Positions 1 to 64,000 of a stretch of DNA of 64,000 bases are shown here, in pieces; within the stretch, counting starts at the first letter, position 1; every line of letters starts with the position of its first letter. This stretch comes from Chloroflexota bacterium (GTDB lineage: Bacteria; Chloroflexota; Anaerolineae; Aggregatilineales; Phototrophicaceae), in NCBI GenBank assembly GCA_013388735.1, contig JACAES010000035.1:1-64000 (forward strand). Reading direction: 5' to 3'. A program made the translations under genes and the position numbers. Below the pieces are notes generated by a model that was not told where the DNA came from, made no database searches, and was given only the letters and a program-made list of their open reading frames with translations.

Positions 1-119
1 CGATTGAAGACGCGGCGGAAGCCGACCGTATCTTCGACATGCTGATGGGCAGCAGTGTGCCGCCGCGCAAGCGGTTCATCCAGACGCACGCTCGCAGCGT
101 CCGCAACCTGGACATCTAA
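1..119 (+). CDS. gyrB: DNA gyrase subunit B, C-terminal end (partial)
   Basis: Reading from base 3, 38 codons run to a TAA stop at 117-119. The peptide contains [15 protein letters not shown], then PPRKRFI, and ends in RNLDI. This is the usual end of bacterial GyrB (a '...F..LMG..V.PRR.FI......NLDI' pattern), the last part of the TOPRIM/C-terminal region that contacts GyrA. GyrB is the ATPase subunit of gyrase, which introduces negative supercoils. Only the tail lies in the window, so domains cannot be checked. ParE is the alternative, but the terminal NLDI favours GyrB. The gene is followed directly by a hairpin terminator, so it is the end of its transcription unit. Confidence 0.85.
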
Positions 120-151
120 AGACCGCCAACCGTATTCTGTACGTGAAAGCG

Positions 152-176
152 AAACGCCTCGACCGGAGGCGTTTTT
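152..176 (+). terminator. Rho-independent terminator after gyrB
   Basis: A perfect 9-bp stem, AAACGCCTC (152-160) with GAGGCGTTT (166-174), encloses a 5-base loop and runs into a T tract. It lies 33 bases past the gyrB stop. Confidence 0.8.
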
Positions 177-272
177 GATTCGCGCTGTCGGAATTGTGAC
201 GAGGGAAATAAGCCCGATCACCTGTGGTGTGGTTTCTGATTTAATCCCGGTTGCAGACCGCTCGCATTAACG

Positions 273-290
273 CGCAATTCTGGAATTGCG
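273..290. promoter_or_regulatory. Palindrome and repeated half-site upstream of the iron-uptake unit (candidate operator)
   Basis: CGCAATTC-TG-GAATTGCG is a perfect 8+8 inverted repeat. Part of it, CTGGAATTGC (280-289), recurs at 325-334 as a direct repeat 45 bases downstream. Both copies lie upstream of the secreted-protein/FTR1 pair. The sequence is not a recognisable Fur or DtxR box, so the cognate regulator is unknown. Confidence 0.4.
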
Positions 291-340
291 GCTTGTATCG
301 CCGCCTCTGCTCATGCTTACAAACCTGGAATTGCCCGACT

Positions 341-370
341 TTGTAGACAGACGGGGGTAATTTTTATTAT
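341..370 (+). promoter_or_regulatory. Candidate sigma70 promoter for the iron-uptake unit
   Basis: TTGTAG (341-346) and TATTAT (365-370) are separated by 18 bases in an AT-rich stretch, 43 bases before the ATG at 413. The match to consensus is only partial. A GAGGGG ribosome binding site sits at 398-403. Confidence 0.35.
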
Positions 371-412
371 TGTGATGACAATTTATAGCAGGTAACTGAG
401 GGGACTGACGAT

Positions 413-1456
413 ATGAAGCGGATGCTACTTATTCTGGTTCTGATGCTGACGCTGGCCGCTCCGGTGATGGCGCAGCCATCGGCTGACTTGTCGGCCATCA
501 AAATCTATTTACTGGAAACGCTGGCGGTTTTGCAGGAAGAATCCGGACGGTTGCGCGCGGCGGCCCAGGCTTATTATGATCTGGCGAATGAAGCCGGTTT
601 TGATTACGAAACCCTGTGGGCGAACCGGCGCGCCGAAACTACCGAAACGCTGCTGAAGGCGAAGGACGCCTGGATGGCGGCCAGCCCGCTGTATGAACAG
701 GTGGAAGGCATTGTCGCCGGCGTGCCGGTGCTGTCGGAATTTGACGTGATACTGGACGCGGGCGCTTCCGGCGCCGATGACCCGGAAAATGGCGTCCCGT
801 TTGACCTGAACCTGCCTGATGGCCGCGTGCTGGAACGCCCCGGCAACCTGTTTGGTGTGCTGGAAAGCACCTTATGGGGGACGCGCGCGGACTACAGCAG
901 CGGCATCTGGGGCGACCTGAACCGGAACGGCGGGCAGGACTTTGGCGAACTGCTGCCGGACGCTAACGTCCTGCTCTCGGCGGCGGACAGCATGAATCGC
1001 TACACGACTGATCTCGCTGCGGCGGCCAACGAGTGGACTCCCACTGTCGAAGATGCATTTACGGCGCTGGTCGTCATGGTGCCGACCATGAGCGAATATT
1101 TTGGTTCGTGGCGGGATTCGCGGTTTGTCAGCGGAGAGGCTTCCACCCAGGTGGATTTTGTGGTCATCTCGCGGCTGGCCGATATTGAGGATATTCTGGG
1201 CGGTCTGCAAGTGATCTACGACAACGTAAGTCCGCTGGTCGAAGGCGTGGACGCGGCGCAGCACGCGCAGATTCAGCAGGGTTTGACCGGCTTGCGGGAA
1301 TACGTCGCAGATCTGTACAGCCGGGAACAGGCCGGATATCGTTTTACGCCCGAAGAAGCCGATCTGTTCGGTAGCGAAGCCCAGGAACGCGCCCAGGCCA
1401 TCACCGGGCAGATCGCGCAGATTGCCGCGCTGTTGAATGTGTCGCTGCCGGAATAA
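413..1456 (+). CDS. Secreted helical protein, possibly imelysin/EfeO-like, next to FTR1
   Basis: 347 residues. The first about 20 form a Sec signal peptide (MKRM, a hydrophobic core, then APVMA-Q), and no lipobox Cys follows. The mature part is rich in helix-forming, acidic segments with no membrane span. The ATG is set by GAGGGG ten bases upstream. It lies 24 bases before an FTR1-type iron permease and is probably cotranscribed with it. In EfeUOB systems the permease works with a periplasmic EfeO that carries an imelysin (peptidase M75-like) domain. Size and context suggest a similar iron-handling partner, but I do not see the typical HxxE motif, so the family assignment is inferred from context. 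It could also be an unrelated extracytoplasmic protein. Confidence 0.6.
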   Translation: MKRMLLILVLMLTLAAPVMAQPSADLSAIKIYLLETLAVLQEESGRLRAAAQAYYDLANEAGFDYETLWANRRAETTETLLKAKDAWMAASPLYEQVEGIVAGVPVLSEFDVILDAGASGADDPENGVPFDLNLPDGRVLERPGNLFGVLESTLWGTRADYSSGIWGDLNRNGGQDFGELLPDANVLLSAADSMNRYTTDLAAAANEWTPTVEDAFTALVVMVPTMSEYFGSWRDSRFVSGEASTQVDFVVISRLADIEDILGGLQVIYDNVSPLVEGVDAAQHAQIQQGLTGLREYVADLYSREQAGYRFTPEEADLFGSEAQERAQAITGQIAQIAALLNVSLPE

Positions 1457-1486
1457 GACGGGTGTTATAAAAAGGGTCGGTTGGCG

Positions 1487-3799
1487 ATGAGAGCTATTGG
1501 AATAACTGTACTACTGCTGAGTTTGCTGATTGCGTCCGGCGTTCAGGCACAGGCGAATCCGGTCGAGGTTGCCCGCGCCGTTCAGGAGCGGTTGTTTGAC
1601 GCACAGGTTGCGCTGCTGCGCGGCGACACGGCGGCAGCAGAAAGTGCTGTCACAGATGCGCGCTCCCTGTACGCCGCCGGATTTGAGGGAACGTTTACCG
1701 GAAATCTGCGGGATATAGAACGCCGCATCACCGCCGCGTTTGACCGGGCGTTGGCCGGGACACAGGCCGGGGATGGGGTACAGCTTGCTGCGGCCCGCGG
1801 CATGATCTGGACGAGCCTGCTGGACGGCAGCAGCCGCATGGTCGCCGCTGCGGTGGAATCGAACGATGCGAGCGCGGCGGCGCTGTGGCTGCCCCTGCGT
1901 GATTTCCGCGTCTCAACACGCTTTTCGCGCCCCGGCGCGGATGCGACGCTGGCGGTGAAGGCGCTGCAAGAGGGGAAAATGCTCCCCGCTGCCGCGCTGG
2001 AAGCCGTCCGCGCGGATTTGCTGGACACGTACCAGGCACAGCTCACCGCGTCGCTGGCCGCCGCCGACGAGGCACACAGCAACGGATTTGCCACGCGGCA
2101 GGCCGAGGAAACGGCGCTGGCCGCCGGCTATTTTGAGATTCTCGCCCCTGCATACGAGCAGCAGCGCGGCGCTGCCGCCCTGACGGATGTGCGGGCAGCG
2201 TTTGCTGCGCTGGCCGCTGTACCGGGAAACCGCTACGAGATCGCACGCAGCCAGGTTGATAAACGGCTGGCCGGTTTCCGCGCTGCGCCGCTTTCGAGCG
2301 ACGAACTGGCGCGCCGCGCCGGGCAGCTTTCGCGCTTCATCGCGCTTGTGCCGGTCGAATATGCGCGCGGCGTTCGCGGCGGCGTGGTCACCAACGACAT
2401 CGAAATTCAGGAAGCCCTGACTTTTTACGAGGGTGCTTATGCCGCCTTTGCCGATGTTCAGCCTGCTTTGGCCGACCGCGACCCGCAGGCTGCCGGGCGC
2501 ATCGCGGAGCTGCTGCCGCAGGTCGTGGCACAGATTCGCGGCGTAGTTGAGCCGGGGGTCTTACAGGGGACGGTAGACGAAATCAGCGGTTTGCTGTCCG
2601 GCATCATCCCCCCCGAATGGCGCAGCAGCACCGGCTCGGATATTGATGTTATCCTGTCGCTGCTTGACCAGCTTGAAGCGGCAGTGGCGCAGCATGAATA
2701 CACGCTGGCGGAATCGTCGCGCCTGGATGCTTATGCGCTGCTGGAACTGGGCATGGAACAGCGCCTGCGCGGTTTCGCGCCTGATCTGGCAGCGCGGATT
2801 GAGAGTTTGTTCTGGGAAGGCACGCGCGAAAATCCGGGGTTGGCGTCGCTGCTGGCGACCAGAGCGCCGCAGGAGACGGTCAGCGCCAGCATGATGGCGC
2901 TGCGGGCGGCCTTTGATGACGCGCGTCTGCTGCTGGACAGCGGCAGAACCGCGCCGGGCGCCGTGGTCGGCAACGCGGCGGTAATTGTCTTCCGCGAAGG
3001 GTTGGAAGCGGTGCTGATTCTGGCGTCCTTGCTGGCGAGCCTGCGCACGGCGGAAGAACGACGCTACCGCCGCCCACTGGTGGCCGGGGCTGTGCTGGCG
3101 CTCGGCGCGACGGCGGTATCCTGGTGGCTGGCGAATAACCTGCTGGCGGCGCTGCTGCCGCTGGGCGAACGTCTGGAAGCCATTGTGTCGCTGGTTGCCA
3201 TCGGCGTGCTGCTGCTCATCACCAACTGGTTCTTTCACAAGGTGTACTGGACGGGCTGGATGGCAAATTTCCATGCCCGCAAGCGCCGGTTAATCGGCGG
3301 CGTGGCCGTTATCACCCTCGGCCAGACGACAGGGCTGGTGCTGCTGGGTTTCACCAGCATTTACCGGGAGGGCTTTGAAACCGTGCTGTTCCTACAATCG
3401 CTGGTGCTGGAAGCGGGTAGTTCGGTGGTGCTGCAAGGTGTGGCGCTGGGGCTGTTCGGCACGGCGATTGTGGGTCTGATTACGTTTGCGCTTCAGGTAC
3501 GGCTGCCCTACAAAAAGATGCTGATCGTTACCGGTGTGCTGATCGGCGTGGTTCTGCTGACGATGGTTGGTAATACTGTCCACATCATGCAAGCGGTGGG
3601 CTGGCTGCCGATTACGCCGATCCCCGGCGTGTATTTCCCACACTGGATGGGGCAGTGGTTTGGCACTTTTGCGACCTGGCAGGGCATCATCCTGCAAGCG
3701 GTGGCCGGGACATTTGTTATCGGCAGCTATTTCCTGGCCGAACATCAGAGCAAACGCCAGCGCCGGCAGCGCGTCCGCCCTGCGGCGGCTGGGATGTAG
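1487..3799 (+). CDS. FTR1/EfeU-family iron permease with a large N-terminal extracytoplasmic domain
   Basis: About 770 residues. A signal peptide is followed by roughly 470 residues of Ala-rich helical extracytoplasmic sequence, then about seven membrane segments from near residue 490. The permease part carries both FTR1 signature motifs, REGLEAVLI and, about 125 residues later, REGFETVLF. Their Arg-Glu-x-x-Glu residues bind iron during transport in Ftr1/EfeU. The N-terminal region probably corresponds to fused helical iron-sensing or iron-binding parts, and this is an inference. The ATG at 1487 fits AAAGGG at 1471-1476; an in-frame TTG at 1481 is possible but closer than usual. The protein probably imports ferrous or ferric iron together with the preceding secreted protein. 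Confidence 0.85.
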   Translation: MRAIGITVLLLSLLIASGVQAQANPVEVARAVQERLFDAQVALLRGDTAAAESAVTDARSLYAAGFEGTFTGNLRDIERRITAAFDRALAGTQAGDGVQLAAARGMIWTSLLDGSSRMVAAAVESNDASAAALWLPLRDFRVSTRFSRPGADATLAVKALQEGKMLPAAALEAVRADLLDTYQAQLTASLAAADEAHSNGFATRQAEETALAAGYFEILAPAYEQQRGAAALTDVRAAFAALAAVPGNRYEIARSQVDKRLAGFRAAPLSSDELARRAGQLSRFIALVPVEYARGVRGGVVTNDIEIQEALTFYEGAYAAFADVQPALADRDPQAAGRIAELLPQVVAQIRGVVEPGVLQGTVDEISGLLSGIIPPEWRSSTGSDIDVILSLLDQLEAAVAQHEYTLAESSRLDAYALLELGMEQRLRGFAPDLAARIESLFWEGTRENPGLASLLATRAPQETVSASMMALRAAFDDARLLLDSGRTAPGAVVGNAAVIVFREGLEAVLILASLLASLRTAEERRYRRPLVAGAVLALGATAVSWWLANNLLAALLPLGERLEAIVSLVAIGVLLLITNWFFHKVYWTGWMANFHARKRRLIGGVAVITLGQTTGLVLLGFTSIYREGFETVLFLQSLVLEAGSSVVLQGVALGLFGTAIVGLITFALQVRLPYKKMLIVTGVLIGVVLLTMVGNTVHIMQAVGWLPITPIPGVYFPHWMGQWFGTFATWQGIILQAVAGTFVIGSYFLAEHQSKRQRRQRVRPAAAGM

Positions 3800-3808
3800 G
3801 GTGCAGCC

Positions 3809-3831
3809 CGGCAGCGACAATCACGCTGCCG
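3809..3831. terminator. Hairpin between convergent genes (possible bidirectional terminator)
   Basis: CGGCAGCG (3809-3816) and CGCTGCCG (3824-3831) form a perfect 8-bp stem with a 7-base loop, ten bases after the FTR1 stop and downstream of the convergent sulfatase. There is no T tract on either side, so intrinsic termination is only suggested. Confidence 0.35.
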
Positions 3832-3938
3832 CCGATGGCAGTTGTCAGGTCGTCCGCGAACGATTCGACGTTCAAGGCGGGCATCACCGGCAGGCCGGTA
3901 AAAATGAGATGATAGAAGATCGGGCCGCAGGCCGGCAC
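3828..3938 (-). pseudogene. Possible remnant of a TetR-family regulator C-terminus
   Basis: Directly past the sulfatase stop, on the same strand but in another frame, the sequence reads ACGPIFYHLIFTGLP and then ESFADDLTTAI. This resembles the end of the TetR_C ligand domain, where a 'GPIFYRLL.TGEP....F.DDLV' pattern is common. No start codon, helix-turn-helix or remaining domain is present, and the frame runs on into the antisense of the FTR1 gene. If real, it is a decayed fragment left by a rearrangement. It may also be chance coding resemblance in a short gap. Confidence 0.3.
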
Positions 3939-3939
3939 C

Positions 3940-5241
3940 TCACAGGTCATGGCGCTCACCGCGAAGCAGGCCCAGCGCGCGATCATAATAGGGTGAGGCA
4001 ATCGGGCCGTTCAGCAGCGGGTCGCCGGTCTGCTGCATCCAGTCCAGAAGGTGCTGCCGAAGCGTCTGGGTGGTCTTCGCATAGTCTGGGTGGGTGATGA
4101 GGTTCTGGCGCTCAAGCGGGTCGGTCTGGAGATCATACAGTTCCAGCGGCAGGCGCTCAACGGTGATCTGGTCAATCATCTGTGGGAAAATCGGGCTGTG
4201 CATGATGTCGCCGGAGACATTAATGATGTCCACTTCCGCGTTCCAGATCAGCTTATAACGCCTGGTGCGGATGGCGCGCTGCGGTTCGTAAGCGGTGTGG
4301 AACGTCTTTTCGGCGAAGAGAAACTCGCGGGGTGTATACGGTCTGCCGCGCAGCAGGTTGGCGAAACTTCGCCCTTGCAGCCGCTCCGGCGCGGGGATGT
4401 CCAGCATGTCGAGGATGGTCGGAACCATGTCCACGTTGCTGATGAGTTCGTCATAGACGTGGCCGCCTGTCAGACCGAACGGCCTGGCGTACATCATCAG
4501 TGCCGTTTCGAGTCCGGGGTCATACATCGTACACTTGGCGCGCGGCATAGCGATGCCGTGATCGGTTGTGAAGATGAACCAGGTATCATCGAGCAGGCCG
4601 GACGCTTCCAGCGCGGCCCAGATCACCCCAACCGCGCGATCCATCCTGCCGATGACGCCCTGAAGTTCGGCGAATTCACCTTCGGCCTCCGGCGTTTGGG
4701 GCAGGTAGGGTGGCACTTCCACACCCAGACTGCGATCCGGCTGCGCCTGCATGAACCGGCCATTTTCGTCACGGTGGGGTTCCAGGAAGCCGATATTGAG
4801 GAAGAACGGGCGGGGCGGGTTGGACTGGAGAAAAGCCGCTGCGTGCTGACCGATGGTCTGTGCATCGTCGCCCATCCACACTTCCTGAAAGCCTAACCGC
4901 TGAATCGCGCCGACCGCCTGATCGGTCACGTGCTGGACGCCGATCTGCGTGGTGGTGTATCCGGCATCCAGCAGGTGGCGCGCCAGATGAACCTCGTCCG
5001 GGTGCATCCGCCAGTTGAACGGATGGTGTGCCAGCCCGAACATGCCGTTAGCATGAGCATGACGCCCGGTATAAAGCGTCGCCCGGCTGGGGCAGCACTG
5101 CGGCGCAGTACAAAAACTGGCGGCGAAACGCACCCCGCGCGCTGCCAGCGCATCGAGGTTCGGCGAGGGGACGGTTTTCCAGCCATAACAGCCGAGGTGC
5201 TGTCCCAGGTCATGGCAGTCAATCATGATGAGATTGGTCAT
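3940..5241 (-). CDS. Type I sulfatase (formylglycine-dependent), heparan N-sulfatase-like
   Basis: 433 residues. The N-terminus has the metal-binding pattern IMIDCHDLG...CYG. The C-x-P-S-R core follows at Cys49 (CCPSRATLYTG), where Cys is converted to formylglycine. A second metal/active-site block reads FTTDHG, followed by PRAKCTMYDPG. That last block resembles the N-sulfoglucosamine sulfohydrolase branch of the family. No signal peptide is visible, so it should act in the cytosol on imported sulfated sugars. It starts 4 bases after the permease stop, with GAAAGGA as ribosome binding site, and is the last gene of the ABC operon. Activity needs a formylglycine-generating enzyme, which is not in the window. 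The substrate is unknown. Confidence 0.85.
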   Translation of the reverse strand: MTNLIMIDCHDLGQHLGCYGWKTVPSPNLDALAARGVRFAASFCTAPQCCPSRATLYTGRHAHANGMFGLAHHPFNWRMHPDEVHLARHLLDAGYTTTQIGVQHVTDQAVGAIQRLGFQEVWMGDDAQTIGQHAAAFLQSNPPRPFFLNIGFLEPHRDENGRFMQAQPDRSLGVEVPPYLPQTPEAEGEFAELQGVIGRMDRAVGVIWAALEASGLLDDTWFIFTTDHGIAMPRAKCTMYDPGLETALMMYARPFGLTGGHVYDELISNVDMVPTILDMLDIPAPERLQGRSFANLLRGRPYTPREFLFAEKTFHTAYEPQRAIRTRRYKLIWNAEVDIINVSGDIMHSPIFPQMIDQITVERLPLELYDLQTDPLERQNLITHPDYAKTTQTLRQHLLDWMQQTGDPLLNGPIASPYYDRALGLLRGERHDL

Positions 5242-5245
5242 GATT

Positions 5246-6097
5246 TCATCCTTTCACCGCCCCAGCCATCAGGCCGGCCACAATTCGCCGCTGGAAGATC
5301 AGCACGAGTGTCACCAGCGGGATGGTCACGACCATGGCCGCCGCCATGATCTCCGCGATTGGCTCCTGGAACGCATCAATGCCGCTGAACTGGGCAATTG
5401 CTACCGGGACGGTTTGCGCCGACGGGTTGGTGATGGTGAAGTTGAGCGCGAACAGGTATTCGTTCCAGGAACTCACGAATGCCAGCAGGCCGGTCGTCAC
5501 CAGGGCGGGCGCTGTGAGCGGCAGCAGGATAAAGCGAAAGGTCTGGAAAGTCGTCGCGCCGTCCACGATGGCCGCCTGCTCGATTTCGGCGGGCAGTCCT
5601 TTGAAGAAGCTGGTTAATACCCATACTGTAAACGGCAGTGTAAAGACCGGATAGGTGACGATCAGCGCGAAGGGCGTGCCGAAGACCCCTAATTCACGCA
5701 CAATTGAGTACAACCCGGAAAGAATGGAAATGGCCGGGAACATCGTCATGGAAAGCACTATGTATAAAAGTGCCGTTCGCCCCCGGAAGCGCAGCCGCCC
5801 CAGGGCATAGGCTGCGAATGACCCAACGATCAGCGACAGTACCGAGGTAGTCCCGGCGACAAAAGCTGAGTTGCGCAGCGCGACCAGAAACGTATCCCCA
5901 CCCAGGACATACTTATAATTCTTGAGGGTTGGCTCCTGCGGTAGATAGGTCGCCCGGTGGAACATTTCATTTTCAGTCTTGAACGAGGTGCTGAACGCCC
6001 AGTAAAACGGGAACAGCGCGTAGACGGCGATCACGAATATCAGGATGTTGAACAGTGCACGGCGCAGGATGTCATTAACACGTCGTCGGCTCATCAT
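5246..6097 (-). CDS. ABC sugar transporter permease, MalG-type
   Basis: 283 residues with six predicted membrane segments. The cytoplasmic EAA loop reads EQAAIVDGATTFQTF......LPL, the site that contacts the ATPase. The N-terminus (ALFPFYWAFSTSFKT) is typical of MalG/LacG carbohydrate permeases. Its start overlaps the stop of the upstream permease by four bases (ATGA), implying translational coupling. It should form the transmembrane heterodimer with that permease. No ATP-binding subunit is encoded in this operon, so a shared MsiK-like ATPase encoded elsewhere is expected. Confidence 0.9.
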   Translation of the reverse strand: MMSRRRVNDILRRALFNILIFVIAVYALFPFYWAFSTSFKTENEMFHRATYLPQEPTLKNYKYVLGGDTFLVALRNSAFVAGTTSVLSLIVGSFAAYALGRLRFRGRTALLYIVLSMTMFPAISILSGLYSIVRELGVFGTPFALIVTYPVFTLPFTVWVLTSFFKGLPAEIEQAAIVDGATTFQTFRFILLPLTAPALVTTGLLAFVSSWNEYLFALNFTITNPSAQTVPVAIAQFSGIDAFQEPIAEIMAAAMVVTIPLVTLVLIFQRRIVAGLMAGAVKG

Positions 6098-7674
6098 TCG
6101 GTCTCCACATTTAGCAGGCGGACGTAGATCATGGCGAAGACAGCAATCAGCAGGAAGATAATCATGCTCACAGCAGACGCATATCCATCACGCTGGTTAT
6201 TGACCAGCGTTTCGTAATCATACGTCGCCATCGTCAACTGCTGGCGGCCAAACAACACGTTAAAGAGGTCGAAGACGCGCAGCGCGTCCAGCGTGCGGAA
6301 CACCAGCGCAACGCCGATGGTCGGGCGCAGCAGCGGCAGGGTGATCTTAAAGAACTGATTGACCCGCGTCGCGCCGTCCACTGCCGCCGCTTCGTACAAA
6401 TCCTTGGGGATGGTTTGCAGCCCGGCCAGGAGCAGCAGCGCCATGAACGGCGCGGTCTTCCAGACATCCACCATGATCGCCGCCGGCAGTTGCAGCGTCA
6501 CGTCGGACAGCCATGCCTTCGGCAGATCAATCACCTGCAGATCCATCAGGACACGGTTGATAATCCCGGCGTTGGTATCCTTAAGCATCAGTTCCCACAG
6601 CCGCGCCGAAATCACCGTCGGGATGGCCCAGGGGATGAGCATCACCGCCCGCATCAGCCCGCGCCCGGCAAATTCCGAATTGACGGTCACGGCCATGAAC
6701 AGGGCGATGAGCAGTTCCAGCGTGACCGAAATCGCTGCGAATACCAGTGTAGTGCCGATACCCTGGAGGAAGTCATCATCCAGGCTGCTGATCGCCAGCG
6801 CGTGCGCGCGCGCCTCAAAGGGCAGCGGAATCGTCCATACTGTACGATAGCCCTCTTCGAGCAGCCCCTGGTCAATCGACTCCCAGCGGATTGAGCCGTC
6901 ATTGCGGGTCACGCAGGCGCCGGTTTCTTCGTTCCAGCGGCACGAGACTGAATCCAGCCGGATGCCGAGCAGCGACCGGTAGTTTTCCAGGCCGACGAAG
7001 CGCGGAACTTCCTGGCTGGCAAAGCGTTTATCGGTCAGGCTGCGGATGAAAGTCTGTTCCAGCGGGCGGGCGGCCACGATGACGAAGACGGCCAGCGTGG
7101 GAATGAGCATATTCCAGGCGACCCGCGTTTCTCGCGCCAGGTAGTCTTCCTGCCCCCGAAAGACCCACCACCGGTTGTTGTTCAGCCAGACGTACAGGGC
7201 CGCGAATCCGCCGGCGGCGACCAGCGGGAAGAGAATCGCTCCGGCGTTGACCGGTGTATCGCTTTTGGTGTTGAGGGTTTGCACCGCGTTGAGGAAAGCC
7301 AGAATCAGCGAACCGATGGTCAGCCACATCGCGGCGATATGCGCCCAGTGGCCGGCGGTGACATGCCGGCCACGCATCTGAAAACCCAGCCAGATGAATC
7401 CGATACCTGCGCCGAGGATCAGCAGTGGGAGGATGATACCGAATTCGGCCAGGAAAACCAGAATGAGTGAGGGTGCCGGGTCGGGCGAGGCGGCGTCCCA
7501 TTCCAGCACTGCACGGATGACCGGACTGCTGGTGACACTCACAATCAACAGCAAAATGGCGGCCAGCCCCAGAAAAATAAAGAGGCTGCTTAAAAAATAG
7601 GCAGCCAGCCGCCCCCTGGCCGGGTTTTCTGCGGCGGCGGCCTGGTTATGTTCGATGAGCGGCGTAAATGTCAT
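6094..7674 (-). CDS. ABC sugar transporter permease, MalF-type with an extended N-terminal membrane region
   Basis: 526 residues from the ATG at 7674, which has GGAG about 10 bases upstream. An upstream in-frame ATG at 7758 lacks a good site and would add 28 residues. The C-terminal 300 residues form the MalF-type permease domain, with the EAA loop YEAAAVDGATRVNQFF..TLPLLRPT. Before it lie about four extra hydrophobic segments and an extracytoplasmic stretch (around DSVSCRWNEETGAC), longer than a usual 300-residue sugar permease and closer to MalF in layout. It pairs with the downstream MalG-type protein, and both depend on the solute-binding protein encoded upstream. Confidence 0.88.
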   Translation of the reverse strand: MTFTPLIEHNQAAAAENPARGRLAAYFLSSLFIFLGLAAILLLIVSVTSSPVIRAVLEWDAASPDPAPSLILVFLAEFGIILPLLILGAGIGFIWLGFQMRGRHVTAGHWAHIAAMWLTIGSLILAFLNAVQTLNTKSDTPVNAGAILFPLVAAGGFAALYVWLNNNRWWVFRGQEDYLARETRVAWNMLIPTLAVFVIVAARPLEQTFIRSLTDKRFASQEVPRFVGLENYRSLLGIRLDSVSCRWNEETGACVTRNDGSIRWESIDQGLLEEGYRTVWTIPLPFEARAHALAISSLDDDFLQGIGTTLVFAAISVTLELLIALFMAVTVNSEFAGRGLMRAVMLIPWAIPTVISARLWELMLKDTNAGIINRVLMDLQVIDLPKAWLSDVTLQLPAAIMVDVWKTAPFMALLLLAGLQTIPKDLYEAAAVDGATRVNQFFKITLPLLRPTIGVALVFRTLDALRVFDLFNVLFGRQQLTMATYDYETLVNNQRDGYASAVSMIIFLLIAVFAMIYVRLLNVETE

Positions 7675-7847
7675 AACGACTCCGTAAAAAACAGGCTTTA
7701 TGCGAAATACTTTTTTGACCGCTGGCTGCTGGTTGGTTAGCATGTTAGTGTGCCCCACCCCTGGTCAACCGCGTATGTCCTATTGAAAAGACTGTTTCGT
7801 GTAGATGATCCTGTTTTTGCGAGTAATGAGGGTAAGAATAAATCCAT

Positions 7848-7883
7848 CCCAGGGTGTGCCTGGGGCAGCCCACGCCGCCCCAG
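7848..7883 (-). other. Overlapping alternative hairpins after the binding-protein gene
   Basis: Between the solute-binding protein stop and the permease gene, CTGGGGC (7860-7866) pairs with GCCCCAG (7877-7883). Alternatively CCCAGG (7848-7853) pairs with CCTGGG (7859-7864). The stems are mutually exclusive. Such hairpins often stabilise or attenuate transcripts so that the binding protein is made in excess over the permeases. There is no T tract directly after them on the minus strand. Confidence 0.45.
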
Positions 7884-7906
7884 ACATGGGAAATGCTGTT
7901 TCGCGG

Positions 7907-9196
7907 TTATTCGCCGCCCAGGAGCGCCTGAAGATCAAGTTCCAGCAGTTCCAGCGCGACATCGGCGTCTTCTTCACCGGTCAGGATGCTGTGAACCGCC
8001 GTGAAGTACAGGGTGGAGACTTCGTTATACTTCTCAGCCGTGATCGTGGACGGGCGCGCATTGGCGACAGCAACCACGTCGGGGCTGGAGAACGGTATGG
8101 CAGCCTGGATGTCCGGGTCTGCGTACAGATCAAAGACTGCCGGCGGCGACGAGGTATCAATCGAATAGTGCTTCTGGTTCTCGGCGCTGGTCATGTAGAC
8201 GGCAAAGGCGGCAGCCGCTTCGGGGTGTTCGGAATAGCGCGACACACCGATGTGCCAGCCGCCCAGCACCGATGCACCGACACCGGCATCACCGGCAGGC
8301 AGCGGGGCTACGTCGAACTTGTCGCCAATCGCTTCGCTGTCCAGCGAGCTGGTGTAGGCATACGGCCAGTTGCGCATGAAAGCGGCGTTGCCGGCATGCC
8401 ACACGGCGCGGGCATCTTCTTCGGCGTAACCGATCACGCCGTCGGGGCTGATCGTGCCGACCCAACTGGCAGCGCGTTCAAACGCGGCGGCGGCTTCGGG
8501 ATTGCTGACCTGGATTTCGCCGTCGGGGCTGACGAGGTAGCCGCCGCCGTTGGAAATCTGCCATTCGAGCGCGTTGCAGGTCAGACCTTCGTAGGAGTTC
8601 CCCTGCCAGACAAAGCCCCAGAAATCGGGGTTGCCTGCGGCGCGTTCGCCGTCCTGGATGACCTGTGCCATTGCCGCCAGATCATCCCAGGTCGCCGGGG
8701 GCGCGTCATAACCGTATTTTTCCAGCAGGTCGGTGCGATAGTACAGCATCCCAAAGCCGATACGCAGCGGCAGCGCCACCAGAGCGCCGTCCACCGTGTC
8801 GTTGATGACCAGCGCCGGCAGATACGAATCCACCTGTTCCTGCGGCACATAGGGGGTCAGGTCGAGCAGGTGATTTGCCAGCAGACCCGGCCAGATCACG
8901 TCCACACGGATCACGTCAAAATCAGGGCTTTCGGCCTCGAAAGCAGTCAGATAGGAAGCCAACAGCTCCTGACCGACGGCACTGCCTTCCACACGTTCAA
9001 CGGTTATGTTGGGGCAGATTTCCTTGAAACGCTCAATGGTCGCTGCTTCGGCCAGCGGGTGTGTGCCAGCCGGGTCACCGATGTAGGTGATCGTCACTTC
9101 TTCATCAGTGCCGCAGTCGAAGGCATCCTGGGCCATGCCGATGCTCATCGGCAGAACCAGCAGCAAAATCACCAGACTGAAAATTATGCGACGCAT
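7907..9196 (-). CDS. Extracellular sugar-binding protein (family 1 ABC solute-binding protein)
   Basis: 429 residues. A signal peptide of about 22 residues (MRRIIF, hydrophobic core, GMAQ) is followed by VTITYIGDP and the family-1 (MalE-like) layout. Recognisable blocks are DFDVIRVDVIWPGLLA, ALPLRIGFGMLYYRTDLLEKYG, PPATWDDL, and FMRNWPYAYTSSL near the C-terminal lobe. There is no lipobox Cys. GAGGAG lies 8 bases before the ATG. It delivers a saccharide to the two permeases encoded downstream. The linked sulfatase suggests the ligand is, or carries, a sulfated sugar; that is inference from context. Confidence 0.9.
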   Translation of the reverse strand: MRRIIFSLVILLLVLPMSIGMAQDAFDCGTDEEVTITYIGDPAGTHPLAEAATIERFKEICPNITVERVEGSAVGQELLASYLTAFEAESPDFDVIRVDVIWPGLLANHLLDLTPYVPQEQVDSYLPALVINDTVDGALVALPLRIGFGMLYYRTDLLEKYGYDAPPATWDDLAAMAQVIQDGERAAGNPDFWGFVWQGNSYEGLTCNALEWQISNGGGYLVSPDGEIQVSNPEAAAAFERAASWVGTISPDGVIGYAEEDARAVWHAGNAAFMRNWPYAYTSSLDSEAIGDKFDVAPLPAGDAGVGASVLGGWHIGVSRYSEHPEAAAAFAVYMTSAENQKHYSIDTSSPPAVFDLYADPDIQAAIPFSSPDVVAVANARPSTITAEKYNEVSTLYFTAVHSILTGEEDADVALELLELDLQALLGGE

Positions 9197-9270
9197 CCTG
9201 TTTTCTCCTCACAAAAAATTACGATATACAAAACCAGGTGCCAATTTGCCTTGCATTTTACTCGTCGTGG

Positions 9271-9284
9271 TGATGACCTCCTTT
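9271..9284 (-). other. Orphan strong Shine-Dalgarno sequence in the leader of the binding-protein gene
   Basis: On the minus strand AAAGGAGGTCATCA occurs 75 bases before the binding-protein ATG, but no start codon follows at normal spacing. The first ATG, about 18 bases later, opens a 15-codon frame ending at a TGA that touches the GAGGAG of the binding-protein gene. It may be a leader peptide, a ribosome standby site or a chance sequence. Confidence 0.3.
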
Positions 9285-9340
9285 CCACTTTATGTCCGCC
9301 GGCCACCCACACCCCGTTTATCGGCCTGCGGCGCGTTTCG

Positions 9341-10861
9341 TCAGCCGGCCTGGCCCTCCACCCAGATTGGCGAACTCCATGCCCACTGGTTATTGCGCTG
9401 ACGGACGCGCACGTAGTACCAATCGCGTCCAGACGAGGCGCAGGGGTGCAGGAAGGCGAACCGACGGGTGTATTCCCGCTTTGGGACGGCACGGTGAAAA
9501 CACAGCGCCGGCGAGACGAAGCCGCCTAGATAAAACGTGCGCGACCCTGTCAGCAGGTCGCCGAGAAATAGCTCATGAAGCCGGCCATTGACGACCGTGC
9601 GCAGGCGCGTTTGCGGGCCGCCTTCGATTTCCAGCGACAGACCTTCGGTTGTGGCCGTGTGTAAGGAAGCGTTCGGACGGGTTCTGGTGTAGAACCGGAT
9701 GTGATTCTGCTCGAACTGCTGCCATCCACTGTAGGCAAATTCCTGATTGTTGGGCGCGTCGGTTGGGCCGTAGCCGCGAAAACGCGGCTCGGTGGCATTC
9801 AGGCGGCCTGCTTCGATCTGTATGTCCACATCCCAGGCTACCTGATCTACCTTTTCGCCCCAGCCGAGTTCGAGATACACCTTGTAGATGGTTGCTTCGT
9901 CTCCGGCGGGCAGGACGTTCTCGCGGTAGATGAGCCGGTTGTTGTGCAGCACATCAATGTAATCTACAGCGTCACCGCCCTCGACGGCGACTTCAATCCA
10001 GCGTTCCGGGGCAGGCGCACTGATGCTGCCCAGCGGGTGTTCGTTCAGTGCGAAACGCAGATCAATGCGGTCGCCCGTCAGGGCGTAGGTGCGGCGGGCG
10101 CGGATAGCTTCCCAGATGTCGTGGCGCGAAAGCGACTCCGCCCAGACGCCCAGACGCCCATATCCGTAGCTGCCGGGAAAAGCATTGTGATGATCGCTGG
10201 AGCCGATGATGCCGAAGATGTGTCCCTGCGACCATCCATACTGGGCGGTGTTGTGTTCATGGCGCGGGCCCATGGAGTGAAGATAAGGGTAGGGGCCTTC
10301 GCTCGATTCGGCCAGCCCATGAAAGGAGAAGATTTCGGCCACCGGTGACAGTTCGTCAGAGAACGCGCTCCAGTTGATGCCGCGTGACCCCTGCCTGTAG
10401 CCGATGTGGTGCGGAATCAGCAGCGCCGGGGTTTTTAGCTGTCTGACCGCCTGTTTGAGAGCGGGCAAATCGGGCGCGTCAATGATCGGGCTGTCCAGCG
10501 TGTCTTTGTAGTAAACACAATAATCGCCGTAGATGATCGAGTGCCATTCGTAGCTGGGAAACGTGACGAAACAGCCGTCCTCGTTCTGGCGCTCGATTTC
10601 TTCCAGGTAAGAATCCCAGTTCGCCAGCGCCCGCGAAAAGCCTTCTTTATGATAATCTACCAGGTATTCCAGGCCGGGTTCGTTGACCGGCAGATCAGGC
10701 CAGGCGGCATGAATGGTGATGCTGGCGAAGTCGAGCTGAAGGCGGGCATTCTGGATGGCCTCTGCCAGCGTACCCCGCCCATAGCTGAGGCCGCAGTGGT
10801 TATGAATATCCCCAAAGTAGAGCTGCAGGTTGTTATAGGCGTGCTGCGGACGGGAGACCAT
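9341..10861 (-). CDS. DUF3604 family protein (PHP-like, probable metal-dependent hydrolase)
   Basis: 506 residues. It begins with LYFGDIHNHCGLSYG, the D-x-H-x-H metal site that opens DUF3604/PHP-type barrels. Later likely metal ligands lie in PSYEWHS, LLIPHHIG, ESSEG and GSSDHHNAFPG. The C-terminal third (from about residue 260) is a beta-rich region typical of DUF3604 proteins. The biochemical role of the family is not established; PHP domains are usually phosphoesterases or other metallohydrolases. No signal peptide is seen. It is the first gene of the catabolic operon, behind a consensus promoter, and the next gene (binding protein) is 144 bases away. Its own ribosome binding site is weak, and the leader is about 50 bases. 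Confidence 0.8.
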   Translation of the reverse strand: MVSRPQHAYNNLQLYFGDIHNHCGLSYGRGTLAEAIQNARLQLDFASITIHAAWPDLPVNEPGLEYLVDYHKEGFSRALANWDSYLEEIERQNEDGCFVTFPSYEWHSIIYGDYCVYYKDTLDSPIIDAPDLPALKQAVRQLKTPALLIPHHIGYRQGSRGINWSAFSDELSPVAEIFSFHGLAESSEGPYPYLHSMGPRHEHNTAQYGWSQGHIFGIIGSSDHHNAFPGSYGYGRLGVWAESLSRHDIWEAIRARRTYALTGDRIDLRFALNEHPLGSISAPAPERWIEVAVEGGDAVDYIDVLHNNRLIYRENVLPAGDEATIYKVYLELGWGEKVDQVAWDVDIQIEAGRLNATEPRFRGYGPTDAPNNQEFAYSGWQQFEQNHIRFYTRTRPNASLHTATTEGLSLEIEGGPQTRLRTVVNGRLHELFLGDLLTGSRTFYLGGFVSPALCFHRAVPKREYTRRFAFLHPCASSGRDWYYVRVRQRNNQWAWSSPIWVEGQAG

Positions 10862-10920
10862 TGTTTATAGCCGTATTTGTATTAAGATTCGTAAGCCGAT
10901 GGTTTTGAAGCCATACTTTT

Positions 10921-10948
10921 ATTATACCTTTTGCAAAATATTTGTCAA
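10921..10948 (-). promoter_or_regulatory. Consensus sigma70 promoter with embedded palindrome, driving the sulfatase/ABC operon
   Basis: On the minus strand TTGACA (10943-10948) and TATAAT (10921-10926) are separated by 16 bases, a perfect match to both hexamers. The spacer contains the palindrome TTTTGCAAAA (10929-10938), and the -35 box overlaps the near-palindrome TTTGTCAAA. A repressor bound here would block polymerase. The divergent ROK gene starts 19 bases beyond the -35 box, so ROK autoregulation with operon control is the simplest reading. Confidence 0.75.
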
Positions 10949-10966
10949 AATATCGCCGGGAAGACC

Positions 10967-12151
10967 ATGACCCTACACCGCTCTATCGTCAGACTGCTCA
11001 TTAACGAGCCGATGCCGCTGGCCTATCTGCAAGCGGCGACTTCGGTCAGCCTGCCCACGCTGCGTAAAGCGGTGCAGGAGTTGCTGGACTCTGGGTGGAT
11101 TCGTGTCGTCGGACAGTCAGAGGCGAACGGGGGCCGCCCTGCCATGTTGTTTGGGCTGGATGATCGCTTTTATCTGGTGATCGGCGTTCACTTCCAGCTT
11201 CCGGGGATACGTCTGATTACGTCCGATCTGGCCGGGCAGGTGCTGGACGAATCGGAGATGTTCGGCCAGGTTGTGCCGTCACCGGGGGATGTCGTGAACG
11301 CCATCGCAGCGTATGTGACGCGAATCCAGGCGACCTACCGGGATCGCCCGCTGCTGGGCATTGGCATCGCTACCCCCGGCTTTACCGACCCGGATACCGG
11401 CGACATCCTGACCATTGGCCGTGTGCCGGGCTGGCAGAATTTCCCCGTCTGCCGCCGTTTGCAGGCGTCCACCCGTCTGCCCGTATATGCCGCCAACGAC
11501 GTGGACTGCATGGCCTTTGCCGAGTTCCAGCACACGAACGAGTCGCACGAGCAAAATCTGGCCTATGTCGGGTTTGATGAAGGCGTCAAGGTCAGCCTCT
11601 TTTTTGGCGGAAAACTCTACAAAGGCTCATTAGGCAATCCTGGCCTGATTGCCAGTTCGCTGCTTCATGTGGATGGGGTTGATGACCGGCACGAGGTGCA
11701 TGAACTGCTGACCATCGTCGGCCTGAACCAGATGTTTGAGCGGCGCATGGAAGGGCTGAACGAAACAGAACGGCAGGCTTATCTGCCGGTGCTGGCCGCC
11801 AGCCCGCGCCAGCGTGTCCCGCTGATATTGATGGGGGCGGTGGAGCGGCTGCCGGTTTGCCGGGAAATGGCGCAGAAGTTGATTCAGGCGCTTTCGGCTG
11901 CCGTCGCCAACGTGATCTACTTCGTGCAGCCGGATATTATCGTCATGGGTGGGGTGCTGAGCCTGATGCCGGGTGAATTATTCACCGACCTGAGGATGGC
12001 GATTGCCGCGCAGCTTCCCACACTGATGGATAATCATGTCATCATCCAGCAGGCGCGGCTGTCATCGCCGAACAGCGCCGCCCTGGGCGCGACACAGCAC
12101 TTTTTGCAGAGCTATCTCACCGATGCGTTTGTCGTCGTGCCGCAGCTTTAG
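10967..12151 (+). CDS. ROK-family transcriptional regulator
   Basis: About 394 residues from the ATG at 10967 (GGGAAG just upstream); an in-frame TTG at 10931 would place the start inside the promoter palindrome and is unlikely. The N-terminal 75 residues form a winged helix-turn-helix (SLPTLRKAVQELLDSGWIR, then GGRPA, the usual ROK wing). The remainder is the ROK sugar-kinase fold, with GIGIATPGF and a VYAANDVDCMAFAE block. The Cys-rich zinc motif and the usual GExGH segment are not evident (GSLGNPGLIAS instead), so it is probably a sensor, not a kinase. It is divergent from the sulfatase/ABC operon and most likely represses it until a sugar ligand binds. Confidence 0.88.
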   Translation: MTLHRSIVRLLINEPMPLAYLQAATSVSLPTLRKAVQELLDSGWIRVVGQSEANGGRPAMLFGLDDRFYLVIGVHFQLPGIRLITSDLAGQVLDESEMFGQVVPSPGDVVNAIAAYVTRIQATYRDRPLLGIGIATPGFTDPDTGDILTIGRVPGWQNFPVCRRLQASTRLPVYAANDVDCMAFAEFQHTNESHEQNLAYVGFDEGVKVSLFFGGKLYKGSLGNPGLIASSLLHVDGVDDRHEVHELLTIVGLNQMFERRMEGLNETERQAYLPVLAASPRQRVPLILMGAVERLPVCREMAQKLIQALSAAVANVIYFVQPDIIVMGGVLSLMPGELFTDLRMAIAAQLPTLMDNHVIIQQARLSSPNSAALGATQHFLQSYLTDAFVVVPQL

Positions 12152-12460
12152 CCTGTGACGGCGGAGCGCCGCGCCGCTTGTAAGCCGCGCTTGTTCCGCG
12201 CGCCACCGTTTATATTACCGTTTCCGCTGTAGCCTTGAAGAATTGTCGAAAACACGCAGCTCAACAAAACCTATTCATGTTAAAATAGTGTAAGAATGTG
12301 ACAGATAGACCAGAAAGACTGCGCCGCTTCAGGCAGTGGGCTTAAGCCCACTGTTCGGCCAGAAACTCGGCCTCATCTCTTTATGTTCTCCATAAGTCTC
12401 GAACGCAAAATGGAGAACCGGCCATCAGAATCTGTTTTGCGCAGGATAAAGGTTGCGAAC
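12152..12460. other. Intergenic region between the ROK gene and the sensor kinase
   Basis: About 309 bases without a supported gene. The left part is GC-rich with short imperfect repeats of CCGCGC. The middle (12240-12300) is AT-richer and contains TAAAAT (12281-12286) as a possible -10 without a convincing -35. A 20-base perfect palindrome lies at 12334-12353. The frame to the right could start at 12383, but no ribosome binding site is seen there. Confidence 0.5.
12334..12353. repeat. 20-base perfect palindrome
   Basis: CAGTGGGCTTAAGCCCACTG is fully self-complementary, with no loop offset. It could be a dimer-binding operator for the sensor kinase operon or a dispersed REP-like palindrome. 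Only one copy was noticed in the window. Confidence 0.6.
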
Positions 12461-15400
12461 ATGGCAGAAGTAGAAGTAAGCGAAACCTACTATCGGGACA
12501 TCGTTGAAAACCAGACCGAGCTGATCTGCCGTTATGATGCCGATTTCCGGCTGAAGTTCGCCAACCGCGCCTACTGCGAATGGCTGGGGCAGCCGCTCGA
12601 CGATCTGCTTCAGATCAATATTCTGGAACGAATTCCTTCGGAAGATCGCCAGCAGGCCGTCGCGCACGTCCGAGCGCTGACGCCCGATCATCCCGTCGCC
12701 GTCTCGGCACACCAGTCTATTATGCCGGACGGCAGTTATCGCTGGATTGAGTGGACAGACCGCGCCCTGTTTGGCACAGATGGCCGCCTGATTGAATACC
12801 AGGGCGTTGGGCGCGACATCACCGAGCGCAAACAGGCCGGCGAGGCGCTCCACGCCAGCGAAATACAGCTTAGGGCGCTGGTGGACTCGCAAACCAACTA
12901 TGTTTTGCGAACCAATCTTGAAGGCAGGTACACCTACTGCAATCGCAAATTTGAGGAAGAATTCGGGTGGATTTACGAGCCGCAGGGCATTTTGGGGAGC
13001 AATGCCCTGGATTCGATCTGTGACCATCATCACCAGCTAACCCGCGAAACCGTGGAAAAGTGCCTGGCCGAACCCGGAAAAGTCATCAAGATCGAAATTG
13101 ATAAACCGGGACGCGACGGCAGGATTCGAACCACATTGTGGGAGTTCGTCTGCCTGACCGATGCGAACGGCCTGCCCATCGAAATGCAGTGCGCAGGTAT
13201 TGAGATTACCGATCTCAAGCAGGCGGAAGCCGCCCTGCACGCCGGCGAAAAACGCTACCGCCAGATGTTTGAACTGCATGGATTACCCAAACTGATTATT
13301 GATCCCGAAACCGGCGGCATCTTTGATGCCAATCCGGCGGCGGAGCAGTTCTACGGTTATGACCTGGCGACGCTCAGGACGCTCCGTATCTTCGATCTCA
13401 GTCTGGTGCCTCAGGGCGAGATCAGAGCGAAGCTGGGGCAGGTAGTTGACGACCAACTGCGATCAATCGAGGTTGTTCATCGTCTTGCCGACGGCAGACC
13501 GCGCCAGGTGGAAGTATTTGTCGTCCCCCTGGAAATCGAAGGTCGGCTGCTGCTGTATGCCACGATAACCGATATTACGGAGCAGAGGCAGGCGAAAGCC
13601 GCGCTTGAAGAAGCGAACCGACTGCTTGAAGTGCGGGTCGTTGAACGAACGAGCCAACTGGAAACCGCCACCAAACGCATCGAGGCGATTTTCAATCACA
13701 GCGGCGACGGCATTCTGCTGCTGCATATTAAGGACGGCATTCAACAGGCCAATCACGCCTTTGATGCGCTGTTTGACGTACCGGCGGACAGCTATTTCGG
13801 CAAACGCCTGCCAGAATTGTTCTACCCGGAAGACGCAGCGCGCATTGAAACCATCATTCAGGACGCAGCGGCAGCACACCGGCAGTTCCACGTCGAAGCG
13901 CGAGCTAAACGCGCCGATGGCACAGGCGTGGATGTGGAGATCAGCATCGCGCCGGTAAACCGCTCCGATCAGGTCGTCGCCAACCTGGTCTGCATCATCC
14001 GCGACATCACCGACCGCAAACAGGCCGAACAGGCGCTTGAGAAGTACGCGGCAGAAGTGCATGATCTGTACAACAACGCCCCCGCCGGTTATCACTCTCT
14101 GGATCAGGACGGCCTGATCGTGCAGATCAATGATACCGAACTGCGCTGGCTGGGCTACACGCGGGAAGAAGCAGTCGCTAAGCTCACGTTCCTGGATATT
14201 ATCACTCCGGCCGGTCGCCCCACTTTTGAGGCAAATTTCCCCGTCCTCAAAAAGCAGGGCTGGGTCAAAGACCTCGAATTTGAGATGAGACGTAAGGACG
14301 GCAGCACTTTTTCGGCCTTGATGAGCGCGACGGCCATCTACGATGAAACCGGGCAGTATTCGCACAGCCGTTCAACCCTGTTCGATATCACGGAGCGTAA
14401 GCGCGCGCAGCGAGCGACCGCCGAAGAAAGCAACCTGCTGCGGACGCTGATAAACAGCGTGCCGGATTTCATCTACGTCAAGGATCGGCAGCACCGGATA
14501 GTGCTGGCGAACACGGCCCTGGCGCGTTTTGTCGGGTACGACGAAGCGCCGGAAATCTACGGCAAAACCAATTTTGACCTCTACCCCGCCGAAATGGCCG
14601 CCGGCTTCCAGGCCGATGAGGACAGGATCTTTGAAACCGGCCAGCCGCTTTACAACAGCGAAGAACTCAGGGTTGGGCGAGATGGTCGTGAAATCTGGGC
14701 GCTGACGACGAAAGTGCCGCTGCGGGACCTGGACGGTGAAATCATCGGGCTGGTGGGTATCACGCGCGACATCAGCGCCATCAAAGCCCACGAGATTGCC
14801 CTGCGCGAAAGCAAGGAACGTTATCACTCAACGATCACTGCGATGGCCGAGGGTATCGTCTTGCAGGGGCGGGAGGGGGATATTCAGCTTTGTAACGCCG
14901 CCGCCGAACGCATACTTGGCCTGACGGCTGACGAGATGATGGGGCGCACCTCGCTTGACCCGCGCTGGCGCGCCATTCATGAAGACGGTTCGCCTTTCCC
15001 CGGCGAAACGCATCCAATTATGGTCACACTGCGCACCGGCCAGCCGCAGTCCAACGTCGTGATGGGCGTACACAAACCCGACGGCGCGCTGATCTGGATT
15101 CTCATCAACAGCCAGCCGCTGGTTGAACCCGGCCAGCTGCAGCCCTACGCGGCGGTGGCGACTTTTGCCGACATCACCGCCCGCAAGGCCGCCGAAAGCG
15201 CGCTGGAGGAGAAGCGCCGCGAAGAGCGCGAGATGCAGTCGTACCTGAAGGCGCTGCACCACATCACGCTGCGCCTGACCCGCGCGGAAACGCTGGACGA
15301 TTTTTATCGCAGCACGGTCGAACTGGGGCTGGCGTACTTTGGTTTTGAGCGCCTGGGGCTGGCGCTGTACGATGCACAAACCGGCGCTGCCGGCGGTACT

Positions 15401-17239
15401 TATGGCACCAATTTGGCGGGGGCTGTCGTAAATGAGTATCACCTGAAGTTGGATGCAGCCGGCCAGCCGGCGATTTTCAGGCGAACCACGGAACATGGCA
15501 CGCTGTTTGTCCTTGATGAGGCGGTGGAGCTTTATGACGGTTATAAGCCGATAGGTATGGGCAGCCAGGCGGTCGCTGCGCTGTGGAATTCCGAACTGCT
15601 GGGCTGGCTGGCGGTGGATAACGGAATTCATCACCGGCCGATCAGCCGGGCGCAGCTGGATATTCTGGCCCTGTATGCGCTCACTGTTGGCTCGCTGCTG
15701 GCGCGCAAACACGCCGAATCCGCCCTGCGGGAGAGCGAGGAACGCTACCGCCTGCTGGCGGAAAACATCAGGGATGTGATCGTCAAAACTTCCCCACAGG
15801 GCATTCGCACCTTTATCACGCCGTCATGTTATGAACTGGTCGGGTACAGGCCGGAGGAACTGGTCGGGCGTCTGGGTCTTGATTTCGTGCATCCTGATGA
15901 TCGCCTGATGACCCGTGAAATCGTGGAACAGGCGGTCGGTTCAGGCGCGGCCTATTTCATACTGATGCACCGGATGCAGCATAAAGCCGGGCATTATGTG
16001 TGGGTGGAGACGACGAATACGATTGTTCGGGATGCCGTCACCGGCGAAGTGGTGGAGTTTATCGGCATCGCCCACGACATCACCGAACGCAAACAGTCGG
16101 AAGATGTGCTGCGGGAGAGCGAGGAAAAATTCCGCACGTTCATCGAGGCCGCCCCTATCGCAACCTTCATCACCGACCAGACCGGCACGATTATGCTGGT
16201 TAATCGAGAGATGGAGAAGCTGTTCGGTTACAGCCGGGATGAACTGATCGGCCGGCCTGTGCAGGTGCTTGTGCCGGATGAGGCGAGACAGCAGTATGAG
16301 CGGCACGTCGAGGATTATATGATCGCTGGGCATAAGCGCCGGTCGGAGGCGATGGAACTGGCCGCTCGCCGCAAGGATGGCAGCGTGTTCCCGGCGGACC
16401 TCCAGCTGAGTTACATCAACCTGAAGCCCGACCCGATGGTGATGAGTTTCGTGATTGACATCACCCAGCGAAAACAGGTGGAACAGACGTTGAAGGATGC
16501 GCTGGCGCAGGAAAGGGAATTGGGCGAACTCAAGACGCGCTTCGTTTCGATGGCTTCACATGAATTCCGCACGCCGCTGGCATCCATCCTGGCCGTCAGC
16601 GAAACGCTGGCTTACTATCGTCAAAAGATGGACGAAGCGCAGATTGACGAGCGGTTGGGGCGAATCCGCCAGCAGGTGATGTACATGAAGGACATCATGG
16701 AGGACGTGCTGCAACTAGCGCGGATTCAGGCGGGACGGGTAGAGTTCAAACCGTCATGGGCAAATCTGGACAAGTTGTGCCAGGAGATTATCGAGGAGTT
16801 CGACAGCCAGGAGGCGTATCGCGGGCGCATCATGTACACGTGCGCCAGCCCGCCGGTGACGGGGTTTTTCGACGAGCGGCTGGTGCGGCAGATCGTCAGC
16901 AACCTGGTGTCTAATGCGCTGAAGTATTCTGCCAGGCCCGCCTATGTCTACGTTCGCCTGGCGCAGGATGAAACACAAGTCGTATTAACTGTGAAAGATG
17001 AGGGAATCGGCATCCCGCCTGATGACATCAGGCATTTGTACGAGCCGTTCCACCGGGCCGCGAATGTGGGGACGATCTCCGGCACGGGTCTGGGGTTGAG
17101 CATCACCAAACAGGCGGTCGAACTGCACGGCGGGACGATCGCGCTGGATACCCGGATCGGAGTGGGCAGCACGTTTACGGTAACATTTCCCAGAGTATCA
17201 ACAGAGGACGAACCGCATGGTCAAGATAGTGGTGATTGA
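12461..17239 (+). CDS. Multi-PAS/GAF sensor histidine kinase
   Basis: About 1590 residues. I count nine PAS units in tandem, many ending in a PAC-type 'DITERK' block: seven in the N-terminal 900 residues, then one GAF domain (about 920-1085, around ALHHITLRLTRAETLDD), then two more PAS units. The C-terminus has a HisKA dimerisation domain (ASHEFRTPL, phospho-acceptor His) and a HATPase with LVSNALKYSA (N box), DEGIGIP (G1) and GTGLGLSI (G2). No membrane segment is obvious, so it is probably a cytosolic sensor of redox state, oxygen or small ligands. The ATG at 12461 has AAGG upstream; ATG 12383 would add 26 residues without a good site. Its 3' end overlaps the next gene by 23 bases. Confidence 0.93.
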   Translation: MAEVEVSETYYRDIVENQTELICRYDADFRLKFANRAYCEWLGQPLDDLLQINILERIPSEDRQQAVAHVRALTPDHPVAVSAHQSIMPDGSYRWIEWTDRALFGTDGRLIEYQGVGRDITERKQAGEALHASEIQLRALVDSQTNYVLRTNLEGRYTYCNRKFEEEFGWIYEPQGILGSNALDSICDHHHQLTRETVEKCLAEPGKVIKIEIDKPGRDGRIRTTLWEFVCLTDANGLPIEMQCAGIEITDLKQAEAALHAGEKRYRQMFELHGLPKLIIDPETGGIFDANPAAEQFYGYDLATLRTLRIFDLSLVPQGEIRAKLGQVVDDQLRSIEVVHRLADGRPRQVEVFVVPLEIEGRLLLYATITDITEQRQAKAALEEANRLLEVRVVERTSQLETATKRIEAIFNHSGDGILLLHIKDGIQQANHAFDALFDVPADSYFGKRLPELFYPEDAARIETIIQDAAAAHRQFHVEARAKRADGTGVDVEISIAPVNRSDQVVANLVCIIRDITDRKQAEQALEKYAAEVHDLYNNAPAGYHSLDQDGLIVQINDTELRWLGYTREEAVAKLTFLDIITPAGRPTFEANFPVLKKQGWVKDLEFEMRRKDGSTFSALMSATAIYDETGQYSHSRSTLFDITERKRAQRATAEESNLLRTLINSVPDFIYVKDRQHRIVLANTALARFVGYDEAPEIYGKTNFDLYPAEMAAGFQADEDRIFETGQPLYNSEELRVGRDGREIWALTTKVPLRDLDGEIIGLVGITRDISAIKAHEIALRESKERYHSTITAMAEGIVLQGREGDIQLCNAAAERILGLTADEMMGRTSLDPRWRAIHEDGSPFPGETHPIMVTLRTGQPQSNVVMGVHKPDGALIWILINSQPLVEPGQLQPYAAVATFADITARKAAESALEEKRREEREMQSYLKALHHITLRLTRAETLDDFYRSTVELGLAYFGFERLGLALYDAQTGAAGGTYGTNLAGAVVNEYHLKLDAAGQPAIFRRTTEHGTLFVLDEAVELYDGYKPIGMGSQAVAALWNSELLGWLAVDNGIHHRPISRAQLDILALYALTVGSLLARKHAESALRESEERYRLLAENIRDVIVKTSPQGIRTFITPSCYELVGYRPEELVGRLGLDFVHPDDRLMTREIVEQAVGSGAAYFILMHRMQHKAGHYVWVETTNTIVRDAVTGEVVEFIGIAHDITERKQSEDVLRESEEKFRTFIEAAPIATFITDQTGTIMLVNREMEKLFGYSRDELIGRPVQVLVPDEARQQYERHVEDYMIAGHKRRSEAMELAARRKDGSVFPADLQLSYINLKPDPMVMSFVIDITQRKQVEQTLKDALAQERELGELKTRFVSMASHEFRTPLASILAVSETLAYYRQKMDEAQIDERLGRIRQQVMYMKDIMEDVLQLARIQAGRVEFKPSWANLDKLCQEIIEEFDSQEAYRGRIMYTCASPPVTGFFDERLVRQIVSNLVSNALKYSARPAYVYVRLAQDETQVVLTVKDEGIGIPPDDIRHLYEPFHRAANVGTISGTGLGLSITKQAVELHGGTIALDTRIGVGSTFTVTFPRVSTEDEPHGQDSGD

Positions 17240-18353
17240 AGACGAAACCCCAATCCGCGATGCGGTAATGGACTGGCTCGGTTTTGAGGGTTACGAAACC
17301 GCCGGGGCGGCAAACGGGCGGCTGGGACTGGAAGCCATCTACCGGGAAATCCCGGATATGATTATCTGTGACATTGCTATGCCGGAGATGGACGGACACG
17401 AGGTGCTGATCGAAGTGCGCTCTGACGCCAGCATCAATCACATCCCATTCATTTTTCTGACCGCCGCCGCCGACCGCGCGTCGGTGCGGAAGGGAATGGA
17501 CATGGGGGCGGATGATTACCTGACCAAACCGTTTACCCGTGATGAAATCCTGAACGCCGTCCGTTCGCGATTGCAGAAAAAAGCTGCTCAGGAGTCCCAG
17601 TTACAGGCGCAGATAGGCGTAGTGAGTTCGATGCTTAGCGAAGAGCGCGAGAAACGCCTGCTCAAGTCGCGGCTGGTGGCGATGTTCTCGCACGATTTTC
17701 GCAATCCGCTGACGCTCATTCTGTCGTCGCTGGACATTATAAGAAACTATAAAGACTGGCTGTCGCCGCAACAGATTGAGAAACACTACAACCGCATCGG
17801 CGGTTCGGTACATCTGCTGCTTCAGATGCTGGACGATATGCTGATGGTCGCTGAAATGGAAAGCGGGCATATTGAATATGCGCCGCAGCCGGTGGATATA
17901 ACCGCCTTCGTCCAGGCAATCGTCGAAGAATTCCGGCTGATTTCCGGCCAGATGTACGCGCTGACTTTTTACAGTGACATACACGCAGAAGCCCATATTG
18001 ATCCCAAACTGCTGCGCCAGATGCTTGCGAACCTGATTTCCAACGCCATCAAATATTCAGCCCCTCAAAGTGAGATCACAATTGCACTGCGGGAACAGGG
18101 CAGCGCGGTTGAGCTGGTGGTGGAAGACCGGGGGATCGGTATTCCGCAGGATGCCATGCCGCATCTGTTTGAGCCTTTTAACCGCGCATCCAACGCCAAA
18201 GACGTTCGAGGGACAGGGCTGGGGCTGACGATTGTCAAGCAGGCTGTTGATCTGCACGGCGGTTCGATTGCGGTCGAGAGCGTGCTGGGGGAAGGGACGC
18301 GCTTTGTGGTGGCGCTGCCGTGCCTGGATGCTGCCAGCGCGGGCCGGCAATAG
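17217..18353 (+). CDS. Hybrid response regulator-histidine kinase
   Basis: 378 residues. Residues 1-120 form a receiver domain with the acidic pocket EDE (8-10), phospho-acceptor Asp52 in ICDIAMPEMDG, and Lys in DDYLTKPF. After a short coiled linker comes a HisKA domain (FSHDFRNPLTLIL) and a HATPase domain with LISNAIKYSA, EDRGIGIP and GTGLGLTIVKQAV. The receiver-first order is typical of phosphorelay intermediates that take phosphate from one kinase and modulate their own kinase activity. The start lies inside the end of the PAS kinase gene (23-base overlap), so the two are translationally coupled and almost certainly partners. No DNA-binding output is present, so a further regulator must exist elsewhere. 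Confidence 0.93.
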   Translation: MVKIVVIEDETPIRDAVMDWLGFEGYETAGAANGRLGLEAIYREIPDMIICDIAMPEMDGHEVLIEVRSDASINHIPFIFLTAAADRASVRKGMDMGADDYLTKPFTRDEILNAVRSRLQKKAAQESQLQAQIGVVSSMLSEEREKRLLKSRLVAMFSHDFRNPLTLILSSLDIIRNYKDWLSPQQIEKHYNRIGGSVHLLLQMLDDMLMVAEMESGHIEYAPQPVDITAFVQAIVEEFRLISGQMYALTFYSDIHAEAHIDPKLLRQMLANLISNAIKYSAPQSEITIALREQGSAVELVVEDRGIGIPQDAMPHLFEPFNRASNAKDVRGTGLGLTIVKQAVDLHGGSIAVESVLGEGTRFVVALPCLDAASAGRQ

Positions 18354-18380
18354 ATCATCTTTTGAAAGGACACATACATT

Positions 18381-19190
18381 ATGAACTGGCTGAACGAACT
18401 CTTTGATACGGATAAGCCGATTATCGCTATGTGCCACATGAAGGCGCTGCCCGGCGACCCTGGTTACGACGCCGGTAAAGGCATGGAGTGGGTGGTCGAA
18501 CAGGCGCGCGCCGACCTGCGCGCATTGCAAGACGGCGGCGTGGACGCCGTGATGTTTTCCAACGAGGCCAGTCTGCCGTATCTGACGAAAGTCGAGACGA
18601 TCACAGTGGCCTGCATGGCGCGGGTGATCGCCGAACTGCGCGGCGACATTCGCGTGCCGTTTGGCGTTAATGTGCTGTGGGACCCCGCTCGCTCGATTGA
18701 CCTGGCGGTTGCGACCGGCGGACAGTTCGTGCGCGAGATATTCACCGGCGTGTATGCCAGCGACTACGGCCTGTGGAATACGAACTGCGGCGAAACCATC
18801 CGCCATCGGCAGCACGTTCAGGGTGAGAAGGTCCGGCTGTTTTTTAACATCGTGCCGGAATCGGCAGTTTACCTGGGGCAGCGCCCGGTGGCGGAAATCG
18901 CCCGCACGACCGTGTTTGTTTCGCAGCCGGACGCGCTGTGTGTTTCCGGCGCGACGGCGGGGACAGAAACATCGCTGGACACGCTGAAGCAGGTCAAGGC
19001 TGCCGTGCCGGATACGGTTGTATTCGCCAACACCGGCGTGCGCCTGTCGAACGTCGAAGCCATGCTGGGCGTGGCCGACGGCGCGATTGTCGGCACGACC
19101 TTCAAACGTGATGGTTATATCTGGAACGAGGTGGACGAAACCCGCGTGCGCGAGTTTATGCAGACGGTGCGACTGCTCCGGCGGTCGTGA
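18381..19190 (+). CDS. BtpA/SgcQ family protein
   Basis: 269 residues, the full family length, with the BtpA opening PIIAMCHMKALPGDPGY. It continues as a TIM-barrel-like fold with GVDAVMFSNEAS, PFGVNVLWD, VREIFTGVYASDYG and a phosphate-binding-like end GAIVGTTFKRDG. BtpA is named for a role in photosystem I stability in cyanobacteria, but homologues are widespread in non-photosynthetic bacteria and often sit with sugar or nucleoside catabolism genes (SgcQ). The exact reaction is not established. GAAAGGA stands about 11 bases before the ATG, and the gene follows the hybrid kinase by 27 bases, so readthrough is possible. No functional link to the kinases is evident. Confidence 0.85.
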   Translation: MNWLNELFDTDKPIIAMCHMKALPGDPGYDAGKGMEWVVEQARADLRALQDGGVDAVMFSNEASLPYLTKVETITVACMARVIAELRGDIRVPFGVNVLWDPARSIDLAVATGGQFVREIFTGVYASDYGLWNTNCGETIRHRQHVQGEKVRLFFNIVPESAVYLGQRPVAEIARTTVFVSQPDALCVSGATAGTETSLDTLKQVKAAVPDTVVFANTGVRLSNVEAMLGVADGAIVGTTFKRDGYIWNEVDETRVREFMQTVRLLRRS

Positions 19191-19355
19191 GGTCGAGCAG
19201 GATCAGATCGGATTTTCGTGCCGCGCCATGAAAAGCGCCTCTCGCCCGGTGAAGGCCGTCACCGGGCGAAAGCCGTTTTCGGTCAGGTAGTCGGTCAGTC
19301 GGGGCAGCGTGTTGAGCTGATCGTCCACGATCAGGATGGTTTTTAAGGCGAACAT
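19186..19355 (-). pseudogene. Truncated, frameshifted response-regulator receiver domain
   Basis: On the minus strand an ATG at 19355 opens LKTILIVDDQLNTLPRL, LTENGFRPVTAFTGREAL and FMA, a clear receiver-domain N-terminus with its acidic pair DD. The frame then stops at 19203-19205. A shift of frame near the stop restores KSDLILLDLT, the usual strand leading to the phospho-Asp, after which the sequence runs into the antisense of the BtpA gene end. The gene is therefore both frameshifted and cut off at about 70 residues, losing the rest of the receiver and any output domain. It looks like the decayed start of a former regulator gene broken by a rearrangement at the BtpA 3' end. Sequencing error could explain the shift but not the truncation. 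Confidence 0.65.
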
Positions 19356-19528
19356 TCCTCTGCATCCATTCCTTTCCAGCATAACTCAAGCCGGTTCTGT
19401 GGTGAAGCCAACAGGGAGATGAGCAGCATCGCGTCGTATTGGTTTCTAATGGGGCTGTTTTTTGTGTCAGGGAGGCGTACATGACCTCACAGCGTCCAGG
19501 CTTGAAGTGTGTCCCGAACCTTAGCAGG

Positions 19529-19557
19529 TGGAAGTTTGCCCCAAATGGCTATACAAT
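19529..19557 (+). promoter_or_regulatory. Candidate promoter for the thymidylate kinase gene
   Basis: TATACAAT at 19550-19557 gives a good -10 (TACAAT, 19552-19557). The -35 at 17-base spacing (TGGAAG, 19529-19534) is weak. It lies about 36 bases before the kinase ATG. The remaining 19356-19592 stretch shows no supported gene. Confidence 0.35.
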
Positions 19558-19592
19558 GCAGGCGTGTCTGATGACTGATCGCATGGAACAGT

Positions 19593-20294
19593 ATGCAAAA
19601 ACGTGGCTGTTTTGTCGTCCTTGAAGGAAATCAGGGCCTGGGTAAAACGACCCAGGCCAGACTGTTGACTCAATACCTGACGCAGCACAACATCGCGCAC
19701 CGGCTGTACTGCTTTCCCCGTTACGAGTCATTTTTCGGCCAGTTGGCGGCGGCGTTCCTGCGCGGCGAACATGGCAGCATCGAAAGCACCAGCCCGTATC
19801 TGGTGGCGATGATTTTTGCCAATGACCGGCTGCTGGTGCGGGATGAGATTCGCCAGGCGTTGGAAGATGGGATGCTCGTCCTGGCCGACCGCTGGGTGTC
19901 CTCGAACCTTGCGGTACAGGCGTCCAAGTTTCAGAACGACGCCGACCGAGAGGCGTTCAACCAGTGGGTGCAGGAGATGGAGTATGAGGTATTCGGGCAG
20001 CCCCGGCCTGATCTGACGATTTACCTGCGGGCGAGGCCGGAAGTGACCTTCCACCAGCTCCGCAACCGGGAACAACAGCAGCATCTTAAAGGCAAGGCCG
20101 ACATTGAGGAATCGAGCAGCCGGCTGATTAGCGCCAGCTTTGAGCAGTACGAGCGGCTGGCGGCGACCCTGCCGGGCTGGGCCGCGCTGGACATGGAGCG
20201 GCAGGCTGCGGAAGGTGAACCACCCATATTATCCATTCAGGATATTCACGCGGCGATTGTCAATCTGTTGAAGACTCATCATGTGCTGCCCTGA
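19593..20294 (+). CDS. tmk: Thymidylate kinase-like dNMP kinase
   Basis: 233 residues. Walker A is EGNQGLGKTTQ at residues 11-21. The DR-type motif LADRWVSSNLAVQ, which binds the nucleotide monophosphate, follows near residue 95, and LTIYLRARPEVTFHQLRNR matches the late strand and LID entrance of TMP kinases. It phosphorylates dTMP to dTDP with ATP. It is slightly longer than the usual 205-215 residues. No strong ribosome binding site precedes the ATG. Divergent thymidylate kinases of this kind can act on other deoxynucleotides, so dTMP specificity is likely but not certain. No operon partner is apparent; the next gene is 78 bases away. Confidence 0.85.
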   Translation: MQKRGCFVVLEGNQGLGKTTQARLLTQYLTQHNIAHRLYCFPRYESFFGQLAAAFLRGEHGSIESTSPYLVAMIFANDRLLVRDEIRQALEDGMLVLADRWVSSNLAVQASKFQNDADREAFNQWVQEMEYEVFGQPRPDLTIYLRARPEVTFHQLRNREQQQHLKGKADIEESSSRLISASFEQYERLAATLPGWAALDMERQAAEGEPPILSIQDIHAAIVNLLKTHHVLP

Positions 20295-20372
20295 AGTGCC
20301 GCGCCGCAAGGCTTTCGTTAGCCGACGAGCGGACAATGACGGCACATATCGCTGCCGTATTAAAGGTTTTTT

Positions 20373-21881
20373 ATGAGCGAAGTTGAGGCCGCACTCCAAC
20401 AACCCCGGCGCAGCGCAGGCCGAACGATTGCGCGTAATACCATTTTCGGCATGGGCGCGCAGGTCGCGCTGCGGGTACTGGGCTTTATCTTCAATATCGT
20501 GGTGATCCGCACCCTGGGCGATTCTGAATTTGGTCGTTATTCGGTCGTGCTGGCCTGGGCGGGTTTATTCTCTGTGATCGGGGATATGGGCGTCACGCAG
20601 TACATGACGCGCGAAATCGCCCGGAACGCTGACCGCGCCAACCAGCTTTTCTGGAACACTGCGGCGCTGCGTTTTATCTTCTCAATCGTTGCGATTGCCG
20701 TGACCATCCTGGCGGCAATTGCCAAGCCCTACGAATCGGAAGTGGTGCTGGCAATCGCGCTCTACACGTCCAGCTACTTTTTGCAGGCGCTGCTGGCACC
20801 GCTGCAGAGCATCATCGCCGGGAATGAGCGGCTTGATTATCTGTCCGTTTTTACGGTCATCGGGCAGATCATCTTTATGGTCGCGGGCGGGCTGTTTCTG
20901 TTCGCCGGGCTGAACTTCGTGTGGCTGGTCGTGGCGTCGCTGCTTAACCTGCCGGTTTTGATCGGTCTCTCGTTCTGGGTGGTGCGGCGCTACCGGATGC
21001 AGCCGCCGCGTTTTGAACTTGCGCCGCGCACGTGGGGACGGCTTTTAATGGCCGGGTTGCCGTTCGCCATCATCCAACTGGCGCTAACGTTCAATTTTCG
21101 TGTGGATACGCTCATCCTGGAAACTTTTCACTCTGAGGCGACGGTCGGATGGTATAACGCAGCTTACAACCTCACGCGGTCGTTTTTGATTCTGACCAGC
21201 GCGCTGATCGTGGCGCTGCCGCTTACACTGGCGCGCGAACACGCGGCAGACCCTAAATCGGTTCTGCCCTGGTACTATCGCTCAACCAAATTTATGATCT
21301 TTCTGGGGCTGCCGTTGGCGGTCGGCGGTACGCTGCTGGCCGACAAAATCATCGGGGTGCTGTACGGCATGGAGTATGCTCCGGCTTCTGTCGCGTTTGC
21401 AATCCTGATCTGGGATACACCGCTGCTGATGTATACGGCCCTGTGCGGTAACATGACGACGGCCATCAAAAAAGAGGGCCGCGCGATGGCGACGTATCTG
21501 AGTCTGGCGGCGCTTAATCTCATCCTCAATCTGGTGTTCATCCCGCTTTACGGTCTTATCGCCGCTTCGGTGATGACGGTGGCCGCCGAACTGACCGGGG
21601 CGATCCTCTTTTACGTTTTCTTTCGCCGGGAATTTGGTGCCGGCCTGGGATTTAAACACATGGTGCGGCTGATTGTTGCAGCAGTCCTGATGGGTGTCGT
21701 GGTTTATCTGCTGCGCGATTTTCACCTGCTCATCAATATCACCCTCAGCGCCATATTTTATCTGGTGGTCGTCTGGCTGATCGGGGCGCTGTCGGTAGAT
21801 GAGCGCGCGCTGCTGACCGGCCTGGTCAGACGCAAGCTGGGCGGCGCGCTGCGCCGGGTTACTCCTGGCGCTCGTTCGTGA
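20373..21881 (+). CDS. Wzx-like polysaccharide flippase (MATE/MVF superfamily)
   Basis: 502 residues with about 12 to 14 hydrophobic segments. It begins with the typical flippase N-terminus: a basic residue run, then ARNTIFGMGAQVALRVLGF and GDSEFGRYSVV. The middle and C-terminal parts alternate membrane spans with short loops, as in oligosaccharide/lipid II flippases of the RfbX group. It should move a lipid-linked glycan across the cytoplasmic membrane. The nearby GT4 glycosyltransferase and amidotransferase fit a small surface-glycan locus, but no polymerase is present. It is convergent with the amidotransferase gene, 23 bases apart. Confidence 0.85.
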   Translation: MSEVEAALQQPRRSAGRTIARNTIFGMGAQVALRVLGFIFNIVVIRTLGDSEFGRYSVVLAWAGLFSVIGDMGVTQYMTREIARNADRANQLFWNTAALRFIFSIVAIAVTILAAIAKPYESEVVLAIALYTSSYFLQALLAPLQSIIAGNERLDYLSVFTVIGQIIFMVAGGLFLFAGLNFVWLVVASLLNLPVLIGLSFWVVRRYRMQPPRFELAPRTWGRLLMAGLPFAIIQLALTFNFRVDTLILETFHSEATVGWYNAAYNLTRSFLILTSALIVALPLTLAREHAADPKSVLPWYYRSTKFMIFLGLPLAVGGTLLADKIIGVLYGMEYAPASVAFAILIWDTPLLMYTALCGNMTTAIKKEGRAMATYLSLAALNLILNLVFIPLYGLIAASVMTVAAELTGAILFYVFFRREFGAGLGFKHMVRLIVAAVLMGVVVYLLRDFHLLINITLSAIFYLVVVWLIGALSVDERALLTGLVRRKLGGALRRVTPGARS

Positions 21882-21904
21882 CTCGGCGGGGGCGGATTTC
21901 AGGG

Positions 21905-23764
21905 TCAATCGAAGTATTCGCGCATCACCATCTCGAAGGTGATGAGTGGGGCGATTTTGCCAATCGTCCAAGGTTCGTGTCCGGCCAGATGGCGTTCCAT
22001 TAAGGTGCGCACAAAGGCGGGATTCCAAATGCCGCGCGCCTGAGTGCGCCGGTCGTAGAGGAGGTTTTCCGCCCAGGCGCGCAGATCACCGCGCAGGTAG
22101 TTTTCGTAATCGGCGTACAGAGTGGGGCGGTTGGGGAAGAGGCCCAGCCGCCGGCGCGCGCGCACCGAAAGAGCGTGCAGTTTGTGCTGCCAGGCGTTGA
22201 CAGTGGGTAGGTATTCTTTTTTGTCGTAAGGGATAATCGCCAGTTCGGGCATTTCCCGCGTGATGATATGCCGGTACATAAGCTGGTCGCGGCGGATTTC
22301 CGGTTTGAGCGCGTACATAAAATCTATCAGGTTATAATCCCAGAAGGGCGAGCGCACCTCCAGGTGAGAGCGCGCGGTTGTCACCATATTACCGGTCGAA
22401 CGCCAGCAGTGGTTTACGACGTAAAAGTATTCGGCGGCGTAGTGCCGACGAAAATCCCAGAAACGCGCGAACTCCCGGCGCATCGAGTCGAAGGCGCGAC
22501 CGATGGCCTGTTTGCCAAAAGAGTCGCTGTAGAGCAGGCGTTCTTCGGCTTCGGCCAATCCGGGCCAGGTGTAATCAGAGATAAATCTCCGGTAGGTTTC
22601 GAGCAGAACCGTATCCTGATCTACGGGTTTATTGTAGATCGGGTTGATGTGATCGGGATGCCCCATGACGGTGCCGCCGTCCCAGCCGGTGAGGTTGTAG
22701 TCCATAACGTCGCGCAGGGTGGGCAGCATGGTGATGCCGTGCATGTGCATCCAACTGTGAAAACCTTCGGTCAGCTTCAGGTGCAGGCCGACGTTTTCCA
22801 GCACCCAGCGCCCGTCCGGTAAATCGAACCAGTGATGGCGGCTGCCGACGGCCCGCGCAATACGAGCCGCATAATAAACATCGCGGCTGTTAAACTGGCC
22901 GAAGCTGGCCGTTACAGGCGGAGTAGGGCGGGGCGGCATCAGGCCGAGCAGGGCGCGCGAGTCCAGCCCGCCGCTTAAAAAGACGCCGGGGCGCAGGTCA
23001 CCGGCAGCCCGTTTTTCAACCGCCGCGCGCAGCAGCCGCCCAACTTCGATGACCGCTTCATTAAAGGTCACGTTCGGGCGGTCTGGGATGTGATCCCAGT
23101 CCCAGTAACGATCAAGCGACCACTGCCGGGAGGCAAAATCGAACTGCCCGATGCTGCCGTAAGGAAACAGAACAATATCTTCATGAAACGTTTTTTCGCC
23201 AAGCAACTGCTGGAAGCGAAAATACTCGGCTGCCGCCGTGACGTTGAGCTGGCGTGACACAAACGGCGCGCATAACACGCCCTTGACTTCTGGCGCGAAG
23301 GCCAGTTTGCCGCCCTGATACGTATAATAATGAGGGTACAGGCCAAAGCGGTCGTTGGCGAGTATCAGGCGGTTGGCGGCTGTATCGTAGATGGCGATAA
23401 AAAATGCGCCGTCAAGCTCCTTGACAAAGGCCATGCCGTAATGCTCGAAGGCGCGCAGCGCCAGCCGGGCATCCGGGATAACAGCGGATGCTGTTTCCTG
23501 GTTTTTCAGCCGGCGGTACAGGTTGGCTGCGTTGTAGAATTCTCCGCTCAAAAACAGAATCAGCCGCCCGTCGTCGCTGACGACCGGCTGCGGTTCGCGG
23601 TTGAGGATGCCGATGCCGATCCGCCCCAGGCCGACCGGCAGAGAACCGGCTGACCAGGTGTCTGCTGCATACCAGGGTCGGTGCGACATCTCGCCGGTGG
23701 CCGTTTTTAGAAAAGGCTGGACATTGGTACTGTTGTCGCTGATGATCCCGAATAAACCCGACAT
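21905..23764 (-). CDS. Asparagine synthase-like amidotransferase lacking the glutaminase Cys
   Basis: About 619 residues from the ATG at 23764, preceded by GAGG; an in-frame ATG at 23824 lacks a site. The N-terminus is the Ntn glutaminase-like domain (MSGLFGIISD) but position 2 is Ser, where active class II amidotransferases have Cys. Further glutaminase blocks remain (FLSGEFYN, ELDGAFFIAIYD). The C-terminal half is an ATP-pyrophosphatase domain with SGGLDSRALLG, the PP loop that forms the acyl-adenylate, and a late RSPFWDYNLIDF block. Loss of the Cys suggests ammonia-dependent amidation or a different nucleophile, as in beta-lactam-synthetase-like and surface-glycan AsnB relatives. The substrate is unknown. 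Confidence 0.85.
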   Translation of the reverse strand: MSGLFGIISDNSTNVQPFLKTATGEMSHRPWYAADTWSAGSLPVGLGRIGIGILNREPQPVVSDDGRLILFLSGEFYNAANLYRRLKNQETASAVIPDARLALRAFEHYGMAFVKELDGAFFIAIYDTAANRLILANDRFGLYPHYYTYQGGKLAFAPEVKGVLCAPFVSRQLNVTAAAEYFRFQQLLGEKTFHEDIVLFPYGSIGQFDFASRQWSLDRYWDWDHIPDRPNVTFNEAVIEVGRLLRAAVEKRAAGDLRPGVFLSGGLDSRALLGLMPPRPTPPVTASFGQFNSRDVYYAARIARAVGSRHHWFDLPDGRWVLENVGLHLKLTEGFHSWMHMHGITMLPTLRDVMDYNLTGWDGGTVMGHPDHINPIYNKPVDQDTVLLETYRRFISDYTWPGLAEAEERLLYSDSFGKQAIGRAFDSMRREFARFWDFRRHYAAEYFYVVNHCWRSTGNMVTTARSHLEVRSPFWDYNLIDFMYALKPEIRRDQLMYRHIITREMPELAIIPYDKKEYLPTVNAWQHKLHALSVRARRRLGLFPNRPTLYADYENYLRGDLRAWAENLLYDRRTQARGIWNPAFVRTLMERHLAGHEPWTIGKIAPLITFEMVMREYFD

Positions 23765-23876
23765 ACTGCCTCGAAAATCTGATAAACTGTCTTGAACCGT
23801 TGATGTTATGCAGATCGGCTGCAATAAGAATGCAACGTTTTAACTGTGTGATGAGATGAGCGTAAGAAACTAAGAC

Positions 23877-23882
23877 TATAAT
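23877..23882 (+). promoter_or_regulatory. Candidate -10 element for the glycosyltransferase gene
   Basis: A perfect TATAAT lies in a very AT-rich run, 32 bases before the GTG start. No -35 hexamer close to consensus lies at 16-18 bases, so an activator or extended AT element may be needed. Confidence 0.4.
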
Positions 23883-23913
23883 ATATATAAATTCGGGGGG
23901 ATAGGGGTTTGTT

Positions 23914-25236
23914 GTGCGAATTTTGATCGTTGTGCATGGTTTTCCACCAACACATTCTGCCGGCGCCGAGCGGCGAGCAGAGCGTATGGCGCGATGGCTG
24001 GCGGATCATGACCATGAGGTTGAGGTCTTTACGGTTGAACGCCTTGATGAACCAGGATTCCGCATGGAATCCGCCGTGCAGGATGGCGTTCGGGTTCACC
24101 GGCTGTTTTATGATGTCAAGTTGGGCGATGACCCATTCCGCAACCTGTACGATTATCCCCCGGTTGGCGCTGCCTTTCGCCAGGTTGTGTCAGACCGCCC
24201 CTTTGATCTGGTGCATATCATCAGCGGCTATCTGCTGGCGAAGCCGGTCGTGGATGTTGCGCGGGAAATGTCGCTGCCGGTAGTGATTACGCTGACCGAA
24301 TTCTGGTTCATGTGCGCGCGGCTCAACCTGATGCAAGCCACCGATCAATTATGCTCCGGTCCGGAGCGCGTTGAAAAATGTACGCGCTGCCTGATGGAAC
24401 ATAAACGCCGCTATCGCCTGCCTTCCCGGGCGACTCCTAAACTGATGAATTTATTCTGGTCGGTTTTTGAGCATACGCCGATTACCAGCTCCATGATGCT
24501 GGCGGTATCGGCGCGCCAGGCGGCGCTGCGGAATACGCTGGACGCGGTTGATCTGGTGATCTGCCCGTCCCGATACCTCATCGGCAAGTTTGCAGAGTTT
24601 GGCTTTAAGACCGAACGTTTTCTGTTCGTCCGGCAGGGATTGGCTGCGCCAGATACTGCCAGACCGGATAGCCGCCGGGCGGATGGAGATGGTTTGCGCC
24701 TGGGTTATGTCGGCCAGATCAAAACGCACAAGGGTGTGGACTTGCTGATTGATGCTGTGGTCGGCCTGCTCAACAACCAGGAGAACGTCAGCCTCGACAT
24801 ATGGGGGACAGACACCGAGTCACCTGCCTATGCTGCCGCGCTCAAACGACGCAGCGCCCATCACCCGGCGATTCGGTGGAACGGACGTTATCTGGGCGCG
24901 GAGGTCTGGAACGTGCTGGCCGATATGGATGTTCTGGTCATGCCTTCGCGCTGGTACGAAAACAGCCCGAACTCGATTCTGGAAGCCTATTATATGGGTA
25001 TACCGGCGGTCGTGACCAATCTGGGGGGAATGGCGGAACTGGTCGGGCATGAAAAAAGCGGCCTGCTTTTTGAACTGAATGATGCCGGTGACTTACGACG
25101 CCAGATCAGGCGGCTTATCCATGAGCCGGGTTTGCTGGAGCGGCTGCGCGTCGGGATTCCACCGGTTAAAACGATTGACGAGGAAATGGAAGAAATTCTG
25201 AGCCATTACCACCGGCTGATCGAGCGTGTGCGCTGA
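23914..25236 (+). CDS. Family 4 glycosyltransferase
   Basis: 440 residues, GT-B fold. The N-terminal domain opens with ILIVVHGFPPTHSAGAERRA, the Gly-rich acceptor-side loop of GT4 enzymes. The C-terminal domain has YVGQIKTHKGVDLLIDA, and the donor-binding block SRWYENSPNSILEAYYMGIP carries the E-x7-E pair that binds the nucleotide-sugar. Start is GTG, with AGGGG about 9 bases before it and TATAAT further upstream. It probably transfers a sugar from a nucleotide donor in a surface-glycan or glycolipid pathway. It could in principle also decorate the polyketide product encoded to the right, but it lies in a separate unit, so that is speculative. Confidence 0.9.
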   Translation: MRILIVVHGFPPTHSAGAERRAERMARWLADHDHEVEVFTVERLDEPGFRMESAVQDGVRVHRLFYDVKLGDDPFRNLYDYPPVGAAFRQVVSDRPFDLVHIISGYLLAKPVVDVAREMSLPVVITLTEFWFMCARLNLMQATDQLCSGPERVEKCTRCLMEHKRRYRLPSRATPKLMNLFWSVFEHTPITSSMMLAVSARQAALRNTLDAVDLVICPSRYLIGKFAEFGFKTERFLFVRQGLAAPDTARPDSRRADGDGLRLGYVGQIKTHKGVDLLIDAVVGLLNNQENVSLDIWGTDTESPAYAAALKRRSAHHPAIRWNGRYLGAEVWNVLADMDVLVMPSRWYENSPNSILEAYYMGIPAVVTNLGGMAELVGHEKSGLLFELNDAGDLRRQIRRLIHEPGLLERLRVGIPPVKTIDEEMEEILSHYHRLIERVR

Positions 25237-25252
25237 AGGGTGATGGCGGCGG

Positions 25253-25292
25253 AAACAAAATCGGGGGCTGCCGGTATAAAGCAACCCCCGAT
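25253..25292 (-). terminator. Rho-independent terminator after the DUF4397 gene
   Basis: On the minus strand ATCGGGGG and CCCCCGAT (25285-25292 and 25260-25267) form an 8-bp stem, and the loop can pair further. A T-rich run (TTTTGTTT) follows at 25260-25253. It also lies just after the convergent glycosyltransferase gene. Confidence 0.75.
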
Positions 25293-25313
25293 CTGTATCA
25301 GACGTGATCGGGT

Positions 25314-25979
25314 TTAGTAGCCGATGTTGACGACCTGGGTGATGGTCTTGAACGTGCCGCCAGTCAGCGAACCGATCGCGTAGACGATGTAGGCTTTGCC
25401 ACCCTGGAGGTTGGCGCTGAACGGCCCGTACACAATATCGGAAGTGCCGGTGGGGACGAGCGCGCCGGTGTAGCTGCCCGGAGTCAGGTTAGCGGCAACC
25501 TGCTGCCCGTTCGACAGCGGGCCAACGCGCAGTTCATTCGGCGTGCCGGGGAAGAACAGGGCGTCAACGGCAGGAGCCGCAGCCGTGTGGCGGGCGATCA
25601 GGCGCGCATCGCTGGTCTTCGAGAAGTCGTTATCGAAGATGGAGAGGGTGGGGGCGCCGTTAGCGTCCAGGTGAGCCACCACGCTGAAGTTCGCGCCTGC
25701 CGGAAAGCTGACGGTCGCCGCCAGAGCCGGGTTAGCCGGGTTGCCGCCCGCCGGGACAATCGCCACATAAGCTGAGCGGTTGGCCGGGCCGACCAGGGGG
25801 CCGGCAATTGTTTCGGGCATGAAGTTCTTCACGAACAGCCGGCCATCCACGTACACGTCCACCGGCAGTCCCGGAATGCCGTGTACCACGTAACCGGTCA
25901 CCGTCCCGCTGGCCGACGCGCTGCCGACCACTGAGAGAAGTACGAGTGCTACAACCATGATGCTGAATAACTTACGCAT
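25314..25979 (-). CDS. Secreted DUF4397 domain protein
   Basis: About 221 residues from the ATG at 25979, set by a strong GAGGAGG site about 9 bases upstream. A signal peptide (MRKLFSIMVVALVLL...SASA) is followed by one DUF4397 unit beginning YVVHGIPGLPVDVYVDG, then a second beta-rich repeat-like half (ALFFPGTPNELRVG, LTPGSYTGALVPTG). DUF4397 proteins are extracytoplasmic, immunoglobulin-like beta proteins, commonly in Chloroflexota, Actinobacteria and Firmicutes; their role is unknown. No sorting signal or C-terminal anchor is visible. It is a single-gene unit, divergent from the PKS operon, with its own terminator. Confidence 0.88.
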   Translation of the reverse strand: MRKLFSIMVVALVLLSVVGSASASGTVTGYVVHGIPGLPVDVYVDGRLFVKNFMPETIAGPLVGPANRSAYVAIVPAGGNPANPALAATVSFPAGANFSVVAHLDANGAPTLSIFDNDFSKTSDARLIARHTAAAPAVDALFFPGTPNELRVGPLSNGQQVAANLTPGSYTGALVPTGTSDIVYGPFSANLQGGKAYIVYAIGSLTGGTFKTITQVVNIGY

Positions 25980-26050
25980 AACAATCCTCCTCATTTCCGT
26001 CGTTTGGCGTAATCTTTACGCGCTTCACACTTTGAAAGCTATACATTACC

Positions 26051-26067
26051 TGAACATGAACTGTTCA
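26051..26067. promoter_or_regulatory. Inverted repeat in the DUF4397/PKS divergent region
   Basis: TGAACA-N5-TGTTCA is a perfect inverted repeat about 72 bases upstream of the DUF4397 start and 148 bases before the thioesterase start. It could be an operator for either unit. Confidence 0.4.
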
Positions 26068-26141
26068 TTAGTGATACATAAATGAGGTCAGATCGCCGGG
26101 GGAGGCAAAGCCTGCGGCAGGACGGACGGCTGATTTTAGGT

Positions 26142-26169
26142 TTGAGCAAGTTGGCGCACTGATGATAAA
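26142..26169 (+). promoter_or_regulatory. Candidate promoter of the thioesterase-PPTase-PKS operon
   Basis: TTGAGC (26142-26147) and GATAAA (26164-26169) are separated by 16 bases, 46 bases before the ATG at 26215. Both hexamers are partial matches. It is the only plausible promoter noticed before the 38-kb gene run. Confidence 0.35.
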
Positions 26170-26214
26170 CGTCGAGGCGCTGTTTATTATTTTGTAATCT
26201 GACGATTGATTGGT

Positions 26215-26991
26215 ATGGCGGAACGCGTGGCGACAAATATCCGATCTGAAGAGTGGGTCATTCGTTTTCAACCCGTTCCGCAGCCCCGGCTGCGTCTGTT
26301 CTGTTTTGCGAACGCCGGCGGCAGCGCCGCGCAGTTTCGCTCCTGGCATCAGTTTTTGCCGGAGGGGGTGGAAATCTGCCCGGTTCAGCTGCCGGGGCAG
26401 GGCAGTCGTTTTCGGGAAAACCCTTATACAGAACTGCTGCCCCTGGCCGAAAAACTGGCGGCGGCTTTAGCGCCCTATCTGGACGTGCCGTTTGCGCTGT
26501 GGGGTTACAGCATGGGCGCTCTGGTCAGTTTTGAGCTGGCTCGCGCGCTGCAACGGGGTGGGTACAGCGGCCTGCGGCAGATGTTCATCGCCGCGCGGCG
26601 CGCGCCCCATGTTCCACCGTCGGATACGCCTCTCCATAAACTGCCGGAAGCCGAGTTTATCCAGCAGATGCAGCGCCGCTATAACGGCATTCCGGCTGCT
26701 ATCCTCCAGGAAGCCGAGATGCTGGCGCTGTTTTTGCCTGTGCTGCGCGCGAACTTCGAGATGATCGAAACGTACAGTTATCAGGCCGGCGACCGGCTCG
26801 ATTGCCCGATCACAGCCTTCGGCGGTCTGCAAGACCCGACGGTTAACACGCCTGAAATCGCCGCCTGGGGTGAACTCACGTCCAGCACCTTCCGGTATTT
26901 TATGTTTCCCGGCGACCATTTCTTTTTACAGGGTCACCAATCGGCAGTCCTGAAGGTGGTATCCAAAGACCTGACGCCTTTTCTGGCGTAA
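26215..26991 (+). CDS. Type II (editing) thioesterase
   Basis: About 258 residues, alpha/beta hydrolase. It opens with RLFCFANAGGSAAQFRSW, the oxyanion region of GrsT/RifR-type enzymes, then QLPGQGSR. The nucleophile elbow is GYSMG, a later Asp lies in FGGLQDP, and the catalytic His in FPGDHFFL. Such stand-alone enzymes remove wrong or stalled acyl groups from carrier proteins of PKS and NRPS lines, keeping them active. The ATG at 26215 is preferred over the in-frame TTG at 26206. It is the first gene of the PKS operon, 21 bases before the phosphopantetheinyl transferase. It is not a release domain, so the product still needs a terminal thioesterase or other release step. Confidence 0.92.
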   Translation: MAERVATNIRSEEWVIRFQPVPQPRLRLFCFANAGGSAAQFRSWHQFLPEGVEICPVQLPGQGSRFRENPYTELLPLAEKLAAALAPYLDVPFALWGYSMGALVSFELARALQRGGYSGLRQMFIAARRAPHVPPSDTPLHKLPEAEFIQQMQRRYNGIPAAILQEAEMLALFLPVLRANFEMIETYSYQAGDRLDCPITAFGGLQDPTVNTPEIAAWGELTSSTFRYFMFPGDHFFLQGHQSAVLKVVSKDLTPFLA

Positions 26992-27012
26992 TTCTGATGG
27001 AGACCAGTCGGC

Positions 27013-27777
27013 GTGACTGAATACGGTTACAGACGGAGTCTTGAACCGGCTGGCCTGGATTTGACGCGAGACCGGGTGGATGTCTGGGCGACTCGCCTCG
27101 ATTTTGATCCGCAGCGCGTTAAACATCTGGCAGGGCTGCTTTCGCCGGATGAGCAGGCGCGCGCCGCGCGGTTTCGCTTTGCTGTACATCGCCGGCGTTT
27201 CATCGTGGCGCGTGGGGTGCTGCGGACGTTGTTGGGGCGCTATACAAATGCTGCGCCGGAGTCTGTCCGGCTGAAGTACAGCCCCGCCGGGAAACCGTCG
27301 CCTGACCCGGATCATGGCCTGCGTTTTAACCTTTCTCACTCGCACGAGTTGGCGCTTTATGCCATCGCTTATGAGCGCGAAGTCGGTGTTGACCTTGAGT
27401 ATATGCGTCCGCTGGAGGATATTGAGCGGTTGGCCGCCGGTACGTTTTCGGCGCGGGAAAACGCCGTCTGGCGACAGCTGCCCGACGCGCAGAAGCAGGA
27501 AGGGTTTTTTAACTGCTGGACGCGCAAAGAGGCTTATATCAAAGCGTTAGGGCAAGGGCTGTCGTACCCGCTCGATCAATTTGATGTATCATTAAAACCA
27601 GGCGAACCTGCCCGGCTGTTAAGCGTCACCGGCACACCACAAGAGGTCACGCGCTGGACTTTCCAGGCTTTTAATCCGGGTGAAAACTATGTCGCTGCTC
27701 TGGTCGTTGAGGGGCAGGGATGGTATATGAGGCGCTGGCAGTATGACGACCCTTTCAAGGACGTGAGGCGGGCGTAA
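27013..27777 (+). CDS. Sfp-type 4'-phosphopantetheinyl transferase
   Basis: 254 residues, the usual length of the Sfp/Gsp group. The hallmark motifs are GVDLEYMR (magnesium-binding Asp and Glu) and FNCWTRKEAYIKALGQGL (the WxxKEAxxK motif). An upstream LSPDEQARAARFRF....RRFIVARGVLR block is typical of the N-terminal half. It transfers phosphopantetheine from CoA to the carrier-domain Ser, so it should activate the ACPs of the PKS proteins encoded directly downstream. Start is GTG with GGAG about 10 bases before it. The ribosome binding site of the first PKS gene overlaps its stop, indicating co-translation. Confidence 0.94.
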   Translation: MTEYGYRRSLEPAGLDLTRDRVDVWATRLDFDPQRVKHLAGLLSPDEQARAARFRFAVHRRRFIVARGVLRTLLGRYTNAAPESVRLKYSPAGKPSPDPDHGLRFNLSHSHELALYAIAYEREVGVDLEYMRPLEDIERLAAGTFSARENAVWRQLPDAQKQEGFFNCWTRKEAYIKALGQGLSYPLDQFDVSLKPGEPARLLSVTGTPQEVTRWTFQAFNPGENYVAALVVEGQGWYMRRWQYDDPFKDVRRA

Positions 27778-27791
27778 GGAGGGATTGGGCG

Positions 27792-30700
27792 ATGCGAGAA
27801 CCGATTGCGATTATTGGTATGGGCTGCCGCTTTCCAGGTGGGGCGAACTCACCGCAGGAATTATGGGAACTGCTGCACGCGGGAAAGGATGCCATCACCG
27901 AAGTCCCGGCAGACCGCTATGACCTTCAGACATTTTATGATCCACGCCCGGCAACACCCGGCAAAGTGATGTCGAGATGGGGCGGTTTTTTGGACGAAAT
28001 TGATCGCTTTGATCCACTCTTTTTTGGCATTTCCCCACGCGAAGCGGAGCGGATGGACCCGCAGCAGCGCCTGCTCTTAGAGGTTGCCTGGGAAGCGCTG
28101 GAGGATGCGGGACAGGTTGCGAATACACGGGACATTGAGCAGACGGGCGTTTTCGTCGGTATGTGGCTCAACGATTTTGAAGCCCGACTTTTCCGCGATC
28201 CGGCCAAAGTGGATTTTTATATGACGACTGGCAGCGGTCGTTATTCGGCGTCAGGACGGCTGTCATATGTGTTTGGTTTTCAGGGGCCGAGTATCACGAT
28301 TGATACGGCCTGTTCATCGTCGCTGGTTGCGGTTCATCTGGCTGTGCAAAGCCTGCGCGCAGGTGAGTGTAATCTGGCGTTAGCGGGTGGGGCGAATGTC
28401 ATTTTACAGCCGCATATCACGATTGCTTACTCGCAGTCCCGGATGATGGCCCCGGATGGCCGCTGCAAATTCGGAGACGCGCGCGCAGATGGTTATGTTC
28501 GCAGCGAAGGCGCGGGACTGGTCGTCCTCAAACGGCTGGCAGACGCGCTGGCCGATGGTGATCCGATTTATGCCATTATTCGCGGCAGCGCCACTAACAA
28601 TGATGGCCGCAGCAGCGGCTTTTTGACCACACCCGGCGGCGCGGGGCAGGAAGAAATGCTGCGGAAAGCCTATAAAGATGCGGGAGTGCCGCCCGCAGAG
28701 GTGCAGTATATTGAGGCTCATGGCACCGGGACGGCAGCCGGTGACCCGGTTGAGATCGGCGCAATCGGCGCGGTTGTGGCGGAGGGCCGCTCCCCTGGGC
28801 AGTTCTGTACAGTAGGGTCGGTCAAGACAAACCTGGGTCATACGGAGGGCGCGGCAGGTGTGGCCGGTTTAATCAAGGTGGCGCTGGCGCTTAAACACCG
28901 CACGATCCCGGCCAGCCTGAATTTTCAAGCGCCAAATCCCAGTATACCCTGGGAAACGCTGCCGGTGCGTATCCAGACCGAACAAACGCCCTGGCCTGCC
29001 GAACCAGGACAGGCCGTTGGTGGCGTAAGCGCCTTTGGAATCGCGGGGACGAACGCCCACGTGGTTCTGCAAGAAGCGCCCGCGCGCGATTATCCGGCAG
29101 CGCCGCGTGCCGATGTTTATGTGCTGCCGCTTTCGGCGCGGACGCCGGAGGCGCTGGTTGACCTGGCGCGCGCATATGAAGTGACTGCCGGGCAGTCCGA
29201 TTTGCATGATTTATGTTATTCGGCCAGTGTCCGGCGGACGCACCATCCGTTCCGTCTGGCAGGGGTGGCGCATTCACCGGAAGAACTGGTCGAGCAGCTT
29301 AACGCTTTTGGCAAAGGCGAAACCCGGCGCGGGCTGGTAGCTGGCACGCAGGATCAGGCGGCAGAACGGCGCGTGGTTTTTGTCTTTCCCGGCCAGGGCG
29401 GGCAGTGGTTGGGCATGGGACGCCGGCTTTTTGAGCAGGAGCCGGTCTTCCGCGAGGTCTTAGAACGCTGCGCGGCGGCTGTGCAGCCCTATGTGGACTG
29501 GGATTTACTGGTCGAACTGCTGCGCGCCGATGCAAACACTTCCCGCATGGATGAAATTGATGTCGTTCAACCGGCTTTATTTGCTATCCAGGTGGCGCTG
29601 GCCGAACTGTGGCGCTCGTGGGGAATCGCGCCGGATGCGGTGATCGGTCACAGCATGGGCGAGGTGGCCGCCGCGTATGTCGCCGGCGCGCTGAGCCTGG
29701 ACGATGCCGCGCGTATCATCTGCCGCCGCAGCCAGTTGATGAAGCGCGTCAGCGGCATGGGCGCAATGGCGATGGTCGAACTGCCGCTGGAAGAAGCCGA
29801 GGCGTCGCTGGGTGAATACGCCGACCGGGTTGGGGTGGCCGTCACCAACAGCCCGCGCTCCTGCGTGCTGTCCGGCGACCCGGCGGCGCTGGCCGAAGTT
29901 ATAGCCGCGCTGCAAAGCCGCGACGTGTTCTGCCGTCCGGTCAAAGTGGATGTGGCCGCTCACAGCCCCCATATGGACGCCCTGCGTCCGGAACTGGTGC
30001 GCGACCTGGCCGGGCTTCAACCGGCGGCTGCGGCTGTTCCGGTGTACTCAACCGTGACCGGCGAACTGCGCGACGGCGCGGCGCTCGACGCGGATTACTG
30101 GGGCGCGAACCTGCGCCAGCCGGTGCTGTTTGCGAAGGCCGTCCGGCACGCGCTGGAGGACGGTTATAACACGTTCATTGAGATCAGCCCGCACCCGGTT
30201 TTGATGCCGGCGATTGAACGCGGCCTGCGGGATTACGGCCTGGATGATGAGACGGCGGCGGGCATCGTGACGCTGGCTTCCACCAAACGCGACGAAGACG
30301 AGCGGCTGGTGATGCTGGAATCACTGGCGGCGCTGTATACACGCGGCGGCGCGATGGATTGGCGCTGCCTGTATCCGGCGGGTGGCCGCCCTGTCCGGCT
30401 GCCGACTTACCCCTGGCAGCGCGACCGTTACTGGTTTGAAGCGCAGCCTGCCCGGCAGACCGCGCGCCGCGCCGACGGCCATCCGCTGCTTGGCCCGCGC
30501 TGGCGGTCGGCAATTCATGCCGGCACGTATTTCTGGGAGACGGAACTCGATGGTGCGGCGCTGCCTTACCTGGCCGACCACCGCGTCGAGGGCAATATCG
30601 TGCTGCCGGCGGCAGCTTTCGCCGAAATGGCGCTGGCGGCGCTGGCAGAAGTATCCGGCGAAGGCCGGCTTGAGGCATTAACCATCCAGCAGGCGCTCAT

Positions 30701-33700
30701 TCTTTCAGAAAATGAAGCGCGGGTCGTTCAGGTGGTGCTGACGGCGGAGTCGTCCGAAACGTTCACGTTCCGCTGCCTCAGCCGCCCGACCGTCGACGGC
30801 GCTTCCGAATGGACGCTGCACGCCAGCGGCATCACACGAGTGAGGATGCCGCCGCAGCCGGAAGCGTTTTCGCCGGAAGCCATCGAGTCGCGCTGCGCTG
30901 AGCCGGTGTCCGGCGCCGACTACTATCAGGCGATGACGGCGCGCGGGCTGAACTACGGCGCGAACTTCCAGACGGTGGCGCAGTTCTGGCACGACGAAAA
31001 ACATCAGGAAGCCTTTGCGCGGCTTCAGGTGCCGGAAGCGGTTCGCACCCAGGGTCAGGCTTATCGGATACATCCGGCGCTGCTGGATGGCTGTTTGCAG
31101 CTTTTAGTGGCGCTGATGCCGCCGGGGGACGATGCCTATCTGCCGGTCAGCGCCGAGCGCATCGGCCTGTATGCCCGACCGGACATTCAGTCCGAACTGT
31201 GGGGTTACGCTTATCGCTCGTCGGAAGCGGGCGATTATGCCGACGGTGATGTGTTTCTTCTGGATGCCAACGGGGGTGTGATCGCAGGCGTTTATGGCCT
31301 GCGCCTGAAGCGTGTCGAACGCGCGATCAGAGGCGATTCGCTTGAGCGGCTGCTGTATCGCGTCGAGTGGCAGGAGAAGCCGCTGCTCGGCGGCGTGCTG
31401 CCGCAGCCTGACCAGCCGGGAAGCTGGCTGGTGCTGTCCGGCGGGAGTATGGGCGCGGAACTGGCCGCGCGCCTGGAAGCGAGGGGCGAACGCTGCGTTG
31501 TGGTTTCGGTCGGGGACAGTTATCGCCGGATTGAAGCCGGCCAGTATACGATTGACCCTGGCGACGCGGCAGGTTTCAGGCGGCTTGTGCAGGAGGCTTG
31601 CGGCGCAGGCAAACCCGCCTGCCGGGGGGTTATCCACCTGTGGGGACTGGAAAGCGGAGCCGCGCCGTCAGAGGCCGAAACACACGGCAGCATCGGCGCG
31701 CTACATCTGGTTCAGGCGTTGGCGCAGGCCGGGTGGGAAACGCCGCCGCGCCTGTGGCTTATCACGCGCGGGGCGCAGCCGGTGGCTGGTGCAGTAGAGA
31801 GCGCCGCGCAGGCCGCCCTGTGGGGTCTGGGTGCGGTGATCGCCAATGAACACGCCGAACTGCGCGCCACCCGTGTGGATCTAAGCCCCGAAGGGCTGCC
31901 GGAAGATGTGGACGCGCTGTTCCGCGAACTGTGGCTGAATGACGGCGAAGATCAGATCGCGCTGCGGGGCAGTAAACGTTACGTCGCGCGGCTGGCGTTG
32001 GGTTTGCCCGCGCGCGAGGGCGAGCGCGTCGAGACACGATGGGTTACGGCGGCGGAGCAGCCGTTCCGCGCCGGCATTTCAGCGCCCGGCATTCTCGATA
32101 ACCTGGAACTGCGGGCGATGGCGCGCCGCCAGCCCGGGCCGGGGCAGGTTGAAATCGAAGTTCATGCCACCGGGCTGAACTTCATGAACGTGATGGCCGC
32201 GCTCGGCGCGCTGCCCGGTTATGCCAACGGCGTCGGGCCGCTGGGAATCGAGTGCGCGGGTGTTATCAGCGCCGTTGGGGATGGCGTGGATACCTTCCGG
32301 ACAGGGGATGAGGTGATCGCCGTCGCGTTCGACAGCCTGGCGACGCACGCGCTGGCCGACGCGCATCTGGTGGCGCGCAAGCCGGGCGGCATGAGTTTTG
32401 TCGAGGCCGCTTCGATCCCGATCATCTTTCTGACGGCCTATTACGGTCTGTTCCATCAGGCGCGGCTGGAAGCGGGCGAGCGCGTTTTAATCCACGCGGC
32501 TGCCGGGGGTGTTGGCCTGGCGGCGGTGCAGCTTGCCCAACAGGCCGGGGCGGAAATCTACGCGACGGCGGGCAGCCCGGAAAAATGCGCGTTCCTGGAA
32601 TCGTTGGGCGTCGAACATATCATGGACTCGCGTTCGCTGGCTTTTGCCGATGAGATCATGGCGCAGACCGGCGGCGAGGGCGTGGATGTCATCCTGAACT
32701 CACTGGCGGGGGAAGCGATTCCCAGGGGATTAGCGATTTTACGCCCTTATGGGCGCTTCGTTGAAATCGGCAAGCGCGACATTTACCAGAACAGCCAGGT
32801 CGGGCTGATGCCGTTCCAGAAGAATCTGTCTTACTTCGCGGTTGATCTGGACAGGATGGCGCGGGAGCGCCCGGCGGCGCTGGGCGTAATTCTTCGGCAG
32901 CTTGTCCGGCGTTTTGAAACCGGCGAACTGAGGCCGATCCCGACGCAAGTTTTTTCGATGGCCGATATGGCCGGGGCTTTCCGCCATATGGCGCAGGCCA
33001 AACACATCGGCAAAATTGTCGTGGCGCGAACTGACGAGCCGCTGCCGGTCGTTTTTGCGCGGGAAAGCGCCCCGGTGCGCGGCGATGGCACATATCTTAT
33101 CACCGGCGGCCTGGGCGGGCTGGGATTGACGGTTGCCCGCTGGCTGGTGGAGCAGGGGGCGCGGCATCTGGTGTTGACCGGGCGGCGCGGCGCTTCTGGA
33201 ACCGCGCTGGCGGCTGTTCATGAGCTGGAAGCGTTGGGGGCGGTTGTGCAGATCGCGCAAGCCGACGTGTCCGACCGGGATGCTGTGGCGGAAATGCTGC
33301 GGCTGATCGAAGCGACCATGCCGCCGCTGCGGGGTGTGGTTCATGCGGCGGGCATCCTGGACGACAGCCTGCTGGCGCAGATGACGCGCGAACAGTTCCG
33401 GCGGGCAGTATCGCCCAAGATGGACGGCGCTTGGAATCTGCACACGCTGACTGAAGGGCAGACGTTGGATTTCTTCGTGCTGTTTTCGTCGGTGACAGCC
33501 CTGCTCGGCATACCGGGGCAGGGCAACTATGCCGCCGGTAATGCCTTCATGGACGCGCTGGCGCACTACCGGCGCGCGCGTGGGCTGCCGGGGTTGAGCA
33601 TCAACTGGGGTCCCTGGTCGGGCGTTGGTTTGGCGGCGGCTGAGGCGATTCGCGGCGAACGGCTGGCTTCGCGCGGGTTGGGCAGCCTATCGCCGGATGA

Positions 33701-34316
33701 AGGCATGGCGGTCTTCCGGCGCTTGATGACGGGTGATACCCCGCCGCAGGTCGCCGTCATGGCGCTGGATGTCGGCGCGTGGACGCGGACGTATCCGGCC
33801 AGCGCGCATGGTTCGCTGTTGAGTTCGCTTCAGCAGGAAGCGGTAGAAACCGCGCAGGCTGCGGGCAAGCCAACACCGGTTGAGGGCGATTTCCGGCAGG
33901 CGCTTTTGAGCGCCGAGCCGGGACGGCAGCGGCGGTCGCTGCTGGAGAACCATATCCGCGAGCAGGTGGCGCAGGTGCTTCGGATTGCGCCGGGGCGCAT
34001 CAGCCTTCAGCAGCCGTTACGCGAACTGGGTATTGACTCGCTGCTGACTTTGGAACTGCGCAACCGGCTGGAGTCCAGCCTCAAACTTACGCTGTCGGCG
34101 ACGCTGATTTTTAACTACCCGACGGTAGCCGCCCTGATGGGGCATCTGGCCGAGAAGATGAATATTCCGCTGGATGCAGCGGTCGAAACGCCGGACGCGC
34201 CGCCGGATGCTGCCGAACCGCCGGTGGCCGAACTGGATGCGCTGTCACGTGATGAAATTGAAGCCCTGCTGGCTGAAGAGTTGAAATCCATTGACGATCT
34301 GTTGAAAGGAAACTGA
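27792..34316 (+). CDS. Type I PKS module 1: KS-AT-DH-ER-KR-ACP
   Basis: 2174 residues. KS 3-430 has active Cys in DTACSSS and the two His in EAHGTGT and NLGHTEG. AT about 530-830 has [12 protein letters not shown] about 896-1175 has [11 protein letters not shown] (HxxxGxxxxP) and [11 protein letters not shown] structural non-catalytic KR half lies about 1190-1430. ER about 1434-1750 has [17 protein letters not shown] about 1765-1960 has [11 protein letters not shown] (B-type) and the Ser and Tyr of [20 protein letters not shown] about 2050-2120 has GIDSL. The set is fully reducing, so the beta-carbon should become methylene. The KS begins two residues after Met, so there is no N-terminal docking helix, unlike all its sisters. 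The C-terminus has an acidic [10 protein letters not shown] helix. Ribosome site AAGGAGGG. Confidence 0.96.
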
Positions 34317-34317
34317 C

Positions 34318-37300
34318 GTGAGCGGCGACACGCTGGATCAACTCAAACGCGCCCTGGTGACGTTGAAGGAACTGCGCGGACGACTGGATGCTGTCGAACG
34401 CGCGCGTACCGAGCCAATCGCCATCATCGGCATGGGCTGCCGCTTCCCCGGCGCGAATTCGCCGGAAGCCTTCTGGGAGCTGCTGGTAAACGGCGTGGAT
34501 GCCATCTCGGAAACGCCCGCCGATCGTTGGGATGTGGATGCTTTTTACGACCCTGACCCGACCACGCCCGGCAAAATTACCAGCCGGTGGGGGGGCTATT
34601 TGCAGGACGTCGACCGCTTCGACCCTTACTTTTTCGGCATCTCACCGCGCGAGGCAGCGCGTATGGACCCGCAGCAGCGGCTTCTGCTGGAAGTGGCGTG
34701 GGAGGCGCTGGAGGACGCAGGGCAAACGAGAGAAGGTCTGGCGGGCAGCCGGACGGGCGTTTTTATCGGCGTTCACAGCCAGAGCGCCGATTATTATCTG
34801 ATGCAGGCCGGCAACCTGAAAGCAATGGATGCCTACACCGGCACCGGGACATCGCACAGCGTCGTTTCAGGCCGGCTGTCCTACCTGTTCGACTGGCAGG
34901 GGCCGAATATCGCCCTGGATACGGCCTGTTCATCCTCGCTGGTGGCGTTACATCTGGCGGTGCAAAGCCTGCGGAATAAAGAGTGCAACCTGGCGCTGGC
35001 AGGCGGCGTGAACCTGATTCTGTCGCCGCACTTCACCGTCGCGGCTTCGCGGATGCACATGCTTTCCAATGCTGGCCGCTGCAAAACTTTTGACGCTGAA
35101 GCCGATGGGTTCGTGCGCGGTGAGGGCTGCGGCGTGATCGTCCTCAAACGGCTGTCCGATGCGCTGGCCGACGGCGACTCGATCCTGGCGCTGATTCGCG
35201 GGACGGCCATCAACCAGGATGGCAATACCAACGGCCTGACTGCCCCGAATGGTTTGTCCCAGCAGGCCGTCATTCGGCAGGCGCTTGCCAACGCCGGGGT
35301 ATCGCCGGAACAGATCGGATACGTTGAGGCGCACGGCACGGGTACTTCCCTGGGCGACCCGATTGAGGTCGAGGCGCTGGCGGCGGTTTTTGGCGGCGCG
35401 CAGAACCGCGTTTGTAGGCTGGGGTCGGCCAAAGCGAACGTCGGCCATCTGGAAGGGGCCGCCGGGGTCGCAGGCGTCATCAAAACGGTGCTGTCGCTGC
35501 GGCATCAGGCCGTGCCGCCACTGCTGCACTTCAAACAGTTGAACCCGCATATCTCGTTGGAGAATACGCCGTTTGTCATTCCGACCACGTTCACGCCCTG
35601 GGAAACGAACGGCGAGCCGCGTCTTGCCGGGGTCAGTTCGTTCGGGTGGTCGGGGACGAACGTGCATGTCGTTCTGGAAGAAGCGCCGCAGCCGGCGTCT
35701 TCCGGTGAGGACGAAAGCCACCCGGAGCGCGTCTATTTACTGCCGCTTTCCGCGCATACGCCGGAGGCGCTGCACGCGCTGGCGGGCGCATACGGGGATT
35801 ATCTGTCACAGACCGATGCCGCGCTGCCGGACATCGTGTATACCGCCAGCCAGCGGCGCAGCCACCATGAATACCGGCTGGTTCTGGCCGGGCGTTCGCG
35901 CGAAGAACTGGTCGGGCAGCTTGAAGCCTACACCGGCGGTCAAAAACGCCCCGGCATGGCCGCCGGACATAAGAGTCCTAACCGGGAGGCCGGATTGGTC
36001 TTTGTTTTTCCCGGCCAGGGCGGGCAGTGGTTGGGCATGGGGCGGCAGCTTCTCGAACGCGAGCCGGCGTTCCGGGAGACGATTGAACGCTGCGAGGCGG
36101 CCATGCGGCCTTACGTGGATTGGTCACTGATGGAACAGCTGACCGCTGGTGAGGCAGATTCCCGCCTGGATGAAATTAACGTGGTGCAGCCGGTGTTATT
36201 CGCCATCCAGGTGGCGCTGGCGGCGCTCTGGCGCGACTGGGGCGTTGAGCCTCATGCTGTCGTCGGTCACAGCATGGGCGAAGTAGCCGCCGCGTTTGTG
36301 GCGGGCGCGCTGAGCCTGGATGAAGCCGCGCGCGTGATCTGCCGCCGCAGCCAGTTGATGAAACAAGTCAGCGGGCAGGGGGCGATGGCAGTAGTGGAAT
36401 TGAGCCTGGATGAGGCTCAAACGCTGCTCAGGGGTTATGAAGACCGGCTGTCGGTAGCGGTGAACAACGGGCCGCGTTCGGTGGTGCTTTCCGGCGACCC
36501 GGCGGCGCTGGAAGAAATGATGCAGATACTCAAAAGCCGGGATATTTTCTGCCGGCAGGTCAAGGTGGATGTAGCCGCGCACAGCCCGCACATGGACGCG
36601 CTGCGCCCGGAACTGGTGCGCGATCTGGGCGGACTTCAGCCACGGGCCGCCGCCGTGCCGATATATTCGACGGTGACGGGCGCGCCGGTGGACGGGCAGA
36701 CTTTAAGCGCCGATTACTGGGGGCGCAATCTGCGCCAGCCGGTGCGGTTCGCGGCGGCGATGCAGCAGCTTGTCGCCGATGGGTACAACATCTTTCTGGA
36801 AATCGGCCCGCATCCGGTACTCATCCCGGCGATTCAGAGCGGCTGGACGGAACAGGATATCACGGCGCGGGCATCGCTGCGGCGCGAGGAAGATGAACAG
36901 ACGATCCTGCTGGAAGCATTGGGCGACCTGCACTGCGCGGGTTATCGTCTGGACTGGCGGCGCTGGTCGCCGGCGGGGCGGGTGGTTCGACTGCCGATGT
37001 ACCCCTGGCAGCACGAACGTTTCTGGTTGGATGCCGATACGCGGGCAGGCGGTTTTGATGAGGGGATTCGCCGCGTTTACGACTCGCCCGCTCACGCCCA
37101 ACTCGGCTGGCGTTTGCAATCTGCCGAAACCGCCGACCGCTTCGTGTGGGAGAACAGGATCAGCCAGGCGACACATCCTCAGTATTACGAGAGTCGCGTT
37201 CGGGGCGCGGCGGCGCTGCATCCGGCGGTGTATCTCGATTGGGCGCTGGCGGCGGCACGGGAAGCCTTTGGCGAGGGCGCGTACACACTGGCCGATGTCG

Positions 37301-39885
37301 CCATCCATCAGGCGCTTGTGCTGCCGGAAGACGGCGCAGCGATGGTGCAGACCGTCGTTTCCGCGTCCGGTGAAACGACGGCCTTCCGCATCTACAGCCG
37401 AGCCGATGACCACTCGTGGACGGTACACGCCAGCGGCAGGATTCGACCCGGCGGGCCAGCTCTTCACACCTGGGATACGGCTCTCACGCTGCAATCACGC
37501 GGTGGGCAGGCGCGCACGGGCGACGATTTTTACGATCAGCTTATCGGCGGCGGCTTCCAGTTTGGAAATGCGGCGCGCCGGTTGAGTGCTGTCTGGCGCA
37601 GCGGCGATGAGGCGATGGGGCAGCTTCGCCCGCTTGGAGATGCGGCGGCTGCCGAGGCGGCTTTCCAGCTTGCGGCGGCAGCGGCGGGCAGCGAGGGCGT
37701 GGTTTACGTGCCGAACTTTATACGCGAAGTTCGCTCGCCGTTCCCGGCGGCTTCTGCGGCCTGGGCTTATGCGCGGCAGCACCCGTCCGAAACCGGGAGT
37801 CTGGTACAAGATATGGCGCTCTTTGATGACGAGGGGCGCGGTGTGCTGGAAATCGAGGGCGCGCGTCTGCAACCGCTGGATGGCGACGTGATGCGCCTAG
37901 AGGACTGGTGTTACGAGATAGCCTGGCAGCCGAGCGCATTTGCTGAATCTGCATCGGCGGCGCTGGTCGGCGACTGGCTGGTTTTTGCCGATCAGTCGGG
38001 CGTGGCGGACGCTCTGTCGGCGCGGCTGCGGGCGGCTGGCGAGGGGTACGTTCTGGTTTATCCCGGCGCTGCCTATGCCCGTCACGATGTGGAGCGTGTT
38101 CAGATACGTCCCGACCAGCCGGAAGACCTGCGCCGTCTGTTCCAGGAAGTCTTCGCCGAGCGTCCGCCGGCCTGCGCCGTTCATCTGTGGAGTCTGGATA
38201 TGCCGGACGCCGAAAACCTGAACGCGGCAGGGCTGGACGAAATTCAGGCGTTGGGCTGCGATCCGGTGCTGCATCTGGTACAGCTTGTGGCGCAGTCCGG
38301 TTGGTCGGAGATGCCGCGTTTGTGGCTGGTGACGCGGGGCGTGCAAGCGGTTGGCGCAGAGTCCGCGCCCCGGTCGGTGAGCCAATCGCTGCTGTGGGGC
38401 TTCGGGCGGGTGATCGCCGAGGAGCAGCGTGAGTTGTGGGGTGGCCTGATTGATCTGTCGCCGCAGATGACCGCCGAAGAAGCGGCGGGCTGGCTGTGGC
38501 AGCAGGCGCAAAGCCGGGATGGTGAAGACCAGATTGCCTTTTATGATGGACAGCGTTTTGCTGCGCGGCTGGTGCGCGCGCCTAAAGCCGCGAACACGCT
38601 GCCGCCGCTGCGTTTCCGCCCCGACGCCAGCTATCTGATTACCGGCGGCCTGGGCGGTATTGCGCTGCGGGCGGCGCGCTGGATGGTCGAAAACGGCGCA
38701 CGCCGCCTGATATTGGTCGGGCGCACGCCGCTGCCGCCGCGCGTCGAATGGTCGGCGGCTGACCCCGACAGCTTGGCCGGACGGCGTATCGCTGCCGTCC
38801 GGGAGTTGGAGTCGCTGGGGGCAAGCGTTCATCTGGCTGTGCTGGATGTGGCCGAGGAACCCCAACTGCGCGCCTTCCTGGAACAGTACCGACGCGAGGG
38901 CTGGCCGCCGATCAAAGGCGTGATGCATACCGCTGCCGTGATCGAAGACCGCCTCATCAGCCAGCTTGATCGCGCGGCATTCCCGCCGGTGCTGCGGCCC
39001 AAAGTGATCGGAAGCTGGCTGCTGCACCGGCTTTTGGACGATGTGGACTTTTTCGTGCTGTTTTCGTCGGTCGGCGCGGTGCTGGGGCAGACCGGCCAGG
39101 GTAACTATGCGGCGGCCAATGCTTTTCTGGATGCGCTGGCTTACTACCGACGCGGGCGGGGTCAGTCGGGGTTAAGCATCAACTGGGGCGGCTGGGCGGA
39201 ACTAGGGCTGGCGATGACTTCCGGCGCGCAGCGCACCATCCAATACCTCGAACAGCAGGGCATCAACAGCTTCACGCCGGAACAGGGCATCGCCGCGCTG
39301 GAATATCTGATGCGCCGCCAGCTCGACGGTGTGGGCGCGCCGCAGGCCGCCGTCATGCCGGTGAACTGGACGCAGTTCCGCGAAGTGCGCCTGGCCGCCA
39401 GCCAGTCCCGCCTGCTGGCCGACCTGACCGCCGGGACGGGCGCGCGGGCGGCAGACGATGATTCCGCTTCCAGCCCGATTCGGGTGGAACTGCTGGCTGC
39501 CGAACCGGAACAGCGGCGCGAACTGCTGGAAGGCTACCTGCAAAAGCAGGTTGCGCGGGTCTTAAAACTCGATCCCTCGCGGGTTGAGCCGGCGAAGCCG
39601 CTGGGGCTGATCGGGGTAGACTCGCTGATGGCGCTTGAACTGCGCAACCGGCTTGAGGCCGACCTGGGCGTGGCATTTTCGGCCACGCTGGTCTGGAACT
39701 ATCCGACGATTGTGGAGATGGCCCCTTACGTCGCCGGGAAAATCGGCATCGCGCTGGCTGCCGAAGCGGCGGCAGCGCCGTCTGACAAGCTGCCAAAAGC
39801 GAGCCGACCGCTTGATAATGTCCTGGAAGAACTGGACGATTTGTCGGATGAAGATGCGCTCAATCGGCTGCTCGGTAAAGGGTAG
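34318..39885 (+). CDS. Type I PKS module 2: KS-AT-(degenerate DH)-KR-ACP
   Basis: 1855 residues from GTG, one base after the previous stop; AAAGGA lies at 34304-34309. An N-terminal coiled helix (LKRALVTLKELRGRLDAVE) acts as a docking element. KS about 30-460 (DTACSSS, EAHGTGT, NVGHLEG) is intact. AT about 561-860 has [10 protein letters not shown]. The DH region (about 925-1190) has lost its key residues: the HxxxGxxxxP site reads SRVRGAAALHP, and no LDAxxQ motif is found. KR about 1437-1640 keeps TGGLGGIA, Ser and Tyr (LFSSVGAVLGQTGQGNY). No ER. ACP about 1757-1810 has GVDSL. It should leave a beta-hydroxyl. The C-terminal LDDLSDEDALNRLL helix matches the docking pattern of its sisters. Confidence 0.95.
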   Translation: MSGDTLDQLKRALVTLKELRGRLDAVERARTEPIAIIGMGCRFPGANSPEAFWELLVNGVDAISETPADRWDVDAFYDPDPTTPGKITSRWGGYLQDVDRFDPYFFGISPREAARMDPQQRLLLEVAWEALEDAGQTREGLAGSRTGVFIGVHSQSADYYLMQAGNLKAMDAYTGTGTSHSVVSGRLSYLFDWQGPNIALDTACSSSLVALHLAVQSLRNKECNLALAGGVNLILSPHFTVAASRMHMLSNAGRCKTFDAEADGFVRGEGCGVIVLKRLSDALADGDSILALIRGTAINQDGNTNGLTAPNGLSQQAVIRQALANAGVSPEQIGYVEAHGTGTSLGDPIEVEALAAVFGGAQNRVCRLGSAKANVGHLEGAAGVAGVIKTVLSLRHQAVPPLLHFKQLNPHISLENTPFVIPTTFTPWETNGEPRLAGVSSFGWSGTNVHVVLEEAPQPASSGEDESHPERVYLLPLSAHTPEALHALAGAYGDYLSQTDAALPDIVYTASQRRSHHEYRLVLAGRSREELVGQLEAYTGGQKRPGMAAGHKSPNREAGLVFVFPGQGGQWLGMGRQLLEREPAFRETIERCEAAMRPYVDWSLMEQLTAGEADSRLDEINVVQPVLFAIQVALAALWRDWGVEPHAVVGHSMGEVAAAFVAGALSLDEAARVICRRSQLMKQVSGQGAMAVVELSLDEAQTLLRGYEDRLSVAVNNGPRSVVLSGDPAALEEMMQILKSRDIFCRQVKVDVAAHSPHMDALRPELVRDLGGLQPRAAAVPIYSTVTGAPVDGQTLSADYWGRNLRQPVRFAAAMQQLVADGYNIFLEIGPHPVLIPAIQSGWTEQDITARASLRREEDEQTILLEALGDLHCAGYRLDWRRWSPAGRVVRLPMYPWQHERFWLDADTRAGGFDEGIRRVYDSPAHAQLGWRLQSAETADRFVWENRISQATHPQYYESRVRGAAALHPAVYLDWALAAAREAFGEGAYTLADVAIHQALVLPEDGAAMVQTVVSASGETTAFRIYSRADDHSWTVHASGRIRPGGPALHTWDTALTLQSRGGQARTGDDFYDQLIGGGFQFGNAARRLSAVWRSGDEAMGQLRPLGDAAAAEAAFQLAAAAAGSEGVVYVPNFIREVRSPFPAASAAWAYARQHPSETGSLVQDMALFDDEGRGVLEIEGARLQPLDGDVMRLEDWCYEIAWQPSAFAESASAALVGDWLVFADQSGVADALSARLRAAGEGYVLVYPGAAYARHDVERVQIRPDQPEDLRRLFQEVFAERPPACAVHLWSLDMPDAENLNAAGLDEIQALGCDPVLHLVQLVAQSGWSEMPRLWLVTRGVQAVGAESAPRSVSQSLLWGFGRVIAEEQRELWGGLIDLSPQMTAEEAAGWLWQQAQSRDGEDQIAFYDGQRFAARLVRAPKAANTLPPLRFRPDASYLITGGLGGIALRAARWMVENGARRLILVGRTPLPPRVEWSAADPDSLAGRRIAAVRELESLGASVHLAVLDVAEEPQLRAFLEQYRREGWPPIKGVMHTAAVIEDRLISQLDRAAFPPVLRPKVIGSWLLHRLLDDVDFFVLFSSVGAVLGQTGQGNYAAANAFLDALAYYRRGRGQSGLSINWGGWAELGLAMTSGAQRTIQYLEQQGINSFTPEQGIAALEYLMRRQLDGVGAPQAAVMPVNWTQFREVRLAASQSRLLADLTAGTGARAADDDSASSPIRVELLAAEPEQRRELLEGYLQKQVARVLKLDPSRVEPAKPLGLIGVDSLMALELRNRLEADLGVAFSATLVWNYPTIVEMAPYVAGKIGIALAAEAAAAPSDKLPKASRPLDNVLEELDDLSDEDALNRLLGKG

Positions 39886-39910
39886 CGGGACATCCACTGG
39901 AGGAGAGAGT

Positions 39911-42900
39911 ATGGGGACTGAGGCGAAGCGTTTCAAAAACGTCTCTGGCGTAAAACTGGCGCTGCTGGCCCGCCAGATGCGTGAGCAGACCGATGGCATC
40001 GAACTTATTCAATCAGAGCCAATCGCCATCATCGGAATGGGCTGCCGATTCCCTGCCGGGGCGAACAACCCGCAGAAGTTCTGGGAACTGCTGACCAGCG
40101 GCAGGGACGCGATCAGTGAAGTGCCGTCCGACCGGTGGGACATCAACGATGTTTATGACCCCAACTACACGACGCCAGGGAAAATGAATACACGTTGGGG
40201 CGGGTTTCTCGACCAGATAGACCAGTTCGACCCGGAGTTTTTCGGCATCACGCCCCGCGAGGCGCTCCAGATGGACCCGCAGCAGCGGTTGGTGATGGAG
40301 GTTGCGCACGAAGCGTTGGAAAGCGCCGGCCTGCCGCGCGAGAAACTGGCGGGAAGCTCGGTGGGGGTTTTTATCGCCAGTTCGCTGTTTGATTACGGCC
40401 ACCGGATGCTGGCCGACATCAACCACATCGAGGCTTATGCAATTACCGGGAACACGCATTGTTTTCTGGCGAATCGGCTGTCGTTCCTGTTCAACTTTCG
40501 CGGCCCAAGCCTGGCGGTGGATACGGCCTGCTCGTCCTCGCTGGTTGCCACGCATCTGGCGGTGAGAAGCCTGCGCAGTCGAGACTGTGACGTGGCGCTG
40601 GCTGGCGGCGTGAATGCCATCATCGCGCCGGAAATGACCGTCTCGCTGTCGCAGTGGGGGATGCTTTCGCCGGATGGCCGCTGCAAAACATTCGACAGCA
40701 GCGCCAATGGTTTTGTGCGTTCAGAGGGCTGCGGCATCATTGTGCTGAAGCGTTTGTCCGATGCGCTGGCCGACGGCGATACCATCCTGGCGCTGATTCG
40801 CGGCACAGGGGTTAACCAGGATGGCCGCTCGACGGTCATCACCGCGCCGAACGGCATGGCGCAGCGGGCAGTGCTGCGGCTGGCGCTGGCCGATGGGCTG
40901 GTCGAGCCGGAGCAGATCACGTATATCGAGGCGCATGGCACGGGGACGGTGCTGGGCGACCCGATTGAAGTCGAGGCGCTGACCGAAGTGGTCGGCCAGC
41001 CGAGGCCGGATGGCGAGACGTGTTTTCTGTCGTCGGTCAAAACCAATATCGGCCATCTGGAAGCCGCCGCCGGAGTCGCGGGATTGATTAAAACGGTGCT
41101 GGCTTTGCAGCATGGCGCGGTGCCGCCGCACCTTCACTTCAAGGAACTGAATCCCCATATTTCTCTGGCGGGTACGCCGTTCGTGATACCGACCGAAAAT
41201 CAGCCCTGGAGGCCGCGTTCTGGCCGCCGGTTCGCCGGGGTGAGTTCGTTCGGTTTTGGGGGGACAAACGCGCATATTGTCCTGGAAGAAGCGCCGCAGC
41301 TTCCAACTCCGCCGTCTGATGATGCTGAACAAATCATGCTGCTGCCGCTGTCGGCGCATAACCCGCAAACGCTGCGGGCGCTGGCCGAGGCGTATGTCGG
41401 TTATCTGCCGGGCAGCGCGGCGCGTTTGCAGGACATTGGTTACACAACCAGCCTGCGCCGCAGTCATCAGGATTACCGGCTGGCCGTGGCGGGCCGCACG
41501 AAGGAAGAACTGGCCGACCGGCTGGCCGCTCTACTGCGCGGCAGCTGGCAGCCAGTGCCGTTGCAGCGCGGGCAAAAACCCGGCCTGGCGTTCGTTTTTT
41601 CCGGCCAGGGGCCGCAGTGGTGGGCGATGGGCCGGCAGCTGATGGAGAGTGAGCCGGTTTTCCGCGAAAGCATCGAGCGGTGCGACACGCTGCTGAAGGC
41701 CTACACCGGCTGGTCGTTAGTGGACGAACTGTCCCATGATGAAGCGGATACGCGCCTGGATGAAACCGAAGTCGCGCAGCCGGCTCTCTTCGCGCTGCAA
41801 GTGGCGCTGGCCGATCTGTGGCGCTCGTGGGGTGTGAAGCCGGATGCGGTAGTCGGCCACAGCATCGGCGAGGTAGCCGCCGCACATGTGGCGGGTGTGC
41901 TGAGCCTGGAAGACGCGATTCGCGTGGTGTATCACCGGGCGCGGCTGATGCAGCAGGCCACCGGCAGCGGGAAGATGGCTTCGGTCGAGATTTCGGAGGC
42001 GGAGGCAGCCGCGCGCATTGCGCCTTACGGTGACCGGCTTTCGATTGCGGCGGTCAACAGCCCGACGACCACTGTGCTGTCCGGCGAACCCGCTGCGCTG
42101 GACGCGGTGCTGGACGGGCTTGAGGCTGAAGGCATTAGCTGCCGGATGCTGCGCGTGAATTATGCCTTCCACAGCGCACAGATGGAGCCTTATGCGGGCG
42201 AACTGGCCGCCGCACTGAAAGGATTAAAACCGGGGCGTGCCGCCGTGCCGGTGTATTCAACGGTGACGGGGGCGGCGCAGGACGGCGCGGCCTTCGACGC
42301 GGCCTATTGGGGGCGCAACGTCCGCCAGCCGGTGCGCTTTGCGGCAGCCGTCAGCCAACTGATTCAGGAAGGATACACGACTTTTCTGGAAATCAGCCCG
42401 CATCCGGTTCTGTCGGGTATGGTTGTTCAATGCCTGGAGGCTGAAGGGCAGGCGGGCGTGGTCGCTGCCTCGCTGCGCCGCAATCGGGACGAACGCGAAA
42501 CCATGCTGGACGCGCTGGGCGATCTGTTTGCTGCCGGTTATCCGGTGCAGTGGGAACGGTTTTACCCATCCGGCGGGCGTGTGGTCTTCGATCTGCCGGC
42601 TTATCCCTGGCAGCGGGAACGCTACTGGGTCGAGCCACCGCAAAAACCGCCGGCGCTGCCACAGCGTATGGCAGGCGCGCATCCCCTGTTGGGGCAGCGG
42701 GTGAAATCACCGCTGATCGAAGGCGCGCTTTTTGACACGCTGATTAACCCGCGCGACCCGGCGTTCCTCAACGATCATCGCATCTGGGGGGCGGCGGTTG
42801 TGCCTGCGGCGGCTTATCTGGAAGCCGCGCTGTCGGCGGCGGCGACGGTATACGGGGAGATGGGCGTCGTTTCACTGAACGATGTGTTCATTCAAGAGGC

Positions 42901-45900
42901 GTTGGTACTGCCGGAGGAGCAGACCCGGACGGTGCAGCTTCACCTGTCGGCACATCAGAATGGCGCGGCGGATTTTAAGTTTTACAGCCTGAGCGGCGAA
43001 GACATCTGGACGCTGCATGTGGCCGGGCGGTTGAGTCTGGCGCAGCCCGATGGCGCGGCGGTTTCTGAGCCGTTCTCGCCTGAAGCAGTTCAATCCCGCT
43101 GCGGGGTGTTCCCGGCACAGGAACATTATAATCTGGCCTGGGAGAGCGGCATCGAATTCGGCCCGGCTTTTCATGGCATCGAACAGATGTGGCGGCAGGA
43201 TGGCGAGGCGCTGGCGTTTATTTCGCTGCCGAAATCGCTGGCGGCAGAGGCGAGTATCTACCGGATTCACCCGGTCATGCTGGATGCCTGTATCCAGGCG
43301 ATGGCCGCTGCGCTGCCCGGTTACGATGAACATCTGGACACGTACCTGCCCGTCAGCTTCGACAGGTTGCGCTTGTATGCCCGCCCCGGCGAGACGGTAT
43401 GGAGTCATGCGCGGCTTTACCCCGCTATGGCCGGCGGTCACGATACGGTGACAGGCGATATTCAGGTGTTTGACGCGGTGGGGCAGTTGGTGCTGGACAT
43501 GCGCGGCCTGCGTTTGAAACGCGCCAGCCGCGAGGCGCTGCGCCGCGCCGTCCACAAACAAGCCGGTGAAACGCCGGGCGATTGGTTTTACGAAGTGGCC
43601 TGGCAGCTCGCGCCGGTTTTTGAGCCGGAAAGCCGGAGCGAACCTGGCGCGTGGCTGATTTTCGCCGACCAGATGGGTATCGGCGAGGCGCTGGCGGCGC
43701 AGCTGGAAGCGTTGGGCGAGGGGTTTGTTCTGGTCAAACCAGGCGCGGATTATCGCGTGCTGAGTGACCGCCTGATACAGGTTAACCCCGCGAGCCGGGA
43801 TGATTTTCAGCGGCTTATTCGAGATGCTTATGCGAGCAGCGCCTATCGGGGAATCGTTCATCTGTGGGGGCTGGACGTGCCGCCGCTGGGACAGGGTGAT
43901 TTCTCACCGGCGGATGCGCAGGAAGTGAGCCTGGGCGGCGCGCTGCATCTGTTGCAGGCACTGGTTGCGTCAGGGATGTCCGATCTGCCGGGGCTGTGGC
44001 TGGTCACGCGCGGGGCGATGCCCGTCGACGGTGCGCCTGCCGCGCCGGAACAGTCTCCGCTGTGGGGGCTGGCGAACACTATTTTTCTTGAACATCCCGA
44101 ACTGCGCCCCGTCTGTGTTGACCTGGACCCGGCGCAGGACGCCGCCGCATCGGCCCAGGCGCTCGCGCGCGAAATCCGGTCGGCAGACGGTCAAGACCGG
44201 CTGGCGCTGCGCGGCGATGGGCGCTACGCGGCACGGTTGGTTCGCGGCCAGGCTGCCCGGACGCAGGCCGATCATGAAGAACAGCCGATGACGCTGGACA
44301 TCAGCGCGCGCGGCGTCCTTGATAACCTGGTTCGCGTGCCGATGATACGATCCGTACCGGGGCCGGGCGAGGTCGAAGTGCGCGTGCGGGCGTCGGGGGT
44401 GAACTTCCGCGACGTGCTGAACGCACTGGGTATGTACCCCGGCGATCCCGGCCCGATGGGTGATGAGTTCGTCGGAGAAATCGTCCGGGTGGGTGAAGGT
44501 GTGACAGACTATCAGGCCGGTGATGTCGTGCTGGGTATGTCGCCGGCCAGCTTCAGCACTTACGTTATTGCGCCGGTGATGAAAATCGTCCCCAAACCGG
44601 CAGCTTTGAGTGATGAAGAAGCAGCCACCATCCCGATCACGTTCATGACGGCTTATTACGCGCTGCATCATCTGGCGGGTATGTCTGCCGGGGAGCGCGT
44701 GTTGATTCATGCCGGGGCGGGCGGCGTCGGTTTGGCGGCGATACAGCTTGCCCAGCGCGCCGGAGCGGAAATCTTTGCTACCGCCGGCAGCCCGGAAAAA
44801 CGCGCCTTCTTAAAATCGCTGGGCGTGCAGTATGTGATGGACTCGCGCACGCTGCGTTTTGCCGGTGAGATTATGGAAATCACCGGCGGGCGCGGGGTGG
44901 ACGTGGTGTTAAATTCGCTGGCAGGCGATTTTATCCCCAAGAGCCTGTCGGTGCTGGCGGACGGCGGGCGCTTCCTGGAGATCGGTAAAACCGGAATCTG
45001 GACGGTCGAGCAGGTGGCGGAACTGAACCCCACGCTGCGCTACTACACGATTTACCTGGGCGACGTGATCCGGCAGGACCCGCCGCTGGGCCAGGCGATG
45101 TTCCGCGACCTGATGAGCATGTTTGAAGAAGGCACGCTCCATCCGCTGCCGCACCGGGTCTTTCCGGTTGAGGATGCGGTCAGCGCGTTCCGGTTTATGG
45201 CGCAGGCCAAACACATCGGCAAACTGGTGCTGAAGCAGCCGGGTGGCAGCGCGGCCAGCATTCGCCCGGACGCAACCTATCTCATCACCGGCGGCCTGGG
45301 CGGCATCGGTCTGCATATTGCCGGCTGGCTGGTGGAGCAGGGGGCGCGGCATCTGGTGCTGACCGGACGCGGCGCGCCCGCCGAGCCTGCTCGTATAGCC
45401 ATTGAGAAGATGGAGTCGTCCGGGGCGCGGGTGATAACCGCCCAATCTGATGTAGCCGATGCAGCCGCCGTGAAGGCTTTGATGGCGGAAATCGAACGGG
45501 CGCTGCCGCCTTTGCGCGGCATCATCCATGCGGCGGGGACGCTGGACGACGGCGTGCTGCTTCAGCAGGACTGGTCGCGGTTTACGACGGCGCTTTATCC
45601 CAAGCTGAACGGCGCATGGAATCTTTACCGGAGCAGCGCCGGGCTTCCACTGGATTTCTTCATCCTCTTTTCGGCGGGTGCTGCGCTGCTGGGTTCGCCG
45701 GGGCAGGGGAATTATACCGCCGCCAATGCTTTTCTCGACTCGTTCGTTCATGTCTGCCGCGCACAGGGATTACCCGCGCTCGGCATTAACTGGGGCGCGT
45801 GGGAAGACACGGGCATGATGGCCGGACTCAGCAGCCCGGAACGCTGGGCAAAAGAGGGTATCGGCGCACTGACGCCTGAACAGGGGCTTGAGGCTTTCGC

Positions 45901-46507
45901 GCTGGCGCTCCAGAACCGGCAGGCCGCGCAGATCGCCATCCTGCCGATGGCCTGGGGAGACTTCGCGCAGTCGAGCCGAATGCGCCCCTTCTTTGCGGAA
46001 GTTGTCCGCGCGCACCAGCCCACGGCTCAGGTCGGCAGAACGCCGCAGCGCCAGGCCGAACCGTCTGATCTGCTGCGCCGTTGGGGGGAAACCATCCCCA
46101 ATCGCCGCCGCCGCCTGCTGCTGGACACGATTCGGGACGAGGTGATTCGCGTGTTGGGGCTGCGACCAACCACTACCATTGACCCGCGCCAGCCCCTCAA
46201 CGAACTGGGGCTGGACTCGCTGATGGCGGTTGAACTGCGGAATACGTTAATTACGATGCTGGACTGCACGCTGCCCGCGACGCTGCTTTTTGACTACCCG
46301 ACCAGCGACGCGCTGGCGGATTATCTGATGAAAAACGTACCCGCGCTGGCACAGACTCAGGCCAAAGCCGAGCCGGAGAAAAAGCCGATAGCGCAGGAAA
46401 GCCGGCGTGAAGTGGCAGCCGAACTGCAACAACTGTCGGATGCCGAGGCAGAAGCGTTACTTCTGGCGGAACTGGAAGAGCTGAACGAGGGTGAAAACGA
46501 TGGCTGA
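39911..46507 (+). CDS. Type I PKS module 3: KS-AT-DH-ER-KR-ACP
   Basis: 2198 residues. The ATG at 39911 follows GGAGGAGAG; the same frame is open further upstream, inside the previous gene. The N-terminal helix differs in sequence from the other docking helices (VKLALLARQMREQTDG). KS about 35-460 and AT about 560-860 (GHSIGEVAAA, with a YAFH-type motif) look active. DH about 923-1200 has NDHRIWGAAVVP and HPVMLDACIQ. ER about 1470-1780 has [17 protein letters not shown] about 1790-1980 has TGGLGGIG and LDD, but the catalytic Ser position 13 residues before Tyr is Ala (LFSAGAALLGSPGQGNY). ACP about 2070-2140 has GLDSL. Expected output is full reduction if the KR works, a ketone if not. The C-terminal LSDAEAEALLLAELEE helix is a docking element. 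Confidence 0.95.
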   Translation: MGTEAKRFKNVSGVKLALLARQMREQTDGIELIQSEPIAIIGMGCRFPAGANNPQKFWELLTSGRDAISEVPSDRWDINDVYDPNYTTPGKMNTRWGGFLDQIDQFDPEFFGITPREALQMDPQQRLVMEVAHEALESAGLPREKLAGSSVGVFIASSLFDYGHRMLADINHIEAYAITGNTHCFLANRLSFLFNFRGPSLAVDTACSSSLVATHLAVRSLRSRDCDVALAGGVNAIIAPEMTVSLSQWGMLSPDGRCKTFDSSANGFVRSEGCGIIVLKRLSDALADGDTILALIRGTGVNQDGRSTVITAPNGMAQRAVLRLALADGLVEPEQITYIEAHGTGTVLGDPIEVEALTEVVGQPRPDGETCFLSSVKTNIGHLEAAAGVAGLIKTVLALQHGAVPPHLHFKELNPHISLAGTPFVIPTENQPWRPRSGRRFAGVSSFGFGGTNAHIVLEEAPQLPTPPSDDAEQIMLLPLSAHNPQTLRALAEAYVGYLPGSAARLQDIGYTTSLRRSHQDYRLAVAGRTKEELADRLAALLRGSWQPVPLQRGQKPGLAFVFSGQGPQWWAMGRQLMESEPVFRESIERCDTLLKAYTGWSLVDELSHDEADTRLDETEVAQPALFALQVALADLWRSWGVKPDAVVGHSIGEVAAAHVAGVLSLEDAIRVVYHRARLMQQATGSGKMASVEISEAEAAARIAPYGDRLSIAAVNSPTTTVLSGEPAALDAVLDGLEAEGISCRMLRVNYAFHSAQMEPYAGELAAALKGLKPGRAAVPVYSTVTGAAQDGAAFDAAYWGRNVRQPVRFAAAVSQLIQEGYTTFLEISPHPVLSGMVVQCLEAEGQAGVVAASLRRNRDERETMLDALGDLFAAGYPVQWERFYPSGGRVVFDLPAYPWQRERYWVEPPQKPPALPQRMAGAHPLLGQRVKSPLIEGALFDTLINPRDPAFLNDHRIWGAAVVPAAAYLEAALSAAATVYGEMGVVSLNDVFIQEALVLPEEQTRTVQLHLSAHQNGAADFKFYSLSGEDIWTLHVAGRLSLAQPDGAAVSEPFSPEAVQSRCGVFPAQEHYNLAWESGIEFGPAFHGIEQMWRQDGEALAFISLPKSLAAEASIYRIHPVMLDACIQAMAAALPGYDEHLDTYLPVSFDRLRLYARPGETVWSHARLYPAMAGGHDTVTGDIQVFDAVGQLVLDMRGLRLKRASREALRRAVHKQAGETPGDWFYEVAWQLAPVFEPESRSEPGAWLIFADQMGIGEALAAQLEALGEGFVLVKPGADYRVLSDRLIQVNPASRDDFQRLIRDAYASSAYRGIVHLWGLDVPPLGQGDFSPADAQEVSLGGALHLLQALVASGMSDLPGLWLVTRGAMPVDGAPAAPEQSPLWGLANTIFLEHPELRPVCVDLDPAQDAAASAQALAREIRSADGQDRLALRGDGRYAARLVRGQAARTQADHEEQPMTLDISARGVLDNLVRVPMIRSVPGPGEVEVRVRASGVNFRDVLNALGMYPGDPGPMGDEFVGEIVRVGEGVTDYQAGDVVLGMSPASFSTYVIAPVMKIVPKPAALSDEEAATIPITFMTAYYALHHLAGMSAGERVLIHAGAGGVGLAAIQLAQRAGAEIFATAGSPEKRAFLKSLGVQYVMDSRTLRFAGEIMEITGGRGVDVVLNSLAGDFIPKSLSVLADGGRFLEIGKTGIWTVEQVAELNPTLRYYTIYLGDVIRQDPPLGQAMFRDLMSMFEEGTLHPLPHRVFPVEDAVSAFRFMAQAKHIGKLVLKQPGGSAASIRPDATYLITGGLGGIGLHIAGWLVEQGARHLVLTGRGAPAEPARIAIEKMESSGARVITAQSDVADAAAVKALMAEIERALPPLRGIIHAAGTLDDGVLLQQDWSRFTTALYPKLNGAWNLYRSSAGLPLDFFILFSAGAALLGSPGQGNYTAANAFLDSFVHVCRAQGLPALGINWGAWEDTGMMAGLSSPERWAKEGIGALTPEQGLEAFALALQNRQAAQIAILPMAWGDFAQSSRMRPFFAEVVRAHQPTAQVGRTPQRQAEPSDLLRRWGETIPNRRRRLLLDTIRDEVIRVLGLRPTTTIDPRQPLNELGLDSLMAVELRNTLITMLDCTLPATLLFDYPTSDALADYLMKNVPALAQTQAKAEPEKKPIAQESRREVAAELQQLSDAEAEALLLAELEELNEGENDG

Positions 46508-49500
46508 TACACGCAATGAGGAACTGTCGCCGGTTAAACGCGCGCTGCTGGAACTGCGCGAGATGCGCGCCCGGCTGGATGAAGTCCAGCGCCGCCAGCA
46601 CGAGCCGATTGCGATTATCGGTGCCGGGCTGCGTTTCCCCGGTGGCGCGAACGATCTGGAGTCGTTCTGGCGGCTGCTGCGGGATGGTGTGGATACGATC
46701 ACGGAAGTGCCGCCCGACCGCTGGGACATCAACGCTTTTTATGATCCCGATCCGATGAAACCCGGCAAGATGTCCACCCGCTTTGGCGGATTTCTGGAGG
46801 GTATAGATCAGTTCGACCCGCAGTTTTTTGGCATTTCCCCGCGCGAGGCAGCGAGCATAGACCCGCAGCAGCGGCTTCTGATGGAAACGACCTGGGAGGC
46901 GCTGGAAAACGCCGGACAGTCGCCCGACCGGTTGTTTGGCAGCTCGACCGGCGTATTCGTCGGTATCAGCCACAGCGATTACCTGCATCTGATTTTCCAG
47001 GACATCAACCAGATTGATGTTTATTCGACCACCGGCAGCGCGCTCAGCATCGCCGGGGGGCGGCTTTCGTACATCCTGGGGCTTCAGGGGCCGAACATCT
47101 GCATAGATACGGCCTGTTCGTCCTCGCTGGTGGCGGTGCATCTGGCGGTGCAAAGTCTGCGTCTGGGCGAAAGCGACGTGGCGCTGGCGGGCGGGGTTGG
47201 TTTGATCCTGATGCCGGAAATCACCGTCAACTTTTCCAAGTCGCAGATGATGGCCGCCGATGGCCGCTGCAAAACGTTTGACGCGGCGGCGGACGGTTAC
47301 GTGCGCGGCGAAGGCTGCGGCATGATCGTCCTTAAGCGGCTGTCCGACGCGCTGGCCGACGGCGATCATATCCTGGCCGTCATCCGGGGGTCGGCGATCA
47401 ACCAGGATGGCCGCAGTGGGGGAATGACCGCGCCCAACGGCCCATCACAGGAAAGCGTTATCAGCGCCGCGCTGGCGAATGCCAGGGTCAAACCGCAAGA
47501 CGTGACGTACATCGAAGCGCATGGTACGGGTACATCGCTGGGCGATCCGATTGAAGTCCAGGCACTTGGCGCGGTGTTCGGCGCAGCGCATTCGGCGGAT
47601 AACCCGCTGATGCTCGGCTCGGTCAAAACCAACATCGGCCACCTGGAAGCGGCAGCCGGTATCGCCGGGCTGCTGAAGGCGGTGGCAGCTTTGCAGCACC
47701 ATGAGATTCCGCCGCATCTGAATCTGAAAGAGCCGAATCCATATATTCCCTGGTCGCAGTACCCGATCATTGTGCCGACGGCGCGCACACCCTGGATGCC
47801 GCCCGGTGGCAAACGGTTTGCCGGTGTTAGTTCGTTCGGCTTCAGCGGCACGAACGCGCATATCGTCCTGGAAGAAGCGCCGGCGGTCGTGCGCGAGTCC
47901 GCGCCGATCGAGCGCCCGCTGCATCTGCTAACGCTTTCGGCGCGCAGCCCGGAGGCGCTGGCGGCGCTGACCGGGCGTTACGAGGGCTTTTTTGAGCAGA
48001 ACCCGGATGCGTCGTTTGCCGACGTATGTTACACGGCGGCGGCAGGACGCGCGCATTTTCTGCACCGGCTGGCGGTCGTCGCCGGTTCGTCGCAGGAAGC
48101 CCGCGAGAAGCTGGCGGCCTACGCCGCCGGGGAAGCGCCGCTGGGTGTGTTCGGCGGGCAGGCGCAGGGGGCGGGACAGCCGGAAGTCGCTTTCCTGTTC
48201 ACCGGGCATGGGGCGCAGTATTTGCAGATGGGCCGTGAGCTGTACGATACGCAGCCGGTTTTCCGCGCGGCCATAGATCGCTGCGACGAACTGCTGCGAC
48301 CGTATCTGGAACGGTCGCTGCTGGAGGCGCTTTACCCGGAGGCCGGGCAACCGTCGCTGATGGAAGGCATGGCCTATACGCAGCCGGCGCTGTTTGCCAT
48401 TCAGGTCGCGCTGGCCGACCTGTGGCGCTCGTGGGGCATTGAGCCGACGATGGTCATGGGACACAGCGTTGGGGAATATGCGGCGGCCTGCGTGGCCGGG
48501 GTGTTCAGCCTAGAGGATGGCCTCAAGCTGGTGGCAGCGCGCGGTCGGCTGATGGAATCGCTGCCGGAAACGGGGCAGATGGTGGCCGTGTTCGCCGACG
48601 AAAATACCGTCGCCCAGGTCGTCGCGCCTTATGCCGACCGGGTTTCAATCGCCGTCATCAACGGGCCGCAGAATATTGTCATCTCCGGCGCGGCTGAGGC
48701 GGTCGAGGCGGTTGTCGAAAAACTGAAGGCGGACAAAATCAAATCCCGGCGGCTGGCGGTGGCGCAGGCTTCCCATTCGCCGCTGATTGACCCAATGCTG
48801 GATGAATTCGAGCAGGTGGCGCGGACGGTGACTTATGCCGAGCCGAATCTCGCGCTGCTTTCCTGCACCACCGGCCAGATTGTTGAGCCTGGCGAAGTCA
48901 CCAATGCCGCCTACTGGCGTCGGCACATCCGCCAGCCGGTGCGCTTTGCGACGGCGATGGAGACGCTCTACAAACAAGGACTGCGCGTCTTTGTGGAAAT
49001 CGGCCCGAACCCCACGCTGCTGGCGCTGGGGCAGCGCAACCTGCCGGACAACACGGGAGTATGGCTGCCGTCGCTGCGCGAAGGTGTGAGCGACTGGATG
49101 CAGATGCTCGAAAGCGCCGGGCAGCTTTATATCGCGGGCGCGCGGCTGGACTGGGAGGGCTTCGACCGGGGCTATGCACGGCGCCGGCTGCCGCTGCCGA
49201 CTTATCCGTTTCAGCGTGCGAGTTATTGGGCAGATGTCGCGCGGACTTCTGCCGCGCCATCCGCGCCGGCGTGGGAAGCCATCCTCACCGCCGGACAGCA
49301 TCAGGCGCAGCAGGGGCCGCTTGATCTGAACGTACAGACCTATCCGCAGCGGTGGGACTGCCTCGACCGGCTGACGACCGCCCATATCCTGAACAGCCTG
49401 CACGAACTGGGCGTTTTCACCCAGGCAGGCGAGGCGCACACGCTGGATGAACTGCTGCCCCGCTTTGGCATCCAGCCGGTTTATCGCAATCTGATGCGAC

Positions 49501-50900
49501 GCTGGCTGAACAAACTGGTTTCGCTGGATCTGCTGGCCGAACGCGAGGGGACATACATGTGTTCCCGGCCTCTGCCACCCGCCGATTTAGATATGATCTG
49601 GGATGAAATGCAGCGCGTGATGGCCGATCTGCCGTTCGTGCTGGACTATTTCGGGCGGTGCGGCTCGAAGCTGACCGCTGTGATAACCGGCGCGGAAAGC
49701 CCGCTGGAAACGCTGTTCCCCGGCGGCTCGTTTGCGCTGGCGGAAGACCTGTATCAGAACTGGTCGCTGTCCCGGTATTACGCCGGCATCGCGCGCGCCG
49801 TCCTGGAAGCAGTCGTGCGGACGCTGCCGCCGGGTAAAACCCTGCGCGTCCTGGAAATTGGCGCAGGCACCGGCGCGACCACCTATTCGCTGCTGCCGGT
49901 GCTGCCGCCGGAGCGGACGGTTTATACCTTCACGGACGTGTCCGACCTGTTTCTGGCGCAGTCGTCGCAGAAGTTTAAAGCCTATCCATTTGTGCATTAC
50001 GCGCTGCTGGACATCGAACAGCCGCCGGCGTCGCAGGGCTTTTCGCCGCATGGTTATGACGTGATCGTTGCCGCCAACGTGCTGCACGCCACCCGCGACC
50101 TGAACCAGACGCTGCAAAACGTACAATCGCTGCTTGCGCCGGGCGGGCTGCTGCTGCTTGACGAAACGACCGAACATCTGCCCTGGTTCGACATGACCAC
50201 CGGCTTAATCGGCGGCTGGCAGCGGTTTGAGGATAATCTGCGCGGCGATAACCCGCTGTTAAGGCCGGAGCAGTGGACGGCAGTATTAGAGGCGAACGGC
50301 TTTTCGACCGTGAAAGCCTGGCCGGAAGCGGGCGCGCCGACCGAAATTCTGGCGCAGCATATCATCGTGGCGCAAACCGGACAAACCAGCTATGCTGGGT
50401 ATGGTGGGGCTGATGCATCCCGTCAGACCGGCAGGGTTTATGATGACGGTCAACCCGCCGCCCCTGAAAATCTCGCTCAGGAATTTATGCGCCAGCTTCA
50501 ATCCGTACTGCCGGATGAGCGGCATGATCTGATGGTGGACTATGTGCGGCAGCGGGTCGCCAGGGTGCTGCGTATGGACGCGCGCCAGACGCTTGACCGT
50601 CACCAGCGGCTGCTGGATATGGGGCTGGATTCGCTGATGGCGCTGGAACTGCGGACGCTGTTGAGCGGCGGGCTTGATCTGAGCGAAGGGCTGCCGGCGA
50701 CTCTGGTTTTTGACTATCCGACGATTGACAGTGTGGCAACCTACCTGGAAGGCGTGACCGGATTGATTGGCGAAGCGGGCGAACAGCCTGCCGACAGGCC
50801 GTCGCCTGAGCAGACTGCCCAGGCGACGCGTGCGGCGGAAATCGCCGATCTGTCTGATGAGGAAGTGGAAGCTCTGCTGCTGAAAAAACTCCGGCGCTAG
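46500..50900 (+). CDS. Type I PKS module 4: KS-AT-cMT-ACP
   Basis: 1466 residues. The ATG at 46500 overlaps the previous stop by 8 bases, with GAGGG upstream. An N-terminal docking helix (VKRALLELREMRARLDEV) precedes KS about 34-460 (DTACSSS, EAHGTGT, NIGHLEA), and AT about 563-860 has GHSVGEYAAA. The AT is followed directly by a methyltransferase of about 360 residues (about 935-1297), with a helical/winged N-terminal part and SAM motif I VLEIGAGTGATT, then DVIVAANVLHAT. ACP about 1345-1420 has GLDSL. There is no KR, DH or ER. It should add a C-methylated beta-keto unit. The C-terminal LSDEEVEALLLKKL helix ends the protein. A 115-base gap follows. Confidence 0.95.
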   Translation: MADTRNEELSPVKRALLELREMRARLDEVQRRQHEPIAIIGAGLRFPGGANDLESFWRLLRDGVDTITEVPPDRWDINAFYDPDPMKPGKMSTRFGGFLEGIDQFDPQFFGISPREAASIDPQQRLLMETTWEALENAGQSPDRLFGSSTGVFVGISHSDYLHLIFQDINQIDVYSTTGSALSIAGGRLSYILGLQGPNICIDTACSSSLVAVHLAVQSLRLGESDVALAGGVGLILMPEITVNFSKSQMMAADGRCKTFDAAADGYVRGEGCGMIVLKRLSDALADGDHILAVIRGSAINQDGRSGGMTAPNGPSQESVISAALANARVKPQDVTYIEAHGTGTSLGDPIEVQALGAVFGAAHSADNPLMLGSVKTNIGHLEAAAGIAGLLKAVAALQHHEIPPHLNLKEPNPYIPWSQYPIIVPTARTPWMPPGGKRFAGVSSFGFSGTNAHIVLEEAPAVVRESAPIERPLHLLTLSARSPEALAALTGRYEGFFEQNPDASFADVCYTAAAGRAHFLHRLAVVAGSSQEAREKLAAYAAGEAPLGVFGGQAQGAGQPEVAFLFTGHGAQYLQMGRELYDTQPVFRAAIDRCDELLRPYLERSLLEALYPEAGQPSLMEGMAYTQPALFAIQVALADLWRSWGIEPTMVMGHSVGEYAAACVAGVFSLEDGLKLVAARGRLMESLPETGQMVAVFADENTVAQVVAPYADRVSIAVINGPQNIVISGAAEAVEAVVEKLKADKIKSRRLAVAQASHSPLIDPMLDEFEQVARTVTYAEPNLALLSCTTGQIVEPGEVTNAAYWRRHIRQPVRFATAMETLYKQGLRVFVEIGPNPTLLALGQRNLPDNTGVWLPSLREGVSDWMQMLESAGQLYIAGARLDWEGFDRGYARRRLPLPTYPFQRASYWADVARTSAAPSAPAWEAILTAGQHQAQQGPLDLNVQTYPQRWDCLDRLTTAHILNSLHELGVFTQAGEAHTLDELLPRFGIQPVYRNLMRRWLNKLVSLDLLAEREGTYMCSRPLPPADLDMIWDEMQRVMADLPFVLDYFGRCGSKLTAVITGAESPLETLFPGGSFALAEDLYQNWSLSRYYAGIARAVLEAVVRTLPPGKTLRVLEIGAGTGATTYSLLPVLPPERTVYTFTDVSDLFLAQSSQKFKAYPFVHYALLDIEQPPASQGFSPHGYDVIVAANVLHATRDLNQTLQNVQSLLAPGGLLLLDETTEHLPWFDMTTGLIGGWQRFEDNLRGDNPLLRPEQWTAVLEANGFSTVKAWPEAGAPTEILAQHIIVAQTGQTSYAGYGGADASRQTGRVYDDGQPAAPENLAQEFMRQLQSVLPDERHDLMVDYVRQRVARVLRMDARQTLDRHQRLLDMGLDSLMALELRTLLSGGLDLSEGLPATLVFDYPTIDSVATYLEGVTGLIGEAGEQPADRPSPEQTAQATRAAEIADLSDEEVEALLLKKLRR

Positions 50901-50927
50901 AAAGATCGCCCGCGAGTACAACATCAT

Positions 50928-50982
50928 CCCGGAAAGACAGCGATGAGCCGCGCAATTTTAGGCGTAATTTATGTCTTCCGGG
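50928..50982 (+). promoter_or_regulatory. Inverted repeat in the only long gap of the PKS operon
   Basis: CCCGGAAAGACA (50928-50939) pairs with TGTCTTCCGGG (50972-50982), with one bulged base across a 32-base loop, and GTTTTG follows shortly after. It may be an attenuator, an mRNA-stabilising hairpin or an operator between PKS4 and PKS5. No clear internal promoter was found. Confidence 0.5.
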
Positions 50983-51015
50983 TAGTTTTGATGTGCGTTG
51001 ATTGGGGGATGGTTT

Positions 51016-54000
51016 ATGACCGGTAAGACGGATGGGACGCAACTCTCGCCATTGAAGCAGGCTTTTCTGGCGCTGGAAGAAATGCAGGCCAGGCTGGAGG
51101 CGGTTGAAAAGGCGCGGACGGAACCGATTGCCATCATTGGGATGGGCTGTCGTTTTCCGGGCGGCGCGGATAGCCCTGAACGGTACTGGGATTTGCTGCG
51201 CGACGGTGTAGACGCGATCAGCGAGATTCCCCCGGATCGCTGGGATGTGGATGCGTTTTATGACCCCGACCCGAATGTGCCGGGCAAAAGCTCGGTGCGG
51301 TACGGGGCGTTCATTCGCCAACCGGTAGATCACTTCGATCCTCAGTTTTTCAGCATCTCTCCGCGTGAGGCCGGCAGTATGGACCCGCAGCAGCGGCTTC
51401 TGCTGGAGGTCAGTTGGGAGGCGCTTGAACACGCCGGCATCGCGCCCGATAAACTTTCCGGCGCGCCGGTCGGGGTGTTCGTGGCCGTAACAAGCAGCGA
51501 CTATGCCCAGCTTTTTATGAAAGCGGGCGACGCTACGCTGCTGGACGCCTATTATGCCTCCGGCATCGCGCACAGCATTGTGTCTGGGCGGCTGTCGTAT
51601 TTCCTGGGGCTGCAAGGGCCAAGCCTGACGATAGACACGGCCTGTTCATCTTCGCTGGTGGCGACGCATCTGGCGGTTCAGAGCTTACGGAATGGTGAAT
51701 GCCGGATGGCGCTGGCGGGCGGCGTGAACCTGATGCTTTCGCCCGACAATTACGTGGCGCTGTCGAAGTACGGCATGTTAGCGCCGGATGGCCGGTGTAA
51801 GGCTTTTGATGCGGAAGCCGACGGATTCGTGCGCGGCGAGGGCTGCGGCATGGTCGTCATGAAGCGCCTGGCGGACGCGCAGGCCGATGGCGACCGCATC
51901 CTGGCCGTGATACGCGGCTCGGCGCTCAACCAGGACGGCCCCAGCAGCGGCCTGACCGCGCCCAACGGCCCAGCGCAGCAGGCCGTCATCCGTGCGGCGC
52001 TGGACAATGCTGGCGTCGAAGCGTGGCAGGTGGGTTACGTCGAAACGCATGGCACGGGTACATCACTCGGCGATCCGATTGAAGTCCAGGCCATCGGCGC
52101 GGCGCTGTGCGCGGGCCGCGCCGATGACAATCCGCTCGCTATCGGCTCGGTCAAAACCAACATCGGCCACCTGGAAGCGACGGCGGGGATCGCCGGTCTG
52201 ATGAAAGCCGTGCTGTGTCTGATGCACCGGGAAATTCCGCCGCACCTGCATTTTCATAATCCCAGCCCGCACATCCCCTGGCAAAAGTGGCCGATCATTG
52301 TGCCGACTGAATTGACGCCCTGGTACGGCGTGGACGGCAGGCTGATCGCCGGGGTGAGTTCGTTCGGCTTCAGCGGCACGAACGCACATGTGGTTCTGGA
52401 AGCCGCGCCCGCGATTGAGCCGGTCGAAGCGGCGGTGGAACGCCCGCTGCATGTGCTGGCGCTGTCCGCCAGAAACGAGGCGGCGCTGCGCGAACTGGCC
52501 GGGCGTTTCAACGATTATCTGGCAGACGAAACCACTGCGCGGCTGGCGGACGTGTGTTTTACGGCCAATGCCGGACGCGCGCATTTTAACCATCGTGTCT
52601 CTATTACTGCCGGGTCGCCGGACGAACTGCGCGAAAAACTGGCCGCTTTCCTGAACGGGCAGGAAGCCGCCGGGCTGGTCGGCGGTCTGGTGGAGCGGGT
52701 GGACAAACCTAAAGTCGCCTTCCTGTTCACCGGTCAGGGCGCGCAGTATGTGAATATGGGGCGGCAGTTATATGAAACGCAGCCCGCTTTTCGCGCGGCA
52801 CTCGACCGATGCGCCGAGATTTTAGCGCCGCACCTGGAATACCCGCTGCTTTCGGTTTTGTACCCCGAACCGGGCCGGGAATCGGCGCTGCTGGACGATA
52901 CGGCCTATACGCAGCCGGCGCTGTTCGCGCTGGAATATGCACTGGCGCAACTGTGGCGCTCATGGGGCGTCGAGCCTTCCGCCGTGATGGGACACAGCGT
53001 TGGCGAATTCGTGGCTGCCTGTATCGCCGGAGTCTTCAGCCTAGAAGATGTACTGCGGTTGATCGCCACGCGCGGACGGCTAATGAGCAGTCTGCCGGAA
53101 GGCGGGGCGATGGCGGCGGTCTTCGCCGGCGAGGCGCGCGTGACAGAGGCGATTGCCGCCTACGCCGATTGTGTGTCTATCGCCGCCGTGAACGGGCCGG
53201 ATAACATCGTCATTTCGGGCGATGGGGCGGTGGTGCAGACGATACTCGATACGCTTAAAAGCGAAGGGGTTAAGTCGAAGCGGCTGGCGGTTTCTCATGC
53301 GTTCCATTCGCCGCTGATGGACTCGATTCTTGAGCCGTTCGAGCAGGCGGCGGCTTCGGTGCAGTATGCGCCGCCGCGCATTCGGCTGCTGTCGAATGTG
53401 AGCGGGCAGGCCGCCGGGGCGGAAGTGACGACGCCGGCCTACTGGCGGGGGCATGTGCGGCAGGCGGTGCAGTTCGCCCGGACGATTGAGTCGCTGCACC
53501 GGCAGGGATACGAAATTTTTCTGGAAATCGGCCCCGGCCCGACGCTGATGGGCATGGGACAGCGCTGCCTGGCGGATGTCGAAAACCCCGGCGTGTGGCT
53601 GCCTTCGCTGCGCCCCGGACGGGATGATTGGGAACAGATGCTCGGCAGCCTGGGGGCGCTGTATGTTCAGGGCGTGGCGGTGGACTGGGCCGGCTTCGAC
53701 CGGGATTACCCGCGCCACAAGCTGGCGCTGCCGACTTATCCTTTCCAGCGCAGTGCGTACTGGGTAGCGCAGTTTAAGGCGCAAACCCGGCGCGCCGCCG
53801 TGCCGCGCGGGGACGTGCTGCATCCGCTGCTGGGCAGCCGCGTGCGGTCGCCGCTGAAAATCATCCAGTTTGAGAATGTTTTGTCCGCCGAGACGCTGCC
53901 GTTTTTGAACGATCACCGTATTTATGGCACGGCGCTGCTGCCGGCTACCGGCTTCATCGAAGCGGCGGTGGCGGCGGGGCGAGTTCTGTACGGCGGCGGG

Positions 54001-57000
54001 CAGGTCGAGGATTTTGTCATCCACGAAACGCTGGTGGTGGGGGACGAGGGGCGCGTGGTTCAGGTGGTTGTGACGCCGCGTGAGGACGAACGGGCCGCCT
54101 TCGAGTGCTTCAGCCAGGGCGAAGGCGATGAGGACTGGCAGCTTCACGCATCCGGCGCGCTGGTCGGCGAGAAACCCGCCGCGCCGCAGGCGGTTTCGCT
54201 GGAAGCGGCGCACGCCCGCTGTACCGAGACGATCAGCCGAGAGGCGCATTATGCCCGTCTGCGCGACAGCGGCCTGGACTTCGGCAGCAGCTTAACAGGC
54301 GTGGTCGAAATCCACCGGCGCGATGGCGAGGCGCTGGGTCTGATTCGCCTGCCGGAAATCAACATGCCGGAACTGTCGGCTTACCATATGCATCCGGCTC
54401 TGCTGGACGCCTGCGTGCAGGTGATGGCCGCCACTATGCCGGATACGGGCGAGGTCTTCCTGCCGTTGAGTTTCGACTATTTCCGCCTGTACCGGCAGCC
54501 ATCGGCGCAGGTATGGGGACACGCGCAGCTCCAGAGCAGGCCGGACGGTCAGCGGGAAACGTTCGGCGGGGACGTGCGGGTGCTGGATGACGGCGGGCAG
54601 GTGATCGCGGAAATCCTGGGGATGCGCTTCAAACGCGCCGGCCAGGATATTCTGCTCAGTCTGGCGCAGTCACAGGTGGATGACTGGCTGTACGAGGTGG
54701 ACTGGCTGCCGCTGGAAGGTTTCGGCCAGGTGGACGCCCCGGCGGAAGCGCGCGATTTACCTGCGCCGGAACAGTTGGCCGAGCAGCTTCATCCGCGATT
54801 GGCGGCGCTGGCGACACAGCACGGGCTGCCTCGTTATACCGGTGAGCTGCTGCCGCAGATGGAAAAACTGAGCGCCGGTTATGTAATTCAGGCTTTGCGG
54901 CGCTTGGGCTGGAATCCCCATCCCGGCGAACGATTTTCCACCGAAGAACTGGCCGACGAACTGGGTATTCTGCGGCAGCACCGGCGTTTGTTAGGGCGGC
55001 TGCTGGAAATCCTGAGCGAGGACGGTTTGCTTAAACGCGCCGGCGACGGGTGGGAAGCTGTTCAAATGCTGCCGGTTGTGCCGGGGACTGAGGGACGCCT
55101 CCATGCCTTAATTGAGCAGTACCCGGAATATGGCGCTCAGTTGGAAATCACCGGGCGCTGCGGCCAGCAGCTGGCCGAGGCGCTGACCGGCCAGGTGGAT
55201 TACCTGCAACTGCTGTTCCCGGACGGCGGCATCGCTACCGCCGAACGCCTGTACCGCGAACCGCCGGTCGCGCACATTTATAACGGGCTGATGGGTGAAG
55301 CGGTCGCGGCGGTGATCGAACGGCTGCCGCAGGATCGCCCGATTCGTATCCTGGAGATCGGCGGCGGCACGGGCGGCACGACCTCTTACGTCGCGCCGGT
55401 TCTGCCTGCCGGGCGGGTGTCGTACCTGTTCACCGATATTTCGCCGCTGTTCCTCGCCAGGGCGGAGCAGAAATTTGCCGATTATCCTTTCATACGCTAC
55501 CAGACGCTTGACATCGAATCTGACCCGGCGGCGCAGGGCTTGGCCGGGCAGTCGTTCGATCTGGTGATCGCGGCCAATGTCATCCATGCGACGGCTGATC
55601 TGCGCGTGACGCTGGGCTTTATTCGCCAGCTTCTCGCGCCGGGCGGCCTGCTGCTGATGCTGGAAGTGACCGCGCCGGAACGCTGGGTAGACATCACCTT
55701 TGGACTGACTGACGGTTGGTGGCGGTTCGTGGACAGCGACCTGCGCCCGGCCTATCCGCTGCTTAAACCGGCGCAGTGGTTCGATGTGCTGCGTCAGGTC
55801 GGTTTTTCCGGGGCGGCGGCGCTGCCGGAAAACAGCGCGGACTACATGGAGCAGGCGATTATCCTGGGGCAGAACGCGGCCCAGGAAAGCGGAAACTGGC
55901 TGATTTTCGCCGATGGCGGCGGGGCCGGACAAATGCTGGCGGAAGACCTGCAAGCGCGTGGGCAGATCTGCGCGCTGGTCTTCCCCGGTGAGGCTTACGC
56001 GGCGTTGGGCGATGGCTGCTGGCAGATCAATCCGGCGGAAACGGACGATTATCAGCGGCTTCTGCGGGATGCCGGCGGCGCGTCTTATCGCGGCGTGGTG
56101 CATCTGTGGAGTCTGGATATCGAACCCGGCGCGCTGGACTGGGCGCTGCCGCTGGGTTATGGCAGCGCGTTGAATCTGGTCAAGGCGCTGGCGGCAGTCG
56201 GTGGAGAAGCGCCGCGTTTGTGGCTGGTCACGCGCGGGGCGCAGCCTGCCGCCTGGGAGTCGCAGCCTGTAGCAGTCGAACAGTCGCCGTTGTGTGGATT
56301 GGGCAAAGTGATCGCGCTGGAGCATCCCGAACTGCGCGCCGCGCGGGTTGACCTCGATCCGGCAGAAAGCGCCGAAAACCGCCGGATGCTGCTGGAGGCG
56401 GTCTGGTCGGCAGATGGCGAAGACCAGATCGCAGCGCGTAACGGCGGTTGGTATGGCGCGCGGCTGGTGCGCGGCCTGGGCATCCGGCACCGACCGGCGA
56501 ACACCGAACAGCCGGTGCAGCTTGAGATCACGGCGCGCGGCACGCTGGACAACCTGGTGTTACAGCCGGCAGTCCGCCGGCGCCCCGGCCCCGGCCAGAT
56601 CGAAATCCGCGTTCATGCGACAGGGCTGAACTTTAAGGATGTCCTGAACACGCTGGGCATGTATCCGGGCGACCCCGGCCCGCTGGGCGGCGAGTGCGCC
56701 GGGCGGGTGACAGCCGTCGGCGAAGGCGTAACGGCGTTCAGGCCAGGCGACGACGTGATCGCCCTGGCCGGGGGATGTTTCGGCACGTTTGTGACCGCCG
56801 ATGCGGCGCTGGCTGCGCCCAAACCACCGGCACTCTCGTTCGAGGAGGCCGCCGGCGTGGCGATTCCCTTTATCACCGCTTATTACACGCTGATCTATCT
56901 CGGCAAACTGTCGGCAGGGGAGCGTGTGTTAATCCACGCGGCGGCGGGCGGCGTCGGCATGGCGGCGGTGCAGCTTGCTCAGCGCGCCGGGGCGGAAATC

Positions 57001-58734
57001 TTCGCCACCGCCGGCAGCCCGGAAAAACGCGAATTCTTAAAATCGCTCGGTGTACAGCACGTGATGGACTCGCGCACGCTGGACTTCGCCGATGAGGTGA
57101 TGCGGATCACCGGCGGGCGCGGGGTGGACATGGTGCTGAATTCGCTGGCGGGGGAGTTCATCCCTAAGAGCCTGTCGGTGCTGGCGGAGGGCGGGCGTTT
57201 CCTGGAAATCGGCAAGAGCGGTCTGCTCACCGACGAGCAGGCCGCCGCATTGGGGCGCGGCAGGTCGTATTTGATCGTGGACTGGACGGACGATGTTCGC
57301 CGCAATCCGGCTTTAATCCGCGAAATGCTGCTGGACATCCTAGCGGCGCTGGACGATGGTTCGCTGCGCCCGCTGCCGGTTCGCACTTTCCCGATACACG
57401 AAGCCGTCAGCGCCTTCCGGTATATGGCGGCGGCGCGGCATATCGGCAAGATTGTGATTTCGCAGGATACAGGCGCGCCGATTCGTTCGGACGGCACCTA
57501 CTGGATCACCGGCGGCCTGGGCGGCCTGGGTTTGCTGACGGCGGAATGGCTGGTCGAGCAGGGCGCGCGCAGCCTGGTGCTGATGGGACGGCGCGGCGCA
57601 GATGATACCGCCCGCCGGGCGATTGCGCGAATGGAGCAGGCCGGGGCGCGGGTGTTTGTGGCGCAGGGGGACGTTTCTGACGAGCAGGATGTGACGCGGA
57701 TTCTGGAAGGAATCCGGCAAACGCTGCCGCCGCTGCGCGGCATCATTCATTCGGCGGGCGCGCTGGATGACGGCGTGCTGCTTCAGCAGGATTGGTCGCG
57801 GTTCGCCACCGTGTTTGCGGCGAAAGTGGACGGCACATGGCTGCTGCACCGGCTGACGCAAAACCTGCCGCTGGACTTTTTCGTGATGTATTCATCGGTG
57901 GCATCCCTGATCGGCTCGTCCGGGCAGGGCAACCATGCCGCCGCCAACGCCTTTATGGACGCGCTGGCCTACCACCGTCGAGCGCAGGGGCTGCCGGCGC
58001 TCAGCATCAACTGGGGCGCGTGGTCGGAGATCGGCGCGGCGGTCGAACATGATGTATTCGGTCGTATCGGGTTGCAGGGGGTCGGCGCGATACCCCCGGC
58101 GGAAGGGCTGCGCGTGCTGGCGGGATTGATGCAGGGGCCTTCGCCGCAGGTTGGTGTCATGCCGGTGGCCTGGTCGAAGTTCCTGCGGCGGTTCGCTGCC
58201 GGGGCGGAGCCACCCTTCTTTGCGGAAATCGCCCGCGAGACGCGGCAAAAACAGGCTGTGGTGGCCGCCTCTCAAACACAACCGGAGACACAGCCGGATA
58301 TTCTGCGGCAGTTGGCAGAGGCCGTCCCGGCCAAACAGCGGGCGCTGCTGGCGGCTTTCGTGCAGGAACAGGCGGCGCGGGTGCTGGAACTGGACTCGCC
58401 GCGCGCGGTCGGCGAACGGACGCCCCTGAGTGAAATGGGGCTGGATTCGCTGATGGCCGTCGAACTGCGTAACCGCCTGGGCAGCGGCCTGGGGTTAAAA
58501 CGTTCGCTGCCGGCAACCCTGGTTTTTGACTATCCAACGGTTGAGGCGATTGCCGGGTATCTGGCGCAGGAGGCGCTGGGGCTGGAACAACCGCAGCCGG
58601 AGGCCGCGCCTGCGCCGTCGCATGAGCCGGTTGTGAGCGGAGACGCGATGGCCGATTTGCTCGACGCGCTTGAAAACCTGTCTGATGAAGAAATAGACCG
58701 GCGCTTATCCGAAAAGACGAAAAACGGGGATTAA
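51016..58734 (+). CDS. Type I PKS module 5: KS-AT-DH-cMT-ER-KR-ACP
   Basis: 2572 residues. The ATG at 51016 has GGGGGA upstream; an in-frame TTG at 50998 is less likely. A docking helix (LKQAFLALEEMQARLEAVE) precedes KS about 35-460. AT about 568-870 has GHSVGEFVAA and a HAFH malonyl-type motif. DH about 935-1215 has NDHRIYGTALLP and HPALLDACVQ. cMT about 1245-1618 has ILEIGGGTGGTT and IAANVIHAT. ER about 1844-2145 has [17 protein letters not shown] about 2160-2350 has TGGLGGLG and LDD, with His in place of the usual Tyr (SSGQGNHAAAN), a variant I recall from other PKS. ACP about 2440-2520 has GLDSL. The full set should give a methyl-branched, saturated unit. The C-terminal LENLSDEEIDRRL helix docks to the next protein. 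Confidence 0.95.
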   Translation: MTGKTDGTQLSPLKQAFLALEEMQARLEAVEKARTEPIAIIGMGCRFPGGADSPERYWDLLRDGVDAISEIPPDRWDVDAFYDPDPNVPGKSSVRYGAFIRQPVDHFDPQFFSISPREAGSMDPQQRLLLEVSWEALEHAGIAPDKLSGAPVGVFVAVTSSDYAQLFMKAGDATLLDAYYASGIAHSIVSGRLSYFLGLQGPSLTIDTACSSSLVATHLAVQSLRNGECRMALAGGVNLMLSPDNYVALSKYGMLAPDGRCKAFDAEADGFVRGEGCGMVVMKRLADAQADGDRILAVIRGSALNQDGPSSGLTAPNGPAQQAVIRAALDNAGVEAWQVGYVETHGTGTSLGDPIEVQAIGAALCAGRADDNPLAIGSVKTNIGHLEATAGIAGLMKAVLCLMHREIPPHLHFHNPSPHIPWQKWPIIVPTELTPWYGVDGRLIAGVSSFGFSGTNAHVVLEAAPAIEPVEAAVERPLHVLALSARNEAALRELAGRFNDYLADETTARLADVCFTANAGRAHFNHRVSITAGSPDELREKLAAFLNGQEAAGLVGGLVERVDKPKVAFLFTGQGAQYVNMGRQLYETQPAFRAALDRCAEILAPHLEYPLLSVLYPEPGRESALLDDTAYTQPALFALEYALAQLWRSWGVEPSAVMGHSVGEFVAACIAGVFSLEDVLRLIATRGRLMSSLPEGGAMAAVFAGEARVTEAIAAYADCVSIAAVNGPDNIVISGDGAVVQTILDTLKSEGVKSKRLAVSHAFHSPLMDSILEPFEQAAASVQYAPPRIRLLSNVSGQAAGAEVTTPAYWRGHVRQAVQFARTIESLHRQGYEIFLEIGPGPTLMGMGQRCLADVENPGVWLPSLRPGRDDWEQMLGSLGALYVQGVAVDWAGFDRDYPRHKLALPTYPFQRSAYWVAQFKAQTRRAAVPRGDVLHPLLGSRVRSPLKIIQFENVLSAETLPFLNDHRIYGTALLPATGFIEAAVAAGRVLYGGGQVEDFVIHETLVVGDEGRVVQVVVTPREDERAAFECFSQGEGDEDWQLHASGALVGEKPAAPQAVSLEAAHARCTETISREAHYARLRDSGLDFGSSLTGVVEIHRRDGEALGLIRLPEINMPELSAYHMHPALLDACVQVMAATMPDTGEVFLPLSFDYFRLYRQPSAQVWGHAQLQSRPDGQRETFGGDVRVLDDGGQVIAEILGMRFKRAGQDILLSLAQSQVDDWLYEVDWLPLEGFGQVDAPAEARDLPAPEQLAEQLHPRLAALATQHGLPRYTGELLPQMEKLSAGYVIQALRRLGWNPHPGERFSTEELADELGILRQHRRLLGRLLEILSEDGLLKRAGDGWEAVQMLPVVPGTEGRLHALIEQYPEYGAQLEITGRCGQQLAEALTGQVDYLQLLFPDGGIATAERLYREPPVAHIYNGLMGEAVAAVIERLPQDRPIRILEIGGGTGGTTSYVAPVLPAGRVSYLFTDISPLFLARAEQKFADYPFIRYQTLDIESDPAAQGLAGQSFDLVIAANVIHATADLRVTLGFIRQLLAPGGLLLMLEVTAPERWVDITFGLTDGWWRFVDSDLRPAYPLLKPAQWFDVLRQVGFSGAAALPENSADYMEQAIILGQNAAQESGNWLIFADGGGAGQMLAEDLQARGQICALVFPGEAYAALGDGCWQINPAETDDYQRLLRDAGGASYRGVVHLWSLDIEPGALDWALPLGYGSALNLVKALAAVGGEAPRLWLVTRGAQPAAWESQPVAVEQSPLCGLGKVIALEHPELRAARVDLDPAESAENRRMLLEAVWSADGEDQIAARNGGWYGARLVRGLGIRHRPANTEQPVQLEITARGTLDNLVLQPAVRRRPGPGQIEIRVHATGLNFKDVLNTLGMYPGDPGPLGGECAGRVTAVGEGVTAFRPGDDVIALAGGCFGTFVTADAALAAPKPPALSFEEAAGVAIPFITAYYTLIYLGKLSAGERVLIHAAAGGVGMAAVQLAQRAGAEIFATAGSPEKREFLKSLGVQHVMDSRTLDFADEVMRITGGRGVDMVLNSLAGEFIPKSLSVLAEGGRFLEIGKSGLLTDEQAAALGRGRSYLIVDWTDDVRRNPALIREMLLDILAALDDGSLRPLPVRTFPIHEAVSAFRYMAAARHIGKIVISQDTGAPIRSDGTYWITGGLGGLGLLTAEWLVEQGARSLVLMGRRGADDTARRAIARMEQAGARVFVAQGDVSDEQDVTRILEGIRQTLPPLRGIIHSAGALDDGVLLQQDWSRFATVFAAKVDGTWLLHRLTQNLPLDFFVMYSSVASLIGSSGQGNHAAANAFMDALAYHRRAQGLPALSINWGAWSEIGAAVEHDVFGRIGLQGVGAIPPAEGLRVLAGLMQGPSPQVGVMPVAWSKFLRRFAAGAEPPFFAEIARETRQKQAVVAASQTQPETQPDILRQLAEAVPAKQRALLAAFVQEQAARVLELDSPRAVGERTPLSEMGLDSLMAVELRNRLGSGLGLKRSLPATLVFDYPTVEAIAGYLAQEALGLEQPQPEAAPAPSHEPVVSGDAMADLLDALENLSDEEIDRRLSEKTKNGD

Positions 58735-58739
58735 CTGAT

Positions 58740-61700
58740 ATGAGCGATCTGCTCGACCGAATCAGCCAGCTTTCACCCAAACGGCTGGCGCTGCTGGTGA
58801 TGGATTTGCAGGCCAGACTGGAGGCCAGCGAACGCCGGAAGTCCGAGCCAATCGCTATCATCGGCATGGGCTGTCGTTTCCCCGGCAGCGCCAATAATCC
58901 CGATCTGTTCTGGGAGAACCTGCGCAACGGCGTGGACTCGATCACCGATATTCCGGCTTCGCGCTGGGATGCCAGCGAACTGTACGATCCCGACCCGGAC
59001 GCGCCCGGAAAAATCGCCACGCTGTGGGGCGGCTTTATAGATGATGTTGATCGTTTCGAGCCGCAGTTTTTCGGCATCTCCCCGCGCGAAGCGGTGACGA
59101 TGGACCCGCAGCAGCGCCTTATGCTGGAAGTGAGCTGGGAGGCGCTGGAAAACGCGGGTTACGCGCCGGATAAACTGTCCGGCAGCAAGAGCGGCGTGTT
59201 TGTCGGCATCTGCAATAACGATTATGCCCAGATGATCCTGGGCGGCGACGCCGAATTGTTTGATATGTACGTGTCTACCGGCGGCGCGCACAGCGTGGCT
59301 TCCGGGCGCATTTCGTATATCCTGGGGCTGCAAGGCCCGGCGGTGTCGGTGGATACGGCCTGCTCGTCGTCGCTGGTGGCGATTTATATGGCGGTGCAAA
59401 GCCTGCGGAATGGCGAATGCCAGATGGCGCTGGCAGGCGGCGTGAATGTCATCCTCGCGCCGGAGGTGACGGTCACGCTGTCCAAAGCCAACATGATGGC
59501 ATCTGACGGGCGCTGCAAAACATTTGATGCGTCCGCCGACGGATTCGTGCGTTCGGAGGGCTGCGGCGTGGTGGTGCTGAAGCGGCTGTCCGACGCGCTG
59601 GCCGATGGCGATCAAATTCTGGCCGTCATTCGCGGCGCGGCCATCAACCAGGATGGCCGCAGCAACGGCCTGACCGCGCCGAACGGCCCGTCGCAGGTGG
59701 CCGTGATTCGTGAGGCGCTGGCCGATGCCGACCTCGAACCGCACGAAGTCAGCTATATTGAAACGCACGGCACGGGTACATCGCTGGGCGACCCGATAGA
59801 AGTGCAGGCGTTGGGCGCGGCGCTGGGTAAAGGCCGCCCGGCAGATCGGCCATTAATGATCGGTTCGGTCAAAACCAACATCGGCCACCTGGAATCGGCG
59901 GCGGGTGTGGCCGGGTTAATCAAACTCGTCCTCAGTTTGCAGCACCGGGAGATTCCGCCGCACCTGCATTTTAACCAGCCCAGCCCCTACATCCCCTGGG
60001 ACGAACTGCCCGTCACCGTGCCGACGGCGCGCACCCCCTGGGAAGTGGGCGACGGGCGGCGGATTGGCGGCCTGAGTTCGTTCGGCTTCAGCGGCACCAA
60101 TGTGCATCTGATTGTTGAGGAAGCGCCGGCGCGCCGGCCTGAACCGGCAGCGGTCGAAAGGCCGGCGCATATCCTGGCGCTTTCGGCGCGCAGCGAGGCC
60201 GCGCTGCGGGCGCTGGCCGAACGGTATGCAGCGGATTTGGCGAGTAAATCGCCCGAATCGCTGCCGGATGTCTGCTTCACGGCCAACGCCGGGCGGGCGC
60301 ACCTCAATCACCGGCTGGCGCTGGTGGCCGAAACGCTGCCGCAGATGCGGGAAACGCTGGCCGCTTACTTAAACGGCGAGCGCGTGGACAATCTGATCGC
60401 CGGGCAGGTGGGGCCGCGTATGGGCCTCGCTTTCCTGTTCACAGGGCAGGGGTCGCAGTACGTCCAGATGGGGCGCGAACTGTACGAGACTCAGCCGACC
60501 TTCCGCCAGGCGCTCGACCGCTGCAACGAACTGCTGAAGCCGGAACTCGGCCAATCGCTGCTGGCGGTGCTGTACCCTGAGCCCGGCCAGGACTCGCCCC
60601 TGAACGACATTCTGTTTGCCCAGACGGCTCAGTTCGCCGTCGAATACGCGCTGGCCGAACTGTGGCGCTCGTGGGGAATCGTGCCGTCGGTGGTGATGGG
60701 TCACAGCGTGGGGGAATATGCCGCTGCCTGCGCGGCGGGTGTGTTCAGCCTGGAAGACGGCCTCAAACTGGTGTCGGCGCGTGGGCGTTTGATGCAGTCG
60801 GTTTCGCTGTCCGGCGAGATGGCGACCGTGTTCGGTTCGGCTGAACGGGTGGCGGAAGCGATTAAACCTTACGCCGACCGGGTATCCATCGCCGCCGTCA
60901 ACGGGCCGGAAAGCGTGGTCATCTCCGGCGAAAAAGTGGCCCTGCAAGCGGTGATAGATCTTCTGAAAGAAGAGCGCATCCGCGCGCGGCGCTTGCAGGT
61001 AACGACCGCCTCACATTCACCGCTGATGGAACCGCTGCTGGATGCGTTCATGAAGACGGCGCGGGAAGTCACCTACCACCCGCCGCAGATTGACCTGATC
61101 TCCGGCCTGACCGGGCAGCTTGCCGGGCGCGAAATCGCCAGCCCGGAATACTGGCGGCGGCACATGCGGGAAGCGGTGCAGTTTTACCCGGCCATGCAGA
61201 CACTTTACGAGTTGGGCTGCCGGCTGTTTGTTGAGATCGGCCCCGCGCCCAACCTGCTGGAGATGGGCCAACGCTGTATCCCCGGCGATGACTGCCGCTG
61301 GCTGCCATCGCTGCGTCCCGGTCACAGCGATTGGACGCAGATGCTCAAAAGCCTGGGGGGGCTGTATGCCGGCGGCGTGGAAGTGGACTGGGCAGGCTTC
61401 GACCGGGATTACCCGCGCCGCCGTCTGCCGCTGCCGACGTATCCTTTCCAGCGCGAACGATACTGGATTGACGCCGCCAGCCGTCAACCGCCGGCTGCCT
61501 ATCTGTCCGGTAAAACAATTCACCCGCTGCTGGGCGCGCGGCTGCGTTCGCCCGCGCTTCAGGACATTGTGTTTGAGTCCCAGATGAACGCGCATTATCC
61601 GGCGTTTCTCGATCACCACCGCATTTATGGCGTGGTGGTTCTGCCATCACCGGCGTACCTGGAAATGGCACTGGCAGGGGCGGAGGACGCTTTTGGGCCG

Positions 61701-64000
61701 GGGCCGCATGGCGTGGAGAACCTCAGCATCCAGGAGGCGCTGATTCTGCCTGAGGAGGGCTTCCGCGCCGTTCAGTTGGTCATCCGGCCTGCCGGCGAAA
61801 ACCGGGCATCCTTCCAGGTGTTCAGCCTGGATGAGCGGGATGAGTGGAAGCTCCACGCGACCGGCGGCCTGGCGCTGCGGATCGGCGCGCCGCAGACCGA
61901 TGGCGATTTTTCGGTCGAAGCTGTTCGCGCGCGCTGCGCCGAACAGATCGGCGGGGACATATATTATGAGCGCGTGCGTGAACTGGGCTTAGAGTTTGGC
62001 CTGAACTTCCAGGGCATTCGGAATCTGTGGCGGCGTGACGGCGAAGCCCTGGGGCAGATTCACCTGCCGGAAGGGCTGGTCAACGATGCCAGAAACTACA
62101 CTATCCACCCGGCGTTTCTGGATGCGTGTTTTCATCTGCTGGGCGCGCCGCTGCCGGATTATAACCTGGACACAGCTTACCTGTTGATCGGTATCGAAAG
62201 TTTCCGGCTGTATCGCAGGCCGGGCGCGCAGCTGTGGAATCATACCGTGCTGACCTGGCACGACGAATCGAACAAAGAGACGTTTTCCGGCGACATTCGT
62301 CTGTACGACTCGGACGGCCAGCTTGTGGCCGAGGTGGGCGGTTTGCAGCTTAAGCGGGCCGGGCGCGAGGCGCTGATGCGGGTCGCGCGCCAGCGGCCAG
62401 ATGACTGGCTGTACCGCGTGGAATGGCTGCCGAAAGCGCATCCGGTCAGCGGCGCTGGTTCGCCGCTGGCGGCTGCCGCCCTGGACGATCTCGCCGCGAC
62501 GATGATTCCGCGGTTAGAGGCGCTCGGCGAACAGCACAACCTGGAAGCCTACCGCGGCTTTTTCGCCCACCTTGACCGCCTGAGTGCGGCGTATGTCACG
62601 GCGGCGTTCGGCCAGTTGGGGGTTGATCTGACGCCCGGCGCGCAATTTTCGGCTGAAACGCTGGGGGTGATTGAACCTTACCAACGGTTGTTGTTCCGGC
62701 TGCTAAACATCCTAGTGGAGGACGGCATCCTGCGGCACGCAGGCGAGTCCTGGGAAGTGGCGCACCTGCCGGAACTGGATACGCAGGCTTATACGGTTTC
62801 GCTGGCCGAGCAGTACCCGGATTACCAGGCCGAACTGTCGCTGGTCGGACGCTGCGGGCCGCAGTTGGCCGGCGCGCTGCGCGGCCAGATAGACCCACTT
62901 GATCTGCTGTTCCCCGGCGGCTCTCTCGAATCGCTTGAACAGCTTTACCAGGATGCGTCGTTCGCCCAGGCTTACAATACGCTGGTGCAGGAGACGGTCG
63001 CTGAACTGACTGCCGGGTGGCCGGAAGACCGCCCGCTGCGCGTGCTGGAAATCGGCGCGGGAACAGGCGCGACCACCGCGTACCTGCTTTCGGCGCTGCC
63101 CCCTGACCGCGTGGAATATGTGTTCACCGATCTGTCGCCGCTGTTCCTGGAGCGCGCCGCCGAGAAGTTTGGCGCGCGGCTGCGTTATGAACGGCTGGAC
63201 ATCGAACAGCGTCCGGCGGCGCAGGGTTTCGTCGGGCAGTCGTTCGATCTGATAATCGCTGCTAACGTGCTGCACGCCACCCGCAATCTGCGCGAGTCCC
63301 TGGAACACGCTCGCCAACTGCTCGCGCCGGGCGGCGTGTTGCTGCTGCTGGAAAGCGCCGCGCCGCAGCGGTGGGTTGACCTGACTTTCGGCCTGACCGA
63401 CGGCTGGTGGCGTTTTGTTGATACCGATCTGCGCCCGTCCTATCCGCTGCTGACGCCGGAAGGCTGGCTGGCACTGCTGGATTCGGTCGGTTTTGAACAG
63501 TCCGCTTCGATTGCCGGACGGCAGCCGGGCAGCATCCTGTCGCAGCAGGCCGTTATTCTGGCGCGCGCGCCGCAGGTTGGGGGCCTGGCGGCAGATGCGA
63601 CGGGGAACTGGCTGATTTTTGCCGACGAGTCCGGTTTCGGCCAGCAGGTGCGAGATGCGCTGGCCGCGCGCGGTGGGCGCTGCCGGTTCGTCAAACCGGG
63701 CGATTCTTATCTAGGTGAGGGGCATACCTTCCAGATCAATCCTTTCGAGCCGGATGATTACCGGCGGCTGCTGGCCGAGACCGGGGAAACCTTGCGCGGT
63801 GTGGTATACCTGTGGGGGCTGGCGGGGGTTGGCGAGCCGGAATTGAACGATGATGATCTGGCGTTCGTCGAGCAGTATATGTGCGGGGGCGCGCTGTATG
63901 TGACGCAGGCGCTGGTCGCAGCCGCACAGCCGGCGGCGCTTTGGCTGGTCACACAGGGCGCACAGCCGGTAGACGGCGATGCTGCCGCGCCGATTCAGGC
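58740..64000 (+). CDS. Type I PKS module 6: KS-AT-DH-cMT... (partial, runs off the window)
   Basis: Open from the ATG at 58740, 5 bases after the PKS5 stop, to the right edge: 1753 residues with no stop. Frame checks at the KS active site and near the end agree. A docking helix (PKRLALLVMDLQARLEASE) is followed by KS about 35-460 (DTACSSS, ETHGTGT, NIGHLES), AT about 563-870 (GHSVGEYAAA, TASH motif), DH about 929-1205 (LDHHRIYGVVVLP, HPAFLDACFH) and cMT about 1240-1607 (VLEIGAGTGATT, IAANVLHAT). The last about 130 residues are the start of the structural KR-like linker seen in its sisters before ER and KR (LIFADESGFGQQV, LWLVTQGAQP). Further reductive domains and the ACP must lie outside the window. 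Confidence 0.94.
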   Translation, partial: MSDLLDRISQLSPKRLALLVMDLQARLEASERRKSEPIAIIGMGCRFPGSANNPDLFWENLRNGVDSITDIPASRWDASELYDPDPDAPGKIATLWGGFIDDVDRFEPQFFGISPREAVTMDPQQRLMLEVSWEALENAGYAPDKLSGSKSGVFVGICNNDYAQMILGGDAELFDMYVSTGGAHSVASGRISYILGLQGPAVSVDTACSSSLVAIYMAVQSLRNGECQMALAGGVNVILAPEVTVTLSKANMMASDGRCKTFDASADGFVRSEGCGVVVLKRLSDALADGDQILAVIRGAAINQDGRSNGLTAPNGPSQVAVIREALADADLEPHEVSYIETHGTGTSLGDPIEVQALGAALGKGRPADRPLMIGSVKTNIGHLESAAGVAGLIKLVLSLQHREIPPHLHFNQPSPYIPWDELPVTVPTARTPWEVGDGRRIGGLSSFGFSGTNVHLIVEEAPARRPEPAAVERPAHILALSARSEAALRALAERYAADLASKSPESLPDVCFTANAGRAHLNHRLALVAETLPQMRETLAAYLNGERVDNLIAGQVGPRMGLAFLFTGQGSQYVQMGRELYETQPTFRQALDRCNELLKPELGQSLLAVLYPEPGQDSPLNDILFAQTAQFAVEYALAELWRSWGIVPSVVMGHSVGEYAAACAAGVFSLEDGLKLVSARGRLMQSVSLSGEMATVFGSAERVAEAIKPYADRVSIAAVNGPESVVISGEKVALQAVIDLLKEERIRARRLQVTTASHSPLMEPLLDAFMKTAREVTYHPPQIDLISGLTGQLAGREIASPEYWRRHMREAVQFYPAMQTLYELGCRLFVEIGPAPNLLEMGQRCIPGDDCRWLPSLRPGHSDWTQMLKSLGGLYAGGVEVDWAGFDRDYPRRRLPLPTYPFQRERYWIDAASRQPPAAYLSGKTIHPLLGARLRSPALQDIVFESQMNAHYPAFLDHHRIYGVVVLPSPAYLEMALAGAEDAFGPGPHGVENLSIQEALILPEEGFRAVQLVIRPAGENRASFQVFSLDERDEWKLHATGGLALRIGAPQTDGDFSVEAVRARCAEQIGGDIYYERVRELGLEFGLNFQGIRNLWRRDGEALGQIHLPEGLVNDARNYTIHPAFLDACFHLLGAPLPDYNLDTAYLLIGIESFRLYRRPGAQLWNHTVLTWHDESNKETFSGDIRLYDSDGQLVAEVGGLQLKRAGREALMRVARQRPDDWLYRVEWLPKAHPVSGAGSPLAAAALDDLAATMIPRLEALGEQHNLEAYRGFFAHLDRLSAAYVTAAFGQLGVDLTPGAQFSAETLGVIEPYQRLLFRLLNILVEDGILRHAGESWEVAHLPELDTQAYTVSLAEQYPDYQAELSLVGRCGPQLAGALRGQIDPLDLLFPGGSLESLEQLYQDASFAQAYNTLVQETVAELTAGWPEDRPLRVLEIGAGTGATTAYLLSALPPDRVEYVFTDLSPLFLERAAEKFGARLRYERLDIEQRPAAQGFVGQSFDLIIAANVLHATRNLRESLEHARQLLAPGGVLLLLESAAPQRWVDLTFGLTDGWWRFVDTDLRPSYPLLTPEGWLALLDSVGFEQSASIAGRQPGSILSQQAVILARAPQVGGLAADATGNWLIFADESGFGQQVRDALAARGGRCRFVKPGDSYLGEGHTFQINPFEPDDYRRLLAETGETLRGVVYLWGLAGVGEPELNDDDLAFVEQYMCGGALYVTQALVAAAQPAALWLVTQGAQPVDGDAAAPIQ

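Follow-up and report, generated by a model that had tools for sequence, protein, structure and literature searches.

Curacin-style assembly lines of cyanobacteria and myxobacteria are built from single-module proteins that carry their acyltransferases (ATs) in cis and have embedded C-methyltransferases (cMTs). The locus analysed here shares all of these traits, and among PDB entries the AT of its fifth polyketide synthase (PKS) protein has its nearest match in CurL of curacin (402 bits). It departs from the curacin-style hybrids in its module order and nonribosomal peptide synthetase (NRPS) tail, and it has neither a loading module nor an in-cis release domain. A second known arrangement bears on the end of the line: in exosortase loci, the hydrolases modelled by TIGR03101 (exosortase A system-associated hydrolase 2) and TIGR03100 (hydrolase 1) occur as a pair. 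Two hydrolase genes, H1 and H2, are likewise neighbours here, although their scores fall well under the curated cut-offs of these models (H1 against TIGR03101, 118.6 bits for a cut-off of 202.75; H2 against TIGR03100, 100.3 bits for a cut-off of 168.45).

Siphonazole and auriculamide of Herpetosiphon are PKS/NRPS-derived products of the Chloroflexota (PMC4902038), the same phylum and the same mixed chemistry as considered here, but their scaffolds as described (bisoxazole and chlorotyrosine-derived) are unrelated. We read the locus as a complete modular cis-AT PKS-NRPS cluster of an uncultured Anaerolineae bacterium, with chain assembly and release as proposed below, at a probability of roughly 0.7. 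It would thus give a phylum with few characterised polyketides a defined, complete pathway together with its natural variants.

The window (the whole 64,000-nt stretch that was analysed) ends inside the cluster, which occupies positions 26206-77263 of the contig (51 kb; Table 1). The initial annotation had described a thioesterase, a phosphopantetheinyl transferase (PPTase) and six collinear cis-AT modules, one per protein and with repeated C-methylation, and the Pfam domains and their order bear this out. Its module sets were right for PKS1 to PKS5 (calling PKS2 "KR" was functionally correct, the DH being dead), while PKS6, listed as DH-cMT, also has a KR beyond the window edge. Following the contig to the right, as had been advised, recovered this KR and the end of PKS6, an EamA transporter gene, PKS7, an NRPS, and the alpha/beta hydrolases H1 and H2 as candidate release enzymes; the line is therefore not a PKS-only one that stops at module 6. 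Neither stop codons nor assembly joins, which the initial annotation had named as grounds for doubt, break the modules: the whole 51 kb is free of internal stops and frameshifts, and independently assembled genomes repeat the module order, with PKS proteins 85-90% identical and the same flanking genes. Broken frames and an assembly artefact are thus excluded. The suspected Chloroflexota host is supported by the same-genus genomes, which include Chloroflexi CFX2 and Anaerolineae AMX57; a search for 16S in the assembly gave no SSU match. A PADLOC search of three flanking genes gave a single weak match, to a histidine kinase.

Table 1. Genes of the cluster, in contig positions, with the observations on which each assignment is based
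Feature	Position	Strand	Basis
Type II thioesterase (TEII, editing)	26206..26991	+	PF00975, 142 bits; GYSMG and GDHFF motifs, kept in 8 related clusters
Sfp/HetI-like 4'-phosphopantetheinyl transferase (PPTase)	27013..27777	+	PF01648 and PF22624
PKS1, KS-AT-DH-ER-KR-ACP	27792..34316	+	Pfam; active sites intact, KS Cys/His/His present
PKS2, KS-AT-(dead DH)-KR-ACP, hydroxyl-setting	34318..39885	+	Pfam; DH His and Asp missing
PKS3, KS-AT-DH-ER-KR-ACP	39911..46507	+	Pfam; start from comparison with G005/G006
PKS4, KS-AT-cMT-ACP	46491..50900	+	Pfam; SAM motif EIGAGTG, His/Glu positions present
PKS5, KS-AT-DH-cMT-ER-KR-ACP	50998..58734	+	Pfam; KR Tyr to His
PKS6, KS-AT-DH-cMT-KR-ACP	58740..64000 in window	+	Gene end at 65480 of contig; KR and ACP outside window
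PKS7, KS-AT-DH-KR-ACP	between PKS6 end and 77263		Pfam
NRPS, C-A-PCP	after PKS7, before 77263		Pfam; HHxxxDG (as HHIALDG) and GGHSL present

Gene order, intact frames, domain content and active-site residues were observed directly, as was the module order kept in related clusters. Each KS-AT-(reductive)-ACP module carries its own AT, as in cis-AT type I systems, and the catalytic Cys-His-His of the KS is present in all seven (DTACSSS, EAHGTGT or ETHGTGT, KTN.GH or KAN.GH); the AT motifs VAAH, QASH and TASH are non-standard. PKS1 bears the first KS and begins with no N-terminal docking segment. The DH region of PKS2 remains but reads ESRVRG... in place of HPxxxD. The called frame of PKS3 begins at 39635, and the starts of its orthologues correspond to residue 93; the true start of TEII probably lies a few codons inside its called frame. 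Against the HetI model, the PPTase scored 223 bits, under that model's cut-off. About 60 residues ahead of the NRPS C domain (MSVAELLAALSEKGIELW...) resemble a TubC-type docking segment by eye, the Pfam-scanned stretch (L017:64-1476) having started within the A domain.

The same core, KR / DH-ER-KR / cMT / DH-cMT-ER-KR / (DH-)cMT-KR / last module(s) / NRPS, recurs among members of the host genus, in Chloroflexota beyond it, in Ca. Chloroploca and in three strains of the betaproteobacterium Rhizobacter, with variation in the first and last parts of the lines. Those of Ca. Chloroploca sp. Khr17 and Rhizobacter SG703, Root1238 and OV335 have, like the line described here, the order TEII - KR module - DH-ER-KR - cMT - DH-cMT-ER-KR - (DH-)cMT-KR - last module - NRPS and an EamA gene close to its end; the cMT gene of SG703 and Root1238 is present as an open frame. 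They differ in being 45-55% identical at the protein level, in having six modules rather than seven, in a last module with an ER, which PKS7 lacks, and in an NRPS code for Gly (Chloroploca) or Thr-Gly (Rhizobacter) instead of Asn; module 6 of Rhizobacter, moreover, has no DH. KS domains group largely by position (support of 100 for the first-KS clade, into which the PKS1 KS falls with those of all related lines, and of 97 for the module-4 clade), which is consistent with, and no proof of, a chain that each module elongates once as the genes follow one another. Literature searches on Rhizobacter, Chloroploca, anammox Chloroflexi and spiroketal PKS-NRPS lines returned no matching pathway or description; this is weak evidence. 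The family of natural-product pathways is real, apparently undescribed and made from known machinery.

If assembly order is assumed to follow gene order, an acyl starter would be loaded on the KS of PKS1 and extended by seven modules. Module 1 would leave a reduced CH2, module 2 a CH(OH), module 3 a reduced CH2, module 4 a ketone with an alpha-methyl group (PKS4 has no reductive domain), module 5 a CH2 with an alpha-methyl group, module 6 a CH=C(CH3) and module 7 a CH=CH. The NRPS would then add one amino acid, tentatively predicted as asparagine from the A-domain code DLTKIGEVG (ten-residue rule, applied through a reference segment), to the chain through an amide bond. The PPTase would activate the carriers, TEII would clear stalled chains, and the EamA protein could export the product. 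In the AT tree there is a two-way split with a support of 100, where ATs 1-3 belong to a methylmalonyl-type lineage (AT1 is closest to the methylmalonyl ATs of DEBS) and ATs 4-7 to the malonyl lineage. Since the latter are of malonyl lineage, SAM would be the source of the three methyl groups of modules 4-7; methylmalonyl-CoA may be the substrate of ATs 1-3, adding methyls from extenders as well, and the genome has two methylmalonyl-CoA mutase matches. The predicted chain would be partly reduced and carry a delta-hydroxy, alpha-methyl ketone as well as a methyl-branched diene, with an amino acid attached through an amide. As the module-2 hydroxyl and module-4 ketone would lie 1,5 (delta) apart, the free product could close to a six-membered hemiketal. 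The single hydroxyl and single alpha-methyl ketone expected by the initial annotation fit the domain content; its picture of a mostly reduced, lipid-like chain suits part of the molecule but not the end, with its unsaturated methyl-branched segment and amino acid.

The reductive domains complicate this scheme, in that KR3 lacks the catalytic Ser (Ala in its place) and KR5 the catalytic Tyr, residues present in the solved KRs aligning to each, so that reduction at modules 3 and 5 is uncertain. These substitutions, together with the dead DH2, are genuine and would fit a cluster that is decaying or silent. Such decay is nonetheless very improbable: the 51 kb is uninterrupted, the His of KR5 is common to all module-5 KRs of the family, the Ala of KR3 occurs in most lines of both phyla, and every ER motif and the DH residues of the reducing modules are intact. 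By comparison, KR-only modules at the module-2 position have a decayed, unused DH in nearly all lines. With DH3 and ER3 intact where unused DHs decay, KR3 can be argued to work still, and we judge it unlikely, for the same reason, that KR3 and KR5 are simply dead. Searches of the literature for a KR with Tyr changed to His gave no matching pathway. The full reducing set of three modules, the best alignment of KR3 (to mycobacterial MAS) and matches of PKS4 and PKS7 to Pks2/Pks13-type models could also point to a lipid-type PKS whose product would be a mostly reduced fatty acid with methyl branches, of the glycolipid or mycoside-like type. The Pks2/Pks13 scores, however, are far under the cut-off, the last parts of the line are the DH-KR module PKS7 and the NRPS, not a lipid ligase or transferase, and the positions of the ketone, hydroxyl and unsaturated modules are fixed across the family, all of which makes a lipid product improbable.

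Release of the polyketide-peptide would have to proceed without a terminal domain, as the NRPS ends 33 residues past its last PCP with no TE or reductase domain; release in trans by H2 with H1 is therefore the most likely route. H1 and H2 follow the NRPS in every TE-less Chloroflexota line whose tail was covered (G000, G005, G006, G015, G001, Chloroploca, G131 and G383). Among the tails covered, only G402 has an in-cis TE, and it has neither hydrolase; in the Rhizobacter lines H1 was not found, and only a distant H2-like gene (31%) occurs. AF2 models and Foldseek place both proteins in the alpha/beta hydrolase fold, and in the models, which are of moderate confidence, Cys116 of H2 and Arg120 of H1 occupy the strand-to-helix turn of the nucleophile elbow. 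Both residues are invariant in 8/8 sequences. H2 would thus probably supply a Cys nucleophile, with H1 as a nucleophile-less partner, and if true, this would account for product release by TE-less PKS-NRPS lines of such type. The same Cys, and the hydroxyl-setting module near the chain start of every line, would also suit H2 as a cyclase that closes a macrolactone or other ring through attack of the module-2 hydroxyl on the thioester at the NRPS. We consider this rather unlikely, since the ketone can consume the delta-hydroxyl as a hemiketal and Foldseek returns many kinds of alpha/beta hydrolase without singling out a cyclase. Tetramic acid release was dismissed on logic, because the last PKS module reduces its own beta-carbon.

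Tentatively, these lines may form a widespread, undescribed polyketide-peptide family of Chloroflexota and Betaproteobacteria, in which the two-protein release of the Chloroflexota (a Cys hydrolase and its dead partner) is inherited and swaps with the terminal NRPS as a cassette, changing which amino acid (Asn, Gly, beta-Ala or another) caps a hydroxy-ketone core that stays the same. If so, members with a module-6 hydroxyl would yield a 6,6-spiroketal. Between close relatives, the NRPS-H1-H2 tail has been replaced, and H1 and H2 diverge in step with the NRPS where this occurred; G+C is uninformative on a foreign origin of the tail, as both versions (55-57%) are lower than the PKS genes (62-64%). 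Such natural pairs, found inside a single bacterial genus and outside it, with a constant core and a start differing by one AT-to-KS unit or an end differing by the NRPS-release cassette, make it testable where the true module boundaries lie and whether the NRPS and the trans-release enzymes need to be exchanged jointly.

The AT-to-KS definition of a module, as a PKS exchange unit, has been reviewed as a concept (PMC10661043). In the long-start lines, the additional module follows this pattern as an AT-...-ACP-KS unit, but represents natural gain or loss among members of one family: an AT-DH-ER-KR-ACP-KS unit differs at the chain start, where the KS is orthologous by position and the AT-KR part to the neighbouring module. 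In pairs picked after the trees were seen, grouping of the KS by module was rejected (p 9e-51 and 3e-97), and grouping of the first-module AT was rejected for G001/G015 (p 0.01) and not for G402/G383 (p 0.41).

An initial annotation of the window had placed a thioesterase, a phosphopantetheinyl transferase (PPTase) and six collinear one-module cis-AT PKS genes in 26215-64000, and this arrangement held up: the thioesterase is of type II (TEII), all genes run in one direction, the domains were found, and internal stop codons are absent from all eight genes. PKS6 is cut by the window's right edge. The proposed rightward extension along the contig (G000:C150, 115,807 bases, from a 4.27 Mb genome that is 94% complete) recovered the end of PKS6, which reaches 65480 and adds a KR and an ACP, and then genes for an EamA transporter, a seventh PKS, an NRPS and two alpha/beta hydrolases, H1 and H2. 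The bounds of the cluster were set at 26206-77263 of the contig. Downstream of H2 lie genes for a DegT-type aminotransferase and a TetR regulator and, about 3.5 kb past the cluster, one for a serine recombinase. The small polysaccharide-type group that adjoins the cluster upstream is kept in the close relative G006 as well. No SSU rRNA match was found in the G000 assembly.

Positions of features in and around the cluster (contig numbering, identical to window numbering up to 64000, unless a locus is named)
Feature	Position	Remark
Histidine kinase; response regulator-histidine kinase hybrid; BtpA family protein	12383-19190	upstream; the kinase has 1618 aa and about nine PAS domains
Flippase; asparagine-synthase-like protein; glycosyltransferase	20373-25236	adjoins cluster
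KR3	45257-45970	catalytic Ser replaced by Ala
KR5	57478-58194	catalytic Tyr replaced by His
EamA transporter	65477-66376	after PKS6
PKS7	66454-72033	KS-AT-DH-KR-ACP
NRPS	72030-75476	C-A-PCP
H1	75492-76307	alpha/beta hydrolase; H1 and H2 span L017:1492-3263 (stretch right of window)
H2	76301-77263	alpha/beta hydrolase
Serine recombinase	80756-82246	L017:6756-8246
GDSL-like hydrolase	L071:6077-7207	Ca. Chloroploca cluster

A search with the module-4 methyltransferase as query uncovered orthologous clusters in five genomes of the same genus (G001, G005, G006, G007, G015), in further Chloroflexota (G383, G402, G131, G541, G531), and in Ca. Chloroploca sp. Khr17 and three Rhizobacter. The common core reads KR / DH-ER-KR / cMT / DH-cMT-ER-KR / (DH-)cMT-KR, followed by one or two further modules and an NRPS, and is mostly accompanied by TEII, PPTase and EamA genes; some contigs carry just part of it. 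In G541, a DH-ER-KR module ahead of the cMT gene was not seen, and in Rhizobacter SG703 and Root1238 the KS-AT and cMT parts of the separate cMT gene share one open frame. Distribution of the family is patchy: of the 400 phylum and 396 class genomes screened, just a handful matched the keto-type cMT module strongly. All parts of the assembly line are of known kinds, and no description of this module order was found in the literature searched, where most subscription papers were out of reach. PKS4-like KS-AT-cMT-ACP modules also occur in otherwise different clusters of Nostoc ATCC 43529 (L054) and SAR324 (L060), with adenylation-type domains upstream. In G076, G117, G279, G159 and some 20 other Chloroflexota genomes, across other families of the phylum, one open frame encodes about 3,400-3,500 aa and contains one cMT; it probably represents another conserved PKS family.

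One means by which these lines differ is the length of their start. A DH-ER-KR module followed by a KR module opens the line in G000, G006, G001 and G402, and the G005 contig, which begins inside PKS1, is consistent with this long start; the KR module comes first in G015, G383, Chloroploca, G131, G541 and Rhizobacter. In a tree of 84 KS domains, which cluster largely by position in the line, all first KSs form one clade (support 100), regardless of the reductive domains downstream, as do the module-4 KSs (97), with the module-5 and module-6 groups more weakly supported. The AT and KR of long-start module 2 are sisters of those of short-start module 1 (G001/G015, AT 100 and KR 93; G402/G383, AT 91 and KR 87). 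For pairs picked after the trees were seen, AU tests reject a by-module grouping of the KSs (p 9e-51 and 3e-97); a grouping of the first-module ATs is rejected for one pair (p 0.01) and not for the other (p 0.41). These trees are most simply read as showing that an AT-DH-ER-KR-ACP-KS piece was gained or lost, which corresponds to the AT-to-KS piece discussed as a PKS exchange unit (PMC10661043).

A second difference lies at the other end of the line. Proteins of G000 and G006 are 77-91% identical across the compared stretch, flanks included, except for the NRPS (38%), H1 (54%) and H2 (58%). DNA identity of 84% ends at 71909, directly after the PKS7 carrier, and returns at 81-82% at about 77414-77432, directly after H2. 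Judged from these breakpoints, the NRPS-H1-H2 tail has evidently been replaced between the two genomes; G005 and G006 have the other tail in common (93% DNA identity), fused to PKS7. In accordance with replacement, the A-domain codes differ between tails: DLTKIGEVG in the window's line, DPRHFG(F/Y)QA in G005 and G006, VDWVVSIAD in G001, DILQLG... in most other lines, and DFWNVGMVH for the first amino acid in Rhizobacter. Under the ten-residue rule, the predicted substrates are Asn for the window's line, beta-Ala for G001, Gly for most other lines, and Thr then Gly for Rhizobacter, with no assignment for the G005 and G006 code.

Every KS of the line has its Cys-His-His and the ATs have GHSxG; DH, ER and cMT motifs are intact, the sole exception being DH2, which has lost its His and Asp. 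Set against solved KRs, among them DEBS KR1, AmphB and MAS, both KR3 and KR5 have a catalytic residue substituted. The His of KR5 recurs in every KR of the family's DH-cMT-ER-KR and cMT-KR modules, and the Ala of KR3 is shared by the majority of KRs in the DH-ER-KR module preceding the ketone module, where DH and ER are intact; DH-cMT-KR modules retain the Tyr. Since these residues recur in both phyla, the substitutions are not accidents of the G000 genome. At the module-2 position, almost every KR-only module has a decayed DH (G541 excepted). Because these unused domains have decayed and the DH and ER of modules 3 and 5 have not, KR3 and KR5 are both taken to be working. No paper matching the Tyr-to-His change in such modules was found in the literature searched.

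Only 33 residues separate the PCP from the C-terminus of the NRPS, which therefore lacks a TE. Wherever the tail of a Chloroflexota line could be read, the NRPS is followed by H1 and H2, with one exception: in G402 the last NRPS bears a TE (PF00975) and neither hydrolase lies nearby. The G541 tail is truncated. H2 invariably carries a Cys at the nucleophile elbow, together with an Asp-His that is likewise invariant; in H1 the elbow residue is always Arg. These elbow positions come from AF2 models whose confidence is moderate (mean pLDDT 77 and 81). Foldseek put both among alpha/beta hydrolases and indicated no single function, and H1 and H2 resemble exosortase A-associated hydrolases 2 and 1, respectively, with scores below the cut-off. 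Release of the chain is probably the work of H2, perhaps with the help of H1. A GDSL-like hydrolase lies directly upstream of H1 in the Chloroploca cluster, and, on similarity judged by eye, another lies upstream of H1 in the G383 tail (L143); none was seen in the window's cluster.

By collinear logic, modules 1-4 would yield starter / CH2-CHR / CH(OH)-CHR / CH2-CHR / C(=O)-CH(CH3), where R is H or CH3, and modules 5-7 with the NRPS would add CH2-CH(CH3) / CH=C(CH3) / CH=CH-CO-Asn. In the AT tree, ATs 1-3 group on the side that has DEBS-type ATs as PDB neighbours, and ATs 4-7 on the CurL side; the genome also encodes methylmalonyl-CoA mutase-like proteins. The 1,5 relation of the predicted hydroxyl and ketone would permit closure to a six-membered hemiketal. 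In Rhizobacter, G383, G402 and G541, a cMT-KR module at position 6 would provide a second 1,5-hydroxyl and so allow a 6,6-spiroketal. The product predicted for the window's line differs from the described Herpetosiphon compounds (PMC4902038).
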